Below, in pieces: positions 1 to 64,000 of a DNA stretch of 64,000 bases (position 1 is its first letter; each line of letters opens with the position of its first letter). A program made the translations under genes and the position numbers. Origin of the DNA: Streptomyces sp. NBC_01197 (GTDB lineage Bacteria; Actinomycetota; Actinomycetes; Streptomycetales; Streptomycetaceae). The stretch spans positions 6,774,001-6,838,000 of the forward strand of contig NZ_CP108569.1 in NCBI RefSeq assembly GCF_036010505.1, written 5' to 3'. The notes under the pieces are model-generated. The model saw only the letters and a program-made list of their open reading frames with translations. It did no database searches and was not told the DNA's origin.

Positions 1-286
1 GTGTCCGGGCACCCATGTCCAGGCCGATCGGCGAGTGCAAGCGGGCCAGTTCCAGCTCCGTGAGGCCCAAGCCTCGGAGGCGGTCCAGACGGTCGAGATG
101 CGTACGGCGCGAGCCCATGGCGCCTACGTAGGCCGCCGGGAACCTCAGGGCCCGCTCGAGCAATGGCACGTCGAACTTGCGTTGTGGGTGAGCACACAAC
201 GCACCGTCGCCCAACTCCCCACGCGATGACTGGCCTTGGCCGTCAAGCAGGTCGCTCGGCCTATCCGACTGGTCCTCACATTCAGC
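1..286 (-). pseudogene. XdhC/CoxI family molybdenum-hydroxylase maturation factor, fragment
   Basis: An open minus-strand frame runs from the left edge to the TGA of the neighbouring MFS gene (287-289). It reads KFDVPLLERALRFPAAYVGA, then MGSRRTHLDRL, then LARLHSPIGLDMGART, which is the characteristic Rossmann region of XdhC_C. XdhC proteins bind the molybdenum cofactor, promote its sulfuration and insert it into xanthine-dehydrogenase-type enzymes, which fits the Mo-hydroxylase operon at 4160-7844. The recognisable similarity begins near position 225. The N-terminal part and a convincing start codon are missing, and the frame simply follows the MFS stop in phase. It is therefore either 5'-truncated or translated from an unusual start. 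The C-terminus lies outside the window. Family assignment is firm; functionality is doubtful. Confidence 0.72.
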
Positions 287-1663
287 TCACGGTTTACCGG
301 TCACGGTCACGGTCGTGGGTGCTTCCTGGTCGCGCGGCACCGTGGCGATGCTGGACAGCGACATTCCCTTGGTCTCCGGCGCCCAGGCCATTGTCACTAG
401 CCAACCGAGCGCAGAGATTCCGGCGCCGACCGCCAGCACAGTTGCGGAGCCACCGTGGAGCAGTGCAGAGGGAAAGAGGTAGGTGCCGGCTGCCGAGCCG
501 ATCCGGCTGACGGCAGTGCCGACGCCGACCGCGGTGGCGCGGACTTCGGTCGGGAACAGCTCGCTTGGGTATACCAGTGCGAGGAATCCGGAGGCCCCAT
601 TGACAAGAGCAAATACTGCGAGTCCCAGGAAAAGGCCGACCGACCCGGCGCCCGGAACGAAGGCCGGGAGCGCAAGGGCCGCTGTGATGATGGCAAATGA
701 CCAGAGCAGCAGCGGCCGGCGGCCGATCTTCTCTATCAGCCACAAGCCGGGGAAACTGCCCACCACGAACAGCATCATGATGATTACGGAGCCGCCGTAG
801 AGGTTCGCATCACCGGTCATGCCGAACGAGGAGAGTAGGTCCGGAGCGAAGATGTAGACGGCGAACAGTGGTATGACCTGCGCGGTCCAGAACCCGGACA
901 CAAATATGGTCCGAGTGAGATGGGGCTTTCGGAAAATCGTGCCGAAAGAGGTGCTGGCAGGCCGTTCGTCGGAAAGATGGCTGACGTTGTACTGAGAGCC
1001 GTAGACTTTTTTGATCGCGGCGTTGGCCTCCTCGACCCGGCCCTTGCTGAGGAGCCAGCGAGCGGACTCCGGCGTACCGAAGCGCAGTAGCAGGGTGATC
1101 ACGGCGAAGAGCGCTGGGCTGGCCAGGAGCCAGCGCCATGTGTCGGGGCCGAGGTCGCGCAGCAGGAAACCGACGGCATAGGCCGCGGCGGCGCCAACAG
1201 TCCAGAAGACGAGGGCCAATCCGAGCAGCCGGCCCCGGTGGCGCCGTGGCAGATACTCGGCGAGCAACGCGGTCGCGATCGGGTAGTCGGCGCCGATGGC
1301 CACGCCTGCTATGAAGCGCAGCGCGATGAGCCACCACGCATTCGGTGCGAACGCCGACCCGACCGACGCCACAGCGAGGACGACGAGATCCGCAACATAC
1401 ATGACCTTCCGGCCGATCAGATCGGTCACATAGCCGAAGACCAGGCCACCGACGAACACGCCGACCAAGCTTGCGGCCCCAACGAGCCCAATTTCAATGT
1501 CCGTCAGGTGCAGCGCGGGTTTTGCTGTAAGGAGGGCTATGCCGATGACCGTGAGTGCATACCCGTCGATGAAGGGGCCGCCGCTCGAGTAGGCGGTCAG
1601 TTTCTTGTGGAACGACGTCAATGGTGCGTCGTCTATCAGGTGAGCCTTGTCAGTGGATTTCAC
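287..1663 (-). CDS. MFS transporter, sugar-porter / aromatic-acid type
   Basis: Twelve-helix permease of about 458 residues in the cytoplasmic membrane. Visible hallmarks are the loop motif DLIGRK after helix 2, PESARWLLSKGR after helix 6, EKIGRRP in the second half and PETKGMSL at the C-terminus, the set typical of the sugar-porter and related proton-symport MFS families. A longer reading to 1867 exists, but the GTG at 1663 is preceded by an AGAGAGG-type ribosome site and begins just before the usual cytoplasmic N-terminus. It lies 187 bases downstream of a TauD-type dioxygenase on the same strand and is followed by an XdhC fragment. An importer of the organic acid or heterocycle metabolised by the dioxygenase and the nearby Mo-hydroxylase is the simplest reading; the substrate itself cannot be read from sequence. 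Confidence 0.85.
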   Translation of the reverse strand: MKSTDKAHLIDDAPLTSFHKKLTAYSSGGPFIDGYALTVIGIALLTAKPALHLTDIEIGLVGAASLVGVFVGGLVFGYVTDLIGRKVMYVADLVVLAVASVGSAFAPNAWWLIALRFIAGVAIGADYPIATALLAEYLPRRHRGRLLGLALVFWTVGAAAAYAVGFLLRDLGPDTWRWLLASPALFAVITLLLRFGTPESARWLLSKGRVEEANAAIKKVYGSQYNVSHLSDERPASTSFGTIFRKPHLTRTIFVSGFWTAQVIPLFAVYIFAPDLLSSFGMTGDANLYGGSVIIMMLFVVGSFPGLWLIEKIGRRPLLLWSFAIITAALALPAFVPGAGSVGLFLGLAVFALVNGASGFLALVYPSELFPTEVRATAVGVGTAVSRIGSAAGTYLFPSALLHGGSATVLAVGAGISALGWLVTMAWAPETKGMSLSSIATVPRDQEAPTTVTVTGKP

Positions 1664-1850
1664 GTGTGGCCTCTCTGTCGGCCTACCAGTCGAGAAAGTG
1701 GCACCCGGCTCGAGGTAAGAGCCGGGACCAAAAAGGCACGTGGCACGGCAACACCTGGCAAGCGTCGCGGCAGCCGCACCCACCGCCGATGTCGGCGAAC
1801 GATTAGTCACAGACAGCCGGCTGACCACCGGCTGACCACCTATCTGTGGC

Positions 1851-2699
1851 CTAGAAGGGTGCGTCACCCTTCAGCGTCACACGGTGCATCTTGCGGTAAT
1901 GCGGGTGGTAGTCACCGACGGCGTAGTGCTGCACCGACCGGTTGTCCCAAATCGCGATCGCATTCGCGTCCCACCGGAAGCGGGCTTGGAACTCCGGGAC
2001 ACGGGCGAGCCCCACGAGGTAGCGCAGCAATGATTCGCTCAGCTGGTGGTCGACCCCCGCGATCCTCGTCGAATACAGCTCGTTCACATACACGAGCTTG
2101 CGCCCCGTTACGGGGTGCGTCCGCACCACTGGGTGCCGTCGGGGGGGATACTTCTCCCGCGTCTCGGCGTAACGCTTCTCCCCCTCCTCACCAGAACGTA
2201 CGTGGTCGCTGAGCTCCCGCTCCCAGTCGTGCACCGCATCGAGCGGATCGATCAGCTTCTTCACATCTTCCGGAATAGCGTCGTAGGCCGCAGTCATGCT
2301 TGCCCACAGAGTGTCGCCGCCGCACGGTGGCACCTCCTGAGAATGCAGGCACGTAGCAGCATTCGGCGTCGGCTGCCAGGTCAGATCGGAGTGCCAGACG
2401 TCTGTTCCGGAGGCACGACCCCTGGATTCAAGTACTTCGATGTACCGATTATCGGGAAGCGACGGAAAGAAAGCGCTCACCTCTTGCGGTTCACCGAAGA
2501 TCCGAGCGAACCTCAGTTGATCACCTGGTTCTATCTGCTGGTCGCGCAGAAACAGCACTTCACGCTCCAGGAGCGTCTGCCGCAGCTCGTCCTGGCACTT
2601 CGGCGATAGCTCATCCCGGAGGTCGAGCCCGTGGACGACACCTCCAATCGTCGGAGTAAGTAGCTCGAGTTTGAACCCTGTGGGGCATACGGATTTCAT
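1851..2699 (-). CDS. TauD/TfdA family Fe(II)/2-oxoglutarate dioxygenase
   Basis: A 282-residue non-haem iron dioxygenase. The iron facial triad is visible as HSD in VWHSDLTWQ and the distal histidine in the HYAVGDYHPHYRKMHRVTL block, which also supplies the 2-oxoglutarate-binding arginine; length is normal for TauD (about 280). Such enzymes couple 2-oxoglutarate decarboxylation to hydroxylation, often releasing sulfite from sulfonates or cleaving aryloxyacid ethers. The ATG at 2699 is chosen because AAGGA lies nine bases upstream; an upstream ATG at 2723 lacks this. It probably heads a minus-strand unit with the MFS transporter. The substrate is unknown. Clustering with a Mo-hydroxylase argues for a catabolic role on an aromatic or N-heterocyclic compound, but this is inference. 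Confidence 0.87.
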   Translation of the reverse strand: MKSVCPTGFKLELLTPTIGGVVHGLDLRDELSPKCQDELRQTLLEREVLFLRDQQIEPGDQLRFARIFGEPQEVSAFFPSLPDNRYIEVLESRGRASGTDVWHSDLTWQPTPNAATCLHSQEVPPCGGDTLWASMTAAYDAIPEDVKKLIDPLDAVHDWERELSDHVRSGEEGEKRYAETREKYPPRRHPVVRTHPVTGRKLVYVNELYSTRIAGVDHQLSESLLRYLVGLARVPEFQARFRWDANAIAIWDNRSVQHYAVGDYHPHYRKMHRVTLKGDAPF

Positions 2700-3066
2700 T
2701 GCGTGGATTCCTTTCTGGGCCAATGTGACAGTTCAGGACGAGAGGTTCGGGTGTGTGGTGAGCAGGAGATGACTCGAAACTGCGGTCGGCGGTCTCTTTC
2801 TCGGCCACGGCCGCCGGTCGGATGCGGCGCTGACCCGCCGAACAGGACAAAAACCATAGCCGGGGCCGTGGCCGACAGTGATGAGCCAAGTGACCAACAC
2901 CGGCCGAGAATTCCCCGAATCGCATCCGTGTGGTGTCGCAGTGTTCGCTCTGCCTGCTCTTATTCGCCAGCTGCTCATAGCGGCGGCATGTCATTGACTA
3001 GCTGTGGCACACCGGCCTCGGCGCCTCCCCCGAGAGGTAGGTCCCTAAGGGGTTAACTATCTCGCT
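2700..3066. other. Non-coding stretch between dioxygenase gene and transposase relic
   Basis: Short open frames occur on both strands but none shows recognisable family features or a good ribosome site. The minus-strand promoter of the dioxygenase gene should lie near 2710-2800. No confident -35/-10 pair, terminator or repeat was seen. Confidence 0.4.
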
Positions 3067-3811
3067 CGAGAATTTGTATCAGCAAGTTACTTGTCCCACA
3101 AGAGAGGACGCCGTACCGAAAGGCCCCGGTCGCCTTTGGGGCGGGGGTGAGCTGCAGAGATGCGGTCTGGGCGACCGGCGGTGGTCCAGAGATCTTCCGT
3201 TTCCGTGCCGGCGATGGAATCGACTTCGAGTCGTGATGCGGGCCGTGGACCTGCTGGGACTCGGGCACGGCGACGACGAGCGAGAGCTGGGCGTCTTCGA
3301 GGAAGCGACAGAAGGGCGTCCTGGCCATAGGCGGAATCCGCGGTGGGTCAGGTGGCGGGGGGCGCGGACGCCAAGACCCGAAGGATCATGTCGCGGGCGA
3401 GGTCGCCCTTGACGGCGAAGGTGGGCTCGTCAGGAACGCGGGCGGCCCGGCAGCGATCGCGGTCGTTCGTCCAGGACTTGGGCGGGGTGGAGCTACGGTC
3501 AACCAGGTCGTGTCCACGTGTAGTGACGTAGGCAGCGAAGACGCCGATCTGGCAGTTCTCGGTCTGGCCCGCGGTGCCTGAGTGCTGGCCCTGCGCGGCG
3601 GCAGAGGTGGTGCCTTCTTGACGAGGCCGGCGTCATCGATGATCAACACATCTTCTGGCGCTCCGAGTTGCTCGCCGGCGTATGCCTGCAGGTTGTCGCG
3701 GAGGTGGTCGGCGTCCCAGTGGCTGCGAGACACCAGGCGCCGCGGCCCGTCGAGGGTGGCGCGGGTTGGTCGAGTAGCAGAGGACCTTATTTGAGGCGGC
3801 GACCCTGCGGT
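3067..3811 (-). pseudogene. IS701-family transposase relic
   Basis: Minus-strand frames carry successive pieces of an IS701 DDE transposase: SHWDADHLRDNLQAYAGEQL followed by VLIIDDAGLVKK (first catalytic Asp region) at about 3600-3720, then in a different frame pieces matching QYSGTAGQTENCQIGVFAAY, and finally RFLEDAQLSLVVAVPESQQV near 3230-3320. The frame changes several times, and both the N-terminus (about 75 residues) and the last part are missing. No flanking inverted repeats were recognised. It is a dead insertion-sequence remnant separating the dioxygenase unit from the Mo-hydroxylase operon, and marks this region as acquired or rearranged DNA. Confidence 0.8.
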
Positions 3812-4159
3812 CACGGGTGAGCACCAAGGGGTGCGAGGTGAACGGGGATGCCGTCGGCAGACTTCGAAACGCCGATCAGTGGCGCCACCTGTCGCAACGT
3901 GGCCCGGACCTGCTGTCCCTCGTCCCCGCGTGGCCGGGCCGTCGCCCAGCAGCCCAGGTCAACTCCCCTGAGACGCACAGGGGTGAGAGCCGGTCGCGCT
4001 CAACCCATATTCATATCCTTGAGCAAATGGTATTCTAGTACTTAACTAATTTCGCCTGGTCAGCGCCCCTGTGGCGCCTTCGCCTCACTCGCATCTCACC
4101 GATTTTCGAGCCACCACGGTTGGACTCAAGACAGGGTCTGAGAGAGAAGGGCTTCGAAC
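3812..4159. other. Intergenic region upstream of Mo-hydroxylase operon
   Basis: No supported gene. The last 160 bases are visibly richer in A and T (about 4000-4060) than the surroundings, as expected of a promoter region in this genome. Everything else is ordinary high-GC sequence with only shadow reading frames. Confidence 0.4.
4019..4047 (+). promoter_or_regulatory. Possible promoter of the Mo-hydroxylase operon
   Basis: TTGAGC at 4019-4024 and TTAACT at 4042-4047 are separated by 17 bases, about 110 bases upstream of the first operon ATG and inside the AT-rich patch. The match to a housekeeping promoter is moderate, and TATTCT at 4031 offers a competing -10. Confidence 0.35.
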
Positions 4160-5023
4160 ATGCGCCAACAGGTTGGTGGCGCCGGGCTGCTCGCACCGAC
4201 GCAGACGGCACTCCCGCCATTTCGCCTGTGCAGGCCGAGGACACTCGACGAGGCACGGCGGTTGCTCATTGACAGCCCAGACGCGACCGTCGCGGCCGGC
4301 TGTACAGATCTGGTCGCCGCGTTCCGCGAAGGGTGCTCCCCGAGCACGCTCATCTCATTGCGACGAACCGACGGGTTGCGCACCGCCGAGCACTGTGCCG
4401 GAGAGCTCCGCCTCGGTGCGTTGCTGACTCACCACGAAGGTTCCCAGCATCCAACAGTCAACCGGGTGCTACCCCCGCTAGGTACGGCCTGGTCGAGCAT
4501 CGCCACAGTCCGTATCCGCTTCCAGGCGACGTTGGGCGGGAACATCATGGCTCGTCGCCAGCGGTACGAGATGGCCGTCATCCTGGGCGCCCTTGAGACC
4601 CAGCTGCAGTTTTCCGGACCAGCAGGGGAGCGGAGTTGTAGCCTCGATGAGTTCGTTCATGCCCGTCCAGCCGAACCCGCTCTACTGCACCACCTTGTGG
4701 TGAACACCGAATCGCTGTACTCGTTCAGCTACGACCGCTCGCTGCGCCCGCTGACCACTGTGGCGCTCGCGATCAGGTACACCAGTGGCGGGTTCCGCCT
4801 GACAGCCGTCGTCGGATCGGAGTATCGCCACCCCGTCCTGCTTCGCGCCGAGATCGCGGCCGAACGAATGACTGCGGCCGATCGAGCCGATCTCGCCCAC
4901 CACATGGCGGCCCAGATGCCAGACCGGGTTGGCGACTACGCCGGCAGCATCGAATATCGCCGCAAAGTCGTCGAAGTTCTGCTGCGGCGTCAACTTGAAT
5001 CCGGACCGGAGGCAATGTCATGA
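4160..5023 (+). CDS. FAD-binding subunit of a xanthine-dehydrogenase-family Mo-hydroxylase
   Basis: A 287-residue protein of the CoxM/NdhF/XdhB class. The N-terminal half holds the FAD_binding_5 fold, with AAGCTDLVAAFREG in place of the usual AGGTDL loop and a RFQATLGGNIM segment corresponding to the conserved R-A-x-x-GGN flavin motif. The C-terminal half is the CO-dehydrogenase flavoprotein C domain. FAD passes electrons from the iron-sulfur subunit to the final acceptor. It is the first gene of a three-gene operon; its TGA overlaps the ATG of the iron-sulfur subunit (ATGA at 5020), so translation is coupled. Length is normal. The N-terminus is longer by about 15 residues than the fold needs, so a slightly later start is possible. 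Confidence 0.88.
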   Translation: MRQQVGGAGLLAPTQTALPPFRLCRPRTLDEARRLLIDSPDATVAAGCTDLVAAFREGCSPSTLISLRRTDGLRTAEHCAGELRLGALLTHHEGSQHPTVNRVLPPLGTAWSSIATVRIRFQATLGGNIMARRQRYEMAVILGALETQLQFSGPAGERSCSLDEFVHARPAEPALLHHLVVNTESLYSFSYDRSLRPLTTVALAIRYTSGGFRLTAVVGSEYRHPVLLRAEIAAERMTAADRADLAHHMAAQMPDRVGDYAGSIEYRRKVVEVLLRRQLESGPEAMS

Positions 5024-5553
5024 GCAGCGATACGCAACCGATCGAGGACATCGACTCCGGTGAGAGTATGCGGGTCGAGTTCGTGCTCAACGGTGAACAA
5101 TGCCTCGTCGAGGTGCCAACCAGCACGATCCTGCTGACTATGCTGCGCCGGGACCTGAACTTGACTGGTGTACGCGGCTCCTGTGAGCGGGGCGTGTGCG
5201 GCACGTGCACGGTTCTGGTGGACGACCGGCCCGTCGCGTCCTGCTCGCTGTTCGCCTTCGATGTTGAGGGAACCACCGTGGAGACCATCGAGGGCCAGCA
5301 GGACGGGGACAACCTGAGCCCGGTCCAACGAGCCTTCTCCGAGTGCGGTGGTTTCCAATGCGGTTACTGCACACCCGGAATGATCATGCTCGCTACTGCG
5401 CTACTGCGAACCAACGTGAAGCCGGACCGGGAGGAGGTCCGGAAGTGGATCGCTTCGAACATCTGCCGATGCACCGGCTACGAGATGATCCTGGAAGCAG
5501 TCGAACGCGCCGGCGAGCTGGCCGAGGCCTCCGACGGGGAGGACAACTCGTGA
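5020..5553 (+). CDS. [2Fe-2S] subunit of the Mo-hydroxylase
   Basis: A 177-residue CoxS/XdhC-like small subunit with two [2Fe-2S] clusters. The plant-ferredoxin-type cluster is ligated by cysteines in RGSCERGVCGTCTVL plus the later PVASC. The second, alpha-helical cluster is ligated by CGYCTPGM and CRCTGYEMI. All eight expected cysteines are visible. It relays electrons from the molybdenum centre to FAD. The start ATG overlaps the preceding stop, and its own stop overlaps the GTG of the large subunit (GTGA at 5550), so the three subunits are translationally coupled, as is usual for this cytoplasmic heterotrimer. There is a charged N-terminal extension of some 12 residues before the ferredoxin fold. 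Confidence 0.93.
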   Translation: MSSDTQPIEDIDSGESMRVEFVLNGEQCLVEVPTSTILLTMLRRDLNLTGVRGSCERGVCGTCTVLVDDRPVASCSLFAFDVEGTTVETIEGQQDGDNLSPVQRAFSECGGFQCGYCTPGMIMLATALLRTNVKPDREEVRKWIASNICRCTGYEMILEAVERAGELAEASDGEDNS

Positions 5554-7844
5554 GCACCGTTGTGGGACGGGACGATCCTCGCCGCGACGCACTGGCGAAG
5601 GTGACCGGCAGAGCGCGGTACGGGTACGACGTCAGTGTGGCGGGGATGCTGCACGCAATGGTACTGCGCAGCCCGCACGCGCACGCGCGGGTGGTGTCGA
5701 TTGATGCCACGAAGGCGGAGAAACTTGAGGGCGTACACGCCGTGCTCACCCGGGGCCACCTGGACGGACTCGACCCGATGTGCGGCGCATACGTGAGGGA
5801 CCAGCCGTTCGTGGCGCTGGATACCGTTCGCTATGTCGGTGAGGTGGTGGCAGCCGTCGCCGCTGAAGACGAGCACATCGCGCTCGCCGCCCTGGACCTC
5901 ATCGACGTCGAGTACGAGAAGCTGCCTGACGCCTCGTCGGTTCTGGACGCCCGCGGCGATGACGCGCCCGAACTGTTCCCCACCCCACCACAGGCTTTCA
6001 TCCCGCGGTACGGTCCGGGCGCTTCCGCCGCCGTGCGTACGGCCCGCAACGTCAGCTTCGAGTACCGCTACACCACAGGGCCGATCGATGTATGGCACGA
6101 GTGTGACCATGTCTTCACCGATACCTTCACCTTCTCGCGGATGCAGCACATGCATCTCGAGCCATTCGTCAGCGTCGCGGTCGCGCCGGCTGATCGGGTG
6201 GAGGTGTGGACGAGCACCCAGGAGCCGTTTCAGCTTCGCCAAGAGCTCGCCCGGATATTTAAGGTCCCAGAGAACACCGTGCAGGTACACGTCGAAATGC
6301 TCGGTGGAGGTTTCGGAGCAAAGACCAACTGCCGCACTGAACCGATTGCCATACGCCTCTCCCAGCTCAGCGGAGGGCGCCCCGTCCGGTACTGCCTGAC
6401 GACGGAAGAAGCCTTTCTGACCGTCAGCCAGCACGAGGCGATCCTGACGCTGACAACGGGGCTGGCGGCTGACGGTACATTCCTGGCGCGCAAGAGTGAA
6501 GTACTCCTCAATGCCGGAGCCTATTCCGACTACAGCCCGCTGGTGGCAGAGAAGGCCGGCTATCGGATGCCGGGAGCCTACCGATGGCGTCATATTGACA
6601 CGGCATGCCAAACCGTCATGACCAACACCGTCCCAGCTGGCGCTTTCCGCGGATTCGGTGGGACACAGGCGACCTGGGCCAATGAGCGGCAGCTGGACCT
6701 TATCGCCGCCCGGTTGGGAATGGACCCCCTCAAGCTCAGGCTGAAGAACGTTCTTGACCTCGGTGAAAGAAGCGTGCCAGGGGAGACCCCCCTCGATAGC
6801 GACTTTTCCTTGGGACTGGGTCTCATAGCTGATGCGATCGGATACCACGAGCGCAGTCTCGTGGCTAACCGGGGAATGGGCATCGCGCTGGCCTGTAAAG
6901 ACGGTGGCGGCATGAACAAGTTGAGCGAGGCCCGCGTCAACATTGACACTGCTGGCAACGTCTGTCTGCAATCGGCGCTGGTCGAGATGGGACAGGGCGG
7001 GCACAGCGCGCTCATCCAAATCGTTGCCGATGTTCTGCGGACGGATCCAAGCAAGGTCAAGTATGTCTCGGTCGACACTGATCACTCACCGTACGATTCG
7101 GGGACACACTCGTCCTCCGGAATCGCAGTGATGGGCCGCGCGGTCCAGCAGGCGGCGGAACAGGCCCGGCACACGGTCCTCGACTTTGCCGCCAAAGAGC
7201 TAGGAATCTCGCCCCAGGAGCTTGAGCTGCGCAATTGGGAGGTCGTTGCCAAGGGGCAGGTGTACTCGCTCACCCCGTTGACTCGCCGAGTATTCGGTGG
7301 GAGGAGTTATGAGTTCACTGGCGATGGCCACTATAAGCCGGACTCTTCAGCCGAGTCGGCTTTCGAGACGCCCTGTGCCTTCTGGGAAGTTGCCTGGGCC
7401 GCAGCTGAAGTCACCGTAGATCCGGAGACCGGAAGGGTCGAACTCCTCAAGCTCGTGATCAGCGGGGATGCCGGGAAGGTGATCAACGCCCTGGGGGCGC
7501 GAGGCCAAGACGAGGGCGCGGCAGTCATGGGCATAGGACAGGCCCTGTTCGAAGAGCTGCGCTACGAGGGGAGCGAATTGCTCAACGGCGAAGCCCTGAA
7601 CTACCGGCTGCCCATGGCCGACGACCTGCCGCGCTCGTTTGTCTCCATTACCCAGGAGCAAGGCCACGGATCAGGTCCCTTCGGCTCCAAGGGCCTTGGC
7701 GAGGGCGGCATGCTCCCCGTGCCGCCGGCTATCGCCGCGGCGATAGCCGACGCTGTCGGAGCACAGATCACCAGCCTCCCCATGAGCCCCGAACGAGTAC
7801 TCACTGCCATCGAAGCCGTCCACGAACACGACTGCGAGCCGTGA
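5550..7844 (+). CDS. Molybdopterin-binding large subunit of a xanthine-dehydrogenase-family hydroxylase
   Basis: A 764-residue catalytic subunit of the CoxL/XdhA family carrying the Mo-cytosine-dinucleotide or Mo-pterin centre. Visible signatures are the first pterin-contact loop GGGFGAK, the AFRGFGGTQATWANE segment (xanthine/nicotinate-dehydrogenase type, not the AYRCSFR of CO dehydrogenases), and the active-site glutamate in GSKGLGEGGM near the C-terminus. It hydroxylates a carbon of an aromatic heterocycle, purine or aldehyde using water. The GTG at 5550 is chosen because it overlaps the stop of the iron-sulfur subunit; earlier in-frame sequence lies inside that gene. The substrate is not determinable. 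An XdhC-type maturation fragment sits at the left end of the window. Confidence 0.92.
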   Translation: MSTVVGRDDPRRDALAKVTGRARYGYDVSVAGMLHAMVLRSPHAHARVVSIDATKAEKLEGVHAVLTRGHLDGLDPMCGAYVRDQPFVALDTVRYVGEVVAAVAAEDEHIALAALDLIDVEYEKLPDASSVLDARGDDAPELFPTPPQAFIPRYGPGASAAVRTARNVSFEYRYTTGPIDVWHECDHVFTDTFTFSRMQHMHLEPFVSVAVAPADRVEVWTSTQEPFQLRQELARIFKVPENTVQVHVEMLGGGFGAKTNCRTEPIAIRLSQLSGGRPVRYCLTTEEAFLTVSQHEAILTLTTGLAADGTFLARKSEVLLNAGAYSDYSPLVAEKAGYRMPGAYRWRHIDTACQTVMTNTVPAGAFRGFGGTQATWANERQLDLIAARLGMDPLKLRLKNVLDLGERSVPGETPLDSDFSLGLGLIADAIGYHERSLVANRGMGIALACKDGGGMNKLSEARVNIDTAGNVCLQSALVEMGQGGHSALIQIVADVLRTDPSKVKYVSVDTDHSPYDSGTHSSSGIAVMGRAVQQAAEQARHTVLDFAAKELGISPQELELRNWEVVAKGQVYSLTPLTRRVFGGRSYEFTGDGHYKPDSSAESAFETPCAFWEVAWAAAEVTVDPETGRVELLKLVISGDAGKVINALGARGQDEGAAVMGIGQALFEELRYEGSELLNGEALNYRLPMADDLPRSFVSITQEQGHGSGPFGSKGLGEGGMLPVPPAIAAAIADAVGAQITSLPMSPERVLTAIEAVHEHDCEP

Positions 7845-8032
7845 TGGTCGGCACGCCCAAGTGAATTTTCACGCCCAAGCTCGTGCCGAACGACCAGGGT
7901 TTCAGGGGGCGGACTACGAAGGGGCCCGTAGAGCTCCGCGGAGTCGCCGGGCGGAACGCTTTCCCGGACCTCACAACAACGATCGAGGACGTCATCGTGG
8001 ACGGAGACCGGATCTGCTACCGCTGGTCATAG
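7844..8032 (+). pseudogene. Interrupted SnoaL/NTF2-like fragment coupled to the Mo-hydroxylase operon
   Basis: An ATG at 7844 overlaps the large-subunit stop (ATGA), exactly as between the other operon genes, but the frame hits TGA after six codons (7862). The same frame then continues open to a TAG at 8032 and reads RNAFPDLTTTIEDVIVDGDR followed by ICYRW, the pattern of the SnoaL/ester-cyclase NTF2 fold. The stop lies in an 18-base interval bounded by two copies of CACGCCCAAG (7852-7861 and 7870-7879). The domain is cut off beyond 8032, so this is a decayed fourth gene. Family assignment rests on a short stretch. Confidence 0.5.
7852..7879 (+). repeat. 10-base direct repeat bracketing an in-frame stop
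   Basis: CACGCCCAAG occurs at 7852-7861 and 7870-7879 with TGAATTTT between them. The 18-base period is a multiple of three, so collapsing the repeat would remove the stop and keep the reading frame of the SnoaL-like stub. Confidence 0.75.
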
Positions 8033-8154
8033 ATTGGACAAGGGTTCGTACCTGGGGATTCCGCCTATAGGCAGGCCAGTCACAGCAGCCGGGATCACGA
8101 TCAGCCGGTGAGTGGCGGCAAGATCGCCGATGAGTGGGGCACCTTGGAACAAGG

Positions 8155-8314
8155 TCAGCGTTCTGCACAGTAATTGGGAATCTTGCCCATAGTCCCGCGG
8201 GTCGCCGCCGACTGACACCGGGGCCTGCGGTCGAAGGCTTTCGTCCCCGCCGCGGTGACGGCCGGTGGCATAGTGTTCGCCCTTGCTGACGTCAAGGCCG
8301 CAGAAGACGTCCAT
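8155..8314 (-). pseudogene. IS110-family transposase N-terminal relic
   Basis: From an ATG at 8314 the minus strand reads MDVFCGLDVSKGEHYA, the RuvC-like DEDD N-terminal motif of IS110-family transposases. A second frame just downstream continues the expected pattern (TAAGTKAFDR). The similarity then disappears, so only the first 50 or so residues remain, with a frameshift. The open frame continues to 8027 without recognisable family features. This is an insertion-sequence scar just after the truncated SnoaL-like stub and may be linked to its loss. Confidence 0.6.
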
Positions 8315-9001
8315 GCGATGTGCCCGGACGGGCCTCTGCGAAGGGCACCTGTGCAGTACACGGCCGTCCTGCTCACGGGAAGCCCGGTGAGAGGCTGACA
8401 CTCCTCTCGCGTGACGCTCGGTTGACGCTCCGACCGCCGGATCGGCTTCCCGAAGAGCCAGAAAATGGCCTCTGGCCTGGCATTTCTCTATATCCCACAT
8501 GATGTGACACATTTTCGATGACGCATCACGTGGAGTGGTGGCGATCTTGGAGCCGGCCGCAAAGGGCTCCTGGTCTGCGATTTTGCCCCTGCATATTATG
8601 TGCGGTATGTGCGTTACGGGCGATATCTTGACGCTGAAATGACGCTCGTTCTGATGGCGTGTCGGGTGCACCGGCGGGCTGGCTGGTCAGGCCATTGGAA
8701 GAGCAGTGTTGGTGAGCGAGGAGCTCTTCTTTTCGCCACCTCAGCGGCGGTCGTCCGCGCTGATAGAACGTCGTCAGGCTGCGGGCTCGAGGGAAGTCAG
8801 TTCCTCAGAGCGTGGACGCCCGAAATGCTTGCCGAGCTCTACCTTCGCGGCGTGGCCTGGCTGCCCGGAGGAGTCGGGCGTTGGCCGTATCGCCCGTGAG
8901 AGGCCAGTTTGCCCAGTGCCGTGGGGATATTTCCACGGCACCGTACTTGCCCCTCGCTCGGCTTCCCCAGGCTCCCGTTTCCGATGGTCGGACAGATGTG
9001 A
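8315..9001. other. Long intergenic region without supported gene
   Basis: About 690 bases in which short frames occur on both strands but none has a ribosome site with recognisable protein features. A relatively AT-rich block at about 8490-8650 could hold promoters or be remnant foreign DNA. No terminator, tRNA or clear repeat was found. Confidence 0.4.
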
Positions 9002-9679
9002 TCAGTCGATGTCCGGATCATCGGACTCTTCGAGGAGTCGGGCCGCGAGGTCGTCGGCCCACTCCACGGCCCAGGCACGAAGAGCGGTGATGGTGGCCTG
9101 GTCCAGGCCGTAGGCGGCGAAGGCTTCGTCGTCGGTCCACTCGGATCCGGCGAGGTTTGCCTGCAGGTCTTCGCGCTCGAAGCGGCCGCGGGCGTGGCGA
9201 CGGCCGAATTCCTCGAGATCGGCGGTGTTCCAACGGCGGGAGGCTGCGAACACGTCGATCAGGTCACGGGGTGCTCCGCGGTCGGCGAGGGCGCGGACCT
9301 TGGTCCCGATCACGTCCTCCTCCGCGAGGACGGGCCCGTACGGGCTCTGGGCGACCGGCCGCCAGAAGATCTCCTTGAGGACGTCGACCTCGCAGTCCTG
9401 CCCGGTGGCCGGGTCGGTCACGGTGAAGCGGGCGGACAGCGGGGCGGTCTCCAGCGCGTGCACCTTCCAGCCGCGGGCTTCCAGGCCGGCGCGGAGCGTG
9501 GCCGCGATGTCGGCCATGGGCGCCGGGTTCTCGGTGGCGACATCGAGGTCCTGGCTGGGGCGGTTCACGAGGCGGTGCGCCCGCACGGCATACCCGCCAG
9601 TGAGGACCAGGGGATACGGGGAGCCGAGGGCGATCACATCCGCCAGGAGCCGCGCGTGCAGCTCCGGCATGTCCGTCAC
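9002..9679 (-). CDS. AbiEii/AbiGii-type nucleotidyltransferase
   Basis: A protein of about 225 residues with the nucleotidyltransferase signature: LTGGYAVRAHR, then SQDLDVATEN (GG followed by D-x-D), a later acidic residue in DCEVDVLKE, and a DLIDVFAA segment typical of DUF1814/AbiEii proteins. Family members transfer nucleotides, often to tRNA, and act as the toxin of type IV-like toxin-antitoxin or abortive-infection systems. Related proteins also occur outside such systems. The GTG at 9679 overlaps the TGA of the upstream gene (GTGA), implying coupled translation; an ATG at 9670 is the alternative. The partner is not a recognisable AbiEi antitoxin, so whether this is a true toxin is open. 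It lies in the accessory part of the window. Confidence 0.83.
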   Translation of the reverse strand: MTDMPELHARLLADVIALGSPYPLVLTGGYAVRAHRLVNRPSQDLDVATENPAPMADIAATLRAGLEARGWKVHALETAPLSARFTVTDPATGQDCEVDVLKEIFWRPVAQSPYGPVLAEEDVIGTKVRALADRGAPRDLIDVFAASRRWNTADLEEFGRRHARGRFEREDLQANLAGSEWTDDEAFAAYGLDQATITALRAWAVEWADDLAARLLEESDDPDID

Positions 9680-10068
9680 GCGGCTGCCTGGGTGCGGGAG
9701 GCGAGCTGAGCGAAGGCGTCCTCCCACACAGTGCGCACGGTGCGGCCGACGAGAGTGCGCAGCACCGGCCACAGCTGGAGGAGCAGGTCCTGGTTGAGGT
9801 AGCGGGGCAGGTCGTCGTGCAGGCCCTCATGCAAGACAGTGCGGTACAGGCCCATGCGCTGGCGCGGCTTGCCCAGGTCGTACGAGGTCATCCCGGACCA
9901 GGCCATGTGCAGCGGCAGCTCGACGACCCCCTGGGTCGGGCCGTGCAACTCGTCCAGCGACTCCGGCAGACGGCACCGGAACTTCTCCCGGTACAGCGCG
10001 AGGTCCTCGGCGTCCGTGCCCGAGAGGTTCGTCGACGCGGGTGCGGGGTGGTGCGGGCTGGAGGGCAT
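9676..10068 (-). CDS. Uncharacterised partner of the AbiEii-type nucleotidyltransferase
   Basis: About 130 residues, with no domain I can name. The C-terminal two thirds are well structured: YREKFRCRLPESLDEL, GPTQGVVELPLHMAWSG, and a Trp-rich helical end (LWPVLRTLVGRTVRTVWEDA). The layout resembles small actinobacterial proteins encoded directly upstream of DUF1814 nucleotidyltransferases. No helix-turn-helix is evident. The stop overlaps the nucleotidyltransferase GTG by four bases, so the two are co-translated and probably act together, possibly as neutraliser and toxin. The start is uncertain: ATG at 10068 has GGGAGG very close by, ATG at 10077 lies just upstream. Confidence 0.62.
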   Translation of the reverse strand: MPSSPHHPAPASTNLSGTDAEDLALYREKFRCRLPESLDELHGPTQGVVELPLHMAWSGMTSYDLGKPRQRMGLYRTVLHEGLHDDLPRYLNQDLLLQLWPVLRTLVGRTVRTVWEDAFAQLASRTQAAA

Positions 10069-10219
10069 GCCTCCCATTATGGCGGCAGCTTCCCGCTCGC
10101 CGAGCAGCTGGACGCGGCCGATCACCGGCCGACATCCATCGGCAGGAAAGTCGGAACAGTCCGCCGCCGCGGCAAACTCGTTGGCGCGGGCGTCTCTGGA
10201 CATGCGGACGAGGGCAATG

Positions 10220-10530
10220 CGGTAAGGGCTGAGTTGGCTCCGCGATTACCGCTGCGCGGGACGGCAACCGAGGCCCAGATCCGCGCCTTGGTTGCCGGGA
10301 AGGAGGCCGGCTGCACCGACGTACTCACCGTGGCCGGGCTCCCTGTTCCGGCCACGGCATGGGACTCGCCGAGGTCATGGTCGCGCTCGGCATCGCCTCC
10401 CAGACCAGCGGTGTGTGGTCCATGCCCGTCACGCTCCCGACCCCCGAAGACGAACTGCCACTTGCTCGCACGCGGAACTCCGGTCTGGCCCGCCTGCGGG
10501 CAGCACAGGGCCGCCCGCTCGAAGGCTGAC
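10220..10530 (+). pseudogene. Degraded coding fragment of unknown family
   Basis: Two overlapping + strand frames look protein-coding in codon usage: TEAQIRALVAGKEAGCTDVL in one frame, continued in another by GLAEVMVALGIASQTSGVW and ending at TGA about 10530. The shift lies near 10360. No start codon with a ribosome site is present. I do not recognise the family. It sits in a run of gene fragments between the nucleotidyltransferase pair and uppP. Confidence 0.4.
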
Positions 10531-10560
10531 GAGCGACCCAGTTGCTGGGTTGTATGTAGC

Positions 10561-10590
10561 AGGCGTACAGGCGTACAGGCGTACAGGCGC
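10561..10590 (+). repeat. Short tandem repeat, 8-base unit
   Basis: Three exact copies of AGGCGTAC followed by AGGCGC, adjacent to degraded coding fragments. Too short for an iteron array; probably slippage in non-selected DNA. Confidence 0.8.
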
Positions 10591-10741
10591 ATGTGCGCCC
10601 TCGTGCATCGCGGGCCTCCGCTTCTGCAGTGGAGAACCCAGGCCTTGAGGAGGCTGCTGTGGCAAGGATCGTGGAGGGGAAACACCGGTCGCCGATCGGG
10701 GACCAAGGGCACCAGCCGAATCGGCCCGTACCGCCCCCTCC

Positions 10742-11342
10742 TCCCCCTTTGCTTCCACCCCTCCGCCTGCCTGGTCATCGACGGGAAGGTGGTCGCCTTC
10801 GCCGAGGAGGAGCGCTTCTCCCGCCGCAAGCACCACAAGGACTCCCGCTCCTGCGCGGTGGCCGCGGCCTACTGCCTGTCCGAGGCCGGCATCACCCTGG
10901 CCGACGTTGACGAGATCGCCATCGTCTTCAACCCGGCCTGGCCTACGCCGAGCAACATCTGCACGCCGAACTCCTCGCCCCCGCCCTGTTCGGCCACCAC
11001 CGGCCCCGGCAGGCCACCGTGGTCGAGCACCACCTCGCGCACGCCGCCTCCGCCTTCCACCCCAGCGGCTTCGACGAGGCCGCCGTCCTGGTGGTCGACG
11101 GCTCCGGCGACGGCGTCTCCGCCACCCTCGCCCACGGCACCGCCGACGGATTGAAGGTCCTGTGCCAGTTCCCGTTCAGCCAGTCGCTGGGCTGGTTCTA
11201 CGAGACCGTCGCCGAACACCTCGGACTCGGCAACTGGACCAGCTCCGGCAAGCTCATGGGCCTGGCCGGCTACGGCAACCCCGACCGCTACACCCTCGAC
11301 TTCCTCACCGCCCGCGCTGGCGGCTCGTCGAGAAGGAGCTGA
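10742..11342 (+). pseudogene. Carbamoyltransferase (NodU/CmcH family), frameshifted fragment
   Basis: The first frame reads FHPSACLVIDGKVVAFAEEE, then RFSRRKHHKDSRSCAVAAAY. After a break near 10930 a second frame continues with VVEHHLAHAASAFHPSGFDE, VLVVDGSGDGVSAT and SSGKLMGLAGYGNP, the N-terminal metal- and carbamoyl-adenylate-forming domain of the NodU/CmcH/TobZ family. These enzymes O-carbamoylate antibiotics or Nod factors. Only about 200 of some 550 residues remain. The start is missing, there is at least one frameshift, and the sequence departs from the family after 11310. No companion biosynthetic genes are near, so it is a relic. Confidence 0.75.
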
Positions 11343-11452
11343 GCGACGTCACCGTGACGGCCGCAGTGGCACTTGCCACCATCAGCCCGGACCCGGAGAA
11401 GGCGCTCGCCGGCCGTGTCCAGGGCCTGCTGGCGCGCCTCAGCCTCGACTGA
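11316..11452 (+). pseudogene. C-terminal gene fragment before a terminator
   Basis: A + strand frame reads LVEKELSDVTVTAAVALATI and ends RVQGLLARLSLD at a TGA (11450-11452), about 20 bases before a strong terminator. It has no start of its own and joins the carbamoyltransferase relic in a different phase. Family not recognised. The terminator suggests the 3' end of a real transcription unit whose body was lost. Confidence 0.4.
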
Positions 11453-11472
11453 CCCGGGCCGGCCGCCAAGCA

Positions 11473-11508
11473 GAAGGGCCCGCACAGCTGCTGCTGCGCG
11501 GGCCCTTC
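11473..11508 (+). terminator. Rho-independent-like terminator
   Basis: Perfect 11-base stem GAAGGGCCCGC / GCGGGCCCTTC (11473-11483 with 11498-11508) with a 14-base loop, followed by a T-rich tail. Confidence 0.8.
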
Positions 11509-11653
11509 TTTCTACTCCCGACTTTGCAGGTGCGCACTTCTGGCTGATCGTCTCCCGGTCTCCTGGGTGGGAGACGAGTGGGAGATGATCATGGCGTGGT
11601 GCTGCAATCAGGCGCTAGGAAATGCTAGATAGCGCTACCTGTGCGGCCCTGGT

Positions 11654-12529
11654 TCAGCCGCCGGATTCGCCCGCGTGCGGGCTCAGCACACCCATGCTGA
11701 CCAGGACGAACAGCAGGATGCCGAGCAGAATCCGGTAGATGACGAACGGCATGAAGCTCTTGGTGGTAATGAAGCGCATGAACCACGCGATGACCGCGTA
11801 TCCCACGGCGAACGCCACGACCGTCGCGAGCAGCGTCGGCCCCCACGGCGTACCGCCGCTCCCGGCCGCGTCCTTGAGCTCGAAGGCCCCCGAGGCGAGG
11901 ACCGCGGGGATCGCCAGCAGGAACGAGTACCGGGCGGCGGCCTCACGGGTGTATCCCATGAGCAGGCCGCCGCTGATCGTGGCGCCCGAGCGGGAGACGC
12001 CCGGGACCAGCGCGAGCGCCTGGCACAGCCCGTAGACCAGCCCGTCCCGGACCGTCAGCTCCTGGAGTGACCTGCGCCGCCGGCCCGCCCTGTGCCTGCC
12101 GCCGCTCTCGTCGCGGGCGGCCAGCCGGTCGGCCGCGCCCAGCACCAGGCCCATCCCGACCAGGGTGCAGGCGATGACCCGCAGGTCCCGGAATGATGTA
12201 TCGATCTGGTCCTTCAGCAGGATCCCCAGCACACCGATCGGGATCGTCCCGACGATGACGAGCCAGCCCATCCGGGCGTCGTGGCCGCCGCGCAGCGAGC
12301 GGTCGGTGAGCGAGCGGAACCACGCCGAGACGATCCTGGCGATGTCACTGCGGAAGTAGATGATGACCGCGGCCTCGGTGCCTATCTGGGTGATCGCGGT
12401 GAAGGCCGCACCCGCGTCGGGCCAGCCCGCGAAGGCCGAGGTCAGCCGCAGATGGGCGCTGGAGGACACGGGCAGAAACTCGGTCAGCCCCTGCACGAAT
12501 CCGAGGACGAACGATTCGGACCAAGACAT
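11654..12529 (-). CDS. uppP: Undecaprenyl-diphosphatase
   Basis: A 291-residue integral membrane phosphatase of the BacA/UppP family that dephosphorylates undecaprenyl pyrophosphate on the outer face of the membrane, recycling the peptidoglycan lipid carrier and giving bacitracin tolerance. The two active-site motifs are present: QGLTEFLPVSSSAHL near residue 20, and PGVSRSGATISGGLLMG in the second half. At least seven hydrophobic helices are visible. The ATG at 12529 begins directly at the first helix and length is normal. It is probably one of several uppP copies, since streptomycetes often have more than one. It marks the start of core-like DNA after the decayed left region. Confidence 0.95.
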   Translation of the reverse strand: MSWSESFVLGFVQGLTEFLPVSSSAHLRLTSAFAGWPDAGAAFTAITQIGTEAAVIIYFRSDIARIVSAWFRSLTDRSLRGGHDARMGWLVIVGTIPIGVLGILLKDQIDTSFRDLRVIACTLVGMGLVLGAADRLAARDESGGRHRAGRRRRSLQELTVRDGLVYGLCQALALVPGVSRSGATISGGLLMGYTREAAARYSFLLAIPAVLASGAFELKDAAGSGGTPWGPTLLATVVAFAVGYAVIAWFMRFITTKSFMPFVIYRILLGILLFVLVSMGVLSPHAGESGG

Positions 12530-12652
12530 GGGTGGGGGCCGTCCAAAGGATCAAGGGGCTGATGCGAAGGGAACGTAACCGCCGAAGGTGTACGGTCGGC
12601 GACCCTCTCGCGTACGGACGGCCAACTGCCCCCGCCGCGGCCCCGGGCGGTG

Positions 12653-13357
12653 TCAGTGGCCGCGCAGCCGGTGCCGCTTGCGCCAGCCGATCCACGCGGC
12701 GCCCGCCCCGGACACCACGATGAAGCCCATCGAGACCAGGAAGGCCGGTGAGGTGGGCGACGACGCCCGGCTGCCCGCCACCACGTACGCCGCCGTGTTC
12801 GGGACCGACCCGAGCCCGGTGGCCAGCAGGAACGGCAGCCACCCCATCCGGGACACCGCGGCGCAGTAGTTGGCGGCGGCGAACGGCACTCCGGGGAAGA
12901 GCCGCAGCGCGAGCATCGAGCGGAATCCGTGCCTGCTCAACTGCCCGTCGACCGCCGTCAGCCAGCGCCCGCGCAGCATCGGCCGCAGCGCGCTCTGCCC
13001 GAGCAGCCGTCCAAGACCGAAGGAGACACCGGCCCCCAGCACCGTCCCGGCGACGGCCGCGCCCAGGCCGGCCTGGCTGCCGAAGAGGGCGCCCGCCGCG
13101 AGATTCAGCAGCGGCCGGGGTACGAAGGCGGCCGTGCACGCGCCATACGCGGCGGAGAACAGTACGACGGCGGAGACACCGCTGAGTTGCGGCGGCCAGC
13201 CCGCCGCGAGCAGCCGCTGCGGCTGGAAGAGGAGCATCAGGGTCGCCGCGGCCACCAGCACCACCACGAGCAGGGAGAGCCGGGACCACGGCGAGGCAAG
13301 TGCTCTGACGCAGCGCGCGGTCAGGCCGGCGGAGGGTCGGGCAGCGGACTCCAGCAT
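12653..13357 (-). CDS. TVP38/TMEM64 family (VTT domain) membrane protein
   Basis: About 234 residues. After an N-terminal helix (WSRLSLLVVVLVAAATLML) comes the VTT/SNARE-associated core: LNLAAGALFGSQAGLGAAVA, then GRLLGQSAL and FRSMLALRLFPGVPFAAANY, the last containing the conserved R-x-x-P-x-x-P-x-x-x-x-N-like element. Such proteins are thought to scramble or transport lipids across the membrane, with some linked to undecaprenyl-phosphate recycling, which suits the neighbouring uppP. The ATG at 13357 removes an implausible 29-residue extension; no strong ribosome site is visible, so the transcript may be leaderless. It is divergent from the tuf gene. Confidence 0.82.
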   Translation of the reverse strand: MLESAARPSAGLTARCVRALASPWSRLSLLVVVLVAAATLMLLFQPQRLLAAGWPPQLSGVSAVVLFSAAYGACTAAFVPRPLLNLAAGALFGSQAGLGAAVAGTVLGAGVSFGLGRLLGQSALRPMLRGRWLTAVDGQLSRHGFRSMLALRLFPGVPFAAANYCAAVSRMGWLPFLLATGLGSVPNTAAYVVAGSRASSPTSPAFLVSMGFIVVSGAGAAWIGWRKRHRLRGH

Positions 13358-13795
13358 CCCGGGAGAGTAACCGATACCCGGGTGTGATCGTCGTAATGGT
13401 TCCGGGCTCCCGGCGGCCCCGGGGGGCGCTCCGTGGCTGCTCACGGCCCGTCACGGGCCGCCCCCGCACGAGCGGGCCGCCACGGATCTCCGCACGAGCG
13501 GGAAAACCGGTCGACGTACCGACGGCCCCGGAGGAGTATCGGGGCATGTTCCGGTACGCCTTCCTCGCAGGGCCGTCCGCAGTCGCGGACGCGCCGAAGG
13601 CTGCCGGTCTCCTTGGTCCCATCGCACCGGCCACAACGGCCGTTCACCGTGCGGCCGTTGGCACAGCGCCCCTCGGCGGCGCCCGAAGCTGACCCTTCCC
13701 GGATTGTCCGGCGGACCCCGCAGGGGGAGGGTCGGCCGGATCCGGGGGTCCCGCCACTTCGGTATTTCCCGAATTTCGCGAGGAAGAAAAAGGCC
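13358..13795. other. Divergent intergenic region between TVP38 gene and tuf3
   Basis: 438 bases without a supported gene. It should hold the promoters of both flanking genes. It contains a perfect palindrome CGGCCCGTCACGGGCCG (13444-13460) and a direct repeat of CGCACGAGCGGG (13465-13476 and 13491-13502). No convincing -35/-10 for tuf3 was assigned. Confidence 0.5.
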
Positions 13796-14992
<1,197 letters not shown>

Positions 14993-15002
14993 CCGGTCCG
15001 TC

Positions 15003-15044
15003 CGGGCGCCGGGACGGGAGATGACCGGCCCGCCCCGGCGCCCG
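15003..15044 (+). terminator. Terminator after tuf3
   Basis: Eleven-base perfect stem CGGGCGCCGGG / CCCGGCGCCCG with a 20-base loop, starting ten bases after the tuf3 stop. It has no U-tail, as is common in streptomycetes. Confidence 0.7.
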
Positions 15045-15105
15045 TCCCCCGTACGCGGGGGGAGACGCGCGCCGGTCGCCGGGGCACGGACGGCACAATG
15101 GGACG

Positions 15106-15951
15106 GTGAACGAGGCGATACCGGTGATCCGGGACGTGGACCAGGGCACCGCGAGACTCCTGCCCGACGTCGACCGGGAGCGGGCCTGGCTGCTCACGGT
15201 CGACGGCGCGCCCCAGTCGTATGTGGACCTGGACGACCCGGGGTACCTGGAGTTCGAGTACGTGCGCAGGCTCGGCCACGTCGTGGACTGCGCGGCCCGC
15301 CCCGGAGACCCGCTCGACGTCGTGCACCTCGGCGGGGGAGCGCTCACGCTGCCCCGCTACGTGGCGGCGCTCCGGCCGGGATCGCGGCAGGAGGTGGTGG
15401 AGGCGGACCGGGGACTGCTCGCGCTGGTCGCCGAGGAACTGCCCCTGCCGCACGGCTCGGGGATCACCGTGCACGCCATGGACGCGCGGACCTGGCTGGA
15501 GGGCAGGCCCGCGGCGTCCGCCGACGTACTGATCGCCGATGTCTTCGGCGGTTCCCGGGTGCCCGCCCACCTCACATCCGTCGAGTACGCGCGGTCGGCC
15601 GCCCGGGTGCTGCGCGACGGCGGGGTCTACGCGGCGAACCTCGCGGACGGCGCGCCGTTCGGCTTCCTGCGCACCCAACTCGCCGCATTCTCGCAGGTGT
15701 TCGCCGAGGTCGCGCTCATCGCCGAGCCGGCCGTGCTGCGCGGCCGGCGCTTCGGCAACGCTGTTCTCGTCGCCTCGCACACCGAGCTGCACACCGCGGC
15801 GCTGAGCCGCCGTATGGCATCGGACGCCTTTCCGGCGCGGGTCGAGCACGGCGCCTCGCTGGCCCGGTTCACAGCTGGCGCCCGGCCGGTCACGGACGCG
15901 GACGCGGTCGCCTCACCCGAGCCGCCCGACGGAGCTTTCAGCATCGGCTGA
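15106..15951 (+). CDS. Spermidine-synthase-like SAM-binding protein
   Basis: A 281-residue protein with a spermidine-synthase/methyltransferase Rossmann core: DDPGYLEFEYVRRLG, then VVHLGGGALTLPRYVAAL (motif I), VVEADRGLLALV (acidic end of strand 2) and DARTWLEG followed by DVLIADVFGG (post-II). The family includes aminopropyltransferases, but the polyamine-site residues are not evident in this actinobacterial group, which is usually annotated fused MFS/spermidine synthase or SAM-dependent methyltransferase. It starts with GTG at 15106 and no membrane part is present. Its 3' end overlaps the convergent MFS gene by 39 bases. Substrate unknown. Confidence 0.8.
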   Translation: MNEAIPVIRDVDQGTARLLPDVDRERAWLLTVDGAPQSYVDLDDPGYLEFEYVRRLGHVVDCAARPGDPLDVVHLGGGALTLPRYVAALRPGSRQEVVEADRGLLALVAEELPLPHGSGITVHAMDARTWLEGRPAASADVLIADVFGGSRVPAHLTSVEYARSAARVLRDGGVYAANLADGAPFGFLRTQLAAFSQVFAEVALIAEPAVLRGRRFGNAVLVASHTELHTAALSRRMASDAFPARVEHGASLARFTAGARPVTDADAVASPEPPDGAFSIG

Positions 15952-17286
15952 CGTTCCGGCGCCGGGCACGCGCTCCGGGGTGAGGACATCAGCAGCCGTG
16001 TCCGTCGCGGCCGTACCCGAAGCCGCGAGGCCGGCGGCCGTCCGGTCCGCAGGCGTCCGGCGCGTCAGATTCCGTACGTCGGGCACACACAGCACCGCGG
16101 CCGTCAGCAGGGCCACCAGCCCCGCACACCCCCACAGCGAGGCGGTCCGTCCGAACGCTTCCTCCGCGGGGCCCGCCAGCGCGGTGGCCAGCGGGAGCAT
16201 CGCCAGTGAGCCGAGCCAGTCGTAGGCGGAGACCCGGGAGAACTTGTCCTCAGGGATCTCCTGGTGCAGCGCCGTCATCCAGGAGACGCCGAACGTCTCG
16301 ACCAGTACGCCGCTGAAGAACATCACGCCGACCAGGGCGGCCAACGGGACCGGCACGGCGAGCGCCGCCGACGGCAGCGCCAGCGGGAAGACGCACAGCG
16401 TCCCGGTCAGCAGCAGCCGGCGTGGTTTCCAGCGCGTCATGATCAGCGCACCGCCGACCGTGCCCGCGCCGAAGGCGGCGAGGGACAGTCCCCAGGGACC
16501 GGCGCCGCCCAGCGAGTCCCGCGCGACCAGCGGCCCGTACACCGCCTCCGCGGCGCCTATGACCGCGTTGACCACGGCGAACTGCAGAATGATGCTCCAC
16601 AGCCAGGGCCGCCCGATGACCTCGCGCCAGCCCTCCCGCAGATCGGCGAGCATCCCGCCGCCCGGTGCGCGCGGCGGGATATGGCTGACGTCGAGGAAGC
16701 CCCGGAGCGACCCGGCGGCGGCGAAGGCCGCCGCGTCGACGGCGAGCACCCAGCCCGGTCCGATGGCGGCGATCAGCGCGCCGCCCAGCGCGGCGCCGCC
16801 GATCCCCGCGCCCTGCATGGCCATCCGGTAGAACGCGAAGGCCCGGCCTGCCTCCTCGCCCCGCACGGTGGACAGCAGCATTCCCTCGGATGCGGGCGAG
16901 AAGAACGCCTGGCCCATACCGCACAGCGCGGTGAGCACCATCATCTGCCAGAGCGGCGGGTGGCCGGTCAGGACCAGGACGGCGAAGGCGGCCTGGGAGA
17001 CGCAGTTCAGGCCGTTGGCCGCGACCATCACCCGGTGGCGCGGCAGCCGGTCGGCCAGCGCTCCGCCGATCAGCAGGAAGAGGACGAGCGGCAAGGTGCG
17101 CGCCGCCGCGAGCAGGCCTACGTCGCTGCTGTCGCCACCCGTGTCCAGCACCGCGAACGCCGAAGCGATCAGGGCTCCGTTGCTGCCCAGGCTCGTCACC
17201 ACGGCGGCCGCCGTGAGCAGGGTGTAGTTGCGCCCGGCCCACGTGGGGCGGCGGGAGGGCGGAGGGGCGGTGGCAGCAGACGTCAC
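15913..17286 (-). CDS. MFS exporter (enterobactin-exporter-like family)
   Basis: About 457 residues with twelve predicted helices, beginning NYTLLTAAAVVTSLGSNGAL. The loop between helices 2 and 3 reads ADRLPRHRVMV (MFS motif A variant of the MFS_3/EntS type). Such proteins export drugs or siderophores by proton antiport. A long alanine/threonine-rich hydrophilic C-terminus of about 50 residues is unusual for the family. The start is uncertain: GTG at 17286 puts about 20 residues before helix 1, and ATG at 17337 adds 17 more. No obvious partner genes. Confidence 0.83.
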   Translation of the reverse strand: MTSAATAPPPSRRPTWAGRNYTLLTAAAVVTSLGSNGALIASAFAVLDTGGDSSDVGLLAAARTLPLVLFLLIGGALADRLPRHRVMVAANGLNCVSQAAFAVLVLTGHPPLWQMMVLTALCGMGQAFFSPASEGMLLSTVRGEEAGRAFAFYRMAMQGAGIGGAALGGALIAAIGPGWVLAVDAAAFAAAGSLRGFLDVSHIPPRAPGGGMLADLREGWREVIGRPWLWSIILQFAVVNAVIGAAEAVYGPLVARDSLGGAGPWGLSLAAFGAGTVGGALIMTRWKPRRLLLTGTLCVFPLALPSAALAVPVPLAALVGVMFFSGVLVETFGVSWMTALHQEIPEDKFSRVSAYDWLGSLAMLPLATALAGPAEEAFGRTASLWGCAGLVALLTAAVLCVPDVRNLTRRTPADRTAAGLAASGTAATDTAADVLTPERVPGAGTSADAESSVGRLG

Positions 17287-17399
17287 TCTGGGACTATCGC
17301 CGCCGCCGCTCCTCCATGCCAAACGCATTCGCGACACCGATCCGCCGAAAATCGGGCGTAAACAGGCGGATTAGGTCGGATTCCGTCACAGGCCGAGTC

Positions 17400-18446
17400 T
17401 CAGCTGTCGCTCGCTCCGGTGGGCTTCCCCGCGAGCCGCACCGTGCTGAGGATCTTGTCGACCGTCGACTGGGGGATCGCCCCGGCGACGCCGGTGCTGT
17501 TGTAGAGCGAGAACGCCACGAAGTCGCCCGCGGAGTTCTTGAATCCGAAGGTGATGGCCTGGCCGTCGGTGGTGCACTTGGACTTCTTCGGGACGCCGGT
17601 CGCCCAGGCGCGGGCGAGGCTGCCCGTGACCCCGGACCTGGTCGTGTACGGCTTCGCCTTGGAGGTCTTCACCAGCTTCCTGTTCGGCTGGGTGTACGCG
17701 CCGTAGACCCACCAGGGCACTTCCTTCTCGGCGACGTCCTGGGTGTTCTTGGCGCCGTCCGCTCCCTTGGTCCCCGCGCCGCCGAGCCCGGTGTCCTCCG
17801 TGTAACCGTCCTTGTCGGAGTCCTCCGTGCACCACTTCGACTTGTAGAAGGCGGGCGCCGACTGGCCGACCAGCGTCTTGCCCTTGTCGTCCTCGAAGCC
17901 GCTGAACGTGCCCGAGGACGCCACTTCCCACTCCGGCGGCACGTCGAAGGCGGTGCCCCACTTCGGGTTCACGACGACCTTCCATCCGGCGACCGTCGCC
18001 TTGGGGGCCTCGCCACCGGCGCGCGGGTTGGGCGCGGGCACCGGGTTCTTCTGGTCCGTGGACGCGGACGCGGAGGGGGACGGCGACTTGCCGGCCTGGA
18101 CCGTACCGCCCTTGTCGCCGTCGCCCTTGAACACGACCACACCGGTGATCACCGCGGCGGCGACGACCGCCGTCGCGGAGATGATCGCGATGATCGTCGT
18201 CTTCTTCCTGTCCTCGGGCGAGCGGGGCGCGCCGGGCGGCGTTCCCACCGCGTACTGAGGCACCGTCGGCTGCTGGTACGGACTGGGCTGCTGGTAACCC
18301 TGGGGGGCTCCCTGCTGCGGAGGTCCTGGCTGAGGTTGTCCCTGCTGATAAGGGTTCGGCTGCTGGTACCCCGGCTGCTGATAGGGATTCGGATTCTGGT
18401 CCTGCGGGTTCTGCTCGCCCCCGGGCGGCTGCTGTCCTGGCCACAT
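17400..18446 (-). CDS. Membrane-anchored protein with Pro/Gln/Tyr-rich cytoplasmic head
   Basis: 348 residues. The first 75 are a low-complexity repeat rich in Gln, Pro, Tyr and Gly (PNPYQQ, GYQQP). A charged stretch EDRKK is followed by a single transmembrane helix at about 83-106 (TTIIAIISATAVVAAAVI) and an extracellular domain of about 240 residues with paired cysteines (WCTED, KCTTD) and conserved tryptophans. The organisation, type II with a disordered head and a compact outer domain, is common in streptomycetes but no function is established. ATG at 18446 is the first sensible start. It is divergent from the thioesterase gene, with 94 bases between starts. Confidence 0.75.
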   Translation of the reverse strand: MWPGQQPPGGEQNPQDQNPNPYQQPGYQQPNPYQQGQPQPGPPQQGAPQGYQQPSPYQQPTVPQYAVGTPPGAPRSPEDRKKTTIIAIISATAVVAAAVITGVVVFKGDGDKGGTVQAGKSPSPSASASTDQKNPVPAPNPRAGGEAPKATVAGWKVVVNPKWGTAFDVPPEWEVASSGTFSGFEDDKGKTLVGQSAPAFYKSKWCTEDSDKDGYTEDTGLGGAGTKGADGAKNTQDVAEKEVPWWVYGAYTQPNRKLVKTSKAKPYTTRSGVTGSLARAWATGVPKKSKCTTDGQAITFGFKNSAGDFVAFSLYNSTGVAGAIPQSTVDKILSTVRLAGKPTGASDS

Positions 18447-18540
18447 GGCGAGTAACCATAGAGGTGACAGGGCCACGTCGCTACGGCCGCCCCCGCCCCG
18501 GGATGGCCAAGCGAGCTACTCGCGGGTAACCTCCCGTTCC

Positions 18541-18993
18541 ATGACCGCAGACCAGATGTCCGCAGGCGAACTGCTCGCCGCCACCGTGCCCATGGCGAGG
18601 ACCCTCAACCTCGACTTCATCGAGACGACGCCGGAGCGGGCCGTCGTCCGGCTGCCGGACCAGGCCGACTTCCACAACCACGTCGGGGGCCCGCACGCGG
18701 GCGCGATGTTCACCCTCGCGGAGTCGGCGAGCGGCGCGATCGTCATCGCGGCGTTCGGCGAGCAGATGACGCGTGCCGTGCCGCTCGCGGTGCGCGCCGA
18801 GATCGACTACAAGAAGCTCGCCATGGGCGATGTCACCGCGACCGCCACACTGGGCCGCCCGGTGGCTGATGTGGTGGCGGAGCTGGACGCCGGGGAGCGC
18901 CCCGAGTTCCCGGTCCACATCGCGCTCCGGCGCGCGGACGAGGCGGTCACCGGTGAGATGACGGTGGTCTGGACCCTGCGTCCGAACTCCTGA
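18541..18993 (+). CDS. Hotdog-fold thioesterase, DUF4442 / PaaI-like
   Basis: 150 residues of a single hotdog domain. The active-site region reads FHNHVGGPHAGAMFTLAESA, matching the N-x-x-G-x-x-H-x-G pattern, followed by DYKKLAMGDVTATATL. Members hydrolyse acyl-CoA thioesters or sit in related roles; DUF4442 proteins often lack tested activity. ATG at 18541 is chosen because earlier in-frame codons lie in the divergent promoter region. A strong hairpin ends the transcript at 19039. No operon partner. Confidence 0.82.
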   Translation: MTADQMSAGELLAATVPMARTLNLDFIETTPERAVVRLPDQADFHNHVGGPHAGAMFTLAESASGAIVIAAFGEQMTRAVPLAVRAEIDYKKLAMGDVTATATLGRPVADVVAELDAGERPEFPVHIALRRADEAVTGEMTVVWTLRPNS

Positions 18994-19038
18994 CTGCTGA
19001 CCTGCCTGCCGGCTCCTGGGCCCCGGCTTCCGCTGGAC

Positions 19039-19067
19039 AGGGCGCCCCCGCGCGGCAGGGGCGCCCT
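19039..19067 (+). terminator. Terminator after the thioesterase gene
   Basis: Perfect 10-base stem AGGGCGCCCC / GGGGCGCCCT with a 9-base loop, 45 bases after the stop codon. Confidence 0.75.
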
Positions 19068-19181
19068 CTGCTGTTCGCGACCGTCGCCGGGCGAGCGGGT
19101 AGGCTTCCAGCAGGCGGCGCGGGGGGCGCGGGGGGCGCGCCTCCCGGCAGGCACGGGTACTTCGAAGGGCAGGGGCCGGCG

Positions 19182-19835
19182 TTGCACATCCAGGCGTGGC
19201 TGGAGACGATTCCGGCGATAAGTATCTATCTGCTGGTCGCGGTGGTCATCGGGGTCGAGAGCCTCGGAATTCCGCTGCCGGGCGAGATCGTCCTGGTCAG
19301 CGCCGCCCTGCTGGCCTCCCAGCAGGGCCATATCGACCCGCTCGTACTGGGCGTCTGCGCCTCGGCGGGCGCGATCGTCGGCGACTCGATCGGGTACGCC
19401 ATCGGGCGCAAGGGCGGACGCCCGCTGATCGCCTGGCTCGGCCGAAAATTCCCCGGACACTTCAGCGGGGCCAACATCGCCATGGCGGAGCGGTCCTTCG
19501 AGAAGTGGGGGATGTGGGCGGTCTTCTTCGGCCGTTTCGTCGCCCTGCTCCGGATCTTCGCCGGGCCGCTGGCCGGCGTACTGCACATGCCGTACTGGAA
19601 GTTCCTCACGGCCAACGCACTCGGCGGCATCCTGTGGGCCGGCGGCACGACCGCCGCCGTCTACTACGTGGGCGTCGTCGCCGAGTCGTGGTTCAAGAAC
19701 TTCTCGTACGCGGGCCTGGCCGTGGCCGCCGTGATCGGCGTGGCCTCGATGCTCATCATCAAGAACCGGGCGAAGAAGGCGCACGCCAAGGCCCAGGCGG
19801 CTGCCGAGACGCCGGAATCCGTACCCGCCGACTGA
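19182..19835 (+). CDS. DedA family membrane protein
   Basis: 217 residues with a VTT/DedA core: GVESLGIPLPGEIVLVSAAL at the N-terminus, GDSIGYAIGRKGG, and the signature GRFVALLRIFAGPLAGVLHM, which contains the conserved arginines of the DedA family, then four or more hydrophobic helices. DedA proteins are membrane transporters or scramblases, some flipping undecaprenyl phosphate, needed for envelope integrity. It starts with TTG at 19182, supported by an AGGGCAGGGG ribosome site. The C-terminal tail is Lys/Ala-rich and cytoplasmic. Encoded alone. Confidence 0.9.
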   Translation: MHIQAWLETIPAISIYLLVAVVIGVESLGIPLPGEIVLVSAALLASQQGHIDPLVLGVCASAGAIVGDSIGYAIGRKGGRPLIAWLGRKFPGHFSGANIAMAERSFEKWGMWAVFFGRFVALLRIFAGPLAGVLHMPYWKFLTANALGGILWAGGTTAAVYYVGVVAESWFKNFSYAGLAVAAVIGVASMLIIKNRAKKAHAKAQAAAETPESVPAD

Positions 19836-19871
19836 ATCGGCGGCCGGCGTGTCGTCACGGACGGCAGCGGC

Positions 19872-20222
19872 TCAGCGTTCCGGCTGCCCGCGCGGGTAGT
19901 GGATGACCTCGCAGTCGTCGAGAGTCACCATGCCCTCGGTGATCAGCTCATCGAGCTGCGGCAGGAACGCCCGGATCCTGTCGGCGGTGTCCACGATCAC
20001 CACGGCCACCGGCAGATCCTCGCTCAGCGACAGCAGCCGCTGGGTGTGGATCAGTGACGAGGCACCGAAGCCCTCGATGCCGCGGAAGACACTCGCACCT
20101 GCCAGTCCGGCGCGGTGGGCCCTGTGCACGATCTCGGAGTACACCGGCTTGTGGTGCCAGAGGTCGGACTCTCCGACGAAGATGGTCGCCCGCAGGGCGG
20201 CGGTACCGCTCGGCCCGGTCAT
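19872..20222 (-). CDS. DUF190 family protein
   Basis: 116 residues of the DUF190 fold, a PII-like small protein often encoded with CrcB fluoride channels. Visible features are [20 protein letters not shown], the helix [20 protein letters not shown] and the final strand [14 protein letters not shown]. Its ATG at 20222 overlaps the stop of crcB by four bases (ATGA), so the two are translated together. A regulatory or accessory role in fluoride export is inferred from this arrangement only. Confidence 0.88.
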
Positions 20223-20716
20223 GTCTGCCTCCACGCCACTGCGCGGCGTGACACCCACACCGCGCTCCACACCGCTGCGAGAGCCGCGAGCAGTGTCAGT
20301 CCGAGATACGCCAGGCCGGTACGGGCGTGGCCGCCGTCCACCAGCCGCTGGACGTCCACCGCGCAGGTGGAGAACGTGGTGAATCCGCCGAGCACCCCGG
20401 TGCCGAAGAACGGGCGCACCAACCGGTGCGCCGCCCACACATCGGTGATCACCACCATGAACACCCCGATCACGGCGCACCCCACGACATTCACCAGCAG
20501 GGTCGTCCAGGGGAAACCGCCGGCCGCGGTTGGCCAGAGCAGCCCGGCGCCGTACCGGGCCGACGCTCCGGCGACGCCGCCGAGTGACACCACCCCCGGC
20601 ACCGGCCACGGACCGAGCAGCGGGCCGTGGCGCCGGGCACGCCGTGCGGCGGGCAGCGGCGGCGTACCGCCGGGGCCCGGTCCGGGCGGCTGATCCACTG
20701 TGCGGTCCGCACCCAT
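20219..20716 (-). CDS. crcB: CrcB/Fluc fluoride channel
   Basis: About 165 residues with four hydrophobic helices. Signature parts are [15 protein letters not shown], the [12 protein letters not shown] helix with the conserved Asn, and [15 protein letters not shown], which holds the Phe and Thr/Ser residues lining the fluoride pore. Fluc channels work as antiparallel dual-topology dimers and expel fluoride passively. The N-terminal 35 residues before helix 1 are Pro/Arg-rich. ATG at 20716 is favoured by an AGGAG about ten bases upstream. Only one crcB copy is present, whereas tandem pairs are frequent in actinobacteria, so a homodimer is expected. No fluoride riboswitch was recognised upstream. 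Confidence 0.92.
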
Positions 20717-20815
20717 GGACATCCGTCTCCTGGTCGCAGGGCTGCCGCGCACGGCACGGCTGCGATTTCAGGCTAGCGTCGGGCGGCCGGGCCCCGCCAT
20801 CCGGACGTGGCGCGC

Positions 20816-21340
20816 TCAGCCCACCTCGCGGTGGCCCTTGACCAGCTCCAGATACATCGCCGCGTTGAGCTTGATGCCCTCGCGCTCCTCGTCGGTCAGC
20901 TCGCGCTTGACCTTCGCCGGGACCCCGGCGACCAGCGATCCGGGCGGGACCCGCATCCCCTGCGGGACGAGGGCCTGGGCGGCGATCAGTGAACCGGCCC
21001 CGATGTGCGCTCCGTTGAGGACTGTGGCGCCCATCCCGACGAGTACGTCGTCCTCAACCGTGCACCCGTGCAGTACCGCGTTGTGCCCCACGGACACCCG
21101 CTCGCCGACCGTGACCGGGAACCCCGGGTCGACATGCACCGTGCAGTTGTCCTGGATGTTGCTGTCGGCGCCGACCACGATCGGCCCGCAGTCGGCCCGC
21201 AGCACCGTGTGGTACCAGACGCTGGAACCGGCGGCCAGCGTCACATCGCCGATGACGACGGACGTCGGCGCCGTGAAGGACTGCGGGTCGATCACCGGCT
21301 GCCGGCCGCCGACACCGCTGATCAAGGACTGCTCCGCCAC
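20816..21340 (-). CDS. Gamma-carbonic-anhydrase family protein (PaaY-like hexapeptide protein)
   Basis: 174 residues of left-handed beta-helix repeats followed by a C-terminal helix ([20 protein letters not shown]). The three metal-binding histidines of gamma carbonic anhydrases are visible in NCTVHVDPG and [10 protein letters not shown], with Arg and Gln of the family in [12 protein letters not shown] and SNIQDN. Members are trimeric zinc or iron enzymes; many bacterial ones (YrdA, PaaY) have weak carbonic-anhydrase or thioesterase activity. Single gene, start at ATG 21340. Confidence 0.9.
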
Positions 21341-21481
21341 TGCTGTCTCCTTGCTTCCCGCTCTACCGGGACCGGGGATTGCTCCATGTGGTGCGCGCCG
21401 CGCCCTCCGGCACCGTAAGCGACGCTGGGTCGAAGATCACAGTCCGCCCCTCTGATCGCCGCCCGGCCCGCTGAGTACGGT

Positions 21482-22210
21482 GTGGGGGTGGCCCGGAACA
21501 GAAACACGTTCTCATCGCTGACATCCCGTGCACTGCACGCCGGATGGCAGTGGGTGCAGCGGGCGGGCGCGGTGACGGCGGAACGGCCGGGGAAGCTGCG
21601 CTTCCGCCGGATCGGCGCCGGAACGAGACTCGCCTTTCCGCAGGGCGCCGTCTTCGGTGAACCCTGGATCGAGCTGGGTGACCACTGCATCATCGGTGAA
21701 CAGGTCACGCTCACGGCCGGGATGATGCCCGATCTGGACCTCGGACCCGAGCCGATCCTGACGCTGGGCGACGGTGTCGTGCTCGGGCGAGGCAGCCATG
21801 TGATCGCCGACACCAGGGTCACCGTCGGATCGGACACCTACTGCGGCCCGTACGTCTACATCACGTCCACGAACCACAGTTACGACGATCCGCACGAGCC
21901 CGTCGGCAAGCAGTGGCCGCGGACCGAGCCCGTGGTCATCGGGCCAGGATGCTGGCTCGGGACCGGCGCGGTCATCCTGCCGGGCGCCCGGCTCGGCCGC
22001 AATGTCGTGGTCGCGGCGGGCGCGGTGGTACGCGGCGAGGTGCCCGACCACGCGGTGGTCGCCGGAGCGCCCGCGCGGATCGTACGGAGCTGGGACGCGG
22101 AGAACGGGTGGCAGCCCCCGCTGCGTACACCCGCCCCCGTGCCCATACCGGCGGGCGTCACCCCGGAGCAGCTGCTCGCCCTCGGCAGCCTGGAGCCGGA
22201 CGTTTCCTGA
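21482..22210 (+). CDS. Hexapeptide-repeat acyltransferase (CysE/LacA/NodL-like fold)
   Basis: 242 residues of hexapeptide turns (GDHCIIGEQVTLTAG, GPGCWLGTGAVILPGARLG) ending in the characteristic VVAAGAVVRGEVPDHAVVAG and P-A-x-I-V segment of O-acetyltransferases. The likely catalytic histidine lies in STNHSYDDP. It transfers an acetyl or acyl group to a sugar or other hydroxyl/amino acceptor; the acceptor is unknown. The start could be GTG at 21482 or 21488. It is divergent from the gamma carbonic anhydrase gene. Confidence 0.83.
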   Translation: MGVARNRNTFSSLTSRALHAGWQWVQRAGAVTAERPGKLRFRRIGAGTRLAFPQGAVFGEPWIELGDHCIIGEQVTLTAGMMPDLDLGPEPILTLGDGVVLGRGSHVIADTRVTVGSDTYCGPYVYITSTNHSYDDPHEPVGKQWPRTEPVVIGPGCWLGTGAVILPGARLGRNVVVAAGAVVRGEVPDHAVVAGAPARIVRSWDAENGWQPPLRTPAPVPIPAGVTPEQLLALGSLEPDVS

Positions 22211-22236
22211 CCGCTCGGGCTCCCCGCGCCTCTTCG

Positions 22237-23103
22237 TCAGCCGGTCGCGAGCAGTACCGTCCCCACCAGCGCGAGCCCCGCCCCCGCGGCCTGTACCGCG
22301 CGCAGACGCTCCTTGAGGAATCCGCGCGCCGCCAGCGCCGTGATCACCGGGTAGAGGGAGGCCAGCACGGCGGCGACAGTGACCGGTCCCGAGTGGGCCG
22401 CGAGCGAGTAGGTGCCGTTGGCCGCCACATCGGCGAGGCCGACGAAGGCGAGCGCCGGCAGCGACCGCAGGATCAGCCCCGCCCCACCGCCCTCGGGCAG
22501 CGCACGCGTCCCGCGCCGTACCGAGACGTACAGGGCCGTCCCGCCGACCGCCACATTGGCGACGCGCTGGACGAACAGGGCGAGGAAGAGGCCGGTGACG
22601 GTGGTGGACGCCTCGGAGATCAGGGACATCACCGTGCCGAAGCCCACGGCGGCGACCAGCGTCAGCGCGACCGCCTGCCGCTGCACGGGCGCTCCCCGCA
22701 GCTCGGGCCCGCCCGCGAGCACCACGCCCGCGAGGGCCACCGCGATCCCGGCGAACTGCGGCAGGCCGGGCCGTTCACCGAGCACCAGCCCGACGCCGAC
22801 CGGGACGACGACACCGAGTGAGCCGAGCGGTGACACCACGCCCATCGGCCCGAGTGCCAGAGCTTTGTAGAAACTGAGCATCGCCACCGGCCCCGCCACG
22901 CCGGCCGCCACGGCGAACCAGAGCTGCGGGCCGGATTCACTCCAGCCGCCGGTGGCCACCACGATCGAGCCGAGCACCACCACCGCCACCGTCTGCGAGA
23001 CGACGACCACCGTCAGGGCGGGTATCCGCCGGGTGAGGAGTCCGCCGCCGAAGTCGGCCAGCCCCCACAGCAGGCTGGTCGCCAGGGCGAAGAGGGCAGT
23101 CAT
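22237..23103 (-). CDS. EamA/DMT family transporter
   Basis: 288 residues with ten hydrophobic helices in two EamA repeats, beginning ALFALATSLLWGLADFGGG and with the repeat-end signatures MGVVSPLGSLGVVVPV and TVAAVLASLYPVITAL followed by L-K-E-R. DMT permeases export amino acids or other metabolites. ATG at 23103 starts directly before helix 1; an upstream ATG at 23148 would add a polar stretch. It is divergent from an XRE-cupin regulator, which probably controls it. Confidence 0.88.
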   Translation of the reverse strand: MTALFALATSLLWGLADFGGGLLTRRIPALTVVVVSQTVAVVVLGSIVVATGGWSESGPQLWFAVAAGVAGPVAMLSFYKALALGPMGVVSPLGSLGVVVPVGVGLVLGERPGLPQFAGIAVALAGVVLAGGPELRGAPVQRQAVALTLVAAVGFGTVMSLISEASTTVTGLFLALFVQRVANVAVGGTALYVSVRRGTRALPEGGGAGLILRSLPALAFVGLADVAANGTYSLAAHSGPVTVAAVLASLYPVITALAARGFLKERLRAVQAAGAGLALVGTVLLATG

Positions 23104-23119
23104 GAGGGCCTCGCAGTAC

Positions 23120-23157
23120 AGTGCGGTGAATCGGTGAGTGCACCACACGGTAGTGCA
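23120..23157. promoter_or_regulatory. Candidate operator repeats between DMT transporter and XRE-cupin genes
   Basis: Three direct AGTGCR elements (23120-23125 AGTGCG, 23137-23142 and 23152-23157 AGTGCA) lie in the 81-base divergent intergenic region, spaced 17 and 15 bases. The position suits a binding site for the adjacent regulator; the match is by pattern only. Confidence 0.3.
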
Positions 23158-23184
23158 GGATATTGAACTCTGTCATCCAAAATA

Positions 23185-23796
23185 ATGGACGGCCCGAATA
23201 ATGGACGGAACGTGTCGGACTTCGACCAGCTCACGCAGTCGCTCGCCCGGAACCTCAAGCGCTGGCGCGGCGAGCGGGGTTTCACGCTCGACGCGCTGGC
23301 GGCCCGTGCGGGGGTCAGCCGAGGCATGATCATCCAGATCGAGCAGGCCCGGACGAACCCCAGTGTCGGCACCACGGTGAAGCTCGCGGACGCCCTCGGG
23401 GTCAGCATCACCACGCTCCTCGACTACGAGCAGGGACCGCAGGTCAGAATCGTCCCGGCCGACCAGGCGGTCCGTATGTGGGGTACGGAGGCGGGCAGCC
23501 ACACGGTTCTGCTCGTCGGCGACGAGACGCGCGGTCCGCTGGAGATGTGGGCCTGGCGGCTGATGCCCGGTGAGGGCAGCGCATCGGACGCGCACCCGCC
23601 GGGGACGGTGGAGCTTCTCCACGTCACCGCTGGTGAACTCACGCTGGTCGCCGACGGGGTGGCGCACTCCCTACCGGCCGGGACCTCGGCGACCTTCGAG
23701 GCCAATGTGGAGCACGCCTACCGCAACGAGGGCACGGAGACGGTCGAGATGACGATGGCGGTCTCCATCCCGCCGGTCGGCCGGCAGCGCCCGTAG
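23185..23796 (+). CDS. XRE-family regulator with C-terminal cupin domain
   Basis: 203 residues. The N-terminal helix-turn-helix spans about 15-70 (LKRWRGERGFTLDALAARAG, then SRGMIIQIEQARTNPSVGT). The C-terminal half, about 110-190, is a small cupin barrel (GTVELLHVTAGELTLVADG). This class senses small molecules through the cupin and usually represses a neighbouring transporter or metabolic gene; here the divergent DMT exporter is the obvious target. The start is ATG 23185; GTG at 23212 is an alternative. Confidence 0.9.
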   Translation: MDGPNNGRNVSDFDQLTQSLARNLKRWRGERGFTLDALAARAGVSRGMIIQIEQARTNPSVGTTVKLADALGVSITTLLDYEQGPQVRIVPADQAVRMWGTEAGSHTVLLVGDETRGPLEMWAWRLMPGEGSASDAHPPGTVELLHVTAGELTLVADGVAHSLPAGTSATFEANVEHAYRNEGTETVEMTMAVSIPPVGRQRP

Positions 23797-23917
23797 TCCG
23801 GCCCGCCGGTGGTCCCTGAGGGGGCCCGGCCTGCTCTCCCCGGCTCGCCGCCCCGGGCGGAACGGGTGTGCGGCAGGCCGAACCGGGGTACGCGCGGCGG
23901 CTGTTAGCGTGAGCCGT

Positions 23918-24472
23918 ATGCGCGCTCCCATCGGTACCTTCGAGGATGTCCGCCACGCCCGGGACTGCCTGGACCTGCTCACCGCACCGGTCGCCGACGC
24001 CGTGCGGCACTGGCAGGGGGACGTCCCGGTCCAGGAGCTGATCTACGTGGACAGCGACCCGGAGATCGCCGACACCGCTGCCTTCGTGGCGCACTACGGC
24101 CCTGAGCTGCTCGACGTCTCGGCGAACTGTGTCGTCGTCGCCGGCAAGCGCGGCGGAGAGACCTCGCTCGCCGCCTGCCTGGTGCTCTCCCGCACCCGCC
24201 TCGACGTGAACGGCGCCGTCCGCAGGCGACTCGGCGCGCGCAAGGCGTCCTTCGCGCCCATGGGCACGGCAACCGGCGAGACCGGCATGGAGTACGGCGG
24301 GGTCACTCCGGTCGGACTGCCCGCCGCCTGGCCGCTGCTCGTGGACTCCGCCGTGGTGGACCTGGAATGGGTGCTGGTCGGCAGCGGCAGCCGCAGGGGC
24401 AAGCTGATCGTTCCCGGCAAGGCGTTCGCCGGGCTGCCGGGCGCGGTCGTCATCGAGGGGCTGGGCGGCTGA
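23918..24472 (+). CDS. YbaK/EbsC-type aminoacyl-tRNA deacylase
   Basis: 184 residues of the YbaK/ProX-like editing fold. Recognisable segments are DPEIADTAAFVAHYG, SANCVVVAGKRGG, LDVNGAVRRRLGARKASFAP and the glycine-rich GMEYGGVTPVGLP loop, with the conserved lysine in the ARKASFA block that acts in tRNA deacylation. It clears mischarged tRNAs in trans in the cytoplasm. ATG at 23918 is preferred over GTG at 23909. A hairpin shared with the convergent gene follows. Confidence 0.87.
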   Translation: MRAPIGTFEDVRHARDCLDLLTAPVADAVRHWQGDVPVQELIYVDSDPEIADTAAFVAHYGPELLDVSANCVVVAGKRGGETSLAACLVLSRTRLDVNGAVRRRLGARKASFAPMGTATGETGMEYGGVTPVGLPAAWPLLVDSAVVDLEWVLVGSGSRRGKLIVPGKAFAGLPGAVVIEGLGG

Positions 24473-24477
24473 GGCAA

Positions 24478-24501
24478 GCCGGGACTGCTGTCGGTCCCGG
24501 C
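24478..24501. terminator. Bidirectional hairpin between convergent genes
   Basis: Eight-base perfect stem GCCGGGAC / GTCCCGGC with an 8-base loop, placed between the stops of the YbaK-type gene and the CoA-binding protein gene. Confidence 0.6.
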
Positions 24502-24509
24502 GGGGCCGG

Positions 24510-24917
24510 TCAGCCCAGAGCCGGGAGCTCTATGGCCGGGCACCGGTCCATGACCATGTCACGTCCGGCCTCCCGCACCCGCCCGTACGCCGCCTCGTCG
24601 ATCACTCCGAGCTGGAACCAGACGGCCTTGGCGCCGATGGCCACCGCCTCGTCGGCGACCGCGCCCGCCAGATCACTGTTGACGAAGACATCGACCACGT
24701 CGACCGGGAACGGGATGTCGGAGAGCGACGCGTACCCCTGCTCGCCGTGGACCGTCTCCGCCTTGGGATGGACCGGCACGACGCGCTTGCCGTAGCGCTG
24801 GAGCACCCCGGCCACGCCGAACGCCGACCGCCCCCTGTTGTTCGAGAGACCCACCACCGCCCAGGTGTCGCCGGTCGTGGTGAGGATCTTGCGGATGGTG
24901 TCCGAGTCTGCGTACAT
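24510..24917 (-). CDS. CoA-binding protein (CoA_binding_2, YccU-like)
   Basis: 135 residues forming one Rossmann domain of the CoA_binding_2 family: WAVVGLSNNRGRSAFGVAGV, KRVVPVHPKAETVHGEQGYA, VDVVDVFVNSDLAGAVADEA and KAVWFQLGVIDE. Homologues resemble the nucleotide-binding part of succinyl-CoA synthetase alpha; the cellular role is unknown. ATG at 24917 leaves the normal short N-terminus. It is divergent from yigZ, with 58 bases between starts. Confidence 0.88.
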   Translation of the reverse strand: MYADSDTIRKILTTTGDTWAVVGLSNNRGRSAFGVAGVLQRYGKRVVPVHPKAETVHGEQGYASLSDIPFPVDVVDVFVNSDLAGAVADEAVAIGAKAVWFQLGVIDEAAYGRVREAGRDMVMDRCPAIELPALG

Positions 24918-24975
24918 GACCGGACAACGGAGTACCGGCCAGGACTGTTCCCGCAGGGCCGCATAGGCTGGCCCG

Positions 24976-25602
24976 ATGCAGGAGCAGTACCGGACAGTCG
25001 CCCGCGAGGGTGTGCACGAGACCGAGGTCAGCAGATCGCGCTTCATCTGCGCACTGGCACCCGCCGCGACCGAGGAGGAGGCGCAGGCCTTCCTCGTACG
25101 CGTCCGCAGGGAGCACCCCGGCGCGTCCCATCACTGCTTCGCGTACGTCATCGGCGCCGACGCCTCCGTACAGAAGGCCGGCGACGACGGTGAGCCCGGC
25201 GGGACCGCCGGTGTGCCGATGCTCCAGATGCTGCTGCGACGCGAGGTGCGGTACGCCGTCGCCGTCGTCACCCGCTACTTCGGCGGGGTGAAGCTCGGAG
25301 CGGGCGGGCTGATCCGGGCCTACGGAGGAGCTGTCGGAGAGGCCCTGGACGAGCTGGGCACCGTCGTCAGGCAGCGCTACCGGCTGGCCACGGTCACCGT
25401 CGACCACCAGCGGGCGGGCAAGCTGGAGAACGACCTGCGGGCCACCGGCCGCGTCGTGCGCGAGGTCCGTTACGCGGAGGCGGTGACGATCGGCATCGCA
25501 CTGCCGGACGCGGATGTCGCGGGCTTCCGGGCCTGGCTCGCCGACAGTACGGCAGGGGCCGCATCGCTGGAACTCGGCAGTGAGGCGTACGGCGACATCT
25601 GA
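24976..25602 (+). CDS. YigZ/IMPACT family protein
   Basis: 208 residues. The N-terminal UPF0029 domain contains RSRFICALAPAATEEEAQAF, SHHCFAYVIG and the family motif DDGEPGGTAGVPML, followed by VTRYFGGVKLGAGGLIRAYG. A DUF1949 ferredoxin-like domain forms the C-terminus. Eukaryotic IMPACT regulates translation control kinase GCN2; the bacterial function is undefined, with nucleic-acid binding suggested. Length is typical. Four 16-base tandem repeats begin at its stop codon. Confidence 0.92.
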   Translation: MQEQYRTVAREGVHETEVSRSRFICALAPAATEEEAQAFLVRVRREHPGASHHCFAYVIGADASVQKAGDDGEPGGTAGVPMLQMLLRREVRYAVAVVTRYFGGVKLGAGGLIRAYGGAVGEALDELGTVVRQRYRLATVTVDHQRAGKLENDLRATGRVVREVRYAEAVTIGIALPDADVAGFRAWLADSTAGAASLELGSEAYGDI

Positions 25603-25658
25603 AACCGGCGGCACCTGGAACCGCCGACGTCTGAAACCGGCGACGGCTGAAATCGCCG
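25595..25658 (+). repeat. Four tandem 16-base repeats
   Basis: Units ACATCTGAAACCGGCG, GCACCTGGAACCGCCG, ACGTCTGAAACCGGCG and ACGGCTGAAATCGCCG follow each other with an exact 16-base period, starting in the last codons of the YigZ gene. The 16-base period is not a codon multiple and no reading frame uses it. Function unknown; possibly a protein-binding array or slippage product. Confidence 0.85.
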
Positions 25659-25817
25659 ACGACCCTGTGTGCCGCCGTGCGGCGGTGGCCAAGTCACCGG
25701 ACCGAGCCTCAGCAGTGTGTCCTGAGTACCTATGAGCTACCTGGCAGTACCCCGCACCGTTGAGGAACAGCGCCAAGCACGGCCGTCCCCGTGCGGGAGA
25801 CGAGATGGGGTAGATCA

Positions 25818-27044
25818 ATGTCTGGTGTTGTCCTGTACGCGCAAGACACGCACAGCGAGGCGCACGCATCCGGCCACGCCGGAGCCCAGGAGGAAGTGCT
25901 CACCGAACTGTGCTCGGTGCTCTTCGCCTCCCTGCCGCGCCGGGATCAGCGCAGGCGGGGTGTGGAGTACGTACGCGGACTCCTGGCGGCCGAAGGACGC
26001 AAATCGATCCGGAACATGGCCGCGCTGACCGGCGGGGCCACCACCGAACAGGGGCTGCACCACTTCATCAGCGGTTCCACGTGGGACTGGGCGGAGGTGC
26101 GCGGGCAGCTCGCCCGGTACCTGGCACGGGTAGCGCTCCCCAGTGCGTGGGTCGTGCGACCGATGATCATCCCGAAGGCCGGGGAGCACTCCGTCGGTGT
26201 GGACCGGCGGTACTTCCCCGCTTTCGGCCAGATCCTCAACGCCCAGCAGGCTTTCGGGGTCTGGGCGGCGTCCGACCGGATGAGCAGCCCGGTCAACTGG
26301 CGGCTGCACCTGTCCGGGGCGTGGCTCGACGACGGGCAGCGCAGGATACGGGCCTCGATTCCCGCATCGCTGAGTCCGGAGGAGACGCTGGGCGAGTGTG
26401 CGATCGAAGTGTGCCGGGAACTGGTGGTGGGACAGGGGCTGCCCCGTCTCCCGGTGGTGCTGGACTCCCGCGAGGCGGACGCCGCCACCACGGTCCGGCA
26501 ACTGCGCGGCGCGGGACTGCCGTTCCTGGTCCGGGTGGGCGGCACCCAGCTGCTGAGCGCGTCGGAGGCCGCGGCGCCGGCCCGGCACGCCGAGCTGCCC
26601 GCGCACCAGATCATGGGCGCGGCGAAGCAGTTACGGCGTGAGGCCGTCTGGACCGACCATGGCCCGGCGGGGGTGGCGCGGACGAGCCTGGTCGCGGCCC
26701 TGCGCGTCGGGCTGCCCGCCCGGGCTTCCCGCTTCGGGGCTCCGGAACAAGTCGGTGCCCGGCGCGGTCTGTTGCTGCTCGGTGAGTGGAGGGACAGCGG
26801 GCGCTGGCCCAGCGGGCTCTGGCTCACCGACCTGACCGACGCGCCGCCTGGCGCGCTGCTGCGGCTGAGCAAACTGATCGGCCGGGTCGACCGCGACTGC
26901 GCCGAGATCGCCGACCAGGTGGGTATCAGGGACTACGCGGGGCGCTCCTTCGGCGGCTGGCACCGGCACCTCACCCTGGCCTCGGCCGCCCACGCGATCA
27001 CCGCCGTGGCCGGCGCGGCAGCACAGGAGTCCCGGGCTTCGTGA
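25818..27044 (+). CDS. Domesticated IS701-like protein lacking the transposase catalytic motif
   Basis: 408 residues with an IS701/transposase_11-like overall layout: YVRGLLAAEGRKSIRNMAAL near 51-70, LHHFISGSTWDW near 80-91, PKAGEHSVGVDRRY at 119-132 and the WRLHLSGAWLDD block. Where active IS701 enzymes have D-D-T-G-F before K-x-G-x-H-S-V-G-V, this protein has P-M-I-I-P, so the first catalytic aspartate is absent. The second region reads VVLDSREAD instead of a D-x-G-Y-G pattern. The frame is intact, no inverted repeats were noticed, and codon 272 is TTA (26631-26633). It is probably a recruited DNA-binding protein. Its end overlaps the convergent PucR gene by 47 bases. ATG 25818 is preceded by a weak ribosome site. 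Confidence 0.72.
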   Translation: MSGVVLYAQDTHSEAHASGHAGAQEEVLTELCSVLFASLPRRDQRRRGVEYVRGLLAAEGRKSIRNMAALTGGATTEQGLHHFISGSTWDWAEVRGQLARYLARVALPSAWVVRPMIIPKAGEHSVGVDRRYFPAFGQILNAQQAFGVWAASDRMSSPVNWRLHLSGAWLDDGQRRIRASIPASLSPEETLGECAIEVCRELVVGQGLPRLPVVLDSREADAATTVRQLRGAGLPFLVRVGGTQLLSASEAAAPARHAELPAHQIMGAAKQLRREAVWTDHGPAGVARTSLVAALRVGLPARASRFGAPEQVGARRGLLLLGEWRDSGRWPSGLWLTDLTDAPPGALLRLSKLIGRVDRDCAEIADQVGIRDYAGRSFGGWHRHLTLASAAHAITAVAGAAAQESRAS

Positions 27045-29034
27045 CGTCGCGCGGGCGACGCCGCGGCGGGCGCCAGACGTCCGGGGCTCCGGGAACGGTG
27101 GCGGCGGACGACAGCCCCCCGCCCCGGAGGGCATGGCGGATCCGGGAGAGGCGCAGGGCCAGTTGCACCTCGAACGCCCGCTCCGGCTGCTGCCAGCCGG
27201 CACCCAGCAGTTCGCCTATGCGCTCCAGCCGCCGGGTGACCGTGTTGGGGTGCACATGCAGCCGTTCGGCCGCGTACGTCGGGCTGGCGCCCGTCTCGAA
27301 GTACGCCTCCAGGGTGGGGACCAGTGCGGTGAGGCGCAGCCGGTCGTAGTCGGCCACCGGCCCGATCGTGGCGTCGATGAACGCGCCGACGTCATGGCTG
27401 CCCGACAGCAGTACGCCGAGGCCGCCCAGCTCGCGTGGCGAGGCGGCACGGCCGACGGCTCCGAGGGTGGTCATCGCGTCGAGGCAGCGCTTGGCCTCCT
27501 GGTGGGCGCCGGAGACCGGCAGGGCTTCGGTCACCGGGCCGGCCGCGGCCACCGTCACGCGCCGGTCGAGAAGCGGGGAGAGCTCGGCATGGACGGCCCG
27601 GGCCGCTGCTCCCGCTTCGTTGCCCGGAAGCAGGAGAACGACCGAGCCCTCACGCATACTCATGAGCCCGTTCACGCGCTCTGTGTACGTGACCGCCCAG
27701 GCGCTCAACTCCCTCCCGCACGCCCGCTCGGGACGGGCGATGACCACGGTGTGCGACTTGTGCAGGTCGATGCCGCAGCGGCGGGCGCGGGCCTCCAGAA
27801 GATGGGACGGGTGCCCGGAGAGCGCCAGCAGGTCGTCCAGAAGGCTGTGCCGGATCCGTCCGTGGGCGCCTGCGCTCCGGCCGGCCTCCAGAAGAAGCGC
27901 GATGGCGGTGAACCGTGCGCCCAGCCCCAGTAACCGCTCTTCGAACTCGGTGAGCCGGTGCCCCGGGAACATGAGCAGGGTGCCGAGGTGCTCCTCACCC
28001 GCGACGATCGGTGCGGTCCAGGAGCCGTCGGCCAGCGCGACGGGGTCGCCGGCGGCTCGCGCCCCCGCGGTGTCAGGAGAGGACGATGCCGGAGTGGACG
28101 TGGCAGGAGGGCGAGCGGTCTCACCGAGGTCCGGCGGTGGCTCACCGGCCGTGGCGAGGAAAGTACCGTCCAGGGCGTGCACCCGTACCGCCCCGTCCAG
28201 CCGTCGGGCCAACTCCGCGAGGAGGGGTTGCGGGCCTCCGCCGTTCAGTACCAGTGCGGTGAACCGGCTCTGCGTCTCGCTCAGTTCGCGCTCCAGCCGG
28301 AGAGCGGGCCCCTCCAGGGCTGCGACCGTGGCCGCGTCGAGCAGGCGCGCGCTCTCGATGGCCGCGCCCGCGAGGTCTCCCAGGGAGCTCATCAGCGAGA
28401 TCTCGTCGGCGCTGAAGTGACGCACGTTCCGGGCGGCGGCACAGAGAGCGCCGACCGGCCGGGTGCCCCGGCTCAGCGGCACCGCCACGATCGCGCGCAG
28501 CCCCTCGGCCCCGGCGACCTCGTCGAAGGCCGGGTGGTGGCAGAACCGTCTGTCGGCGGGGTAGTCGGGCGTCCAGAACGGCGCGGAGCTGACGAGGGCC
28601 TCACCGACCGGCCCCGTGTCGGCCGGCAGCCTCAGGCCCACCGTCCTGGTCGATGTGTGACCATCGACGCTGCGGACGTGTACGAATCCCTGCTCCCCGT
28701 CGGGGAAGCCGACGAAGGCCAGGTCGAGGCCGAGCAGCAGACGGGCCCGGCGCGTGACGACTCTGAGCACGGCGTCGAGTTCCTGCGCGGTGGCGAGCTC
28801 GCGTGCGGTGTCGACGAGGGCTGAGAGTCTCGTCTCCCGCTGCTGGCGCCGGCCCGACTGCGCGTGGATCCGCAAGGCCAGCCCCCTGGCCCGCTTCAGT
28901 ACCTCCCGCCTCGCGTCGGCGACACCTCCTTCAAGGACTCGCGTCACCAGTTCTTCCACCTGCTCCACCGGTGCTTCTTCGGCCAGTAACTCCAGCACGG
29001 CAAGCGCGTCGGATCCCACCCTGATCTGCGACAA
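26998..29034 (-). CDS. PucR-family regulator with GAF domain
   Basis: 678 residues. Order: N-terminal helical segment (1-65), GAF domain (about 70-235; LDAVLRVVTRRARLLLGLDL, then GLRAIVAVPLSRGTRPVGAL), a central CdaR-like region, and a C-terminal PucR HTH_30 (about 570-640; YAAERLHVHPNTVTRRLERI). Such proteins activate purine, aromatic or secondary-metabolism genes in response to a ligand. The start is TTG 29034 behind a strong AAAGGGGGAG ribosome site. Two TTA codons, codon 16 (28987-28989) and codon 368 (27931-27933), should make synthesis depend on the bldA leucyl-tRNA. It diverges from the wrbA-led biosynthetic operon across 326 bases and is the best candidate for its pathway regulator. 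Confidence 0.9.
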   Translation of the reverse strand: MSQIRVGSDALAVLELLAEEAPVEQVEELVTRVLEGGVADARREVLKRARGLALRIHAQSGRRQQRETRLSALVDTARELATAQELDAVLRVVTRRARLLLGLDLAFVGFPDGEQGFVHVRSVDGHTSTRTVGLRLPADTGPVGEALVSSAPFWTPDYPADRRFCHHPAFDEVAGAEGLRAIVAVPLSRGTRPVGALCAAARNVRHFSADEISLMSSLGDLAGAAIESARLLDAATVAALEGPALRLERELSETQSRFTALVLNGGGPQPLLAELARRLDGAVRVHALDGTFLATAGEPPPDLGETARPPATSTPASSSPDTAGARAAGDPVALADGSWTAPIVAGEEHLGTLLMFPGHRLTEFEERLLGLGARFTAIALLLEAGRSAGAHGRIRHSLLDDLLALSGHPSHLLEARARRCGIDLHKSHTVVIARPERACGRELSAWAVTYTERVNGLMSMREGSVVLLLPGNEAGAAARAVHAELSPLLDRRVTVAAAGPVTEALPVSGAHQEAKRCLDAMTTLGAVGRAASPRELGGLGVLLSGSHDVGAFIDATIGPVADYDRLRLTALVPTLEAYFETGASPTYAAERLHVHPNTVTRRLERIGELLGAGWQQPERAFEVQLALRLSRIRHALRGGGLSSAATVPGAPDVWRPPRRRPRDVTKPGTPVLPRRPRR

Positions 29035-29360
29035 GATGCTCCCCCTTTGTCATGTTCTCGCAGCTGCGTTCCCCTTTGCGCAGCCCCTCGGAATTTACGC
29101 AGCCGACCTGACGGAGTCAACAGTTTGTTGAACGACGGAGGGAGGTGCGAACGGGGCGCGGCACAGCGGACGCCCTGCCTCCGGCCCTCGCCGATTCCCC
29201 GGCGGAAACCTGATGGAGTACCCGCCACTTGACGGATTGCGCCGACTGACCTTGGCGGGTGCTTCGTCCGCGTCACAGGATCGGGGCAGTGCGAAGCGGG
29301 CCTGCGCCTCCCGGCCGGCCGGGCCCCGTGCGCCTTGTTCATCCACTGAGGGAGAGCGCC
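29035..29360. other. Divergent regulatory region between PucR gene and biosynthetic operon
   Basis: 326 bases without a supported gene. It holds a perfect 6-3-6 inverted repeat (29117-29131) and a long-range inverted repeat ACCCGCCA (29220-29227) / TGGCGGGT (29253-29260) with a 25-base loop. TTGACG at 29229-29234 may be a -35 for the rightward operon, but no good -10 follows at 17-18 bases. Confidence 0.5.
29117..29131. promoter_or_regulatory. Palindromic candidate operator
   Basis: TCAACAGTTTGTTGA is a perfect inverted repeat (TCAACA, 3-base spacer, TGTTGA) 83 bases upstream of the PucR-gene TTG and 230 bases upstream of wrbA. Its central placement suits binding by the divergent PucR regulator or another pathway factor. 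Confidence 0.45.
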
Positions 29361-29978
29361 ATGTTGAACGTCGCCGTGGTCTATTACTCGTCAACCGGGA
29401 ACGTACACCGGCTCGCCGATGCGGCAGCCGTCTCCGCGGGGAAAACGGGCGCCGAGGTGCGCCTGCGCCGGGTGGCGGAAGTGTTTCCGCAGTCGCAGGT
29501 GGCCGGGAACGAGGCCTGGGCCGCACATCTGGACGCCAGCCGTGAGGTACCCCTGGCCGCCCTGGACGACCTGGAGTGGGCGGACGCGATCCTCTTCGGC
29601 ACGCCGACCCGGTTCGGCCTCCCCGCCGCGCAGTTGAAGCAGTTCCTCGACACCACCGTGGGGCTTTCACTCCAGGGCAAGCTGGTGAACAAGGTCGTCT
29701 CCTCGTTCACCTCGTCGGCAGCCGGGCACAGCGGGCAGGAGAGCACCATCCTGGCGCTGAACAACACCTACTACCACTGGGGCGCGATCATCGTGCCGAC
29801 CGGCGCCGTGGACCCGGTCCTCTCGGCACCGGGCAACGGCAACCCGTACGGGGTCAGCAGCGTCTCCGGTAACCGGCCCGGCAACGTCAGTGAGGAGAAC
29901 CTCGCGGCCATGGAGTTCCACGCCCGCCGGGTCGCCGGGATCGCATCCGCCCTCAAGCGGGGCTTCCAGGCCGGCTGA
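29361..29978 (+). CDS. WrbA-type NAD(P)H:quinone oxidoreductase
   Basis: 205-residue flavodoxin-fold protein of the WrbA (type IV) group. The FMN phosphate loop is YYSSTGNVHRLA at the N-terminus; GTPTRFGLPAAQLKQFLD forms the second FMN loop, and AAGHSGQES and YYHWGAIIVPTG complete the family pattern. It reduces quinones by two electrons at the expense of NAD(P)H, avoiding semiquinones. ATG 29361 has a GAGGGAGA ribosome site. It is the first gene of the + strand operon that makes a hydroxyanthranilate-type intermediate. Reduction or protection of an aminophenol-derived quinone is a reasonable but unproven role. Confidence 0.9.
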   Translation: MLNVAVVYYSSTGNVHRLADAAAVSAGKTGAEVRLRRVAEVFPQSQVAGNEAWAAHLDASREVPLAALDDLEWADAILFGTPTRFGLPAAQLKQFLDTTVGLSLQGKLVNKVVSSFTSSAAGHSGQESTILALNNTYYHWGAIIVPTGAVDPVLSAPGNGNPYGVSSVSGNRPGNVSEENLAAMEFHARRVAGIASALKRGFQAG

Positions 29979-30058
29979 CGTCTCCGCCGCCGTGCCGACC
30001 CCGTCAGCACGCGGCGCAGCCCGCGCCGGAAGGCACACCATCACAGGAGGTCCGACGC

Positions 30059-30829
30059 ATGGAGAGAAAGATCGCCCTGGTCACGGGCGCAGCCGGCGGA
30101 ATCGGCGAAGCCGTGGTCCGGGCACTGGGGGAGCGCGGCGTACGGATCGCCGCGGTCGACCGGGACGGCGAACGACTCAGCCGCACGGTGGACGGTCTCG
30201 TCGCCGAGGGGCACCACGTCGACGGCTTCGTCTGCGACGTCACGAACAGCCGGGCCGTCGAAACGACGGTCGAGAGGGCCGAGGCAGAGCTGGGGCCCGT
30301 GGACCATCTCGTCAACGCGGCCGGTGTGCTGCGCCTCGGGGCGGCCCGGAGCCTCACCGACGAGGACTGGGTATCGACGTTCGCGGTCAACACCACCGGT
30401 GTCTTCCACATGTGCCGCGCGGTCGCCAACCGGATGGTCCCCCGCTCGCGCGGCGGCATCGTCACCGTAGCGTCGAACGCGGCCGGCACCCCCCGTACGG
30501 ACATGGCCGCGTACGCCGCGTCGAAGGCGGCGGCGTCCATGTTCACCAAGAGCCTCGGCCTGGAACTGGCGCGGTACGGCATCCGCTGCAACGTGGTCGC
30601 GCCCGGCTCGACCGACACCCCGATGCTCACCTCGATGTGGCAGGACGAGAGCGGGCCCAAGGGCACCATCGAAGGCCGGCCCGAAGCCTTCCGCGTGGGC
30701 ATCCCGCTCGGCAGGCTGGCCCGTCCATCGAACATCGCCGACGCCGTCGTCTTCCTCCTCTCGGACCAGTCCTCGCACATCACCCTGCACGACCTGACGG
30801 TCGACGGGGGTGCCGCACTCGGTGTCTGA
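30059..30829 (+). CDS. SDR dehydrogenase, DhbA/EntA-like (predicted 2,3-dihydro-3-hydroxyanthranilate dehydrogenase)
   Basis: 256 residues of a classical short-chain dehydrogenase: NAD-binding [16 protein letters not shown] in strand 4, catalytic Ser in VASNAAG and Tyr-x-x-x-Lys in [12 protein letters not shown], then [10 protein letters not shown]. It resembles 2,3-dihydro-2,3-dihydroxybenzoate dehydrogenases. Next to PhzD- and PhzE-like enzymes the expected reaction is NAD-dependent aromatisation of trans-2,3-dihydro-3-hydroxyanthranilate to 3-hydroxyanthranilate, as established for calcimycin- and limazepine-type pathways. A strong AGGAGG ribosome site precedes ATG 30059. It is followed after 34 bases by the isochorismatase gene. 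Confidence 0.87.
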
Positions 30830-30863
30830 CCGCCCCACTGACCCCAACCAGCGGAGAAGGACC

Positions 30864-31487
30864 TTGCCCGGCATACCCCGAATCGATCCGTACCCGATGC
30901 CGACGTCTGCGGAGCTCCCCGCGAATGTCGCGGAGTGGACCGTTGACCCGGAGCGGGCCGTGCTGCTCGTCCACGACATGCAGCGCTACTTCCTGCAGCC
31001 ACTGCCCACTGCCCTGCGTGACGAACTCGTCTGCAACGCGGCGACGTTGCGTGACCGCTGTGCGGCGCTCGGCATCCCCGTGGCCTACACGGCCCAGCCC
31101 GGCGGGATGACGGGGGAACAGCGCGGTCTGCTCGCCGACTTCTGGGGCCCTGGCATGCGCACCGCCCCCGCCGACCGGGAGGTCGTCGGGCCGCTGGCCC
31201 CGGTCCCCGGCGACTGGGTGTTCACCAAGTGGCGCTACAGCGCCTTCTTCCGGTCCGACCTGCTCAAGCACATGCGCGGGGCCGGCCGGGACCAACTGAT
31301 CATCTGTGGTGTGTACGCACACGTCGGTGTGCTGATGACCGCTGTCGACGCTTTCACCAACGACATCCGGACGTTCCTGGTGGCGGACGCCGTCGCCGAC
31401 TTCTCCGCGGACCAGCACCGACAGGCCGTCGAGTACGCGGCGAGCCGCTGTGCGATGGCGGTCACGACCAAGGAAGTCCTGCTGTGA
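30864..31487 (+). CDS. phzD: PhzD-like isochorismatase (ADIC hydrolase)
   Basis: Predicted to hydrolyse 2-amino-2-deoxyisochorismate to trans-2,3-dihydro-3-hydroxyanthranilate and pyruvate. PhzD hallmarks: [20 protein letters not shown], the catalytic Asp in VHDMQRYF, Lys in [27 protein letters not shown], and [11 protein letters not shown] near the end. The TTG at 30864 (ribosome site GGAGAAGG) gives 207 residues, exactly the length of Pseudomonas PhzD. An ATG at 30810 would add an unusual 18-residue extension overlapping the preceding gene. The stop overlaps the GTG of phzE (GTGA), so the two are translationally coupled. Confidence 0.9.
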
Positions 31488-33421
31488 CCGGAACCCGAGA
31501 GCGCGCCCCCCTGCCCCCGGGCGGCCCCGATCTGCTCGGACAGGTGCTCGGCGACCGGCCGCCGCCGTTCGCACTGCTCCACCGTCCCGCGGCGACGGGC
31601 CGGGGCACGCTCGACGTCCTGCTCGGTGAGGTCTCGACGCCCGCCACGCTCGCGGAGATCCCGCTGCCGGAAGCCCCTGCCCGGCCGGGTGCTCCCCGGC
31701 ACGAGATGCTGGTCCTCGTCCCCTACCGTCAGATCGCCGAGCGCGGCTTCGTCTGCGCCGACGACGGCGCGCCGCTGATCGCCATGACCGTCGTCGGCCA
31801 GGCGACCACTACGGTCACCGATGCGCTGTCCCGGATTCCCGACACCGCCATCGAGCTGGCCGACGGGCACTTCGACATCGACGACGACACCTATGCCGAC
31901 ACCGTCCGCCGGGTGATAGCCGACGAGATAGGCCAGGGCGCGGGGGCCAACTTCGTCCTCAAGCGCACATTCGTGGCCGACATCACCGGTTATACGCCGC
32001 GCAGTGCGCTCACCCTCTTCCGCCGGCTGCTGCTGGGGGAGTCGGGCGCGTACTGGACGTTCATCGTCCACACCGGGACGCGTACGTTCGTCGGGGCCAC
32101 ACCGGAGTGTCACGTCAGCCTGCGCGACGGAACCGCCGTGATGAACCCCGTCAGCGGTACCTACCGCTACCCGCCGACGGGGCCCACCCTGCCCGGCGTG
32201 CTGGAGTTCCTCGCCGACCGCAAGGAGGCCGACGAGCTCTACATGGTCGTCGACGAGGAACTGAAGATGATGGCCCGCGTCTGTGAGCAGGGCGGCCGGG
32301 TGACGGGCCCCCGTCTCAAGGAGATGACGCGCCTCGCGCACACCGAGTACGTCATTGAGGGGCGCAGCACCAGGGATGCGCGCGAGATCCTGCGCGAGAC
32401 GATGTTCGCGCCCACGGTCACCGGCAGCCCGCTGGAGAACGCCTGCCGGGTCATCCACACGTACGAGCCGCAGGGACGCGGCTACTACAGCGGGGTGGTG
32501 GCGCTCATCGGGCAGGACGGGACCGGTGCCCGCGCCCTCGACTCCGCGATCCTCATCCGTACCGCCGACATCGGCGAGGGGGGACGGGTGAACATCAGCG
32601 TCGGCGCGACGCTCGTACGCCACTCCGACCCGGCTTCCGAAGTGGCGGAGACCCGCGCCAAAGCCGCAGGGCTGCTCGCGGCGCTGCAGGCCGACGCGCC
32701 GGCGACGCTGGCATCGCACCCCCAGGTGCGGGCGGCGCTGGAACGGCGCAACGCCACCATCGCCGGCTTCTGGCTCGCCGACGGCGAGGCGGACCGGCCC
32801 CGCGGCCCCGGCGAGGACGCAGCGAACGGCGCGCCGTCCGGCAGGGGCAGCAAGGTGCTCGTCGTCGACGCGGAGGACACCTTCACCGCGATGCTCGCCC
32901 ACCAACTCCGTTCGGTGGGGCTCTCCGTGACGGTGCGGCGTTTCGACGAGCCGTACAGCCTCGACGGCTGGGACCTGGTCATCATGGGGCCGGGCCCCGG
33001 TTCCCCGCACGACAGCGGCCATCCCAAGATCGCACACCTGCGGGCGGCGATACGGACCCTGCTCGCCGAGCGGCGGCCCTTCCTCGCCGTCTGTCTCAGC
33101 CATCAACTCCTCAGCCGTGAGACCGGCTTCGAGGTGGTCCGCCGGGCCACGCCCAACCAGGGCGTGCAGCGCGAGATCGATTTCTTCGGCCTGCGGGAGC
33201 GGGCCGGTTTCTACAACACCTTCGCCGCGGTCTCCTCCCACGACAAGGTCGACTGCGGTGCGGCCGGGATCGTGGAGGTGAGCCGCGACACCCGCACGGG
33301 CGAGGTGTACGGCCTGCGCGGCACCCACTTCGCCTCGATGCAGTTCCACCCCGAGTCCCTGCTCACCCAGGACGGCGTACGCATCCTGGAACGGCTCATG
33401 GCGGAGGTGCTGAACCCATGA
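31484..33421 (+). CDS. phzE: PhzE-like aminodeoxyisochorismate synthase (synthase plus glutaminase fusion)
   Basis: 645 residues. Residues about 1-430 are the chorismate-utilising anthranilate-synthase-I-like domain ([42 protein letters not shown]). Residues about 455-640 are a class I glutamine amidotransferase with Cys537 in [12 protein letters not shown] and His/Glu in MQFHPESLL. The oxyanion loop reads CLSHQ rather than CLGHQ. PhzE converts chorismate and glutamine to 2-amino-2-deoxyisochorismate without eliminating pyruvate, feeding PhzD. No PhzF, PhzA/B or PhzG gene is near, so phenazine is not the product. The GTG 31484 overlaps the phzD stop; its own stop overlaps the ATG of a 54-residue ORF. 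Confidence 0.92.
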
Positions 33422-33582
33422 CGTCCGTGGACGCGTTCACGCCCGGCCCGACTCCACGTGCCGTACCCGCCCGTATGACGGACTCCGCGCCGGTTCCTGG
33501 ACCCGGGCCCGCGCCGGCGGTGTCATCTGCCCCAGACCTCCACCCACCTGTGCAGCCGCAGTCGAAGCCGAGGACATCCTGA
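33418..33582 (+). CDS. Small Pro-rich ORF coupled to phzE and the ligase gene
   Basis: 54 codons, starting [16 protein letters not shown] and ending QPQSKPRTS, with about a quarter prolines. Its ATG overlaps the phzE stop (ATGA at 33418-33421) and its TGA overlaps the ATG of the ligase gene (TGATG at 33580-33584). It thus fills the gap between two enzymes with an unbroken translated frame. No family is recognised. It may be a real small protein, or simply a ribosome relay ensuring coupled translation of the TTA-containing ligase. No strong ribosome site of its own was seen. Confidence 0.5.
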   Translation: MTSVDAFTPGPTPRAVPARMTDSAPVPGPGPAPAVSSAPDLHPPVQPQSKPRTS

Positions 33583-35156
33583 TGTTACGGATACCTTCCA
33601 GCAACAACGGCCTCTATCTCGGATCGGTGCCCGAATCGGCCGCCGCGAAGAATGGCGGCACACTGATCACGCTCGACCACGACATGGTCACCCTCCCCGG
33701 CGTCGGCCGGACGCTGACCGTCGCCGAACTCGCCGAGCACGTCGACGACATGGCGGGCCGGCTGTGGGCCGCCGGGGTCCGGCCCAGTGAACACGTCGCC
33801 ATCCACCTGAGCCCCGGATTCGACATCTACGTGCTGGCGACGGCGGCTGCCCGTATCGGCGCCGTGCCGGTGATGCTGTCACCGGCTCTGAAGGGCGAGA
33901 GCGTCGCGGCGCTGCTCGAACGACTGGATCAGCCGCATCTGCTCACGGACGCGGCGAAGCTGGACGGGACACTGTCCGCCTTCCCGGTCGCCGATCTCGC
34001 CGACCGCGTCATCGTCGCCACCGGCTCCCGGCCGGACGCGGTGTCCCTGGACGGGCTGGCCGGGGCGCCGCGGCAGCGGCCCGTCATGCTCCACCCCGAC
34101 CAGCCCGCGCTGATGACGCACACCTCCGGCACCACAGGGCTGCCGAAGCTCGTCGTGCACTCCGCGCGCACCCTGCGCGGCCGGTTCCGCCCGCAGGAGC
34201 GGCTCGCCTCCTTCGTCCACCGGCGCGAGACCGTGGCCATCCATGTGTCGTACGTGCACTCGCGGATGTATCTGGCGCTCGCCGTACTACTGCCACGGGC
34301 CATGCCGCTGGTCATCATGAACGACTCGGACCCCGCCGGGGTCGCCGAACTCTTCGCCGAGACGCGTCCCGGGTTCATCGAAACCCATCCGAACTCCTTC
34401 ATGGAGTGGGAGGAACTCGTCGACCACCCGCGCAGACCGCTCGCCAACGTCCGTTATTTCAGCAGCACGTTCGACGCGATCCACCCGAGCACCATGGACC
34501 GGCTGCTGCGGGCGTCGGAGCGCCGCTCGCCGCTGTTCTTCCAGATCTACGGCCAGAGCGAGTGCGGTCCGCTGGTGGGCCGCGGCTACACCCGGAAGAA
34601 CGCGCACAAGGCCGACGGCCGGTGCCTGGGGTTCGCCATGCCCGGCGTGACGAACTTCCGGCTGGTGAGCCGCAACGGCGCCCGGCCGTCCCGGGAGACC
34701 CCCGGGTACATCGAGGTGAGCACCGGCGGCCGCGCCCTGACCTACTTCGGGGAGCGGGACCGCTTCGACCAGCAGGTGCACGGCAGTTGGTGGCGAGGCG
34801 GCGATGTCGGATACCGCTCCAGGTTCGGCTGCCTCCATCTGCTGGACCGCGAGGTCGACGTCATCCCGACCATCCACAGCACCCTTGAGGTCGAGGACAC
34901 CCTGCTCGGCCGGCTGGAGGAGCTGACCGAACTCGTCGTGGTGGCGGGCCCGCGCCAGGAGCCCGTCCCGGTCGTGTGCACCAGGGACGACCGGCCCCTG
35001 GAAGCCGAACGGTGGCGGTCGGCCGTGGCCGATCTCGCGCCGATGGCGGCCCCGGTCCAGATGCCGCTCACGGAGCTGCCCCGTACGGCCACCATGAAGA
35101 TCAAGCGCATCGAACTGTCCCAGTGGCTGCGGTCGCAGGAGGGCCCGGAATCGTGA
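33582..35156 (+). CDS. Class I adenylate-forming enzyme (acyl-CoA/aryl ligase), copy 1
   Basis: 524 residues of the ANL superfamily. Core motifs: A3 phosphate loop MTHTSGTTGLPKLVVHS, A5 IYGQSECGPL, A8-like WWRGGDVGYRSRFGCLHLLD, and the C-terminal catalytic lysine region TATMKIKRIEL. It activates a carboxylic acid as acyl-AMP and passes it to CoA, an amine or another acceptor. 3-Hydroxyanthranilate made by the upstream genes is the obvious candidate. It is about half identical to the 524-residue enzyme at 42192-43766. The second codon is TTA (33585-33587), a likely bldA control point. Its start overlaps the preceding small ORF, and its TGA overlaps the GTG of the monooxygenase. Confidence 0.9.
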   Translation: MLRIPSSNNGLYLGSVPESAAAKNGGTLITLDHDMVTLPGVGRTLTVAELAEHVDDMAGRLWAAGVRPSEHVAIHLSPGFDIYVLATAAARIGAVPVMLSPALKGESVAALLERLDQPHLLTDAAKLDGTLSAFPVADLADRVIVATGSRPDAVSLDGLAGAPRQRPVMLHPDQPALMTHTSGTTGLPKLVVHSARTLRGRFRPQERLASFVHRRETVAIHVSYVHSRMYLALAVLLPRAMPLVIMNDSDPAGVAELFAETRPGFIETHPNSFMEWEELVDHPRRPLANVRYFSSTFDAIHPSTMDRLLRASERRSPLFFQIYGQSECGPLVGRGYTRKNAHKADGRCLGFAMPGVTNFRLVSRNGARPSRETPGYIEVSTGGRALTYFGERDRFDQQVHGSWWRGGDVGYRSRFGCLHLLDREVDVIPTIHSTLEVEDTLLGRLEELTELVVVAGPRQEPVPVVCTRDDRPLEAERWRSAVADLAPMAAPVQMPLTELPRTATMKIKRIELSQWLRSQEGPES

Positions 35157-36751
35157 CACAGCAGATGACCGGGGCCGACGCCCGGCCCCCCTCGGCGGAC
35201 TTCGACGTGCTCGTGGTCGGTGCCGGACCGAGCGGGCTGACGGCGGCCTGCGAGCTGCTGCGGCGCGGGGTCCGGGTGCGCCTCATCGACCGGGCGCCGC
35301 AGCCCGTCCGGGCCCCGAAGGCCCTCTCGCTGTGGCCGCGGGCGCTCGACATCCTGGAGGACGTGGGGCTGTACGAGGAGATCCGGCGGAGTTCCACCCG
35401 GATCGACGCCTTCAGTTACTTCTCCGACCGCAGGCTGCTCGCCTCCTTCGGCTTCACCGAGGACCTGGCGTCCCGGATCCTCCCGCAGTACGAGACCGAA
35501 CAGGCGCTCACCGGACAGCTGGAGAGCCTCGGCGGCAAACCCGAACGCGGCGTGCGGCTCCTGGCCCTCGACGACGTCGACCACTCCGGGGATATCGGGG
35601 CCACCGGCGGTGTCACCGCCGTACTCGAGCATGCCGACGGGGGAGTGGAACGCGTCAGGGCGCCCTTCGTCATCGGCGCCGACGGAGCGGGCAGTTCGGT
35701 GCGCGGCCAGCTGGGCATCGGCTTCGAGGGCAGCACGTACGAAATGGCCTTCGCGCTGGTCGACACCCGTATCGAGGGCCACCTTCCGCCGGACGAGATC
35801 AGCTACTACCAGTCCCCGGCGGGGACGCTCGTGATCGTGCCGATGCCCGGCGGTGTCTTCCGCTTCCTGTCCGTCATGCCCGGCGGCCAGGAGGTGAGCG
35901 TGCCCATGATGCAGGCCGTACTCGACGAACGGGGGCCACGCGGCGTACGGATCACGGAACCGGTCTGGCAGACGGTCTTCCGGGTCCATGCCCGGCACGC
36001 CACCGACTTCCAGCGCGGACGCGTCTTCCTCATGGGCGACGCGGCGCATGTGCACAGCCCGGCGGGCGGCCAGGGCATGAACAACGGGCTCCAGGACGCC
36101 AACAACCTGGGCTGGAAACTGGCTTCGGTGATCCATGGTCAAGCGCCGGGCTCGCTGCTGCGGAGCTACGGGCCGGAACGCTCCGAAGCGACCCGCCGCA
36201 TCGTCCGTGACACCGATCTGCAGACCCGGGCCTGGATGGTCGACAGCCAGCTGCGCATCCGGGCCCGCGACGCCGCCTTCCGGCTGCTCGACAGGTCCGG
36301 CGCGGTGTCCCGGCTCTACGCACCCGTGATGGCGGGCCGGCGCCTGGCCTATACGCCGGCCCGCGACACCCAGTACCCGGCCCGCCGGTCCGGCTGCCCG
36401 CCGCGGACCCGCCTTCCCGGCGGTCTGAAGGTCGGCGCGGTCTTCCCCCGGGAGCGGGCGGTGCCCCTCGGTATCTCGGGCCCGGACGTGGACCCCTCGG
36501 CCTGGGCGCTCGCCGTCCTCGCGCCCCGGGAGGCTTCCGCCTGGCTGACCGAGGTCGGGAACCTGGCCGCCCGGTGGCCGCTGGTGCGCGTCGTGCGGAC
36601 GGCCCGCGCCGATGTCGCGACGCACGGCGGCTGCGGCCGGCCGGGCTACTACCTCGTCCGTCCGGACGGGCATATCGCGGCGCACGGCCACGAGCGGGAC
36701 CTGAACCGGCTGGAGGCCGAACTGGGGTCCGCGCTGCTGCCGCGAACCTGA
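35153..36751 (+). CDS. FAD-dependent aromatic monooxygenase (PF01494), 532 residues
   Basis: Group A flavoprotein hydroxylase. VLVVGAGPSGLTAACELLRR binds the ADP of FAD, VIGADGAGSSVRGQLGI is the DG motif for FAD/NADPH, and FLMGDAAHVHSPAGGQGMN is the GD motif. A C-terminal thioredoxin-like extension (about 420-530) places it with PgaE/RdmE/phenol-hydroxylase-type enzymes. It hydroxylates an electron-rich aromatic ring using NAD(P)H and O2, plausibly an anthranilate-derived intermediate. The GTG 35153 overlaps the ligase stop by four bases. It is the last gene of the + strand operon and mirrors the ligase-monooxygenase order of the minus-strand operon. Confidence 0.9.
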   Translation: MTQQMTGADARPPSADFDVLVVGAGPSGLTAACELLRRGVRVRLIDRAPQPVRAPKALSLWPRALDILEDVGLYEEIRRSSTRIDAFSYFSDRRLLASFGFTEDLASRILPQYETEQALTGQLESLGGKPERGVRLLALDDVDHSGDIGATGGVTAVLEHADGGVERVRAPFVIGADGAGSSVRGQLGIGFEGSTYEMAFALVDTRIEGHLPPDEISYYQSPAGTLVIVPMPGGVFRFLSVMPGGQEVSVPMMQAVLDERGPRGVRITEPVWQTVFRVHARHATDFQRGRVFLMGDAAHVHSPAGGQGMNNGLQDANNLGWKLASVIHGQAPGSLLRSYGPERSEATRRIVRDTDLQTRAWMVDSQLRIRARDAAFRLLDRSGAVSRLYAPVMAGRRLAYTPARDTQYPARRSGCPPRTRLPGGLKVGAVFPRERAVPLGISGPDVDPSAWALAVLAPREASAWLTEVGNLAARWPLVRVVRTARADVATHGGCGRPGYYLVRPDGHIAAHGHERDLNRLEAELGSALLPRT

Positions 36752-36800
36752 GCATCTGCCGCACGGCACAGGGCCGTTGGGGTTGCGTCCTCGTATCGAA

Positions 36801-36821
36801 GACATTTAATATCCAGGATAT
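36801..36821. promoter_or_regulatory. Rrf2-gene operator overlapping its promoter (site 1)
   Basis: GACATTT (36801-36807) is followed after two bases by a perfect 13-base palindrome ATATCCAGGATAT (36809-36821). A -10 TAATAT (36807-36812), with TTGCGT 18 bases upstream (36783-36788), lies inside it. The start codon ATG at 36820 is at its right end, so the transcript may be leaderless and blocked by the bound regulator. The same sequence pattern recurs at 37355. Confidence 0.65.
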
Positions 36822-37305
36822 GAGGATGCATGAGGGCGTCGAATGGGCGCTGCACAGTTGCCTCAACCTGGCGTGGGCGGGGGACGAGCGGGCGATCACC
36901 GCCGCCCGGCTCGCGGCGTACCACGATCTGCCCGCCGCGTACCTCAACAAGCAGCTTCAGGCGCTGGCCCGGGCGGGCATCGTGTCGTCCGCTCCGGGCC
37001 CGCGGGGCGGGTTCCGGCTGGCCCGCAGACCCGAGGACGTCACCCTGATGGATGTGGTGGCGGCGATCGAAGGACCGGAGCAGGCCTTCCGCTGTACCGA
37101 GATCCGGCAGCAGGGGCCGGGCGCGGGGATGCCGGACAACTACGGCGAACCGTGCACCGTCTCGCGGGCCATGCGCAGCGCCGAGCTCGCCTGGCGCCAG
37201 GAGCTCGCGGGCCAGACCCTCGCGGACGTCAAGGCCACGGCCGAGCGCACCGCTCCCGGTGTACCCGCCCGCGTGCGCCGCTGGTTCGCCGACTCGCGCA
37301 CCTGA
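36820..37305 (+). CDS. Rrf2-family transcriptional regulator
   Basis: 161 residues. The N-terminal winged helix reads EWALHSCLNLAWAGDERAI, then YLNKQLQALARAGIVSSAPG and GPRGGFRLARRPEDVTLMDV, the Rrf2 signature. The Fe-S-binding C-x5-C-x7-C cluster of IscR/NsrR is absent; only two cysteines (FRCTE and GEPCTV), about 20 residues apart, lie in the effector region, so a thiol switch or small-molecule sensing is more likely. A palindromic operator covers its -10 and start codon, and a second copy lies before the downstream MFS gene, implying autoregulation plus control of the exporter. A second in-frame ATG lies at 36826. It lies between the two converging biosynthetic operons. Confidence 0.88.
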   Translation: MRMHEGVEWALHSCLNLAWAGDERAITAARLAAYHDLPAAYLNKQLQALARAGIVSSAPGPRGGFRLARRPEDVTLMDVVAAIEGPEQAFRCTEIRQQGPGAGMPDNYGEPCTVSRAMRSAELAWRQELAGQTLADVKATAERTAPGVPARVRRWFADSRT

Positions 37306-37354
37306 CCCGCACCGGCCCCCGGGCGGCCGCGGGAAGACCTGCACAGCAATTCTG

Positions 37355-37373
37355 GACATTTCTTATCCTGATA
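37355..37373. promoter_or_regulatory. Second Rrf2-type operator upstream of the exporter (site 2)
   Basis: GACATTT (37355-37361), two bases, then TATCCTGATA (37364-37373). The GACATTT-to-TATCC spacing is identical to site 1 at 36801. TATCCT could serve as a -10. It lies 17 bases before an ATG with an AAGGGG ribosome site. Confidence 0.6.
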
Positions 37374-37389
37374 CCCAAGGGGTTCAACC

Positions 37390-37488
37390 ATGAGTGCTCA
37401 GCCTGAACTCATCTGTGTCCGCGAGGTGTTGCCCCGGTGGACGGCAGATCCGCGACCACTGCGGCAGGGGATCGGGGGCACTCCGTGA
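37390..37488 (+). CDS. 32-residue leader ORF of the exporter gene
   Basis: ATG 37390 is preceded at ideal distance by AAGGGG. The frame (MSAQPELICVREVLPRW and 15 more residues) stops at 37486-37488, overlapping the GTG of the MFS gene (GTGA). It is the first ribosome site after the site 2 operator, so ribosomes should enter here and reach the exporter by coupling. A regulatory leader or translational relay is suggested. No similarity recognised. Confidence 0.45.
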   Translation: MSAQPELICVREVLPRWTADPRPLRQGIGGTP

Positions 37489-38681
37489 CGGACCTCGAAT
37501 CTCCGGTGTCCACCACCGGACCGGACAGGTCGCCGCTGAAGGGGTGGCTCGCGGTCTCCGCCGTCACCCTGGGAATCTTCGCCCTGATGACGTCGGAACT
37601 GCTGCCGGTGGGTCTGCTCACGCCGGTCGGATCCGAGCTGAACGTGTCCGAGGGTACGGCCGGACTGATGGTGACGGTGCCCGGCCTGGTGGCCGCGGTA
37701 TCGGCGCCGCTGATCACCGTCGCCGCCGGCCGGCTGGACCGCCGGTGGGTGCTGGCCGTACTGGTCGGCCTGGTCGGCGTGGCCAACCTGGCCGGTGCCT
37801 TCGCCCCGGACTTCGCCACCCTGCTCATCGCCCGTCTCTTCATCGGCGTGAGCGTCGGCGGCTTCTGGGCGATCGCGGGCGGCCTCGCCCTGCGACTGGT
37901 GCCGGAGAAGCATGTCCCCCGGGCCATGTCGATCATCTTCGGCGGTGTGTCGACCGCATCCGTTCTCGGGGTGCCCACCGGCACCCTGCTCGGCGACATG
38001 AGCGGCTGGCGCACCGCCTTCGCCTCGGTCGGGGCCCTCGGCCTGGCGGCGCTGGTCTGCCTGGTCCTCATGGTCCCGCCGCTGCCGGCCACCCGGACGA
38101 TCACCATGGCCGAACTGCCCGCGCTGCTCCGGGCCAACGCGGCGATCCGTATCGGCGTACTGGCCACCTTCCTGCTCATCACCGGCCACTTCATCGCGTA
38201 CACGTTCGTCCGCCCGGTCCTCCAGGACATCTCCGGTTTCGACGGCGACATGACCAGTTCGCTGCTGCTCATCTACGGAGTGGCGGGCATCCTCGGCAAT
38301 TTCGTGGCCGGCTCCCGGGCCGCAACGAACGTCCGGCGGACCCTGTTCGTCATCGCCGTCGTGCTGACGGCCGCCATGGTGCTCATCCCCGTCCTCGGCA
38401 CCGGACACATCGGAGGGCTCATCCTCCTGGTGGTCTGGGGCCTCGGGTACGGAGGAGTCTCGGTGAGCCTGCAGACCTGGATGCTCAAGGCCGCCCCGGA
38501 GGCGGGCGAGGCCGCCTCGTCCCTCTTCGTCATGATGTTCAACCTGTCGATCGCCCTCGGCGCACTGATCGGCGGCCGCGTCGTGGACGGCTCAACGGCC
38601 GGTGTGCTGTGGCTCGGAGGCGCCCTCGTCCTCCTGACCGCGGTGGCCGTCGGCTCGTCCAGGAAGGCGCAACTCGCCTGA
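37485..38681 (+). CDS. MFS efflux transporter (DHA1/AraJ-like)
   Basis: 398 residues with twelve helices. Signature parts: MTSELLPVGLLTPVGSELNV in helix 1 and its loop, ITVAAGRLDRRWVLAVL (motif A), and GVSVGGFWAIAGGLALRLVP with the helix 4-5 RxxxG-type residues, as in AraJ/YdhP/NepI-like exporters. Proton-driven export of the locus product or self-resistance is likely given its place between the two biosynthetic arms. The GTG at 37485 overlaps the stop of the leader ORF and follows a GGGGG stretch. Control by the adjacent Rrf2 protein is inferred from the shared operator. Two hairpins follow the stop. Confidence 0.9.
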   Translation: MTDLESPVSTTGPDRSPLKGWLAVSAVTLGIFALMTSELLPVGLLTPVGSELNVSEGTAGLMVTVPGLVAAVSAPLITVAAGRLDRRWVLAVLVGLVGVANLAGAFAPDFATLLIARLFIGVSVGGFWAIAGGLALRLVPEKHVPRAMSIIFGGVSTASVLGVPTGTLLGDMSGWRTAFASVGALGLAALVCLVLMVPPLPATRTITMAELPALLRANAAIRIGVLATFLLITGHFIAYTFVRPVLQDISGFDGDMTSSLLLIYGVAGILGNFVAGSRAATNVRRTLFVIAVVLTAAMVLIPVLGTGHIGGLILLVVWGLGYGGVSVSLQTWMLKAAPEAGEAASSLFVMMFNLSIALGALIGGRVVDGSTAGVLWLGGALVLLTAVAVGSSRKAQLA

Positions 38682-38687
38682 GAGCGT

Positions 38688-38723
38688 GTGCCGGTGGCCC
38701 CGGGCGGGATCCCGGCCCGGCAC
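38688..38723. terminator. Hairpin after the exporter gene
   Basis: GTGCCGG (38688-38694) pairs with CCGGCAC (38717-38723), with a further internal CCGGG/TCCCGG stem, seven bases after the exporter stop codon. Confidence 0.55.
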
Positions 38724-38742
38724 CCGCACCCCTCCATGAACC

Positions 38743-38778
38743 GCCGCGTTGCGCCGACCGTCCTCGGCGCAACGCGGC
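38743..38778. terminator. Strong bidirectional terminator between convergent operons
   Basis: Perfect 15-base stem GCCGCGTTGCGCCGA / TCGGCGCAACGCGGC (38743-38757 with 38764-38778) with a 6-base loop. It separates the rightward exporter gene from the leftward operon ending at 38826. Confidence 0.85.
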
Positions 38779-38825
38779 CCGTACTCCAAGGTGCTCGCGT
38801 GCGGCTCCCGGGGGTGGTGGCCCGG

Positions 38826-40826
38826 CTATACGACCACTCCCACGAGGTCGGTGTCGGTGGTGAACGGGCGTACCGCGGCCGGGACATGAGCCACCGGTGG
38901 CAGGGCGAGCACGGCGCGGGCGATCTCGTCGGAGTCGCCCAGGGTCACCGAGTCCACTCCGGGCCGGATTCCGGCCGCGGTCACCCAGTGCACGGACTCG
39001 GTGGGGACCCCGTAGGCGAACCGGCGCGGGTGGGCGTGGCCCTGTGGGCCGAGGACGTGGTAGGGCCGCGGGGTCACGGCGAGCCCCCCGGTCTCGTAAC
39101 CGCCCTCCTGGCCGCCAGGGATGCGGTAGGCGGTGCACTGGCCGGTGTTCAGCAGATGGCGAAGCAGCGGATCGGCGGTGCGGCGCAGATCGGGCTCCGG
39201 CAGCCTGGCCTCGATCAGTACCTGTGCCCGTACCGGAGGGCCGGGCACGAGAGTGGAGTCGGCGACGAAGGCCGGGTTGCCCGGGTCGATGCGAATACGG
39301 GTGCCCGGGCCGGTGAGCTCCAGGACGCCCGCTTCGATGAGCGCGCCCATCTCCTCGATACGGGAGGCAGGCGGGCCGATGGAGAGGTAGGCGTTCAGCG
39401 GCGTGTACCAGCCTTCGAGGTCGTCCCGGTGCGAGTCGCCGTGCAGGCCCCCGTGGTCGACCGCGAGCCGGACTTCGTTCCGAAGGTCCCGCAGGACGTC
39501 AAGCCCGGCCTTGAGCGGACCGCTGACGTTGCCGGCCCTCGCCTGCCGCACGTCCTGGGCCAGATAGTCCAGCAGCCAGGACCGGAACTCTTCGCGATCG
39601 GTGAAGACCCGGTCCCCGTAGGGCTTGGTGAGCCGTTCCCAGCTCCAGCGGTCGGCGGACCCGATACGCCATACATCCAGCAGCGCCGCCGGGTCCTGTC
39701 CCAGCGGGAGGGCAAGGTACTGCCCGGTGAAGGGCTCGCGGTCCGCGCCCCGCCCCCGGGCCTCCAGCAGGGTGCTGTAGTACACGCTCTCGACTTCCCG
39801 GGAGATGACCGGCCACAGCTCCGCGGCGAAGCGGACCCCGCCGCCCTCCGCCGGCCTGCTGCGGAGTCCGTCGATCAGTGCCGGGGTCAGGAGCCGCGGG
39901 GAGTACCGTCCGAACGCGCCCTTCTCGTTCTCCCCGCGGGCCTGATACGGAACGCCGCGACGCGAACTCGCGTACAGCAGCGGTTCCTGACCCGAAGGCC
40001 GGTAGACCAGGCGTCCGCCCTCCCGGCCGAACGTCCCGCCGCGCCCGACGGTGAAGAGCGCCATGTGGTCGAAGAAGTTGAGGCCCAGACCTCGCAGCAG
40101 CACCGGGCGGCCCGGCTGGATCCCGCTGAGGTCGAGGTCCGCCGGGTTGGCGGGGGTGATGTACGTGAGGTGGTGGATACGGGCGAGACTCGCCGTCCGC
40201 TCCTCCTGCGGGGTGAGGCGGGCCGAGACATGGCCGAGTGCGAGGACGATCGCGTCCAGGTGGTCGAGTCTCGTACCGTCTTCGAGCCGGACGCCCTGCG
40301 GGCCGCCGGGTACGCCGTGTGTGTCGGCCATGGCGACCGCACGCGACCGGTGCACCCGTACCGTCACATGGGCCGGCGCGTGGGCGGCCATGTGATGGAA
40401 CCGGTCGGCCAGATAACTGCCGTAGAAGGCACGGGTCGGATATGTGTCAGGCCCCAGCCCCCGTGCCTCGGTGAGGGTCGCCGCGTCGATGACGCCCGGC
40501 CCCTCCCCGCCACCCTCGCCGGCCGGGGCCCCGACCAGCTCCTGGGCCCAGTCGTAAAGACTCGGGCCCGGCTCGACCGGCCCCTCGATCTGTGAACTTT
40601 CGTCCGTGTAGACGGTTATCTGGGAGGCCACCGTGTTCATCAGCAGGTGGCGGGACTGCTCGGTGCGCCATACGGCGCCGGCGCCCGGAGCGGCCGGGTC
40701 GACGACGTGCACGGTCACCGACGGGTGCGAGGGGGAGTGCCGCTCGTTGGCACACAGCCGCTCCAGCACGGACAGTCCGCGGGGGCCGGCGCCGACGACA
40801 CACACTTCGATACGGCTGCTGCTCAT
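38826..40826 (-). CDS. FAD/NAD(P)-binding protein (PF13454 type)
   Basis: 666 residues. The N-terminus reads EVCVVGAGPRGLSVLERLCA, followed by AVWRTEQSRHLLMNTVASQI, the signature of the PF13454 FAD-NAD(P)-binding family, then ALGHVSARLTPQEE. The remainder is a large alpha/beta region with no other named domain. The family is distantly related to the N-hydroxylating monooxygenases (SidA/PvdA group), but no enzymatic function is established for most members. ATG 40826 follows a GGAG ribosome site; earlier in-frame sequence belongs to the neighbouring gene. It is last in the four-gene minus-strand operon. N-oxidation of the amino group or another redox tailoring step is possible but speculative. 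Confidence 0.85.
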   Translation of the reverse strand: MSSSRIEVCVVGAGPRGLSVLERLCANERHSPSHPSVTVHVVDPAAPGAGAVWRTEQSRHLLMNTVASQITVYTDESSQIEGPVEPGPSLYDWAQELVGAPAGEGGGEGPGVIDAATLTEARGLGPDTYPTRAFYGSYLADRFHHMAAHAPAHVTVRVHRSRAVAMADTHGVPGGPQGVRLEDGTRLDHLDAIVLALGHVSARLTPQEERTASLARIHHLTYITPANPADLDLSGIQPGRPVLLRGLGLNFFDHMALFTVGRGGTFGREGGRLVYRPSGQEPLLYASSRRGVPYQARGENEKGAFGRYSPRLLTPALIDGLRSRPAEGGGVRFAAELWPVISREVESVYYSTLLEARGRGADREPFTGQYLALPLGQDPAALLDVWRIGSADRWSWERLTKPYGDRVFTDREEFRSWLLDYLAQDVRQARAGNVSGPLKAGLDVLRDLRNEVRLAVDHGGLHGDSHRDDLEGWYTPLNAYLSIGPPASRIEEMGALIEAGVLELTGPGTRIRIDPGNPAFVADSTLVPGPPVRAQVLIEARLPEPDLRRTADPLLRHLLNTGQCTAYRIPGGQEGGYETGGLAVTPRPYHVLGPQGHAHPRRFAYGVPTESVHWVTAAGIRPGVDSVTLGDSDEIARAVLALPPVAHVPAAVRPFTTDTDLVGVVV

Positions 40827-40884
40827 AACGGACACTCCGCTCTCGGTCGGCTGATGACGATCAGTGGGGTGGATCGCTGGGTGG

Positions 40885-42171
40885 TCATGCTTCCGCCCAG
40901 CGGGGGGCTGGTACGGCCGGGTCCTGGCCGGGGGCGGGGCACGCACCCGGTCCGGGGACGGGGCACGCATCATGGCCGGGCGCGGGTAGCGCATCTGCCG
41001 AATCGAAGGACCGGGCACCGTGCATCCAGCCCACCTGGTCGTGCAGTTCGGTCGCCGACAGGGCGGAGAGCAGCGCGTTCCTCGCACGGGCCGCCTGCCC
41101 GGCCGGATGCCACAACTGGGTGCTGCGGCGGGCGAGAAGCTGGATCTGCGCCGTCCGGTCGCGCCGTTCGGCGTTGTACTTCTCGAACCGTGCGGGAAAC
41201 TCATCGGCGGGGACACCGAGCATCCCACCGAGCAGCACGGCGTCCTCCAGCGCCTGGCAGGCACCCTGGGCCGCGTAGTGCAGCATCGGATGTGCGGCGT
41301 CCCCCAGCAGGGCCACCCGTCCGTCCGTCCAGTCACGCACCGGTTCGCGGTCCACGAGCACCCAGGACCTCCAGTCCTCGCCCAACTCCAGGAGCCGGTG
41401 CGGAACTTCACCCAGGGCCGTGAACTCACGGCGGACACGCCCCCGCGTGACAGGCACACCGGCGAACGCCACCGTCGCTCCGTCGTCACGGCTGGCGGCG
41501 AGATTGAGGTACTTCCCGCCGGCGATCGGATAGTGCACGAAGTGACAGCCGGGGCCGGCCCACCAGGTCACGGTGGCGGAGCGGAGCTCCTCGGGCACCC
41601 GGGTCATCTCGATGACGGCCCGGTAGACGGTGAGTCCGGAGACGACCGGCGGTCCGTCGCCGACGAGTTGGCCGCGTACCGCCGAGTGGATGCCGTCGGC
41701 GCCGATCAGTCCGTCCGCGCGGATCCGCCGCCCGTCGTCGAGGACGGCCGTCGCGCTCACCCCGTCCTGTTCGTAGCCGGTGACGCCGCTGCCGCTGCGC
41801 AGTTCGACCCCACTGTGACGGCGGCACGCGTCCAGCAGCAGGCCGTGCAGTTCGGCCCGGTGCACGACGACGTACGGATTGCCGAAGCGGCGCCGGTACT
41901 CACCGGTGAGCGGCATACTCGCCACGTGCTCACCGGTGACGCCGTCCATGAACCGCAGTGCTTCCATCCGTACGGCGGTCTCCCGGACGGCGTCCCCCAG
42001 ACCGAGGCGGTCGAGGGCGTGCAGGCCGTTCGGCGCCAGCTGGATACCGGCGCCGATCTCGGCGAACCGGTCGGCCCGTTCGAGGACCAGGACCTGATGT
42101 CCCCGCCCGGCGACGGCGAGTGCGGCGGCCAGGCCGCCGATGCCGCCGCCGACGACCACTGTCTTCGTCAT
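40885..42171 (-). CDS. FAD-dependent monooxygenase, salicylate/3-hydroxybenzoate hydroxylase-like
   Basis: 428 residues of a single-domain group A flavoprotein. VVVGGGIGGLAAALAVAGRG binds FAD, GLIGADGIHSAVRGQL is the DG motif, and LLGDAAHPMLHYAAQGACQA the GD motif, including the P-x-x-x-Q-G typical of salicylate 1-hydroxylase and 3-hydroxybenzoate 6-hydroxylase. It adds a hydroxyl para or ortho to an existing phenol, sometimes with decarboxylation. The ATG 42171 has a GGAGGGAG ribosome site seven bases upstream. It follows the second ligase gene by 20 bases, mirroring the ligase-monooxygenase order of the + strand arm, but belongs to a shorter subfamily than that enzyme. The C-terminal tail is Pro/Ala-rich. 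Confidence 0.9.
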   Translation of the reverse strand: MTKTVVVGGGIGGLAAALAVAGRGHQVLVLERADRFAEIGAGIQLAPNGLHALDRLGLGDAVRETAVRMEALRFMDGVTGEHVASMPLTGEYRRRFGNPYVVVHRAELHGLLLDACRRHSGVELRSGSGVTGYEQDGVSATAVLDDGRRIRADGLIGADGIHSAVRGQLVGDGPPVVSGLTVYRAVIEMTRVPEELRSATVTWWAGPGCHFVHYPIAGGKYLNLAASRDDGATVAFAGVPVTRGRVRREFTALGEVPHRLLELGEDWRSWVLVDREPVRDWTDGRVALLGDAAHPMLHYAAQGACQALEDAVLLGGMLGVPADEFPARFEKYNAERRDRTAQIQLLARRSTQLWHPAGQAARARNALLSALSATELHDQVGWMHGARSFDSADALPAPGHDACPVPGPGACPAPGQDPAVPAPRWAEA

Positions 42172-42191
42172 CCTGCTCCCTCCGTGCTCTG

Positions 42192-43766
42192 TCACGGGTG
42201 CCGGCCCTCCGCTGAGAGGAGCCGCGCGAGCTCAAGCCTTTTGATCTTGGTGGTGGCCGTCTGCGGCAGATCGCCCAGACGCTGGTGCACGGGCGCGGCC
42301 ATCGGCGGCAGGTCCGCCACCGCGGCGTCCCACGCGGCCGCGTCCAGCGGACTGTCGTCCTTGGTGCAGACGACGGGCACCGCGGTGCCGTCCGCGCCGC
42401 GTACGATGACGACCTCGTTCAGCTCGGCCAGCCTGCCGAGCAGGGTGTCCTCGGCCGCCAGCGTGCTGCCGAACCCCTCGATCAGATCCACCTCCCGGTC
42501 GAGGAGGTGGACGCACCCCCACCTCGTGCGGTATCCGACGTCGCCCATCCGCCACCAGCCGCCGTCGGAGACCTGCTGCTCATAGCGGTCGTGCTCGCCC
42601 AGGTAGGTCACGATGCGGCCGTGGCTGCGCACCTCGATGTAACCCGGGTTGGACTCCGACGGCGGCCTGCCGTCACGGCTGACGACACGGGCCTCCGTCA
42701 TACCGGGGAACGGCATTCCGACGCAGCGCCCGTCCGCCTCCGGGTGCCGCCGCCGGGTGAACGCGCGCACCACGGCCGGGCCCACCTCGCTCTGCCCGTA
42801 GAGCTGGCCGAAGACCGGGGCCGTACGCCGTGTCGCCTGCAGTAGTCGGCGCACGGTCCTGGGGTGGATGGCGTCGAAGGTGCTGCTGAAGAGTTTGACG
42901 TTCGCCAGCGGCTCCCGCGGGTCGTCGGCCAACTCCTCCCACTCCATGAAGGAGTTGGGGTGGGCCTCCAGGACGCCGGGGCGGACACGGGCGAAGAGGT
43001 CGCCCGCCCGCCGCACGTCGGAATCGGCGAGCACGACGATCGGGAACCCGCGCATCAGCGAGATCGCGAGCGCGGTGAAGAGCCGGGAGTGCACGAACGT
43101 CACATGCAGGGCGATGGTCTCGCGCCTGATCAGGATGGGCGCGACGGCCAGCAACTGGGGCCGGTACCGGGCCTGCAGGCTGTGGCCCGTATGGACGGCG
43201 AGTTTCGGGGTACCGGTGGTCCCCGAGGTGTGGGTGATGAGTGCCGGGCGCTCAGGTGGCAGGGTCACCGGGGCGACGCGGCCGGCTCCCGCCAGCGAGG
43301 CCAGGGAGACGGCCCGGTCATGGTCTCCGGTGGTGAGCAGTACCCGTTCCGCGAGCTCGAAGACCGTGTCCGGCAGCTCTTTCCCGAGCTTGTCCGGGTC
43401 GGTCACCAGGAAGGGTCTGCCCACCCGCCGGACCAGTTCCGCGACCGTCGTGCCGTCCAGCGCCGGGGACAGGAGTACGGGTACGGCGCCGATGCGCGCC
43501 ACCGCACAGGCGAGGAGGATGATGTCGAACCCGTCGGCCTTGTGGACGACCACCTTCTGGCCGGGTCGCACCCGCGCGGCCCACAGCCGGGAGGCGAAGT
43601 CATCGACGATGTCCGCCACCTCGGAGACGGTCATCCGCAGACCTGCCGAGGGGGCGATGCCGAGTTCGTGGTCGAGAATCAGAACATTCGCCGGATGGCG
43701 GGCCGCCGCCCGCTCGAAAAGCGTCCCCAGCCGGAATCCGCGATTTCCTCTGCGTTGTAGAAGCAT
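42192..43766 (-). CDS. Class I adenylate-forming enzyme, copy 2
   Basis: 524 residues, the same length as the enzyme at 33582-35156 and about half identical by eye across the whole chain, with shared blocks such as HPNSFMEWEEL, SSTFDAIHP and HLLDREVD. Motifs: ITHTSGTTGTPKLAVHTG (phosphate loop), LYGQSEVGPA, WWRMGDVGYRTRWGCVHLLD and TATTKIKRLEL with the catalytic lysine. It activates a carboxylic acid as the adenylate. The ATG 43766 matches the start of copy 1; a longer reading to 43877 would overlap the upstream gene. There is no TTA codon at its start, unlike copy 1. A second acid substrate or a coupling step is a reasonable guess. Confidence 0.9.
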   Translation of the reverse strand: MLLQRRGNRGFRLGTLFERAAARHPANVLILDHELGIAPSAGLRMTVSEVADIVDDFASRLWAARVRPGQKVVVHKADGFDIILLACAVARIGAVPVLLSPALDGTTVAELVRRVGRPFLVTDPDKLGKELPDTVFELAERVLLTTGDHDRAVSLASLAGAGRVAPVTLPPERPALITHTSGTTGTPKLAVHTGHSLQARYRPQLLAVAPILIRRETIALHVTFVHSRLFTALAISLMRGFPIVVLADSDVRRAGDLFARVRPGVLEAHPNSFMEWEELADDPREPLANVKLFSSTFDAIHPRTVRRLLQATRRTAPVFGQLYGQSEVGPAVVRAFTRRRHPEADGRCVGMPFPGMTEARVVSRDGRPPSESNPGYIEVRSHGRIVTYLGEHDRYEQQVSDGGWWRMGDVGYRTRWGCVHLLDREVDLIEGFGSTLAAEDTLLGRLAELNEVVIVRGADGTAVPVVCTKDDSPLDAAAWDAAVADLPPMAAPVHQRLGDLPQTATTKIKRLELARLLSAEGRHP

Positions 43767-43860
43767 TCCGCCAAGCTCTCGTCGGTGGACATAGGAATGC
43801 GGCCGTCGCGCGCTGCTCACTGCTTCGGCCGGAAAGTTCAGGAGGCTGGTGCGGTGCCGC

Positions 43861-44403
43861 TCAGCCCCCGTCGACAACGGCTTTGATGCGGTCGAGTGTG
43901 GCCGCCAGATCGCCCTTCACCTTGACACTCCATTCGGTGAAGAACCGCCGCTTCTCCTGCTCGTCCATATCCGCCACAATGCCGCGGATTCCTTCGGTCG
44001 CCTGGTCCATACGGAAATGGTGGGTGAGGGTGCAACCACCCTCCGCAGGCTCGATGTCAAAACCCCAGACGCTCTGTTGCCGGTTCCCCGCGGTGTCGCG
44101 CATGGCCCAGCGGAACGTCAGACCGGGGTCGGCGGCGACGACTTCCGACTGGGTGATCCACTTTCCCCGTACGACCGGCGCCCAGGAAACGACACTCTCG
44201 TCGCGCAGGTTCTCCCCGCGGAAAACGGCCCCGACCGTGGCCGGTTCACCGGAGATCCATTCGCCGCCCAGACATTCGGGGCTCCATTCGCCACTGCGCG
44301 GGAGATCGCTGATGATCGCGTAAACACCGTCCGGTGCTGTGGAAAGGTGGATGCTGGCACCGAGTTCGAACAGCGGCGATTCACTACTGGTGTTTCGGTC
44401 CAT
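43861..44403 (-). CDS. SRPBCC family protein (polyketide cyclase/START-like)
   Basis: 180 residues of a helix-grip fold: SIHLSTAPDGVYAIISDLPR at the start, GEWSPECLGGEWISG, then WGFDIEPAEGGCTLTHHFRM, and a long C-terminal helix (KVKGDLAATLDRIKAVVDG). The family binds hydrophobic ligands and includes aromatase/cyclases and lipid carriers; a substrate-binding or cyclisation role in the locus is likely but undefined. It is the first gene of the minus-strand operon, 94 bases before the ligase start. ATG 44403 was taken; the ribosome site is weak. Confidence 0.83.
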   Translation of the reverse strand: MDRNTSSESPLFELGASIHLSTAPDGVYAIISDLPRSGEWSPECLGGEWISGEPATVGAVFRGENLRDESVVSWAPVVRGKWITQSEVVAADPGLTFRWAMRDTAGNRQQSVWGFDIEPAEGGCTLTHHFRMDQATEGIRGIVADMDEQEKRRFFTEWSVKVKGDLAATLDRIKAVVDGG

Positions 44404-44493
44404 GCCCGGAAGCTTGCAGATGCCCCATGTCGCAGGTCAAAGGCCGGGGCGCGGGTCCGTCAAGTCGCCGCCGCCGGGCCCCGCCCCGCGCCC

Positions 44494-44934
44494 TCATTCC
44501 GCACCGATGTCCCGGGCGAAGTGGTGGGCCGAGATCACCATGCGGTGGGAGTGGTAGAAGCGGTGGGCCCCGTGATTGGCAACCCCAGAGTCGAGTTCGA
44601 TCCGAGTGCAGCCGGCGCGCCGGGCCCGCGCCTCCAACTCCTCCATCAGCAGACTTCCGACGCCACCCGACCGCAGCCGGGGATCGGTGACCAGATCGTC
44701 GACGAACAGCAGACGGCCGCGGCTCGTCGCCAGCGTCCGGTGAGTCGCCACGCCCACGCACCGCCCGTCCGGGGTGTAGGCGGCGGTGAAGACGAGACCC
44801 TGCCGATGGGCCTCCCCGGCGAAAGCCGTGAACGCCGCTTCGGTGAGACCGGGCCGCAGCGTTCGCAGGAGCGGTCCTATCTCGGTGTGCATGGCTGCCT
44901 GTCCGGGCACGACGTCGGCTGTTGTCAGGTTCAC
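44494..44934 (-). CDS. GNAT family N-acetyltransferase
   Basis: 146 residues. Acetyl-CoA-binding motif A is LLFVDDLVTDPRLRSGGVGS, with R-S-G-G-V-G contacting the pyrophosphate, followed by ELEARARRAGCTRIELDSGV and the FYHSHRM segment of motif B. It transfers an acetyl group to an amine. It lies 90 bases upstream of the SRPBCC gene on the same strand and may share its transcript, but could equally be an unrelated flanking gene. Confidence 0.87.
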   Translation of the reverse strand: MNLTTADVVPGQAAMHTEIGPLLRTLRPGLTEAAFTAFAGEAHRQGLVFTAAYTPDGRCVGVATHRTLATSRGRLLFVDDLVTDPRLRSGGVGSLLMEELEARARRAGCTRIELDSGVANHGAHRFYHSHRMVISAHHFARDIGAE

Positions 44935-45103
44935 AGCGGCAGCCTACGACCCGGCCGACGGGCCGTCGGAGTGTCTGCCGGTGCCCGCCGCACCGGCCGC
45001 CGGAGTGTCTGCCGGTGTCCGCGTCACCGGCGGACGGACCGAGTTGACGAACATCGGTTCCGGTTCGCGGCGGCCCGCGTCGGCCGTGTCAGGATGCTGA
45101 ACC

Positions 45104-46108
45104 ATGCGCGCCGCCTACATAGAACAGCTCGGCACTCCGGACGTCATACGCTACGGCGAGCTGCCGCCGCCCCGGCCGGGCCCCGCCGACGTACTCATCG
45201 ATGTGCTCGCCACCACGGTCAACCCGGTGGACACCTTCGTCCGCTCGGGCGCCTTCCCCACCCCCGTCGACTTCCCGTTCGTGATCGGCCGGGATCTGGT
45301 CGGCAGGGTCTCCGCTCTCTCCACGACCGCTCTCTCCACGACCGGTTCGGGAACGCGGGAGTTCGCGGTGGGGGACCTGGTGTGGGCCAACAGTCTCGGG
45401 CACGGCGGCCGGCAGGGGGCCGCGGCCGAGCAGGCCGTGGTGGCGGCCGACCGGCTCTACCGACTTCCCGACGGGGTCGACCCGTACGAGGCGGTGGCCC
45501 TGGTCCACCCCGCAGCTACGGCCTGTCTCGCCCTGTTCACCCACGGCAGGCTCCGCGCCGGTGAGACGGTCCTCGTCGCGGGCGCCGCCGGGAACGTCGG
45601 GAGCGCGCTGGTGGTCCTGGCCGTCCGGGCGGGGGCCCGGGTCGTCGCCACCGCCGGCGCGCGCGACGCCGAATACTGCCGCTCACTCGGCGCATCGGAG
45701 GTCCTGGACTACCGGGACCCCGACCTCTTCGGGCGCATCCGGGCCGCCACGCCCCAGGGCGTGGACCTCTACCTGGACACCGCGGGCGAGAACGATCTGT
45801 CGAACGCCGTCGGCCTGCTGGCCCGCCGCGGCAGGATCGTGCTGCTGGCAGGGGCCAGGTCCCGCCCTGTTCTGCCGGTGGGACCGCTCTATATGAACGA
45901 CTGCTCGGTCGTGGGATTCGTCATCTCCCACGCGACCGCGGCAGAGCTGGCCGAGGCCGCCGTCACCGTCAACAGCTTTCTGAGCGATGCCCGCCTGCGC
46001 CCCCGCGCCCTCGAGACGCTTCCGCTGAGCTCGGCCGCGGAAACCCACCGCCGGATGGAGGCAGGCCGGCTCCACGGCAGAAGGGTCGTTCTCCGGCCTG
46101 ACCACTGA
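45104..46108 (+). CDS. NADPH:quinone reductase-like MDR oxidoreductase
   Basis: 334 residues of a zinc-free medium-chain dehydrogenase/reductase. GroES-like N-terminus (NPVDTFVRSGAFPTPVDFPF, then VIGRDLVGRV), catalytic-domain nucleotide loop VLVAGAAGNVGSALVVLAVR, and the MEAGRLHGRRVVL C-terminus of quinone oxidoreductases. It reduces quinones or enones with NADPH. It is divergent from the GNAT gene and lies at the right margin of the biosynthetic locus; membership is possible since another quinone reductase (WrbA) heads the left operon. Confidence 0.88.
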   Translation: MRAAYIEQLGTPDVIRYGELPPPRPGPADVLIDVLATTVNPVDTFVRSGAFPTPVDFPFVIGRDLVGRVSALSTTALSTTGSGTREFAVGDLVWANSLGHGGRQGAAAEQAVVAADRLYRLPDGVDPYEAVALVHPAATACLALFTHGRLRAGETVLVAGAAGNVGSALVVLAVRAGARVVATAGARDAEYCRSLGASEVLDYRDPDLFGRIRAATPQGVDLYLDTAGENDLSNAVGLLARRGRIVLLAGARSRPVLPVGPLYMNDCSVVGFVISHATAAELAEAAVTVNSFLSDARLRPRALETLPLSSAAETHRRMEAGRLHGRRVVLRPDH

Positions 46109-46213
46109 CGGCCTCCATGGCCGCGCCCCTCGGCACCGGTGGCAGACTGAGGGCCGTGATGGACTCGGCGTGACGGGGCGGAGTGAGGGAAAAATGCAGG
46201 TCGGAGCAGCGCA

Positions 46214-47380
46214 TTGAGGATTCTGCACACATCGGACTGGCACCTCGGCCGCTCCTTCCACCGGGTCGGACTGCTCGACGCCCAGGCCGCGTACCTCGAC
46301 CACCTGGTGGCGACCGTACGGGAGCACGAGGTGGACGCGGTCCTGGTGGCCGGGGACGTCTACGACAGGGCGGTGCCCCCGCTCGCCGCGGTGGAGCTCT
46401 TCGACCGTGCACTGCACCGGCTCGCCGAAGCGGGCGTCGCGACGGTGATGATCTCGGGCAACCACGACTCGGCCCGCAGGCTCGGAGTGGGCGCGGGTCT
46501 CATCCGGCTGGCCGGAATACATCTGCGGACCGATCCGGCGGGCTGCGACACGCCGGTGCTCCTCTCCGACCCGTACGGCGATGTGGCGTTCTATGGGCTG
46601 CCCTATCTGGAACCGGCCCTGGTCCGTGACGAGTTGAAGGCAGCCAGGGCAGGGCATGAAGCCGTGCTGACCGCCGCGATGGACCGGGTACGCGCGGACC
46701 TCGCGGTACGGGCCCCCGGCACCCGCTCCGTGGTCCTCGCCCATGCCTTCGTCGCCGGCGGAGAGCCCAGCGACAGTGAGCGCGACATCACCGTCGGCGG
46801 AGTGGCCGCCGTACCGGCCGGGGTCTTCTCCGGCGTCGACTATGTCGCGCTCGGCCACCTGCACGGCAGCCAGACACTCACCGAGCGGGTCCGCTACTCG
46901 GGCTCCCCGCTCGCCTACTCGTTCTCCGAGGCCGCCCACCGCAAGACGATGTGGCTGATCGATCTCGGCCCCGCCGGAGAGATCGCCGCCGAGCGGATCG
47001 ACTGCCCCGTCCCCCGGCGGCTCGCCAGAATCCGGGGCCGTCTCGACGCACTGCTGGAGGATCCGGCGCTGGAGAGGCACGAGGAGTCCTGGGTGGAGGC
47101 CACACTCACCGACCCGGTGCGGCCCGCCGAGCCGATGGCCAGGCTGAGCGCGCGCTTCCCGCACACGCTCAGCCTGGTCTTCGAGCCGGACCGGACCACC
47201 GGGGACCCGCTCGCCTCCTACGCCCAGCGCCTCAAGGGGCGCACCGACCAGCAGATCGCGGAGGACTTCGTGGCGCACGTACGGGGCGGCGCCGGGCCCG
47301 ACGCGGCGGAGCGCGGAGTGCTCTCCGGAGCCATCGACGACGTCCGGGTGGATGACGGGGCGAACGAGGTGGCGCGATGA
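46214..47380 (+). CDS. sbcD: Exonuclease SbcCD, nuclease subunit D
   Basis: 388 residues. Mre11-type metallophosphoesterase motifs: LHTSDWHLGR (D8, H10), VAGDVYDRAVPP, ISGNHDSARRLG, VVLAHAFVAGG and VALGHLHGSQ. With SbcC it cleaves hairpins and processes double-strand ends in the cytoplasm. The start is TTG 46214 with GGAG upstream, giving the normal N-terminus. Its stop overlaps the sbcC ATG (ATGA), the usual coupled arrangement. Confidence 0.96.
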   Translation: MRILHTSDWHLGRSFHRVGLLDAQAAYLDHLVATVREHEVDAVLVAGDVYDRAVPPLAAVELFDRALHRLAEAGVATVMISGNHDSARRLGVGAGLIRLAGIHLRTDPAGCDTPVLLSDPYGDVAFYGLPYLEPALVRDELKAARAGHEAVLTAAMDRVRADLAVRAPGTRSVVLAHAFVAGGEPSDSERDITVGGVAAVPAGVFSGVDYVALGHLHGSQTLTERVRYSGSPLAYSFSEAAHRKTMWLIDLGPAGEIAAERIDCPVPRRLARIRGRLDALLEDPALERHEESWVEATLTDPVRPAEPMARLSARFPHTLSLVFEPDRTTGDPLASYAQRLKGRTDQQIAEDFVAHVRGGAGPDAAERGVLSGAIDDVRVDDGANEVAR

Positions 47381-50300
47381 GGCTGCACACCCTGCGCATC
47401 GCAGCCTTCGGCCCCTTTGCCGCACGCCAGGAAGTCGACTTCGACTCCCTGTCCGAAGCCGGGCTCTTCCTCCTCCACGGACCGACCGGCGCAGGCAAGA
47501 CGTCGGTACTCGACGCCGTGTGCTACGCGCTCTACGGAGCGGTACCCGGCGCGCGGCAGGGCCCCGGGAACACCCTGCGCAGCGACCACGCCCCGGTGGA
47601 CGAGCCCACCGAGATCTCGCTGGAACTGAGCGTGGGCGACCGCCGCCTGGAGGTCACCCGGCTGCCCGCACAGCCGCGCCCCAAGAAGCGCGGCGAGGGC
47701 TTCGTCACCGAGAAGGCACAGAGCAGACTGCGCGAGTACGACCGGCGGACCGGCAGCTGGCGGTCGCTGAGCAAGTCCCACCAGGAGATCGGCGAGGAGA
47801 TCACCCAGCTCATAGGGATGAGCAGGGAGCAGTTCTGCCAGGTGGTGCTGTTGCCCCAGGGCGACTTCGCCCGTTTCCTGCGAGCGGACGCCGAGGCGCG
47901 CGGAAAGCTCCTCGGCCGGCTCTTCGACACCCGGCGCTTCGCCGCCGTCGAGGAACGTCTCGCCGCGCTGCGCCGGGCCGCCGAGACACAGGTGCTGGCC
48001 GGTGACGAGCGACTGCTGACTCTCGCCCACCGGATGGCCGAGGCTGCGGGCGACGCGGCCGGCGACTGGCCACTGCCCGGAGACCGGCCGGGCGAACCGG
48101 GCCTCGCCGAGGCCGTCATGCAGTGGGCCGCGGTGGCGCGCTGCGGAGCCCACGAACGGCTCGGCATCGCGCAGGCGGCCCTGTCCGAAGCGGAGCGCCG
48201 GCAGGCCGCGGCCCGGACCGCCCTGGAGGACCAGCGCGAACTGGCCAGACTCCAGGAGCGGTACGAGCAGACGCGCCGCCGCGCCGATGAGCTGGCGAAC
48301 CGCAGTGGCGAGCGCGCGGAGGTACGCGCCAGGCTGGACCGCGCGCGCCGGGCCGAACGAGTCGGCGACGCGCTGACGCAGCGCGACGAAGCGGCCCGGG
48401 AGCACCGCGACGCGGTGGCCGCCCGGGAGCGCGCACGGCGCGAGCTTCCCGCCGAGCTGGCCGACGCGGGCGCCGACCAGCTGCACGCCCTGGAGCGCAG
48501 GCTCCGCCAGGACCTCGGGGCGCTGGACGCTGCACGGCGGGCCGAGCGGCGCAGCGCGGAGATCACCGCCGAGCGCGCGGATCTGGACCGCCAGGCGCAC
48601 GCCGATGACGAGCTGATCCGCGAGACCGCCGGCTGGCTGGCCGACTGGGACACCGTCCTGCGCCGCTGCCAGGACCGTATCGACGCCGCGCAGGAGGCCG
48701 CGACCCGCGCCGAGCAGCTGGCAGGACAGCTCGAACCGGCCCGCCGCCGGCTGGAGGCGGCGCGCGCCCGTGACCGGCTCACCACCGAAGCGGCGGCAGC
48801 GGAGGGACGGCTGAGCACGGCGCGCGAGCGGGCGAACGCCGAGCACGAGACCTGGCTCGACCTGCGGGAGCGCCGTCTGAGCGGTATCGCGGCCGAGCTG
48901 GCGGCCGGACTGCGGGACGGCGAGCCCTGCGCGGTGTGCGGCGCCGTCGGGCACCCATCACCCGCCAGGCGCGGGGCAGGTCATGTGGACCGTGCCGCGG
49001 AGGAGGCGGCGTACGAGACACACACCCGTGCCGACGAGGACCGTGCCGAAGCGGAGCGCGCCCTCGGCACCGTCCGCGAGGCGGTCGCGGAAGCGCGCGC
49101 GGGGGCGGGCAGCGCCACCACCGGTGAACTCGCCGACCTGGTCGACCAGTTGCAGCGCGACCATGCTCAGGCCCACGCCACGGCCGCCGGAATGCACGCC
49201 GCCCGGGAGGAGCGCGGCCGGGCGGAGCGCGAACACACCGAACGGACCGCCGCCCAGCAGCAGGCCGAACGCCGCTCCGCCGCCCGTACCTCACAGCGCG
49301 AGGCACTGGAGCGGGAGCAGTCCGCGATCGAGGAGGAGCTGGTGCGGGCGCGCGGCGGGGCGGGCAGCGTCGCCGAACATGCCACGCGGCTTGAGCACCG
49401 GATGCGGTTCCTGGACCGGGCGGCCGATGCCGTGCGCGCGGTCGACACCACCGCCCAGCGCCTCAAGGAGGCCGACGACCGGCTCGCCGACGCCGCCTTC
49501 CGGGCGGGGTTCGACACCCCGCAGGCGGCCGCCGCCGAACTGACCGGCGACGGCGAACAGCGCCGCCTGCAGCAGCGCCTCGACGCCTGGCAGGCCGAGG
49601 AGGCCGCACTCGCCGAGCGGCTCGCCGAGCAGGACGCGGCCGAAGCCGCCGGCCGCCCGCCGGCCGATCCCGGCGCCGCCCGGGCGGAGTTCGACACCGC
49701 GGAGCGCGACTTCCTGGAGGCGTCGTCGGTACTGGACGCCGCGGCCAAGCGCCGCACCGCGCTCCGGCGCCTCTCCGAGCAGGCCGCCGACGAGCTCACC
49801 GGCCTCGGTCCGCTGCGCGCCGAGTACGACAGGGTGGCCCGCCTCGCCACGCTCGCCGCGGGGACATCGGCCGACAACGAACGCAAGATGCGCCTGGAGT
49901 CGTACGTCCTCGCCGCCCGCCTGGAGCAGGTCGCCGCCGCGGCCACCGTCCGGCTGCAGACGATGTCGGCCGGGCGCTACACCCTGGTCCACTCCGACGC
50001 GAGAGCTGGCGGCCGGGGCCGCTCCGGGCTCGGGCTGCACGTCCTGGACTCCTGGACGGGGCGGGAGCGCGACACAGCGACGCTGTCCGGAGGCGAGACG
50101 TTCTTCGCGTCACTGGCCCTCGCGCTGGGACTGGCCGATGTGGTCACCGACGAAGCGGGCGGCATACGGCTGGACACGCTCTTCATCGACGAGGGCTTCG
50201 GAAGCCTGGACGACCAGACGCTGGACGACGTGCTCGACGTCCTGGACTCCCTGCGCGAACGGGACCGCAGCGTCGGCATCGTCAGCCATGTCGGCGACCT

Positions 50301-50382
50301 GCGCCGCCGGATCCCGGCCCAGCTGGAGGTCGTCAAGGAGCAGAGCGGATCGGCGGTCAGGCACCACGCGGCCGGGCGGTGA
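47377..50382 (+). CDS. sbcC: Exonuclease SbcCD, ATPase subunit C
   Basis: 1001 residues of a Rad50/SMC-like ATPase. Walker A GPTGAGKT at 35-42, a long coiled coil interrupted by the zinc hook C518-x-x-C521 (PCAVCGAVGHPSP), a second coil, the ABC signature TLSGGETFF near 905 and Walker B LDTLFIDEGFGSLDD near 935. It dimerises through the hook and drives SbcD cutting of hairpin or blocked DNA ends. Ala/Arg/Glu-rich coils are typical of the actinobacterial version. A strong terminator follows. Confidence 0.96.
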   Translation: MRLHTLRIAAFGPFAARQEVDFDSLSEAGLFLLHGPTGAGKTSVLDAVCYALYGAVPGARQGPGNTLRSDHAPVDEPTEISLELSVGDRRLEVTRLPAQPRPKKRGEGFVTEKAQSRLREYDRRTGSWRSLSKSHQEIGEEITQLIGMSREQFCQVVLLPQGDFARFLRADAEARGKLLGRLFDTRRFAAVEERLAALRRAAETQVLAGDERLLTLAHRMAEAAGDAAGDWPLPGDRPGEPGLAEAVMQWAAVARCGAHERLGIAQAALSEAERRQAAARTALEDQRELARLQERYEQTRRRADELANRSGERAEVRARLDRARRAERVGDALTQRDEAAREHRDAVAARERARRELPAELADAGADQLHALERRLRQDLGALDAARRAERRSAEITAERADLDRQAHADDELIRETAGWLADWDTVLRRCQDRIDAAQEAATRAEQLAGQLEPARRRLEAARARDRLTTEAAAAEGRLSTARERANAEHETWLDLRERRLSGIAAELAAGLRDGEPCAVCGAVGHPSPARRGAGHVDRAAEEAAYETHTRADEDRAEAERALGTVREAVAEARAGAGSATTGELADLVDQLQRDHAQAHATAAGMHAAREERGRAEREHTERTAAQQQAERRSAARTSQREALEREQSAIEEELVRARGGAGSVAEHATRLEHRMRFLDRAADAVRAVDTTAQRLKEADDRLADAAFRAGFDTPQAAAAELTGDGEQRRLQQRLDAWQAEEAALAERLAEQDAAEAAGRPPADPGAARAEFDTAERDFLEASSVLDAAAKRRTALRRLSEQAADELTGLGPLRAEYDRVARLATLAAGTSADNERKMRLESYVLAARLEQVAAAATVRLQTMSAGRYTLVHSDARAGGRGRSGLGLHVLDSWTGRERDTATLSGGETFFASLALALGLADVVTDEAGGIRLDTLFIDEGFGSLDDQTLDDVLDVLDSLRERDRSVGIVSHVGDLRRRIPAQLEVVKEQSGSAVRHHAAGR

Positions 50383-50481
50383 CCTTCCGTACGGAAGCAG
50401 GCCCCGCGGAAGCAGTCTCCAAGTAGGCGACTGCCAACCAGAAGCAGCCATTCAGCAGCAGTGGTCCAGTACGGAGCAGCC

Positions 50482-50514
50482 CCGCCGGGCCCGCGCATCC
50501 CGCGGGCCCGGCGG
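50482..50514. terminator. Bidirectional terminator between sbcC and the DUF885 gene
   Basis: Perfect 14-base stem CCGCCGGGCCCGCG / CGCGGGCCCGGCGG (50482-50495 with 50501-50514) with a 5-base loop, between convergent stops. Confidence 0.85.
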
Positions 50515-50556
50515 TCGCTGTACGGCGCCGGACGACTCGCGCCGGCACACCCGTCG

Positions 50557-52248
50557 CTACAGCTTCGAGATCTCGTCCACCAGGTCGTCGAGCCCCAGCG
50601 ACCCCTGCGACAGTGCGGCCATGTGCCAGGTCTTGGCGTCGAACGAGTCGCCGTGCGCCTTGCGGGCGTTCTCGCGGCCCAGCAGCCAGGCGCGCTCGCC
50701 CAGCTTGTACCCGATGGCCTGGCCCGGCATCGACAGATAGCGGATGAGCTCGCTCTCCACGAAGTCCGCGGGCCGCCCGCTGTGGTTCCCGAAGAACTCC
50801 TGCGCCAGCTCCGGCGTCCATCGCTCGCCCGGGTGAAACGGCGACTCGGCCGGAATCTCCAGTTCCAGGTGCATGCCGATGTCCACGATCACCCGGCAGG
50901 CGCGCATCATCTGCGCGTCCAGATATCCGAGCCTGCGCTCCGCGTCCGGCAGGAATCCCAGCTCGTCCATGAGGCGCTCGGCGTAGAGAGCCCAGCCCTC
51001 CGCGTTGGCGCTGACCATGCCGACACTCGCCTGGTAGCGGGAGAGCTGGTCCGCGACGTGCACCCACTGGGCCAGCTGGAGATGGTGCCCGGGCACCCCC
51101 TCGTGGTACCAGGTGGAGACCAGGTCGTACACCGGGAAGCGGGTCTCGCCCATGGTCGGCAGCCAGGTGCAGCCGGGCCGCGAGAAGTCCTCGGACGGCG
51201 GTGTGTAGTACGGAGCGGCGGCGCCGCCCGGCGGTGCGATCCGGGACTCGACCTTCCGTACCCGCTCGGCGAGTTCGAAGTGGGTGCCGTCGAGCGCGTC
51301 CATCGCCTCCGACATCAGCCCCTGGAGCCACTTCTGGACCTCGTCCACGCCCTCGATGTGGGTGCCGTGCTCATCCAGGTGCGCCAGCGCCTCCCAGGGA
51401 CTGGCCCCCGGCAGGATCTTCCCGGCCTCGGTCCTCATCTCGGCCAGCAGCCGGTGGTATTCGGACCAGCCGTACGCGTACGCCTCGTCCAGATCGAGGT
51501 CGGTGCCGTTGAAGTAGCGCGACCAGCGGGCGTACCGCTCGCGGCCGACCGTGTCCGGCGCGTCCTCGACGGCGGGCGCGTAGACGTCGCGCATCCAGTC
51601 GCGCAGCGAGGCCACCGCAGCGGTCGCGGAACGGGCAGCGGAGTCCAGCTCCTTGCGCAGCGAATCCGGGCCCGCGGCGGCGAACTCCTCGAACCAGCCG
51701 GTGCCTTCGCCGCCGGAGCCGGCCCACTCGGTGAGCTGACCGATGAAGGTCTCGGTCGGGCGCGGACCGCCGAGCAGCCCCCGCTCCAGCCCGAGGGCCA
51801 GGGACTCGCGATACCCGTCGAGCGCGGCGGGCACGCCGCCGAGGCGCTCGGCCACGGCCGCCCAGTCCTCGTCGGTCTCCGTGGGAGTCACGGTGAACAC
51901 CTCGCGCACGGCATGGGCCGGGGAGTGGATGTTGCTGACGGCGCGCAGCGCCTCATCGGCCTCGTGGACGGCCAGTTCGGCGTTGAGCCGCTCACGCAGC
52001 AGCCTGCCGCACCGCCGCTCGGCGTCACTGCCCCCGCCCGGCCGGCGCTCCGCCGCGTCGAGTTCGGCCAGGGTCGTCCGCGCGAGCGCGGCGAGGGCGG
52101 CCTGCCCGGCGGGGGAGAAGTCGGGGAGGGCGCCGGAGCTCTCGCGCACTCCGAGATAGGTGCCGGTGATCGGGTCGAGAGCGATCAGGGAGTCGACGTA
52201 GGCGTCGGCGACCTGACGGGGCAGTGGGCTGGTGAGAGTCTGTGACAT
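50557..52248 (-). CDS. DUF885 family putative metallohydrolase
   Basis: 563 residues of the DUF885 family, related to zinc peptidases. The metal-binding HExxGHH motif is WYHEGVPGHHLQLAQ in the second half, with a downstream EGWALYAERLMDELGF helix supplying the third ligand, and GYLDAQMMRACRVIVDIG. No signal peptide is seen, so it is cytoplasmic. Substrates of most members are unknown. ATG 52248 is the natural start, since earlier in-frame sequence is in the intergenic region. Single gene. Confidence 0.88.
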   Translation of the reverse strand: MSQTLTSPLPRQVADAYVDSLIALDPITGTYLGVRESSGALPDFSPAGQAALAALARTTLAELDAAERRPGGGSDAERRCGRLLRERLNAELAVHEADEALRAVSNIHSPAHAVREVFTVTPTETDEDWAAVAERLGGVPAALDGYRESLALGLERGLLGGPRPTETFIGQLTEWAGSGGEGTGWFEEFAAAGPDSLRKELDSAARSATAAVASLRDWMRDVYAPAVEDAPDTVGRERYARWSRYFNGTDLDLDEAYAYGWSEYHRLLAEMRTEAGKILPGASPWEALAHLDEHGTHIEGVDEVQKWLQGLMSEAMDALDGTHFELAERVRKVESRIAPPGGAAAPYYTPPSEDFSRPGCTWLPTMGETRFPVYDLVSTWYHEGVPGHHLQLAQWVHVADQLSRYQASVGMVSANAEGWALYAERLMDELGFLPDAERRLGYLDAQMMRACRVIVDIGMHLELEIPAESPFHPGERWTPELAQEFFGNHSGRPADFVESELIRYLSMPGQAIGYKLGERAWLLGRENARKAHGDSFDAKTWHMAALSQGSLGLDDLVDEISKL

Positions 52249-52331
52249 GCGGACATCTTCGTACGGCGGGGAGTTCCGCGCCATCGATCTCCGGGTCGTC
52301 ACTCTCCGGGACGGCGCTCTCGGGCCGCTGC

Positions 52332-52805
52332 TCACCCCGGGGGCAGCAGCGGCCCGCAGTCCCACTGCTGGAAGATCAGCCGGGTCTCCACCCGGGCCAC
52401 TTCGCGGTGGGCCGTGAACTCGTCCAGAACCAGGCGCTGCAGGTCCGCGGTGTCGGCCACCGCCACGTGCACCAGGTAGTCGTCAGGCCCCGCCAGATGG
52501 AAGACGGCCCGTGACTCGGGCAGCGCCCGGATCCGCTCCACGAACGGGCCGACCAGCTCCCGGCGGTGCGGCCGTACCTGGACCGAGAGCAGCGCTTCGA
52601 GGCCCCGCCCCAGTTTCGCCGGGTCGAGCCGCAGCTGATGGCCCAGCACCACTCCGGAGCGGCGTAGCCGGGCCACCCGGTCGAGGCAGGTCGACGCGGC
52701 GACCCCGACCTCGGCGGCCAGCTCCCGGTAGGTGGTCCGGGCATCGTTCTGCAGGAGGCGGAGCAGATGCAGATCGACCGGGTCGATTACGACAGATTCG
52801 GCCAT
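52332..52805 (-). CDS. Lrp/AsnC family regulator
   Basis: 157 residues. N-terminal HTH (LDPVDLHLLRLLQNDART-like opening, then YRELAAEVGVAASTCLDRVA) and C-terminal RAM ligand-binding domain (FHLAGPDDYLVHVAVADTAD). Such regulators sense amino acids and usually control an adjacent divergent gene. Here the divergent neighbour, 59 bases away, is a cystathionine gamma-synthase-type enzyme, so a sulfur amino acid is the likely ligand. Start ATG 52805. Confidence 0.92.
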   Translation of the reverse strand: MAESVVIDPVDLHLLRLLQNDARTTYRELAAEVGVAASTCLDRVARLRRSGVVLGHQLRLDPAKLGRGLEALLSVQVRPHRRELVGPFVERIRALPESRAVFHLAGPDDYLVHVAVADTADLQRLVLDEFTAHREVARVETRLIFQQWDCGPLLPPG

Positions 52806-52864
52806 CGGCCGAACGTAACACGGGATGTGGCCTGAACTGCCCGGTAGGTGTTCAGGGTTCCCGC

Positions 52865-54103
52865 ATGGAATCCGATGCCTCGACCACATCCAGGGCCCTG
52901 TCCACCGAAGCCGTGCACGCCGGGCGCGAAGACCTCGCCGGTCTCGGCCTGCACGCCGTCCCGATCGATCTGTCGACCACGTACCCCTCGTACGACAGCA
53001 GGCAGGAGGCGGCCAGGATCGACGAGTTCGCCGCCACCGGCGCCCGCCCGCAGGGGCCGCCGGTCTACGCCAGGCTCGACAACCCCACCACGGCGCGCTT
53101 CGAGACGGCGCTCGCCCGGCTGGAGGGGGCCGCGAGCGCGGTGGCCTTCGCCAGCGGAATGGCAGCGCTCAGCGCGGTGCTGCTCGCCCGTGCGAGCCAG
53201 GGGCTGCGCCATGTCGTCGCGGTCCGCCCGCTGTACGGGTGCAGCGACCATCTGCTCACCGCTGGGCTGCTCGGTACCGAGGTGACCTGGACGGACCCGG
53301 CGGGCGTCGCCGACGCGATCCGTCCGGAGACCGGCCTGGTGATGGTCGAGACGCCCGCCAACCCGACCCTCGCCGAGATCGACATCCGGGCGCTGGCGCA
53401 CTCCTGCGGCTCGGTTCCGCTGCTCGTCGACAGCACCTTCGCGACCCCGGTCCTCCAGCGGCCGCTGGAGCACGGGGCGCGGATCGTCCTGCACAGCGCG
53501 ACGAAGTATCTGGGCGGGCACGGCGATGTACTGGCCGGGGTGGTGGCCTGCGACGAGGAGTTCGCACGGGTGCTGCGGCAGCTGCGCTTCGCGACGGGCG
53601 GCGTCCTTCACCCGCTGTCGGGGTACCTGCTGCTGCGCGGTCTTTCGACCCTGCCGGTCAGGATGCGGGCCGCCGCCGGGACGGCCGCTGAACTCTCCCG
53701 CAGACTGGCCGCCGACCCGAGGATCGCGGCGGTCCACTATCCGAAGCTGGGCGGCGCCATGGTGGCCTTCGAGGTGCACGGCGATCCGCACCGGGTGATC
53801 GCGGGCGTACGGCTGATCACCCCGGCCGTCAGCCTCGGCAGCGTCGACACCCTCATCCAGCACCCTGCCTCCATCAGCCACCGCATTGTGGCCGAGGGAG
53901 ACCGGCGGTCCGCAGGCGTGAGCGAGCAGCTGCTGCGGATGTCGGTGGGCCTGGAGGACGTGGACGACCTCTGGGCGGATCTGGACGGGGCGCTCAGTGG
54001 CCGCTCTGCTCGCTCGGCCCGTACGGCAGTTCATGCGGAAGGCCGTACGGCAGGTCCTGCGCCGGACGGGAGTGCGCGGGTGTCGTCGCCAGTCGTGCGG
54101 TGA
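52865..54103 (+). CDS. Cystathionine gamma-synthase/gamma-lyase family PLP enzyme
   Basis: 412 residues of the Cys/Met-metabolism PLP family: YARLDNPTTARFETALARLE, VETPANPTLAEIDIRALAHS, DSTFATPVLQRPLEHGARIV and the PLP-lysine motif SATKYLGGHGDVLAG. The C-terminal region has SLGSVDTLIQHPASISH. It catalyses gamma-replacement or gamma-elimination on cystathionine, methionine or O-acylhomoserine; which one cannot be fixed. The last 35 residues are Arg/Ala-rich and overlap the convergent ACT-GNAT gene by 110 bases. It is divergent from, and probably regulated by, the AsnC protein. Confidence 0.9.
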   Translation: MESDASTTSRALSTEAVHAGREDLAGLGLHAVPIDLSTTYPSYDSRQEAARIDEFAATGARPQGPPVYARLDNPTTARFETALARLEGAASAVAFASGMAALSAVLLARASQGLRHVVAVRPLYGCSDHLLTAGLLGTEVTWTDPAGVADAIRPETGLVMVETPANPTLAEIDIRALAHSCGSVPLLVDSTFATPVLQRPLEHGARIVLHSATKYLGGHGDVLAGVVACDEEFARVLRQLRFATGGVLHPLSGYLLLRGLSTLPVRMRAAAGTAAELSRRLAADPRIAAVHYPKLGGAMVAFEVHGDPHRVIAGVRLITPAVSLGSVDTLIQHPASISHRIVAEGDRRSAGVSEQLLRMSVGLEDVDDLWADLDGALSGRSARSARTAVHAEGRTAGPAPDGSARVSSPVVR

Positions 54104-55481
54104 TCACCAGAGTGCCTTCCTCGATCTGGTAGTCGAGGGGCAGCCCGAGGCCGCGCATCGCCGCCACCATGCCGGTGTTGGACGCCTGCGTCACCGCGTA
54201 CACGCTCTCGCACCCGGTCTCCTCCGCCAGCGCCACCAGTCGGCCGAGCAGTTCGGAGCCGATGCCGCGGTGCTGCCAGGCGTCCTCGACGAGCAGCGCG
54301 ACCTCGGTCTCGTCGCCGTCCCACAGGAGGTGGCCGAGGCCGACGATGCGCCCCGAAGCGGTCTGCACGGCGAGGGTGCGGCCGAACCGGGGGCTCAGCA
54401 GATGGCCGAGGTAGCGGTCCGCGTCGCCGACCGGGCCGTGGTAGCGCAGGCCGAGGGTCCGGTCGGTGCACCGGTCGTGCATCGCCCGGGCTGCCTGCGC
54501 GTCGTCGGGCCCGGCCCTGCGCACGGTGATCTCGTTGCCCTCGGGGAGGGTGAAGACATCCCTGCTGCGGGGCATCCTCGGGCCGAGGCGGGCGTCGAGT
54601 TCGATGAGGGCCCTGGCGCGGGCGAACTCCGTGGGGGTGAACGGCAGATGGGGCCGTTCGACGGTGATCGTGCCGCCGGACGGGTCACGCAGCCGCATCA
54701 CCCGCTCCTCGAGAACGCCCTCCGCGGGCGTCGGCTCGTCGGCGGACGCGTCGCCTGCCGACACCGCGGGCAGCGAGTGGATGGTGCAGCGGCCGAGCAA
54801 CTGGCGCAGTGCCAGCGGGAGTTCGGCGGCGTCCAGGGCCGTGCGGGTGGCGAGGCCCAGCACGCGGGTCGGTGCGTCGACCAGGTCGTGGGCGTCCGCG
54901 CGCTCGATCCAGGTGTCGTGCCCGCCTGCCGCCGCGACCTCGTGGCCGAGCTGCCGGGACTGGAAGGCGGCGGGGGCGCGCAGCAGGAACTCGTCGACCG
55001 TACCGTCGGCGAGCGGGTGGGTCTGGAGCGTCAGGATGTCGACCTGGTGACGGGCCAGCGCCGTGCACAGCGCGGCCAGGCTGCCGGGCTCGTCCCGTAC
55101 GGTCGTACGCATCCGCCACAGCACGGTCTCGGACCGCGCCATCCCGTTCGCGTCGCTGCTGTCGCTGCTGTTGCCGTGCGCGTGGTCGTCGCGGGGCACT
55201 GCGGGCGTGCCGGCCGGGTCGCTCGCGCCGGACCGTCCGGACGACCGTCCGGACGGTGGTGCGTGGCTGTGGTGCTGGGCCCACCAGAGGTGGAACGCCG
55301 CCGTGCCGATGAGCGCCACCGCGGCGGCGACCAGGAGGAAGGGCCCGTCGGGCCCGTGCGCGACGAGATTGGCGACGGCGTCGGCGAGCGCTACGGCGGT
55401 GAACAGGGCGGCCAGTTCGATGAGGTCCCGGCGCCAGTGGTGCGGGCGACGGGTGCTCTTCGCGGGGTTCACATCGGTCAT
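53994..55481 (-). CDS. Membrane-anchored ACT-GNAT protein
   Basis: 495 residues. Two N-terminal hydrophobic helices (LIELAALFTAVALADAVANL; PFLLVAAAVALIGTAAF), a His/Ser/Gly-rich linker, an ACT-like domain (RTTVRDEPGSLAALCTALAR, about 135-205), a middle region, and a C-terminal GNAT domain (AWQHRGIGSELLGRLVALAE, about 415-470). The combination suggests amino-acid-sensing acetylation at the membrane; no characterised homologue comes to mind. ATG 55481 precedes helix 1; a longer reading to 55628 adds a poorly supported leader. It overlaps the PLP-enzyme gene end to end by 110 bases. Confidence 0.78.
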   Translation of the reverse strand: MTDVNPAKSTRRPHHWRRDLIELAALFTAVALADAVANLVAHGPDGPFLLVAAAVALIGTAAFHLWWAQHHSHAPPSGRSSGRSGASDPAGTPAVPRDDHAHGNSSDSSDANGMARSETVLWRMRTTVRDEPGSLAALCTALARHQVDILTLQTHPLADGTVDEFLLRAPAAFQSRQLGHEVAAAGGHDTWIERADAHDLVDAPTRVLGLATRTALDAAELPLALRQLLGRCTIHSLPAVSAGDASADEPTPAEGVLEERVMRLRDPSGGTITVERPHLPFTPTEFARARALIELDARLGPRMPRSRDVFTLPEGNEITVRRAGPDDAQAARAMHDRCTDRTLGLRYHGPVGDADRYLGHLLSPRFGRTLAVQTASGRIVGLGHLLWDGDETEVALLVEDAWQHRGIGSELLGRLVALAEETGCESVYAVTQASNTGMVAAMRGLGLPLDYQIEEGTLVITARLATTPAHSRPAQDLPYGLPHELPYGPSEQSGH

Positions 55482-55667
55482 GCCCTCACTGTGACCGAGC
55501 GGTGTTGCCTGATCACGAACACCCTGTGACTGATGGGTTAAGTGTGATTTTGGTTGATTGGTAACCTTTTCCTGCCGGAAAAGACGCGAAGCGTCCGGTC
55601 CGGTGCCCCATGGTGATGCAGTTGCCATTGCACGTACCCCCTCACCCCAAGTGAACCGACGCGGGCC

Positions 55668-56165
55668 TCAATTGGTTCCTGCCAGCAGCCGGATACCGCG
55701 CTCGATCTCCGGCGGCGCCAGTTGCGCGTATCCGAGCACCAGACGTACGACGTCGTCCCGGGGGCGGGCGGTTCCGTAGTCGGACAGCGGGCGCACGGCG
55801 GCCCCCGCCCGGGCCGCCCGCTCTTGGAACCGGCTCTCCGGGCCGTGAGCTTCCGGCAGCCGCGCGATGACATGCAGTCCTGCGGCGATCCCGCTGACCG
55901 CGGATCCGGGGATGTGCTCTTCGAAGCCCGGACCAGGGCGTCCCGCCGCTCCCGGTAGGCGCGCTGGCAGCGCCGTAACTGACGGTCGTAGCCGCCGCCC
56001 CTGATGAACTCGGCCAGCAGCGCCTACGCCGCGAGCGCACGGCTGGACGGCAGCCGGGTCCCGGCCGGAAGCCGGCCGGTCCGGACCGCGGTGCGCAACG
56101 CCTCCTGCAGCCGGCGGCCACGGCGGCGGGACGGCGCGGCCGTGACCGGCAGCAGCAGCTCCCAG
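55668..56165 (-). pseudogene. MocR-type GntR/aminotransferase regulator, gutted
   Basis: Reading leftward, the N-terminal GntR winged helix (SRRRGRRLQEALRTAVRTGR, then LPAGTRLPSSRALA) is followed directly by sequence from the far C-terminal end of the aminotransferase domain (AEFIRGGGYDRQLRRCQRAY). The roughly 300-residue core is missing, a TAG stop lies at the joint, and a frameshift follows near 55915 before GSAVSGIAAGLHVIARLPEA and the final stop at 55668. It is therefore inactivated. The divergent neighbour is a broken transporter of the type MocR proteins often control. Confidence 0.75.
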
Positions 56166-56174
56166 GCCGGTGAA

Positions 56175-56765
56175 CCGGCAGTGCGATGCGCGGCCGTGCC
56201 CGGCGGGGCGACGTCGGCGGCGTACTCGTGCCGCTGGCCGGGGGGCGCCGACCGGCCCGGCCGGTTCTGCTCGGCGCACTGCTGGTGGCCGCGGGCGCCT
56301 TCGCGGTCCAGGGCTGGGCCGCACCGACGCCTTGGGAAGCGGCTGCTCGGCGGGCGCGCTCGCGGGGGAGGTGGGCTTCGCGGTCCTCGTCCCTCCGGTG
56401 CTGCGGCCGCTCGGTCCGAAGCTGCTGTCCGCCACGGTGTGCGCGGTGGCGGCCGTCGAATCGGCCGGGATCGGCGTGGCGGTGGACGGAACCGGTTTCG
56501 TCCGGGCGGCGGACACCGCGGAGGCGATGGCACTCGGCTGGCAGGCGGTGGTGGTCACCGTCATCGGGTTCGTCTGCTGGTACAGCGGGATGCAGCGGAT
56601 CGGCGCCGAGCGGGCCACGCTGTTCTCGGGCGCCTGATCCCCGTGGCCGCCGCGCTAACCGCGCCCCTGGTCGGCGCCGGGGGCTACGGAGCGCCGCAGG
56701 CCGCGGGCAGCGCTCTGGTCGCGGTGGGCGTGACCCTCGGGTCCGGGGTGGGCGGACCCCGCTCA
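56175..56765 (+). pseudogene. DMT/EamA transporter, frameshifted and 5'-truncated
   Basis: Three successive + strand frames carry pieces of a ten-helix DMT permease: ARPVLLGALLVAAGAFAVQG analogues near 56250, GFAVLVPPVLRPLGPKLLSA and VVVTVIGFVCWYSGMQRIGA in a second frame to a TGA at 56637, and LIPVAAALTAPLVGAGGYGA in a third. The N-terminal third is lost in the same rearrangement that gutted the adjacent MocR gene. Non-functional. Its end abuts the convergent hydrolase gene. Confidence 0.7.
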
Positions 56766-57593
56766 GCGGCTGGTGTCGAGGATGACGCGGGCCACCAGGG
56801 CGGGGTCGTCGCTCATCGGGACATGGCCGCAGCCGGGCAGCCGCACCAGCCGGGCGCCGGGGATGGTGCGCTTGGCGCGGATGCCCTGGCGGCGCAGCAG
56901 GATGCGGTCCTTCGTGCCCCAGGCCACGGTGACGGGTACGGCGCTGACTTCGGACGTGAAGAGTACGTCCCGGCCGGCGGCGAGGGTTTCGTCGAAGCCG
57001 GTCGCGCCGCGCAACGCCCGGGTCTCCGCGACGACGGCCTCCGGTGAACGGCGGCCCGGCCGGGCGTAGATGGTGCCGGTGAGGGCCGCCCGCCCGGCCG
57101 CCGAGCGCGACAGCCGCTCGACCACCGGGGGCGGCAGCAGCCGGGCGCCCTGCCTCATCGCCGTCAGGGTCGAGAACGCGTACCGCCGCTCGCCCGGCGT
57201 CCAGAATCCGGCCGGTGAGAGGGCGGTGACCGACCGTACGAGCTTCCTGTTGCCCAGCTCGAGCGCGAGCAGACCGCCCAGCGAGTTCCCCGCCACATGG
57301 GGCCGTTCGACGCCGAGCGCCTCGCACATCGAGCCGAGGACGGGCACGACCGACGCGAGGTCGTACGGCACGCCGTCGGGAAGCGCGGGCGAGGTACCGA
57401 ACCCGGGCAGGTCAACGGCGATGACCTCGCGCTCGGCGGCCAGGATGTGCACCACGGGGTCCCACGCCTGCCGGTGGTGGCCGATACCGTGCAGCAGCAG
57501 GAGCGGAGCGCCGGATCCGGTGCGCTCGTACGCCACCGAGACCGGCTTCTGCCCCGTCGTCGTGTCGATCGTGAAGGAGACCTGGGCGGACAT
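56763..57593 (-). CDS. Alpha/beta-hydrolase
   Basis: 276 residues of the alpha/beta-hydrolase fold. LLLLHGIGHHRQAWDPV holds the oxyanion HG motif, AVDLPGFGTSP follows strand 4, the nucleophile elbow is AGNSLGG (Ser), the acid lies in WGTKDRIL and the catalytic His in GCGHVPMSDDP. Lipase, esterase, C-C hydrolase or haloperoxidase-like activities all occur with this layout. Start ATG 57593. A pair of TCAGTA repeats lies just upstream and may be a regulator-binding site. Confidence 0.88.
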   Translation of the reverse strand: MSAQVSFTIDTTTGQKPVSVAYERTGSGAPLLLLHGIGHHRQAWDPVVHILAAEREVIAVDLPGFGTSPALPDGVPYDLASVVPVLGSMCEALGVERPHVAGNSLGGLLALELGNRKLVRSVTALSPAGFWTPGERRYAFSTLTAMRQGARLLPPPVVERLSRSAAGRAALTGTIYARPGRRSPEAVVAETRALRGATGFDETLAAGRDVLFTSEVSAVPVTVAWGTKDRILLRRQGIRAKRTIPGARLVRLPGCGHVPMSDDPALVARVILDTSR

Positions 57594-57651
57594 GCTGCTG
57601 CTCCCTGGGGTGGGGGTCCCTGAGAGCAGGAACCGGCACTTAGACGTCGCG

Positions 57652-57675
57652 TCAGTAACAATTACCCTTCAGTAG
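57652..57675. promoter_or_regulatory. Direct-repeat candidate operator upstream of the hydrolase gene
   Basis: TCAGTAA (57652-57658) and TCAGTAG (57669-57675) are direct repeats with 17-base spacing in a locally AT-rich stretch about 60 bases before the hydrolase start. No regulator gene is adjacent except the ECF41 sigma factor. Assignment by pattern only. Confidence 0.3.
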
Positions 57676-57848
57676 CTTGTACTTCAAGGGGCGGGGCGAA
57701 AACGGGTGGCGCGAGAGGCGGATGGCCCGAGGAGGGGGTGGCGTGAAGTGCGGGCCGCGCGAGACGGGGAGGGCGGCGCTGAAGTGGATCGGGTCCCTTC
57801 CGGCGATTCCTTCTGGACACCGGGGTGCGGGTCGGCTGGGATGGGGGA

Positions 57849-58733
57849 GTGGCGATCGACACGGCAACCGACCTCTTCGAAGAACACCGCTCGGTACTGA
57901 CCGGTGTGGCGTACCGGATGCTCGGCCGCGTCGCCGACGCGGAGGACGTCGTACAGGAGGCCTGGCTCCGCTGGTCGGCGGCCGACCGCGGCGATGTGCG
58001 CGAGCCGCGTGCCTTCCTCGTCCGCATCACGACCCGGCTGGCGCTCGACCGGCTCAGGCACGTGCAGTCGCGGCACGAGGCATATGTGGGGCCGTGGCTT
58101 CCCGAGCCGCTCGCCACGGACTTCGGCGCGTCCGTTCCCGACACCGCGGAGCAGGCGGTGCTCGCCGAGTCCGTCTCGTTCGCCGTGCTGGTGGTGCTGG
58201 AATCGCTCTCTCCGCTGGAGCGTGCGGTGTTCGTGCTGCGGGAGGCCTTCGGATTCCCGTACGCGGAGATCGCCGTCGTACTCGACCGCGGCGAGGCGGC
58301 CGTGCGCCAGCTCGCCGGGCGCGCGCGGCGCCATGTGGACGAGCGTAAGCCGCGGTACGACGTCGATCCGGCCGAACGCCGCGTTCTGACCGAACGGTTC
58401 CTGGCGGCGGCGTCGGGCGGGAACCTGGACGAGTTGCTGGCCCTGCTCACCCCCGGAGTGCGCCTGGTGGGGGACAGTGGCGGCAAGTCCAAGGCGCCGC
58501 TGCGCGTCATCGAGAGCGCGGACAAGGTGGGCCGTTTCCTGTTCGGCGTCGCGGAGAAGGGCGTAGAGGATGCCGAGTTCCGCATCAGGGAGCTCAACGG
58601 CGCCCCGGCGATCGTTGTGCTATCGGGCGGCACCGTGGACACCGTGATGCAGGTGGAGATCAAGGACGGCAGGATCGCCGAGATCTATATCGTGCGCAAT
58701 CCTGACAAACTCCTGCTGCTATCCGCGGAGTAG
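57849..58733 (+). CDS. ECF41-family RNA polymerase sigma factor (SigJ-like)
   Basis: About 294 residues. Sigma region 2 (EEHRSVLTGVAYRMLGRVAD, AEDVVQEAWLRW), linker motif WLPEPL, sigma region 4 (PLERAVFVLREAFGFPYAEI) and a C-terminal NTF2-like domain with the ECF41 signatures GDSGGK (usual DGGGK) and NPDKL. In this family the fused domain both stimulates and restrains activity in place of an anti-sigma factor. GTG 57849 gives the usual N-terminus; a GTG at 57825 is possible. The alpha/beta hydrolase gene is divergent; ECF41 factors typically control an adjacent oxidoreductase/carboxymuconolactone-type gene, which is missing here. Confidence 0.9.
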   Translation: MAIDTATDLFEEHRSVLTGVAYRMLGRVADAEDVVQEAWLRWSAADRGDVREPRAFLVRITTRLALDRLRHVQSRHEAYVGPWLPEPLATDFGASVPDTAEQAVLAESVSFAVLVVLESLSPLERAVFVLREAFGFPYAEIAVVLDRGEAAVRQLAGRARRHVDERKPRYDVDPAERRVLTERFLAAASGGNLDELLALLTPGVRLVGDSGGKSKAPLRVIESADKVGRFLFGVAEKGVEDAEFRIRELNGAPAIVVLSGGTVDTVMQVEIKDGRIAEIYIVRNPDKLLLLSAE

Positions 58734-59122
58734 GGCTCTCCGGCCCCTCTGATCCGGGGGGCGGTCCGCTCGTCCGGGTGTGCCCTGGTCTGCCGGGCAC
58801 GCTTTCGCCCCCGGGCCCCTGCGCGCTTTCTGCGCCGACTGCGCTCTTCTGTGCTGCGGGGCTCTTTGGTGCGCTCGACTTTTCGGTTCCGGCTGGTCAC
58901 TTCCTGCTGCCCGCTGCCGCTGCCGGTTGGCGTGGCGGCCCTCTGACCGATAACTTCCCGTGAACGCACTGCGTCATGACTCGACTCCGTTCCGCTATCG
59001 GGCGAGGATTGGTCTTGACCAAGAAGGGGTGCCGCCCTACTCTCGCAGAGTTAGTGCAGGAACCTTTAATAAACAAGGGCACGGAAAAGCCGCCGGGCGT
59101 ACGGCGATTGCGGAGGATCAGG
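58734..59122. other. Intergenic region before the GntR regulator gene
   Basis: 388 bases. A GTGCCC / GGGCAC hairpin at about 58781-58800 may terminate the sigma-factor transcript. A pyrimidine-rich stretch occupies 58800-58930. The GntR operator-promoter is at 59009-59043. No gene is supported. Confidence 0.5.
59009..59043 (+). promoter_or_regulatory. DasR-like operator overlapping a consensus promoter
   Basis: TTGGTCTTGACCAA (59009-59022) is a perfect palindrome closely resembling the dre sites of DasR-type GntR/HutC regulators (core TGGTCTAGACCA). Its right half contains a -35 TTGACC (59015-59020), followed after exactly 17 bases by TACTCT (59038-59043). The geometry predicts repression by the downstream regulator or by DasR. 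Confidence 0.75.
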
Positions 59123-59890
59123 GTGGGGACCACGCAGCTGGAATCGGTGCCGGAGCCGAAGTACTGGCACCTCAAGTCCGTGCTCACCGAGGCGCTGGAC
59201 TCGGAATTCGCGGTCGGGGAGATCCTGCCCAACGAGCGTGAACTGGCCGCTCGCTTCGGCGTCGCGCGCGCCACGCTGCGCCAGGCACTGGAACAGCTGG
59301 AGCTGGAAGGGCGTCTGCAGCGCCGCCGCGGGGTCGGCACCACGGTGGCCCCGCCGCGCGTCGGTGTCGACGTGTCGACTTCGCAGCAGACCTGGCCCGG
59401 TGCGGCGGACGACGCCTGGCAGCCCGTCGAGTGCGGCAGCACCGCCCCGCCGGCCGCCGTGGCCCGGCTGCTCGACGCGGACAGCGACGACGCGGTGCAC
59501 ACCGTGCGCAGGATCAGGATGACGCAGGGGCAGTCCGTCGCCACGGAGCTGCTGTACGTACCGGTTGCCTCCGTGCCCGAACTGTCCGCCATAGAAGCTC
59601 CGTCGGGCCCGGCCCGTGCGCGCGCCGTCCTGCGTGAGCTCCAGCATCTCGACCTTGACGGCCAGGACCGCGCAGTCGAACTCGGTTCGGCCCGCGCCGA
59701 CGACGCCAAGGAACTCGACCGGCTGCCCGGTGCTCCGGTGCTCGTCGTCACCACCCGGTACATCGCGGGCGGCAGGACGGTCGCGGTGTCGGTGGCCACC
59801 TACCGGGCTGACACCTGCCGGCTCACCTTCGGTGACTCGGGCGACCTGGAGATCAGCGACCAGCTGCCCGGCGGCAAGAAAGCCTCCTGA
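59123..59890 (+). CDS. GntR-family (HutC/DasR subfamily) transcriptional regulator
   Basis: 255 residues. Winged helix at about 15-80 (PEPKYWHLKSVLTEALDSEF, then LAARFGVARATLRQALEQLE and LQRRRGVGTTVAPP), followed by a UTRA effector domain (VRRIRMTQGQSVATELLYVP; VVTTRYIAGGRTVAVSVATY). DasR relatives sense phosphorylated sugars such as glucosamine-6-phosphate; the ligand here is not known. GTG 59123 has GGAGG seven bases upstream, whereas a reading from 58976 would run through the promoter. A dre-like palindrome overlaps its own -35 element, so autoregulation is expected. It is a paralogue of DasR rather than DasR itself, judging from its N-terminus. Confidence 0.9.
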   Translation: MGTTQLESVPEPKYWHLKSVLTEALDSEFAVGEILPNERELAARFGVARATLRQALEQLELEGRLQRRRGVGTTVAPPRVGVDVSTSQQTWPGAADDAWQPVECGSTAPPAAVARLLDADSDDAVHTVRRIRMTQGQSVATELLYVPVASVPELSAIEAPSGPARARAVLRELQHLDLDGQDRAVELGSARADDAKELDRLPGAPVLVVTTRYIAGGRTVAVSVATYRADTCRLTFGDSGDLEISDQLPGGKKAS

Positions 59891-59957
59891 TCCGGACGTC
59901 CATCGTCCGGACCGAGCTGGCCCCAGCCGTCCGTTGTCCTTGCCCCCGGAGCCATCC

Positions 59958-60034
59958 CGTGACGGGTTCCGTCGCCGCGATGGTGTGACCGGTCCGCCGC
60001 CGCAATGGCGTGACGGGGCCCGTCGTCGCGATCA
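59958..60034 (+). repeat. Three imperfect 25-26-base tandem repeats
   Basis: Units at 59958-59983, 59984-60008 and 60009-60034 share the pattern YGTGACSGG, then a CCG-rich centre, then CGCRATSR. The last unit reaches the stop codon of the ROK gene. Each contains a possible short hairpin; a transcription-end or binding role is possible. Confidence 0.65.
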
Positions 60035-61192
60035 GCGGCGCGCCGTCACCGTGCCCTCCACCGCGAAGAGTTCCTCCTCCACGTGGTCGAGCGCCAGCCG
60101 CAGCGCGCCCGTCGCCACTGCGGCCTCACCGAGCACGGACAGCGCGACCCGGGGCGGACGGAGGCAGTAGCGCGCCAACTCGCCCCGCAGCGGCTCCAGT
60201 ACCCCGTCGAGCCCGGCCGCCCAGCCGCCGATCACCACGAGCTCGGGGTCGAGCGCCAGCACCAGCGCCGCCACATCGTGGACCAGCCGCTGAATGAACC
60301 GCTCCACGGCGGCCCGGGCCCGCGTGTCGCCCTCCTTGGCATGAGTGAAGACCTCGGCGACCGCATGCTCGTCCAGCGGGTGGAGCGGCTCGTCGGTCGT
60401 GGAGAGCAGCTTCTCGGGGCGGACTCCGCGGCCCAGCAGATGCAGCGCGCCGATCTCGCCCGCCGCGCCGCCGAAACCGCGGTGCAACCGCCCGCCGATC
60501 AGCGAACCCGCACCGGGACTCAGTCCGGCGAGCACGAAAACGATGTCGTCGGAATCGGTCGCGGCGCCCTTCCAGTGTTCGGCCACGGCCGCCGCGTTGG
60601 CGTCGTTCTCGACCAGGACCGGGCAGCGGAACGACCGCCGCAGCCGCTCGCCCAGCGCGAGCCCGGTCCACTCGGGAAGCGCCGTGCCGAGCCGGACTGT
60701 GCCGTCGGCCTCCACGATTCCCGGGCTGCCGACCCCGACAGCGCGCAGCGTGCTGCGCGCGACTCCGGCCCGGCGCAGCACATCGGCCACCGTGCTCCGT
60801 ACTCGCTCCAGCCGCTCGTCCGCGGACGCCGTCTCCGGCACCTTGCGGGAACCGGCGCCGATGATCTCGCCATCGAGGCCTGAGAGCAGGGCGGCGACCC
60901 GGTGCGGGCCGATCTCGATGCCGAGCAGATGCCCGGCCTCCGCACGGAAACGGAACCGCCGTGCCGGACGCCCCTGCCGTCGGGTCTCCCCCTCCTCCTC
61001 GGGGGCGTCCTCGACGACGAGGCCGGCCGAGATCAGTCCTTCGATCACGCCTTCGACCGTCGGCCGCGAAAGGCCGGTGATGCGGGTGAGATCCGTCAGG
61101 GTCGGGAACACTTCGCCGCGCAGTGCGTGCAGCACCACGGAGGAGTTGATCCGTCGCAGCAACGAGGGATCCCCGCCGGTCAGCTGCCCCAA
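60032..61192 (-). CDS. ROK-family transcriptional regulator
   Basis: 386 residues. N-terminal winged helix (LRRINSSVVLHALRGEVFPT, LTRITGLSRPTVEGVIEGLI) and a sugar-kinase-like ROK domain: GIEIGPHRVAALLSGLDGEI, VGVGSPGIVEADG, VLVENDANAAAVAEHWKGAA and the GGAAGEIGALHLLGRG segment. The histidine and cysteine residues of the ROK zinc site are not seen in that segment (GEIGALH instead of GEIGH, no CxCG), so it may be a zinc-free regulator rather than a kinase. Such proteins repress sugar-uptake genes. Start ATG 61192. No transporter is adjacent. Confidence 0.92.
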   Translation of the reverse strand: MGQLTGGDPSLLRRINSSVVLHALRGEVFPTLTDLTRITGLSRPTVEGVIEGLISAGLVVEDAPEEEGETRRQGRPARRFRFRAEAGHLLGIEIGPHRVAALLSGLDGEIIGAGSRKVPETASADERLERVRSTVADVLRRAGVARSTLRAVGVGSPGIVEADGTVRLGTALPEWTGLALGERLRRSFRCPVLVENDANAAAVAEHWKGAATDSDDIVFVLAGLSPGAGSLIGGRLHRGFGGAAGEIGALHLLGRGVRPEKLLSTTDEPLHPLDEHAVAEVFTHAKEGDTRARAAVERFIQRLVHDVAALVLALDPELVVIGGWAAGLDGVLEPLRGELARYCLRPPRVALSVLGEAAVATGALRLALDHVEEELFAVEGTVTARR

Positions 61193-61282
61193 CGTCTGTC
61201 CTCCCAGCTCAGCTCGTGCGTGTGTGCCGGATGGTACCGGGTGACAGGTCGGGCGGCGAGTGGCTGCCGGGACGGTGGCGGG

Positions 61283-61933
61283 TCAGGCGGGCGCGACGAA
61301 CCCCGACTCGTACGCGGCAATCACCGCTTGCGTACGGTCGCGAGCTCCCAGTTTCGCCAGCACAGCGCTGACGTGGGACTTCACCGTCTCGACACCGATG
61401 ATCAGCTGGGCTGCGATCTCCGCGTTCGACAGGCCGCGTGCCATCAGCCGGAGCACTGCGGCTTCCCGTTCGGTGAGAGCCGCCCGGTCCAGTGCTTCTC
61501 GCGCCGCGCTGTTGCCGTACTCGGCGGCGAGCGCTCGGACCGCTGCCGGGAAGAGCAGCGACTCTCCCTCGGCGATCAGCCGCACCGCGTGGACGATCTC
61601 AGCCGGCCGGGCCCGCTTCAGCAGGAACCCGTCCGCCCCCGCGCGCAGCGCCTGATAGACGTACTCGTCGTTCTCGAAAGTCGTCACGACCAGGATCTTC
61701 GGCGGCGGCTGAACGGTCCGCAGTACTGCCCGGGTGGCCGCGATGCCGTCCAGCAGGGGCATCCGCACATCCATAGCCACCACATCGGGGCGCAACTGGC
61801 GCACCAGCGGCACCACGGCCGCACCGTCAGCGGCCTCGCCCACCACCTGAATGTCGCCCTGGGCCTCAAGTACGGCGCGCAGGCCGGCACGTACGAGAGG
61901 TTCATCGTCGACAAGCAGCACAGAGATCGGCAC
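61283..61933 (-). CDS. NarL/LuxR-family response regulator
   Basis: 216 residues. Receiver domain with acidic pocket LLVDDEPL, phospho-acceptor Asp in VVAMDVRMPLLDG, Thr in VVTTFENDEY and Lys in FLLKRARP, then a LuxR HTH (LTEREAAVLRLMARGLSNAE, then IGVETVKSHVSAVLAKLGAR). It is encoded four bases after the kinase stop, so the pair is one operon. Target is probably the divergent ABC transporter. Confidence 0.95.
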   Translation of the reverse strand: MPISVLLVDDEPLVRAGLRAVLEAQGDIQVVGEAADGAAVVPLVRQLRPDVVAMDVRMPLLDGIAATRAVLRTVQPPPKILVVTTFENDEYVYQALRAGADGFLLKRARPAEIVHAVRLIAEGESLLFPAAVRALAAEYGNSAAREALDRAALTEREAAVLRLMARGLSNAEIAAQLIIGVETVKSHVSAVLAKLGARDRTQAVIAAYESGFVAPA

Positions 61934-61937
61934 CCCG

Positions 61938-63062
61938 TCAGCCTAGGCCGTCGAGCGGCAACCGTGCATATACCCTCCAATCGCCTCCGTGCGGACCCGT
62001 CTCCGCTGTACCACCGAGCAGCGCCGCGCGCTCCCGTATGCCACGCAACCCGCTCCCGCCACTGGACCGTCCAGCCGAACTGTTCAGCGGATTGGTCACC
62101 TCCAGGCTGAGCTGCCCGGCAACGACAGAGATCCGTACCCGCACCGGCACCGGGCCGGAGTGACGCAGCACGTTGGTCAACGCCTCCTGCAGCATGCGGT
62201 ATCCCTCGCGTGAGATCGGACCGGGCACCAGCTCCACCGGACCACTCACCTCGGCATCCACTTTCGCGCCCGAGCTGCGAGCCGACTCCAGAAGCCGGTC
62301 CGCCTCGCTGAGCGACGGGCGCTGCCCCAGCGGGGTCGCCGACTCGCGCAGGATGAGCAGCACGCGCTCCAGATCTTCCAATGCCTCCCGTCCCGTCTCC
62401 TCGATGGCGGCCAGGGCCCGGTCGGTGAAGACCGGGTCGTTCGCGGCCCGCGCCGCACCTGCCTGCACCACGGCCACGGTGAGGGCGTGCCCAATGGAGT
62501 CGTGCAACTCCCTCGCGATGCGGTTCCGTTCGAGGAGTTGCTCCGTACGCTCCTCCAGCGCGGTCAGCCGCTGTCCCTGCGAAGGGCCGAGCAGCAGGCG
62601 GGCGACGGTTGTGATCAGTGCGCCGGAAGCGACCACACAGACCGGTATCGCCACGATCGGCAGTGGTGCGAGAAGGGAGCACCACCAGGGCGCGGCATCG
62701 AAGAGCCTGAGGGCGAGGTAGAGCAGCTGCACGGGAGCAATCGCCCCCAGGACGCTGGAGGCCAGCCGCGCTTCGAGCCACAGCACGGTACGCCAGCGGT
62801 CTGCCCATGTCAGAGACGGGGCGACCGAGATGGATGCCTCGGGCCGTCCCCGTTCGTCAGGCGTGAGCAGCAACTGGGCCTGCAGCGACTCCTCCAGCCG
62901 GACGGCAGGGATCAGTCCGAGCGGAATGACCAGGAACACCGGCAAGTAGAACTGCTTCATGTTGATGAACAGCCACACGGCGACGAACGCGAGTGGCACA
63001 CAGACATGCAGCCATCGTGTGTAGGTGACCGGGCGCAGCAGTGGCCGAATGAGGCGGAACAT
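61938..63062 (-). CDS. NarL-type sensor histidine kinase
   Basis: 374 residues. About four membrane helices in the first 175 residues (WLHVCVPLAFVAVWLFINMK; FYLPVFLVIPLGLIPAV; VLGAIAPVQLLYLAL; LLAPLPIVAIPVCVVASGAL), a HisKA_3 dimerisation domain with phospho-His in RNRIARELHDSIGHALTVAV, and a HATPase with MLQEALTNVLRHS (N box) and GSGLRGIRERAALLGG (G box). Little extracellular sequence, so it likely senses membrane stress or a transporter state. Start ATG 63062 just before helix 1; a reading to 63107 is possible. Confidence 0.93.
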   Translation of the reverse strand: MFRLIRPLLRPVTYTRWLHVCVPLAFVAVWLFINMKQFYLPVFLVIPLGLIPAVRLEESLQAQLLLTPDERGRPEASISVAPSLTWADRWRTVLWLEARLASSVLGAIAPVQLLYLALRLFDAAPWWCSLLAPLPIVAIPVCVVASGALITTVARLLLGPSQGQRLTALEERTEQLLERNRIARELHDSIGHALTVAVVQAGAARAANDPVFTDRALAAIEETGREALEDLERVLLILRESATPLGQRPSLSEADRLLESARSSGAKVDAEVSGPVELVPGPISREGYRMLQEALTNVLRHSGPVPVRVRISVVAGQLSLEVTNPLNSSAGRSSGGSGLRGIRERAALLGGTAETGPHGGDWRVYARLPLDGLG

Positions 63063-63170
63063 GCCGTAATCGTGCCAGCCGGTCACACTCCGGCGGCTCC
63101 CCCGCATGGGGGAGCCGGTCCCCCCGGGCGGGGGAAGTCACTGACAGTGGACCACCGGGAAGGTGGACCC

Positions 63171-64000
63171 ATGACCAGTATCGAAGTCTGCGAACTCACC
63201 AAGGATTACGGTTCGAAGCGGGCAGTGGACGGGCTCTCGTTCGCCGTCCTGCCCGGCCGGGTCACCGGCTTCCTCGGGCCGAACGGCGCGGGCAAGTCCA
63301 CGACCATGCGGCTGGTCCTCGGCCTCGACCGCCCTTCCTCAGGCGCTGCCACCGTCGGTGGACGGCGGTATGCGGAAGCCGGAGAGCCGCTGCGGCTGGC
63401 GGGCGCGCTCCTCGACGCGAATGCCGCGCACGGTGCGCGCACCGCACGCGATCACCTGCTGGCTCTGGCCGTTACCCATCGCATGGGGCGACGGCGCGTT
63501 GACGAAGTGCTGGAGGAGGCGGGTATCGCGAGCGTTGCTGTCCATCGCATCAGGACGTTCTCGCTGGGAATGCGGCAGCGGTTGGGTATAGCCGCTGCTC
63601 TGCTGGGGGACCCGTCCGTAGTGATGCTGGACGAACCGTCGAACGGCCTCGACCCCGAGGGGATCATCTGGATACGGGAGCTGATGCGCCGCCTCGCCGC
63701 GGAGGGCAGGACTGTGCTCGTGTCCAGCCATCTCATGAACGAGACAGCTTCGTTCGCGGACCATCTCGTGGTCCTGGGCAAGGGACGGCTTCTCGCCGAC
63801 ACCCCGATGCAGGAATTCATCGACTCGCGGATCCGGCCACGAGTCCGGCTGCGGAGCACCAGTGGTGAGCAACTGCGATCCCTGCTGCTCCGCAAGGGAC
63901 TGATCCCGGCCGAACGCGAAGACGGCAGCTGGGTCGTCGAGGGTGCGAGCGCCGAGGGCATCGGTCGTGTCGCGGCCGAGGAGGGCATCACGATTCTTGA
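63171..64000 (+). CDS. ABC transporter ATP-binding protein (partial, cut by window end)
   Basis: 276 residues are present without a stop. Walker A FLGPNGAGKSTTMRLVLG, a degenerate Q-loop region, the signature segment FSLGMRQRLGIAAALLGDPS, Walker B VVMLDEPSNGLDPEGIIWIR and the switch His in VLVSSHLMNE. The layout is that of antibiotic-resistance/BcrA-type export ATPases, whose permease gene normally follows. It is divergent from the histidine kinase gene with 108 bases between starts, the classical arrangement of an antibiotic-sensing two-component system and its transporter. The C-terminus lies beyond 64000. Confidence 0.93.
   Translation, partial: MTSIEVCELTKDYGSKRAVDGLSFAVLPGRVTGFLGPNGAGKSTTMRLVLGLDRPSSGAATVGGRRYAEAGEPLRLAGALLDANAAHGARTARDHLLALAVTHRMGRRRVDEVLEEAGIASVAVHRIRTFSLGMRQRLGIAAALLGDPSVVMLDEPSNGLDPEGIIWIRELMRRLAAEGRTVLVSSHLMNETASFADHLVVLGKGRLLADTPMQEFIDSRIRPRVRLRSTSGEQLRSLLLRKGLIPAEREDGSWVVEGASAEGIGRVAAEEGITIL

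Follow-up and report, generated by a model that had tools for sequence, protein, structure and literature searches.

Gene content of the locus

The genes described here lie within a 64,000-nucleotide stretch of the Streptomyces sp. NBC_01197 genome (the window). We scanned 40 of its ORFs, shadow frames included, against Pfam; this is a subset of the ORFs in the window. The Pfam and NCBIfam assignments agree with the families proposed in an earlier sequence-only reading, namely contiguous PhzE-like, PhzD-like and DhbA-like SDR genes (the last by TIGR04316), two AMP-binding ligases, two aromatic FAD monooxygenases (FAD_binding_3), an SRPBCC protein, an MFS exporter and two quinone reductases, one WrbA-type and one zinc-type. 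The features are as follows.

26998..29034, minus strand: PucR-type regulator (GAF, GGDEF-like and PucR HTH domains; Pfam)
29361..29978, plus strand: WrbA-type NAD(P)H:quinone oxidoreductase (NCBIfam NF002999, 155 bits, cut-off 141)
30059..30829, plus strand: DhbA-like SDR, the expected DHHA to 3-hydroxyanthranilate (3-HAA) dehydrogenase (TIGR04316, 359 bits, cut-off 300)
30810..31487, plus strand: PhzD-like isochorismatase, expected to convert ADIC to DHHA (PF00857, 131 bits)
31484..33421, plus strand: PhzE-like ADIC synthase (Chorismate_bind and GATase, Pfam; start read from the frame)
33582..35156, plus strand: LigA, ANL superfamily, candidate CreM-type diazotase (PF00501; 56-57% identity with LigB)
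35153..36751, plus strand: FMO1, FAD aromatic hydroxylase (Pfam FAD_binding_3; weak Rng_hyd_C end below cut-off)
36820..37305, plus strand: Rrf2-family regulator (TIGR00738, 92 bits, cut-off 73)
37437..38681, plus strand: MFS exporter (PF07690)
38781..38819, no strand: 39-nt stretch replacing a creD segment (BLASTN against loci L016 and L006)
38826..40826, minus strand: CreE, L-aspartate N-hydroxylase/nitrosuccinate synthase homologue, 666 aa (PDB 8cp2, 661 bits)
40885..42195, minus strand: FMO2, FAD hydroxylase resembling 3-hydroxybenzoate 6-monooxygenase (NF006021, 435 bits, just under the cut-off of 459)
42192..43766, minus strand: LigB, ANL superfamily, candidate diazotase, counterpart of Pzm18 (Pfam AMP-binding; synteny)
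43861..44403, minus strand: SRPBCC protein (Polyketide_cyc2), counterpart of Pzm19, both 180 aa (Pfam; synteny)
44494..44934, minus strand: GNAT acetyltransferase (Pfam), adjoining the SRPBCC and LigB genes in several relatives
45104..46108, plus strand: zinc-type quinone reductase (Pfam; PIG3-like at 170 bits, below the cut-off of 297)

The PucR-type regulator gene occupies the same position in the two nearest relatives, L006 and L016, and probably marks the cluster edge. Many relatives likewise have a zinc-type quinone reductase gene close to the module, as does the penzonemycin cluster (pzm13). The Rrf2 gene had not been listed in the sequence-only reading, nor had the absence of a gene between those for the MFS exporter and CreE.

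The PhzE-PhzD-SDR set is a 3-HAA cassette of the penzonemycin type, and 3-HAA made from chorismate is the likely starting point of the cluster. That the locus is carrier-free, as first proposed, is supported: among the 40 window ORFs scanned with Pfam there were no PKS, NRPS, carrier or thioesterase families, no PhzF, PhzA/B or PhzG of phenazine pathways, no acetolactate synthase (the enzyme for the penzonemycin coupling partner) and no benzoxazole-type cyclising amidohydrolase. Benzoxazole clusters of the nataxazole and caboxamycin type also combine 3-HAA with an adenylating ligase, but there this amidohydrolase makes the ring. Readings of the cluster as a phenazine or a dibenzoxazepinone (mycemycin) locus were weighed and placed lower.

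The refuting case in which phzE would nowhere be conserved together with the ligases did not arise. In a set of 31 ligase loci, 10 carry a ligase of the LigA type; SDR-PhzD-PhzE lies upstream of LigA in 7 of these 10 and FMO1 follows LigA in all 10, which argues that the gene set is not a chance assembly.

CreE and the deletion of creD

The gene at 38826..40826 was previously described as an FAD/NAD(P) protein. The gene is real and carries an NAD_binding_9 domain, but its identity had been missed: it matches PDB 8cp2 (E 4e-197), a Streptomyces sp. V2 protein solved as L-aspartate N-hydroxylase. By homology, the product is a close relative of the L-aspartate N-hydroxylase/nitrosuccinate synthase CreE, and it aligns with its L016 orthologue over nearly the whole length. 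Of 392 Streptomyces genomes, 201 have a CreE homologue at E <= 1e-150; in a search of 11 genomes, 4 gave no match.

In L016 and L006 the nitrosuccinate lyase gene creD lies between the MFS and creE genes, and the L016 protein matches the PDB CreD 5xny with 601 bits. CreD is absent from the window locus, where the ~1.5-kb creD segment of L016 is reduced to 39 nt, or 48 nt when aligned with L006. Among 61 genomes, the junction is unbroken only in the strain's own; the match in genome G037 consists of two pieces 1.5 kb apart. The gene was lost from this locus by deletion. Of the 30 loci with the best CreE matches in the 392 genomes of the genus, 29 are not the strain's own, and 27 of these have CreD within the 1.5-kb flank of CreE. 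In a second, paralogous cluster the genome retains, beside a paralogous CreE, a creD gene at C1:2538411 whose product shares 75% identity with the L016 protein; a further CreD match (59%) lies at another locus. With creD missing from the window, function in this strain therefore depends on another copy.

The ligases and their linkage with nitrite-forming genes

Neither sequence nor fold singles out diazotases. Against solved structures, LigB scored 95 bits with 9xb8 ("fatty-acid-CoA ligase FadD"), 84 with 4-chlorobenzoate-CoA ligase, 78 with Tri17 and 69 with CmaA6; the corresponding values for LigA were 82, 67, 57 and 54 bits. Of six PDB codes sought in papers, the Tri17 codes 8TF7 and 9BQ0 turned up in PMC11705231 and the other four in no paper searched; 8ztz is CmaA6 by its entry title. 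The top rows of the LigB fold comparison (model pLDDT 74) were CoA ligases and aryl-adenylating enzymes; the fold does not set diazotases apart from CoA ligases and was dropped as support for a diazotase. So was the NCBIfam AvaA6 model, which gave 70 bits for LigA and 90 for LigB, far under its cut-off of 975.

CreE accompanies the ligase in 19 of the 31 loci, and CreD lies at the edge of 3 more; neither was found in the remaining 9, two of which are short contigs. The S. halstedii locus L026 reads SRPBCC-LigB (76%)-second ligase (63%)-MFS-Rrf2-QOR-CreE-CreD, which is the order of pzm19 to pzm11 with pzm16 left out of the comparison, and its proteins of 180, 527 and 161 aa have the lengths of pzm19, 18 and 14. 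LigB and the SRPBCC protein of the window are 76% and 60% identical to their counterparts in this pzm-like locus. Within the LigA clade, L143 (59% to LigA) carries CreE (63%) and CreD (70%) inside a type III PKS/aminotransferase cluster; in L141 CreE was not found within 29.5 kb. Two loci, L008 and L034, seemed to have 3,4-AHBA synthases downstream of LigA-FMO1, which was ruled out by the Pfam assignment of KAS III and enoyl-CoA hydratase in L034; L008 carries the same pair (90% and 84%).

According to passages of the penzonemycin paper (PMC9323291), Pzm18 is 48% identical to CreM; LigB is tied to CreM by this value and through its L026 counterpart. A review classes Pzm18 as a putative diazotase. 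Given the CreE homologue next door, LigA and LigB are best read as candidate CreM-type, nitrite-dependent diazotases. The ligase-assembled aminophenol or aminoquinone product first proposed is not the best reading, since this ligase subfamily accompanies CreE/CreD and nitrate reductase genes and LigB corresponds to Pzm18.

Many relatives have a second nitrate reductase and a NarK-type transporter next to LigA/LigB-type ligases, sometimes without creE, which points to an alternative source of nitrite; L009 of Longimycelium tulufanense has such a reductase and no creE. The NasC-like type of this reductase occurs in 27 of the 392 genomes; in 15 of these a LigA/LigB-family gene is no more than 20 kb away, against a rough expectation of ~1.4% each. 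This linkage is support independent of homology to diazotases. Among the papers listed from the open-licence PMC literature, we found no diazotase cluster with an attached dedicated nitrate reductase. Part of PMC12154649 mentions both nitrate reductase and diazo terms, so nitrate-derived nitrite in N-N biosynthesis is already in print as a general idea.

Proposed pathway and its alternatives

We consider it probable that the locus is a carrier-free diazotisation cluster, served by a CreD from elsewhere in the genome, that turns the ortho-aminophenol 3-HAA or a hydroxylated form of it into a diazo compound. Gene content, homology, co-conservation and the loss of creD from the locus are observed; the reactions, their order, the supply of CreD in trans and the product are what we infer from the genes. 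Counting against this reading are the matches of the ligases to CoA ligases, the ligase loci and genomes in which CreE was not found, and the lack of creD in the window. PhzE, PhzD and the DhbA-like SDR would convert chorismate to 3-HAA, while CreE would oxidise L-aspartate to nitrosuccinate, from which a CreD lyase encoded at another locus would free nitrous acid. In a step that consumes ATP and nitrite, LigB, and probably LigA too, would then turn the aromatic amine of 3-HAA, or of 3-HAA hydroxylated by FMO1/FMO2, into an ortho-diazo (diazonium/quinone-diazide) compound. This could be exported, or it could couple further and give a hydrazone or azo product, with the two quinone reductases dealing with quinone states.

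The locus belongs, as a variant, to a pathway type already published, although the sequence-only reading could name none. The penzonemycin cluster (Streptomyces sp. SCSIO 40020, GenBank ON345781), as far as it is described in excerpts of PMC9323291, shares PhzE, PhzD, SDR, CreE, quinone reductase, Rrf2, MFS, two ANL ligases and SRPBCC, together with a proposed 3-HAA start and CreM-type diazotisation. It is thus a related cluster with a named product, but the two loci are not alike in gene order or in accessory genes: it has CreD, DAHP synthase, acetolactate synthase, an F420 oxidoreductase and an N-acetyltransferase, whereas the window has FMO1, FMO2 and WrbA, no local CreD and a distinct MFS exporter (30% to that of L026). 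With acetolactate synthase not found and two hydroxylases added, the product should differ from penzonemycin. Other systems also come close in part, judging from portions of the papers cited. Cremeomycin biosynthesis also uses aspartate-derived nitrite and an ANL diazotase on an ortho-aminophenol carboxylate (PMC11705231, PMC11429834), but starts from 3,4-AHBA made by CreH/CreI and not from chorismate-derived 3-HAA; creD is missing from the window locus. The CreM homologue Aha11 of tasikamide biosynthesis performs ATP-dependent diazotisation of a hydroxyanthranilate derivative, an alkyl 5-hydroxyanthranilate ester and not the free acid, and its product couples to an NRPS peptide (PMC11705231). 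The ava and cma pathways share CreE/CreD and an ANL diazotase, but use carriers and a type II PKS and remove the diazo group (PMC10777205).

The last of these is the precedent for a possible cryptic diazotisation here, the diazo group being made and then lost by deamination, for example to 3-hydroxybenzoate that FMO2 would convert to gentisate. The best FMO2 model, 3-hydroxybenzoate 6-monooxygenase, fits, but the score is under the family cut-off, L017, L025 and L031 have LigB and CreE without FMO2, and beyond the DhbA-like SDR no epimerase- or SDR-type gene was recognised for the role of AvaA7, which the two quinone reductases might still play. We regard this as improbable. Equally doubtful is a reading of LigA and LigB as conventional aryl-CoA/aryl-adenylate or amide ligases joining 3-HAA units or another acid into a benzoxazole-, dibenzoxazepinone- or amide-type product, with CreE as a passenger. 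Their ANL fold, the FadD and 4-chlorobenzoate-CoA ligase matches and the anthranilate-CoA ligase AuaEII among the LigB fold rows would suit it, as would a ~50% identical clade (L129-L132) near a TrpE-type synthase without CreE; moreover, the pzm strain yielded two dibenzoxazepinones, mycemycin A and demethylmycemycin A, and PMC9323291 shows a 3-HAA unit in the second of them. The repeated linkage of the subfamily with CreE/CreD and nitrate reductase speaks against it, and the ORFs scanned gave no sign of a second gene for making an acid, of a carrier or of an amidohydrolase. Slightly less unlikely is a decaying cluster, in which the creD deletion leaves no nitrous acid and the nitrosuccinate from CreE breaks down to 3-nitropropionate, a decarboxylation that the aspartate N-hydroxylase paper describes as spontaneous. 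The 39 nt in place of creD agree with this, but the remaining genes keep open frames and the genome retains the CreD copies described above.

Beyond the probable diazotisation cluster, we tentatively suggest, at somewhat less than even chances, that 3-HAA diazotisation clusters of Actinobacteria swap their nitrite source: aspartate through CreE/CreD, both sources, or only a dedicated second NasC-like nitrate reductase, accompanied by a NarK-type transporter and by NirB-half flavoproteins that have no nitrite-reducing part. The window strain has lost the local lyase, and its nitrite for this cluster may come via the lyase of the paralogous cluster 4 Mb away, one pool serving two clusters. New here are the creD deletion with creD kept in a paralogous cluster and the nitrate reductase and NarK genes beside the ligases of relatives.

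Having no PKS or NRPS genes, such clusters can be overlooked by standard miners; part of PMC11429834 places the creD/creE homologues of its strains outside predicted clusters, one strain excepted. As a natural experiment, the family lends itself to testing where biosynthetic nitrite originates, and the window strain, with its natural loss of creD, to testing whether pathways share nitrite.

Gene layout and the missing lyase

The window (C1:6774001-6838000) is part of a 7.7-Mb genome and has a G+C content of 70-77% across most of its length; judged from the loci found with LigA, its nearest named relatives are Streptomyces. The cluster consists of two gene groups facing each other between 29.4 and 46.1 kb. 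LigA and LigB denote its two ANL-superfamily ligases, candidate diazotases, and FMO1 and FMO2 its FAD aromatic monooxygenases.

Gene groups of the cluster
Plus strand: WrbA, DhbA-like SDR, PhzD, PhzE, LigA, FMO1, Rrf2, MFS
Minus strand: SRPBCC, LigB, FMO2, NAD_binding_9 protein (38826-40826)

A DDE_5 transposase-like gene (25791-27044) adjoins the cluster, a position common to both nearest relatives. Positions 1-8000 have a GC fraction of 0.63-0.64, compared with 0.68-0.77 from 10 kb on, and a weaker third-position bias; this stretch was perhaps acquired. A tRNA called by ARAGORN at 56192-56284, with a four-base anticodon (actc), is probably spurious.

The sequence-only reading, which had predicted a carrier-free locus starting from 3-hydroxyanthranilate (3-HAA), listed the parts correctly but left one, the NAD_binding_9 protein, without a name. 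This protein is a homologue of CreE. It matches 8cp2/8cp5, the single PDB sequence retrieved at E <= 1, with an E value of 4e-197 (661 bits), and that entry is described as the L-aspartate N-hydroxylase of Streptomyces sp. V2, which produces nitrosuccinate. In the aspartate-nitrosuccinate (ANS) route to nitrous acid, this predicted reaction corresponds to the step of CreE. The finding is real and richer in information than that reading supposed, but the cluster is a variant of a known pathway type.

The usual partner of CreE is the lyase CreD. In the two nearest relatives, Streptomyces sp. NBC_01306 (L016, LigA 94% identical) and SID10853 (L006, 91%), a gene of 475 or 482 aa lies between MFS and creE, and the L016 product matches PDB CreD 5xny with 601 bits. 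Both flanks of the creD site align between the window and L016 at 93% each, while the window has 39 nt in place of the ~1.5-kb creD segment. When the junction was searched in 61 genomes, an unbroken match was found in the own genome only; the next best, in G037, was in two pieces 1.5 kb apart. The 30 best CreE loci of the 392 genus genomes include 29 that are not our own, and in 27 of these CreD lies within a 1.5-kb flank of CreE. The two exceptions are L073 and L074, and in the L074 genome CreD is ~1.5 kb further away (L135). Natural deletion of the lyase gene is the new point at this cluster.

Matches to the L016 CreD are present elsewhere in the same genome, at C1:2538411 (75%), C1:475622 (59%) and C1:4587041 (40%), along with two weaker ones. 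The first lies within a second cluster, SRPBCC-LigB(71%)-FMO2(68%)-CreE(68%)-CreD, with a facing group PhzE-PhzD-SDR-DAHP synthase. Since this cluster keeps CreD, the lost lyase activity may possibly be supplied in trans. The second cluster (C1:2523000-2556000; L050, L051) also has an HpaB-type hydroxylase and a Rieske oxygenase nearby. The CreD-like lyase at C1:475622-476944 (L052, 59%) is near an FAD_binding_3 monooxygenase, and the 20 kb fetched around it contain no match to CreE. A further PhzE-like gene (53% identical) is found at C1:5814095-5814871 (L005).

Nitrate reductase genes in related loci

Of the 31 loci that a search of genome contigs with LigA recovered, 11 carry a molybdopterin nitrate reductase next to the ligase module, together with a transporter and either one or two flavoproteins resembling NirB. 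Nitrate transporter-like, NasC-like and NirB-half genes were seen beside modules in L012-L015, L018, L021-L023, L027, L030, L033, L138 and L139. The L012 reductase resembles NasC, with 748 bits where the equivalog cut-off is 1100, and the L138 transporter is NarK/NarU-like, also below cut-off. In each of the three flavoproteins tested the match to NirB is confined to its front part, and no nitrite/sulfite reductase domain was found in the two given to Pfam. Two such reductases, the one beside the module and another that is 62-68% identical to the query, occur in 7 of 14 genomes searched.

The NasC-like type is held by 27 of 392 genus genomes at E <= 1e-280. A LigA/LigB-family gene lies within 20 kb of the reductase in 15 of them, compared with a rough chance expectation of 1.4% per genome, the related genomes not being independent. 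CreE is also near in 10 of the 15 and, among the matches listed, which leave weaker copies in G253 and G023 unplaced, is not near in the other five (G253, G369, G023, G083, G229). G369 and G083 are outside the 201 CreE-positive genomes, and in G023 (L139) LigB directly adjoins the transporter with no CreE between. Neither a ligase-family gene nor CreE is near the reductase in 11 of the 27, and G302 has CreE only. The attached reductase is the new point in the relatives, and it points to a possible second nitrite source.

CreE was searched for in the genomes that contain the 10 LigA-type loci and in that of L013; four of these 11 gave no match (L008, L009, L011, L013). In L013, a metagenome bin that may be incomplete, LigB, the transporter, NasC and two NirB-half genes are consecutive. 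Provided that contig C1 corresponds to the record from which the L009 locus was fetched, a NasC copy of that genome begins 128 bases after the locus ends. The L008 and L011 genomes have only a more distant reductase type (61-63%), which counts against a simple swap of nitrite source in all cases. Passages of a 2025 preprint (PMC12154649) state that KinJ clusters are mostly without CreDE, nitrite necessarily coming from elsewhere, and that for alanosine it may come from non-dedicated nitrate reductases. No dedicated nitrate reductase attached to a diazotase cluster was found among the papers listed in searches of open-licence literature.

Diazotase or CoA ligase

LigA and LigB, which are 56-57% identical to each other, both have as best PDB match 9xb8, named fatty-acid-CoA ligase FadD, which outranks 4-chlorobenzoate-CoA ligase, Tri17 and CmaA6. 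Scores for sequence and fold are not enough by themselves to separate a diazotase from a CoA ligase, and the best evidence on function is the neighboring genes. CreE is present in 19 of the 31 loci found with LigA and CreD is at the locus edge in three more; nine have neither, two of these (L007, L020) being contigs of less than 9 kb. The S. halstedii locus L026, whose gene order and three protein lengths match the published penzonemycin cluster from pzm19 to pzm11 (pzm16 aside), encodes a protein with 76% identity to LigB. In the penzonemycin cluster Pzm18, reported to be 48% identical to CreM, is proposed to diazotize a 3-HAA-derived amine (PMC9323291). Passages of a later review call Pzm18 putative, and list or describe CreM, AvaA6, CmaA6, Aha11 and Tri17 as confirmed diazotases.

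L143 and the similar L141, whose enzymes fall in the LigA clade of the tree, are both clusters with type III PKS, aminotransferase and prenyltransferase genes. The first, on a plasmid, also carries CreE (63%) and CreD (70%); the second adjoins a phenazine cluster and gave no match to CreE in the 29.5 kb fetched. Members of a more distant LigA-like clade (L129-L132, ~50% identity) have an FAD monooxygenase, a GntR/aminotransferase-type regulator and a TrpE-type synthase in fused form nearby. The 18-kb stretches fetched there contain no CreE, so nitrite dependence is not assignable to the whole superfamily. L142, on a Streptomyces sp. CFMR 7 plasmid (NZ_CP011523.1), has a minimal gene set in which a single LigB-like gene (60%) precedes MFS and Rrf2 (59%); neither CreE nor PhzE has a match in the 29.6 kb fetched.

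Proposed pathway

Chorismate would be converted to 3-HAA by PhzE, PhzD and the SDR, a route with precedents in limazepine and calcimycin, as cited in PMC9323291. LigB, perhaps together with LigA, would then diazotize 3-HAA or a hydroxylated form of it. In ortho-aminophenols such as 3-HAA the diazonium is stabilized as a quinone diazide, and the two quinone reductases would fit intermediates of quinone type. FMO2 scores 435 bits against the 3-hydroxybenzoate 6-monooxygenase model (cut-off 459), and FMO1 accompanies LigA in all 10 LigA-type loci among the 31. For penzonemycin, PMC9323291 proposes that acetolactate synthase supplies the coupling partner. No gene for this enzyme was found among the 40 window ORFs given to Pfam, so the product of the window cluster should differ from penzonemycin.
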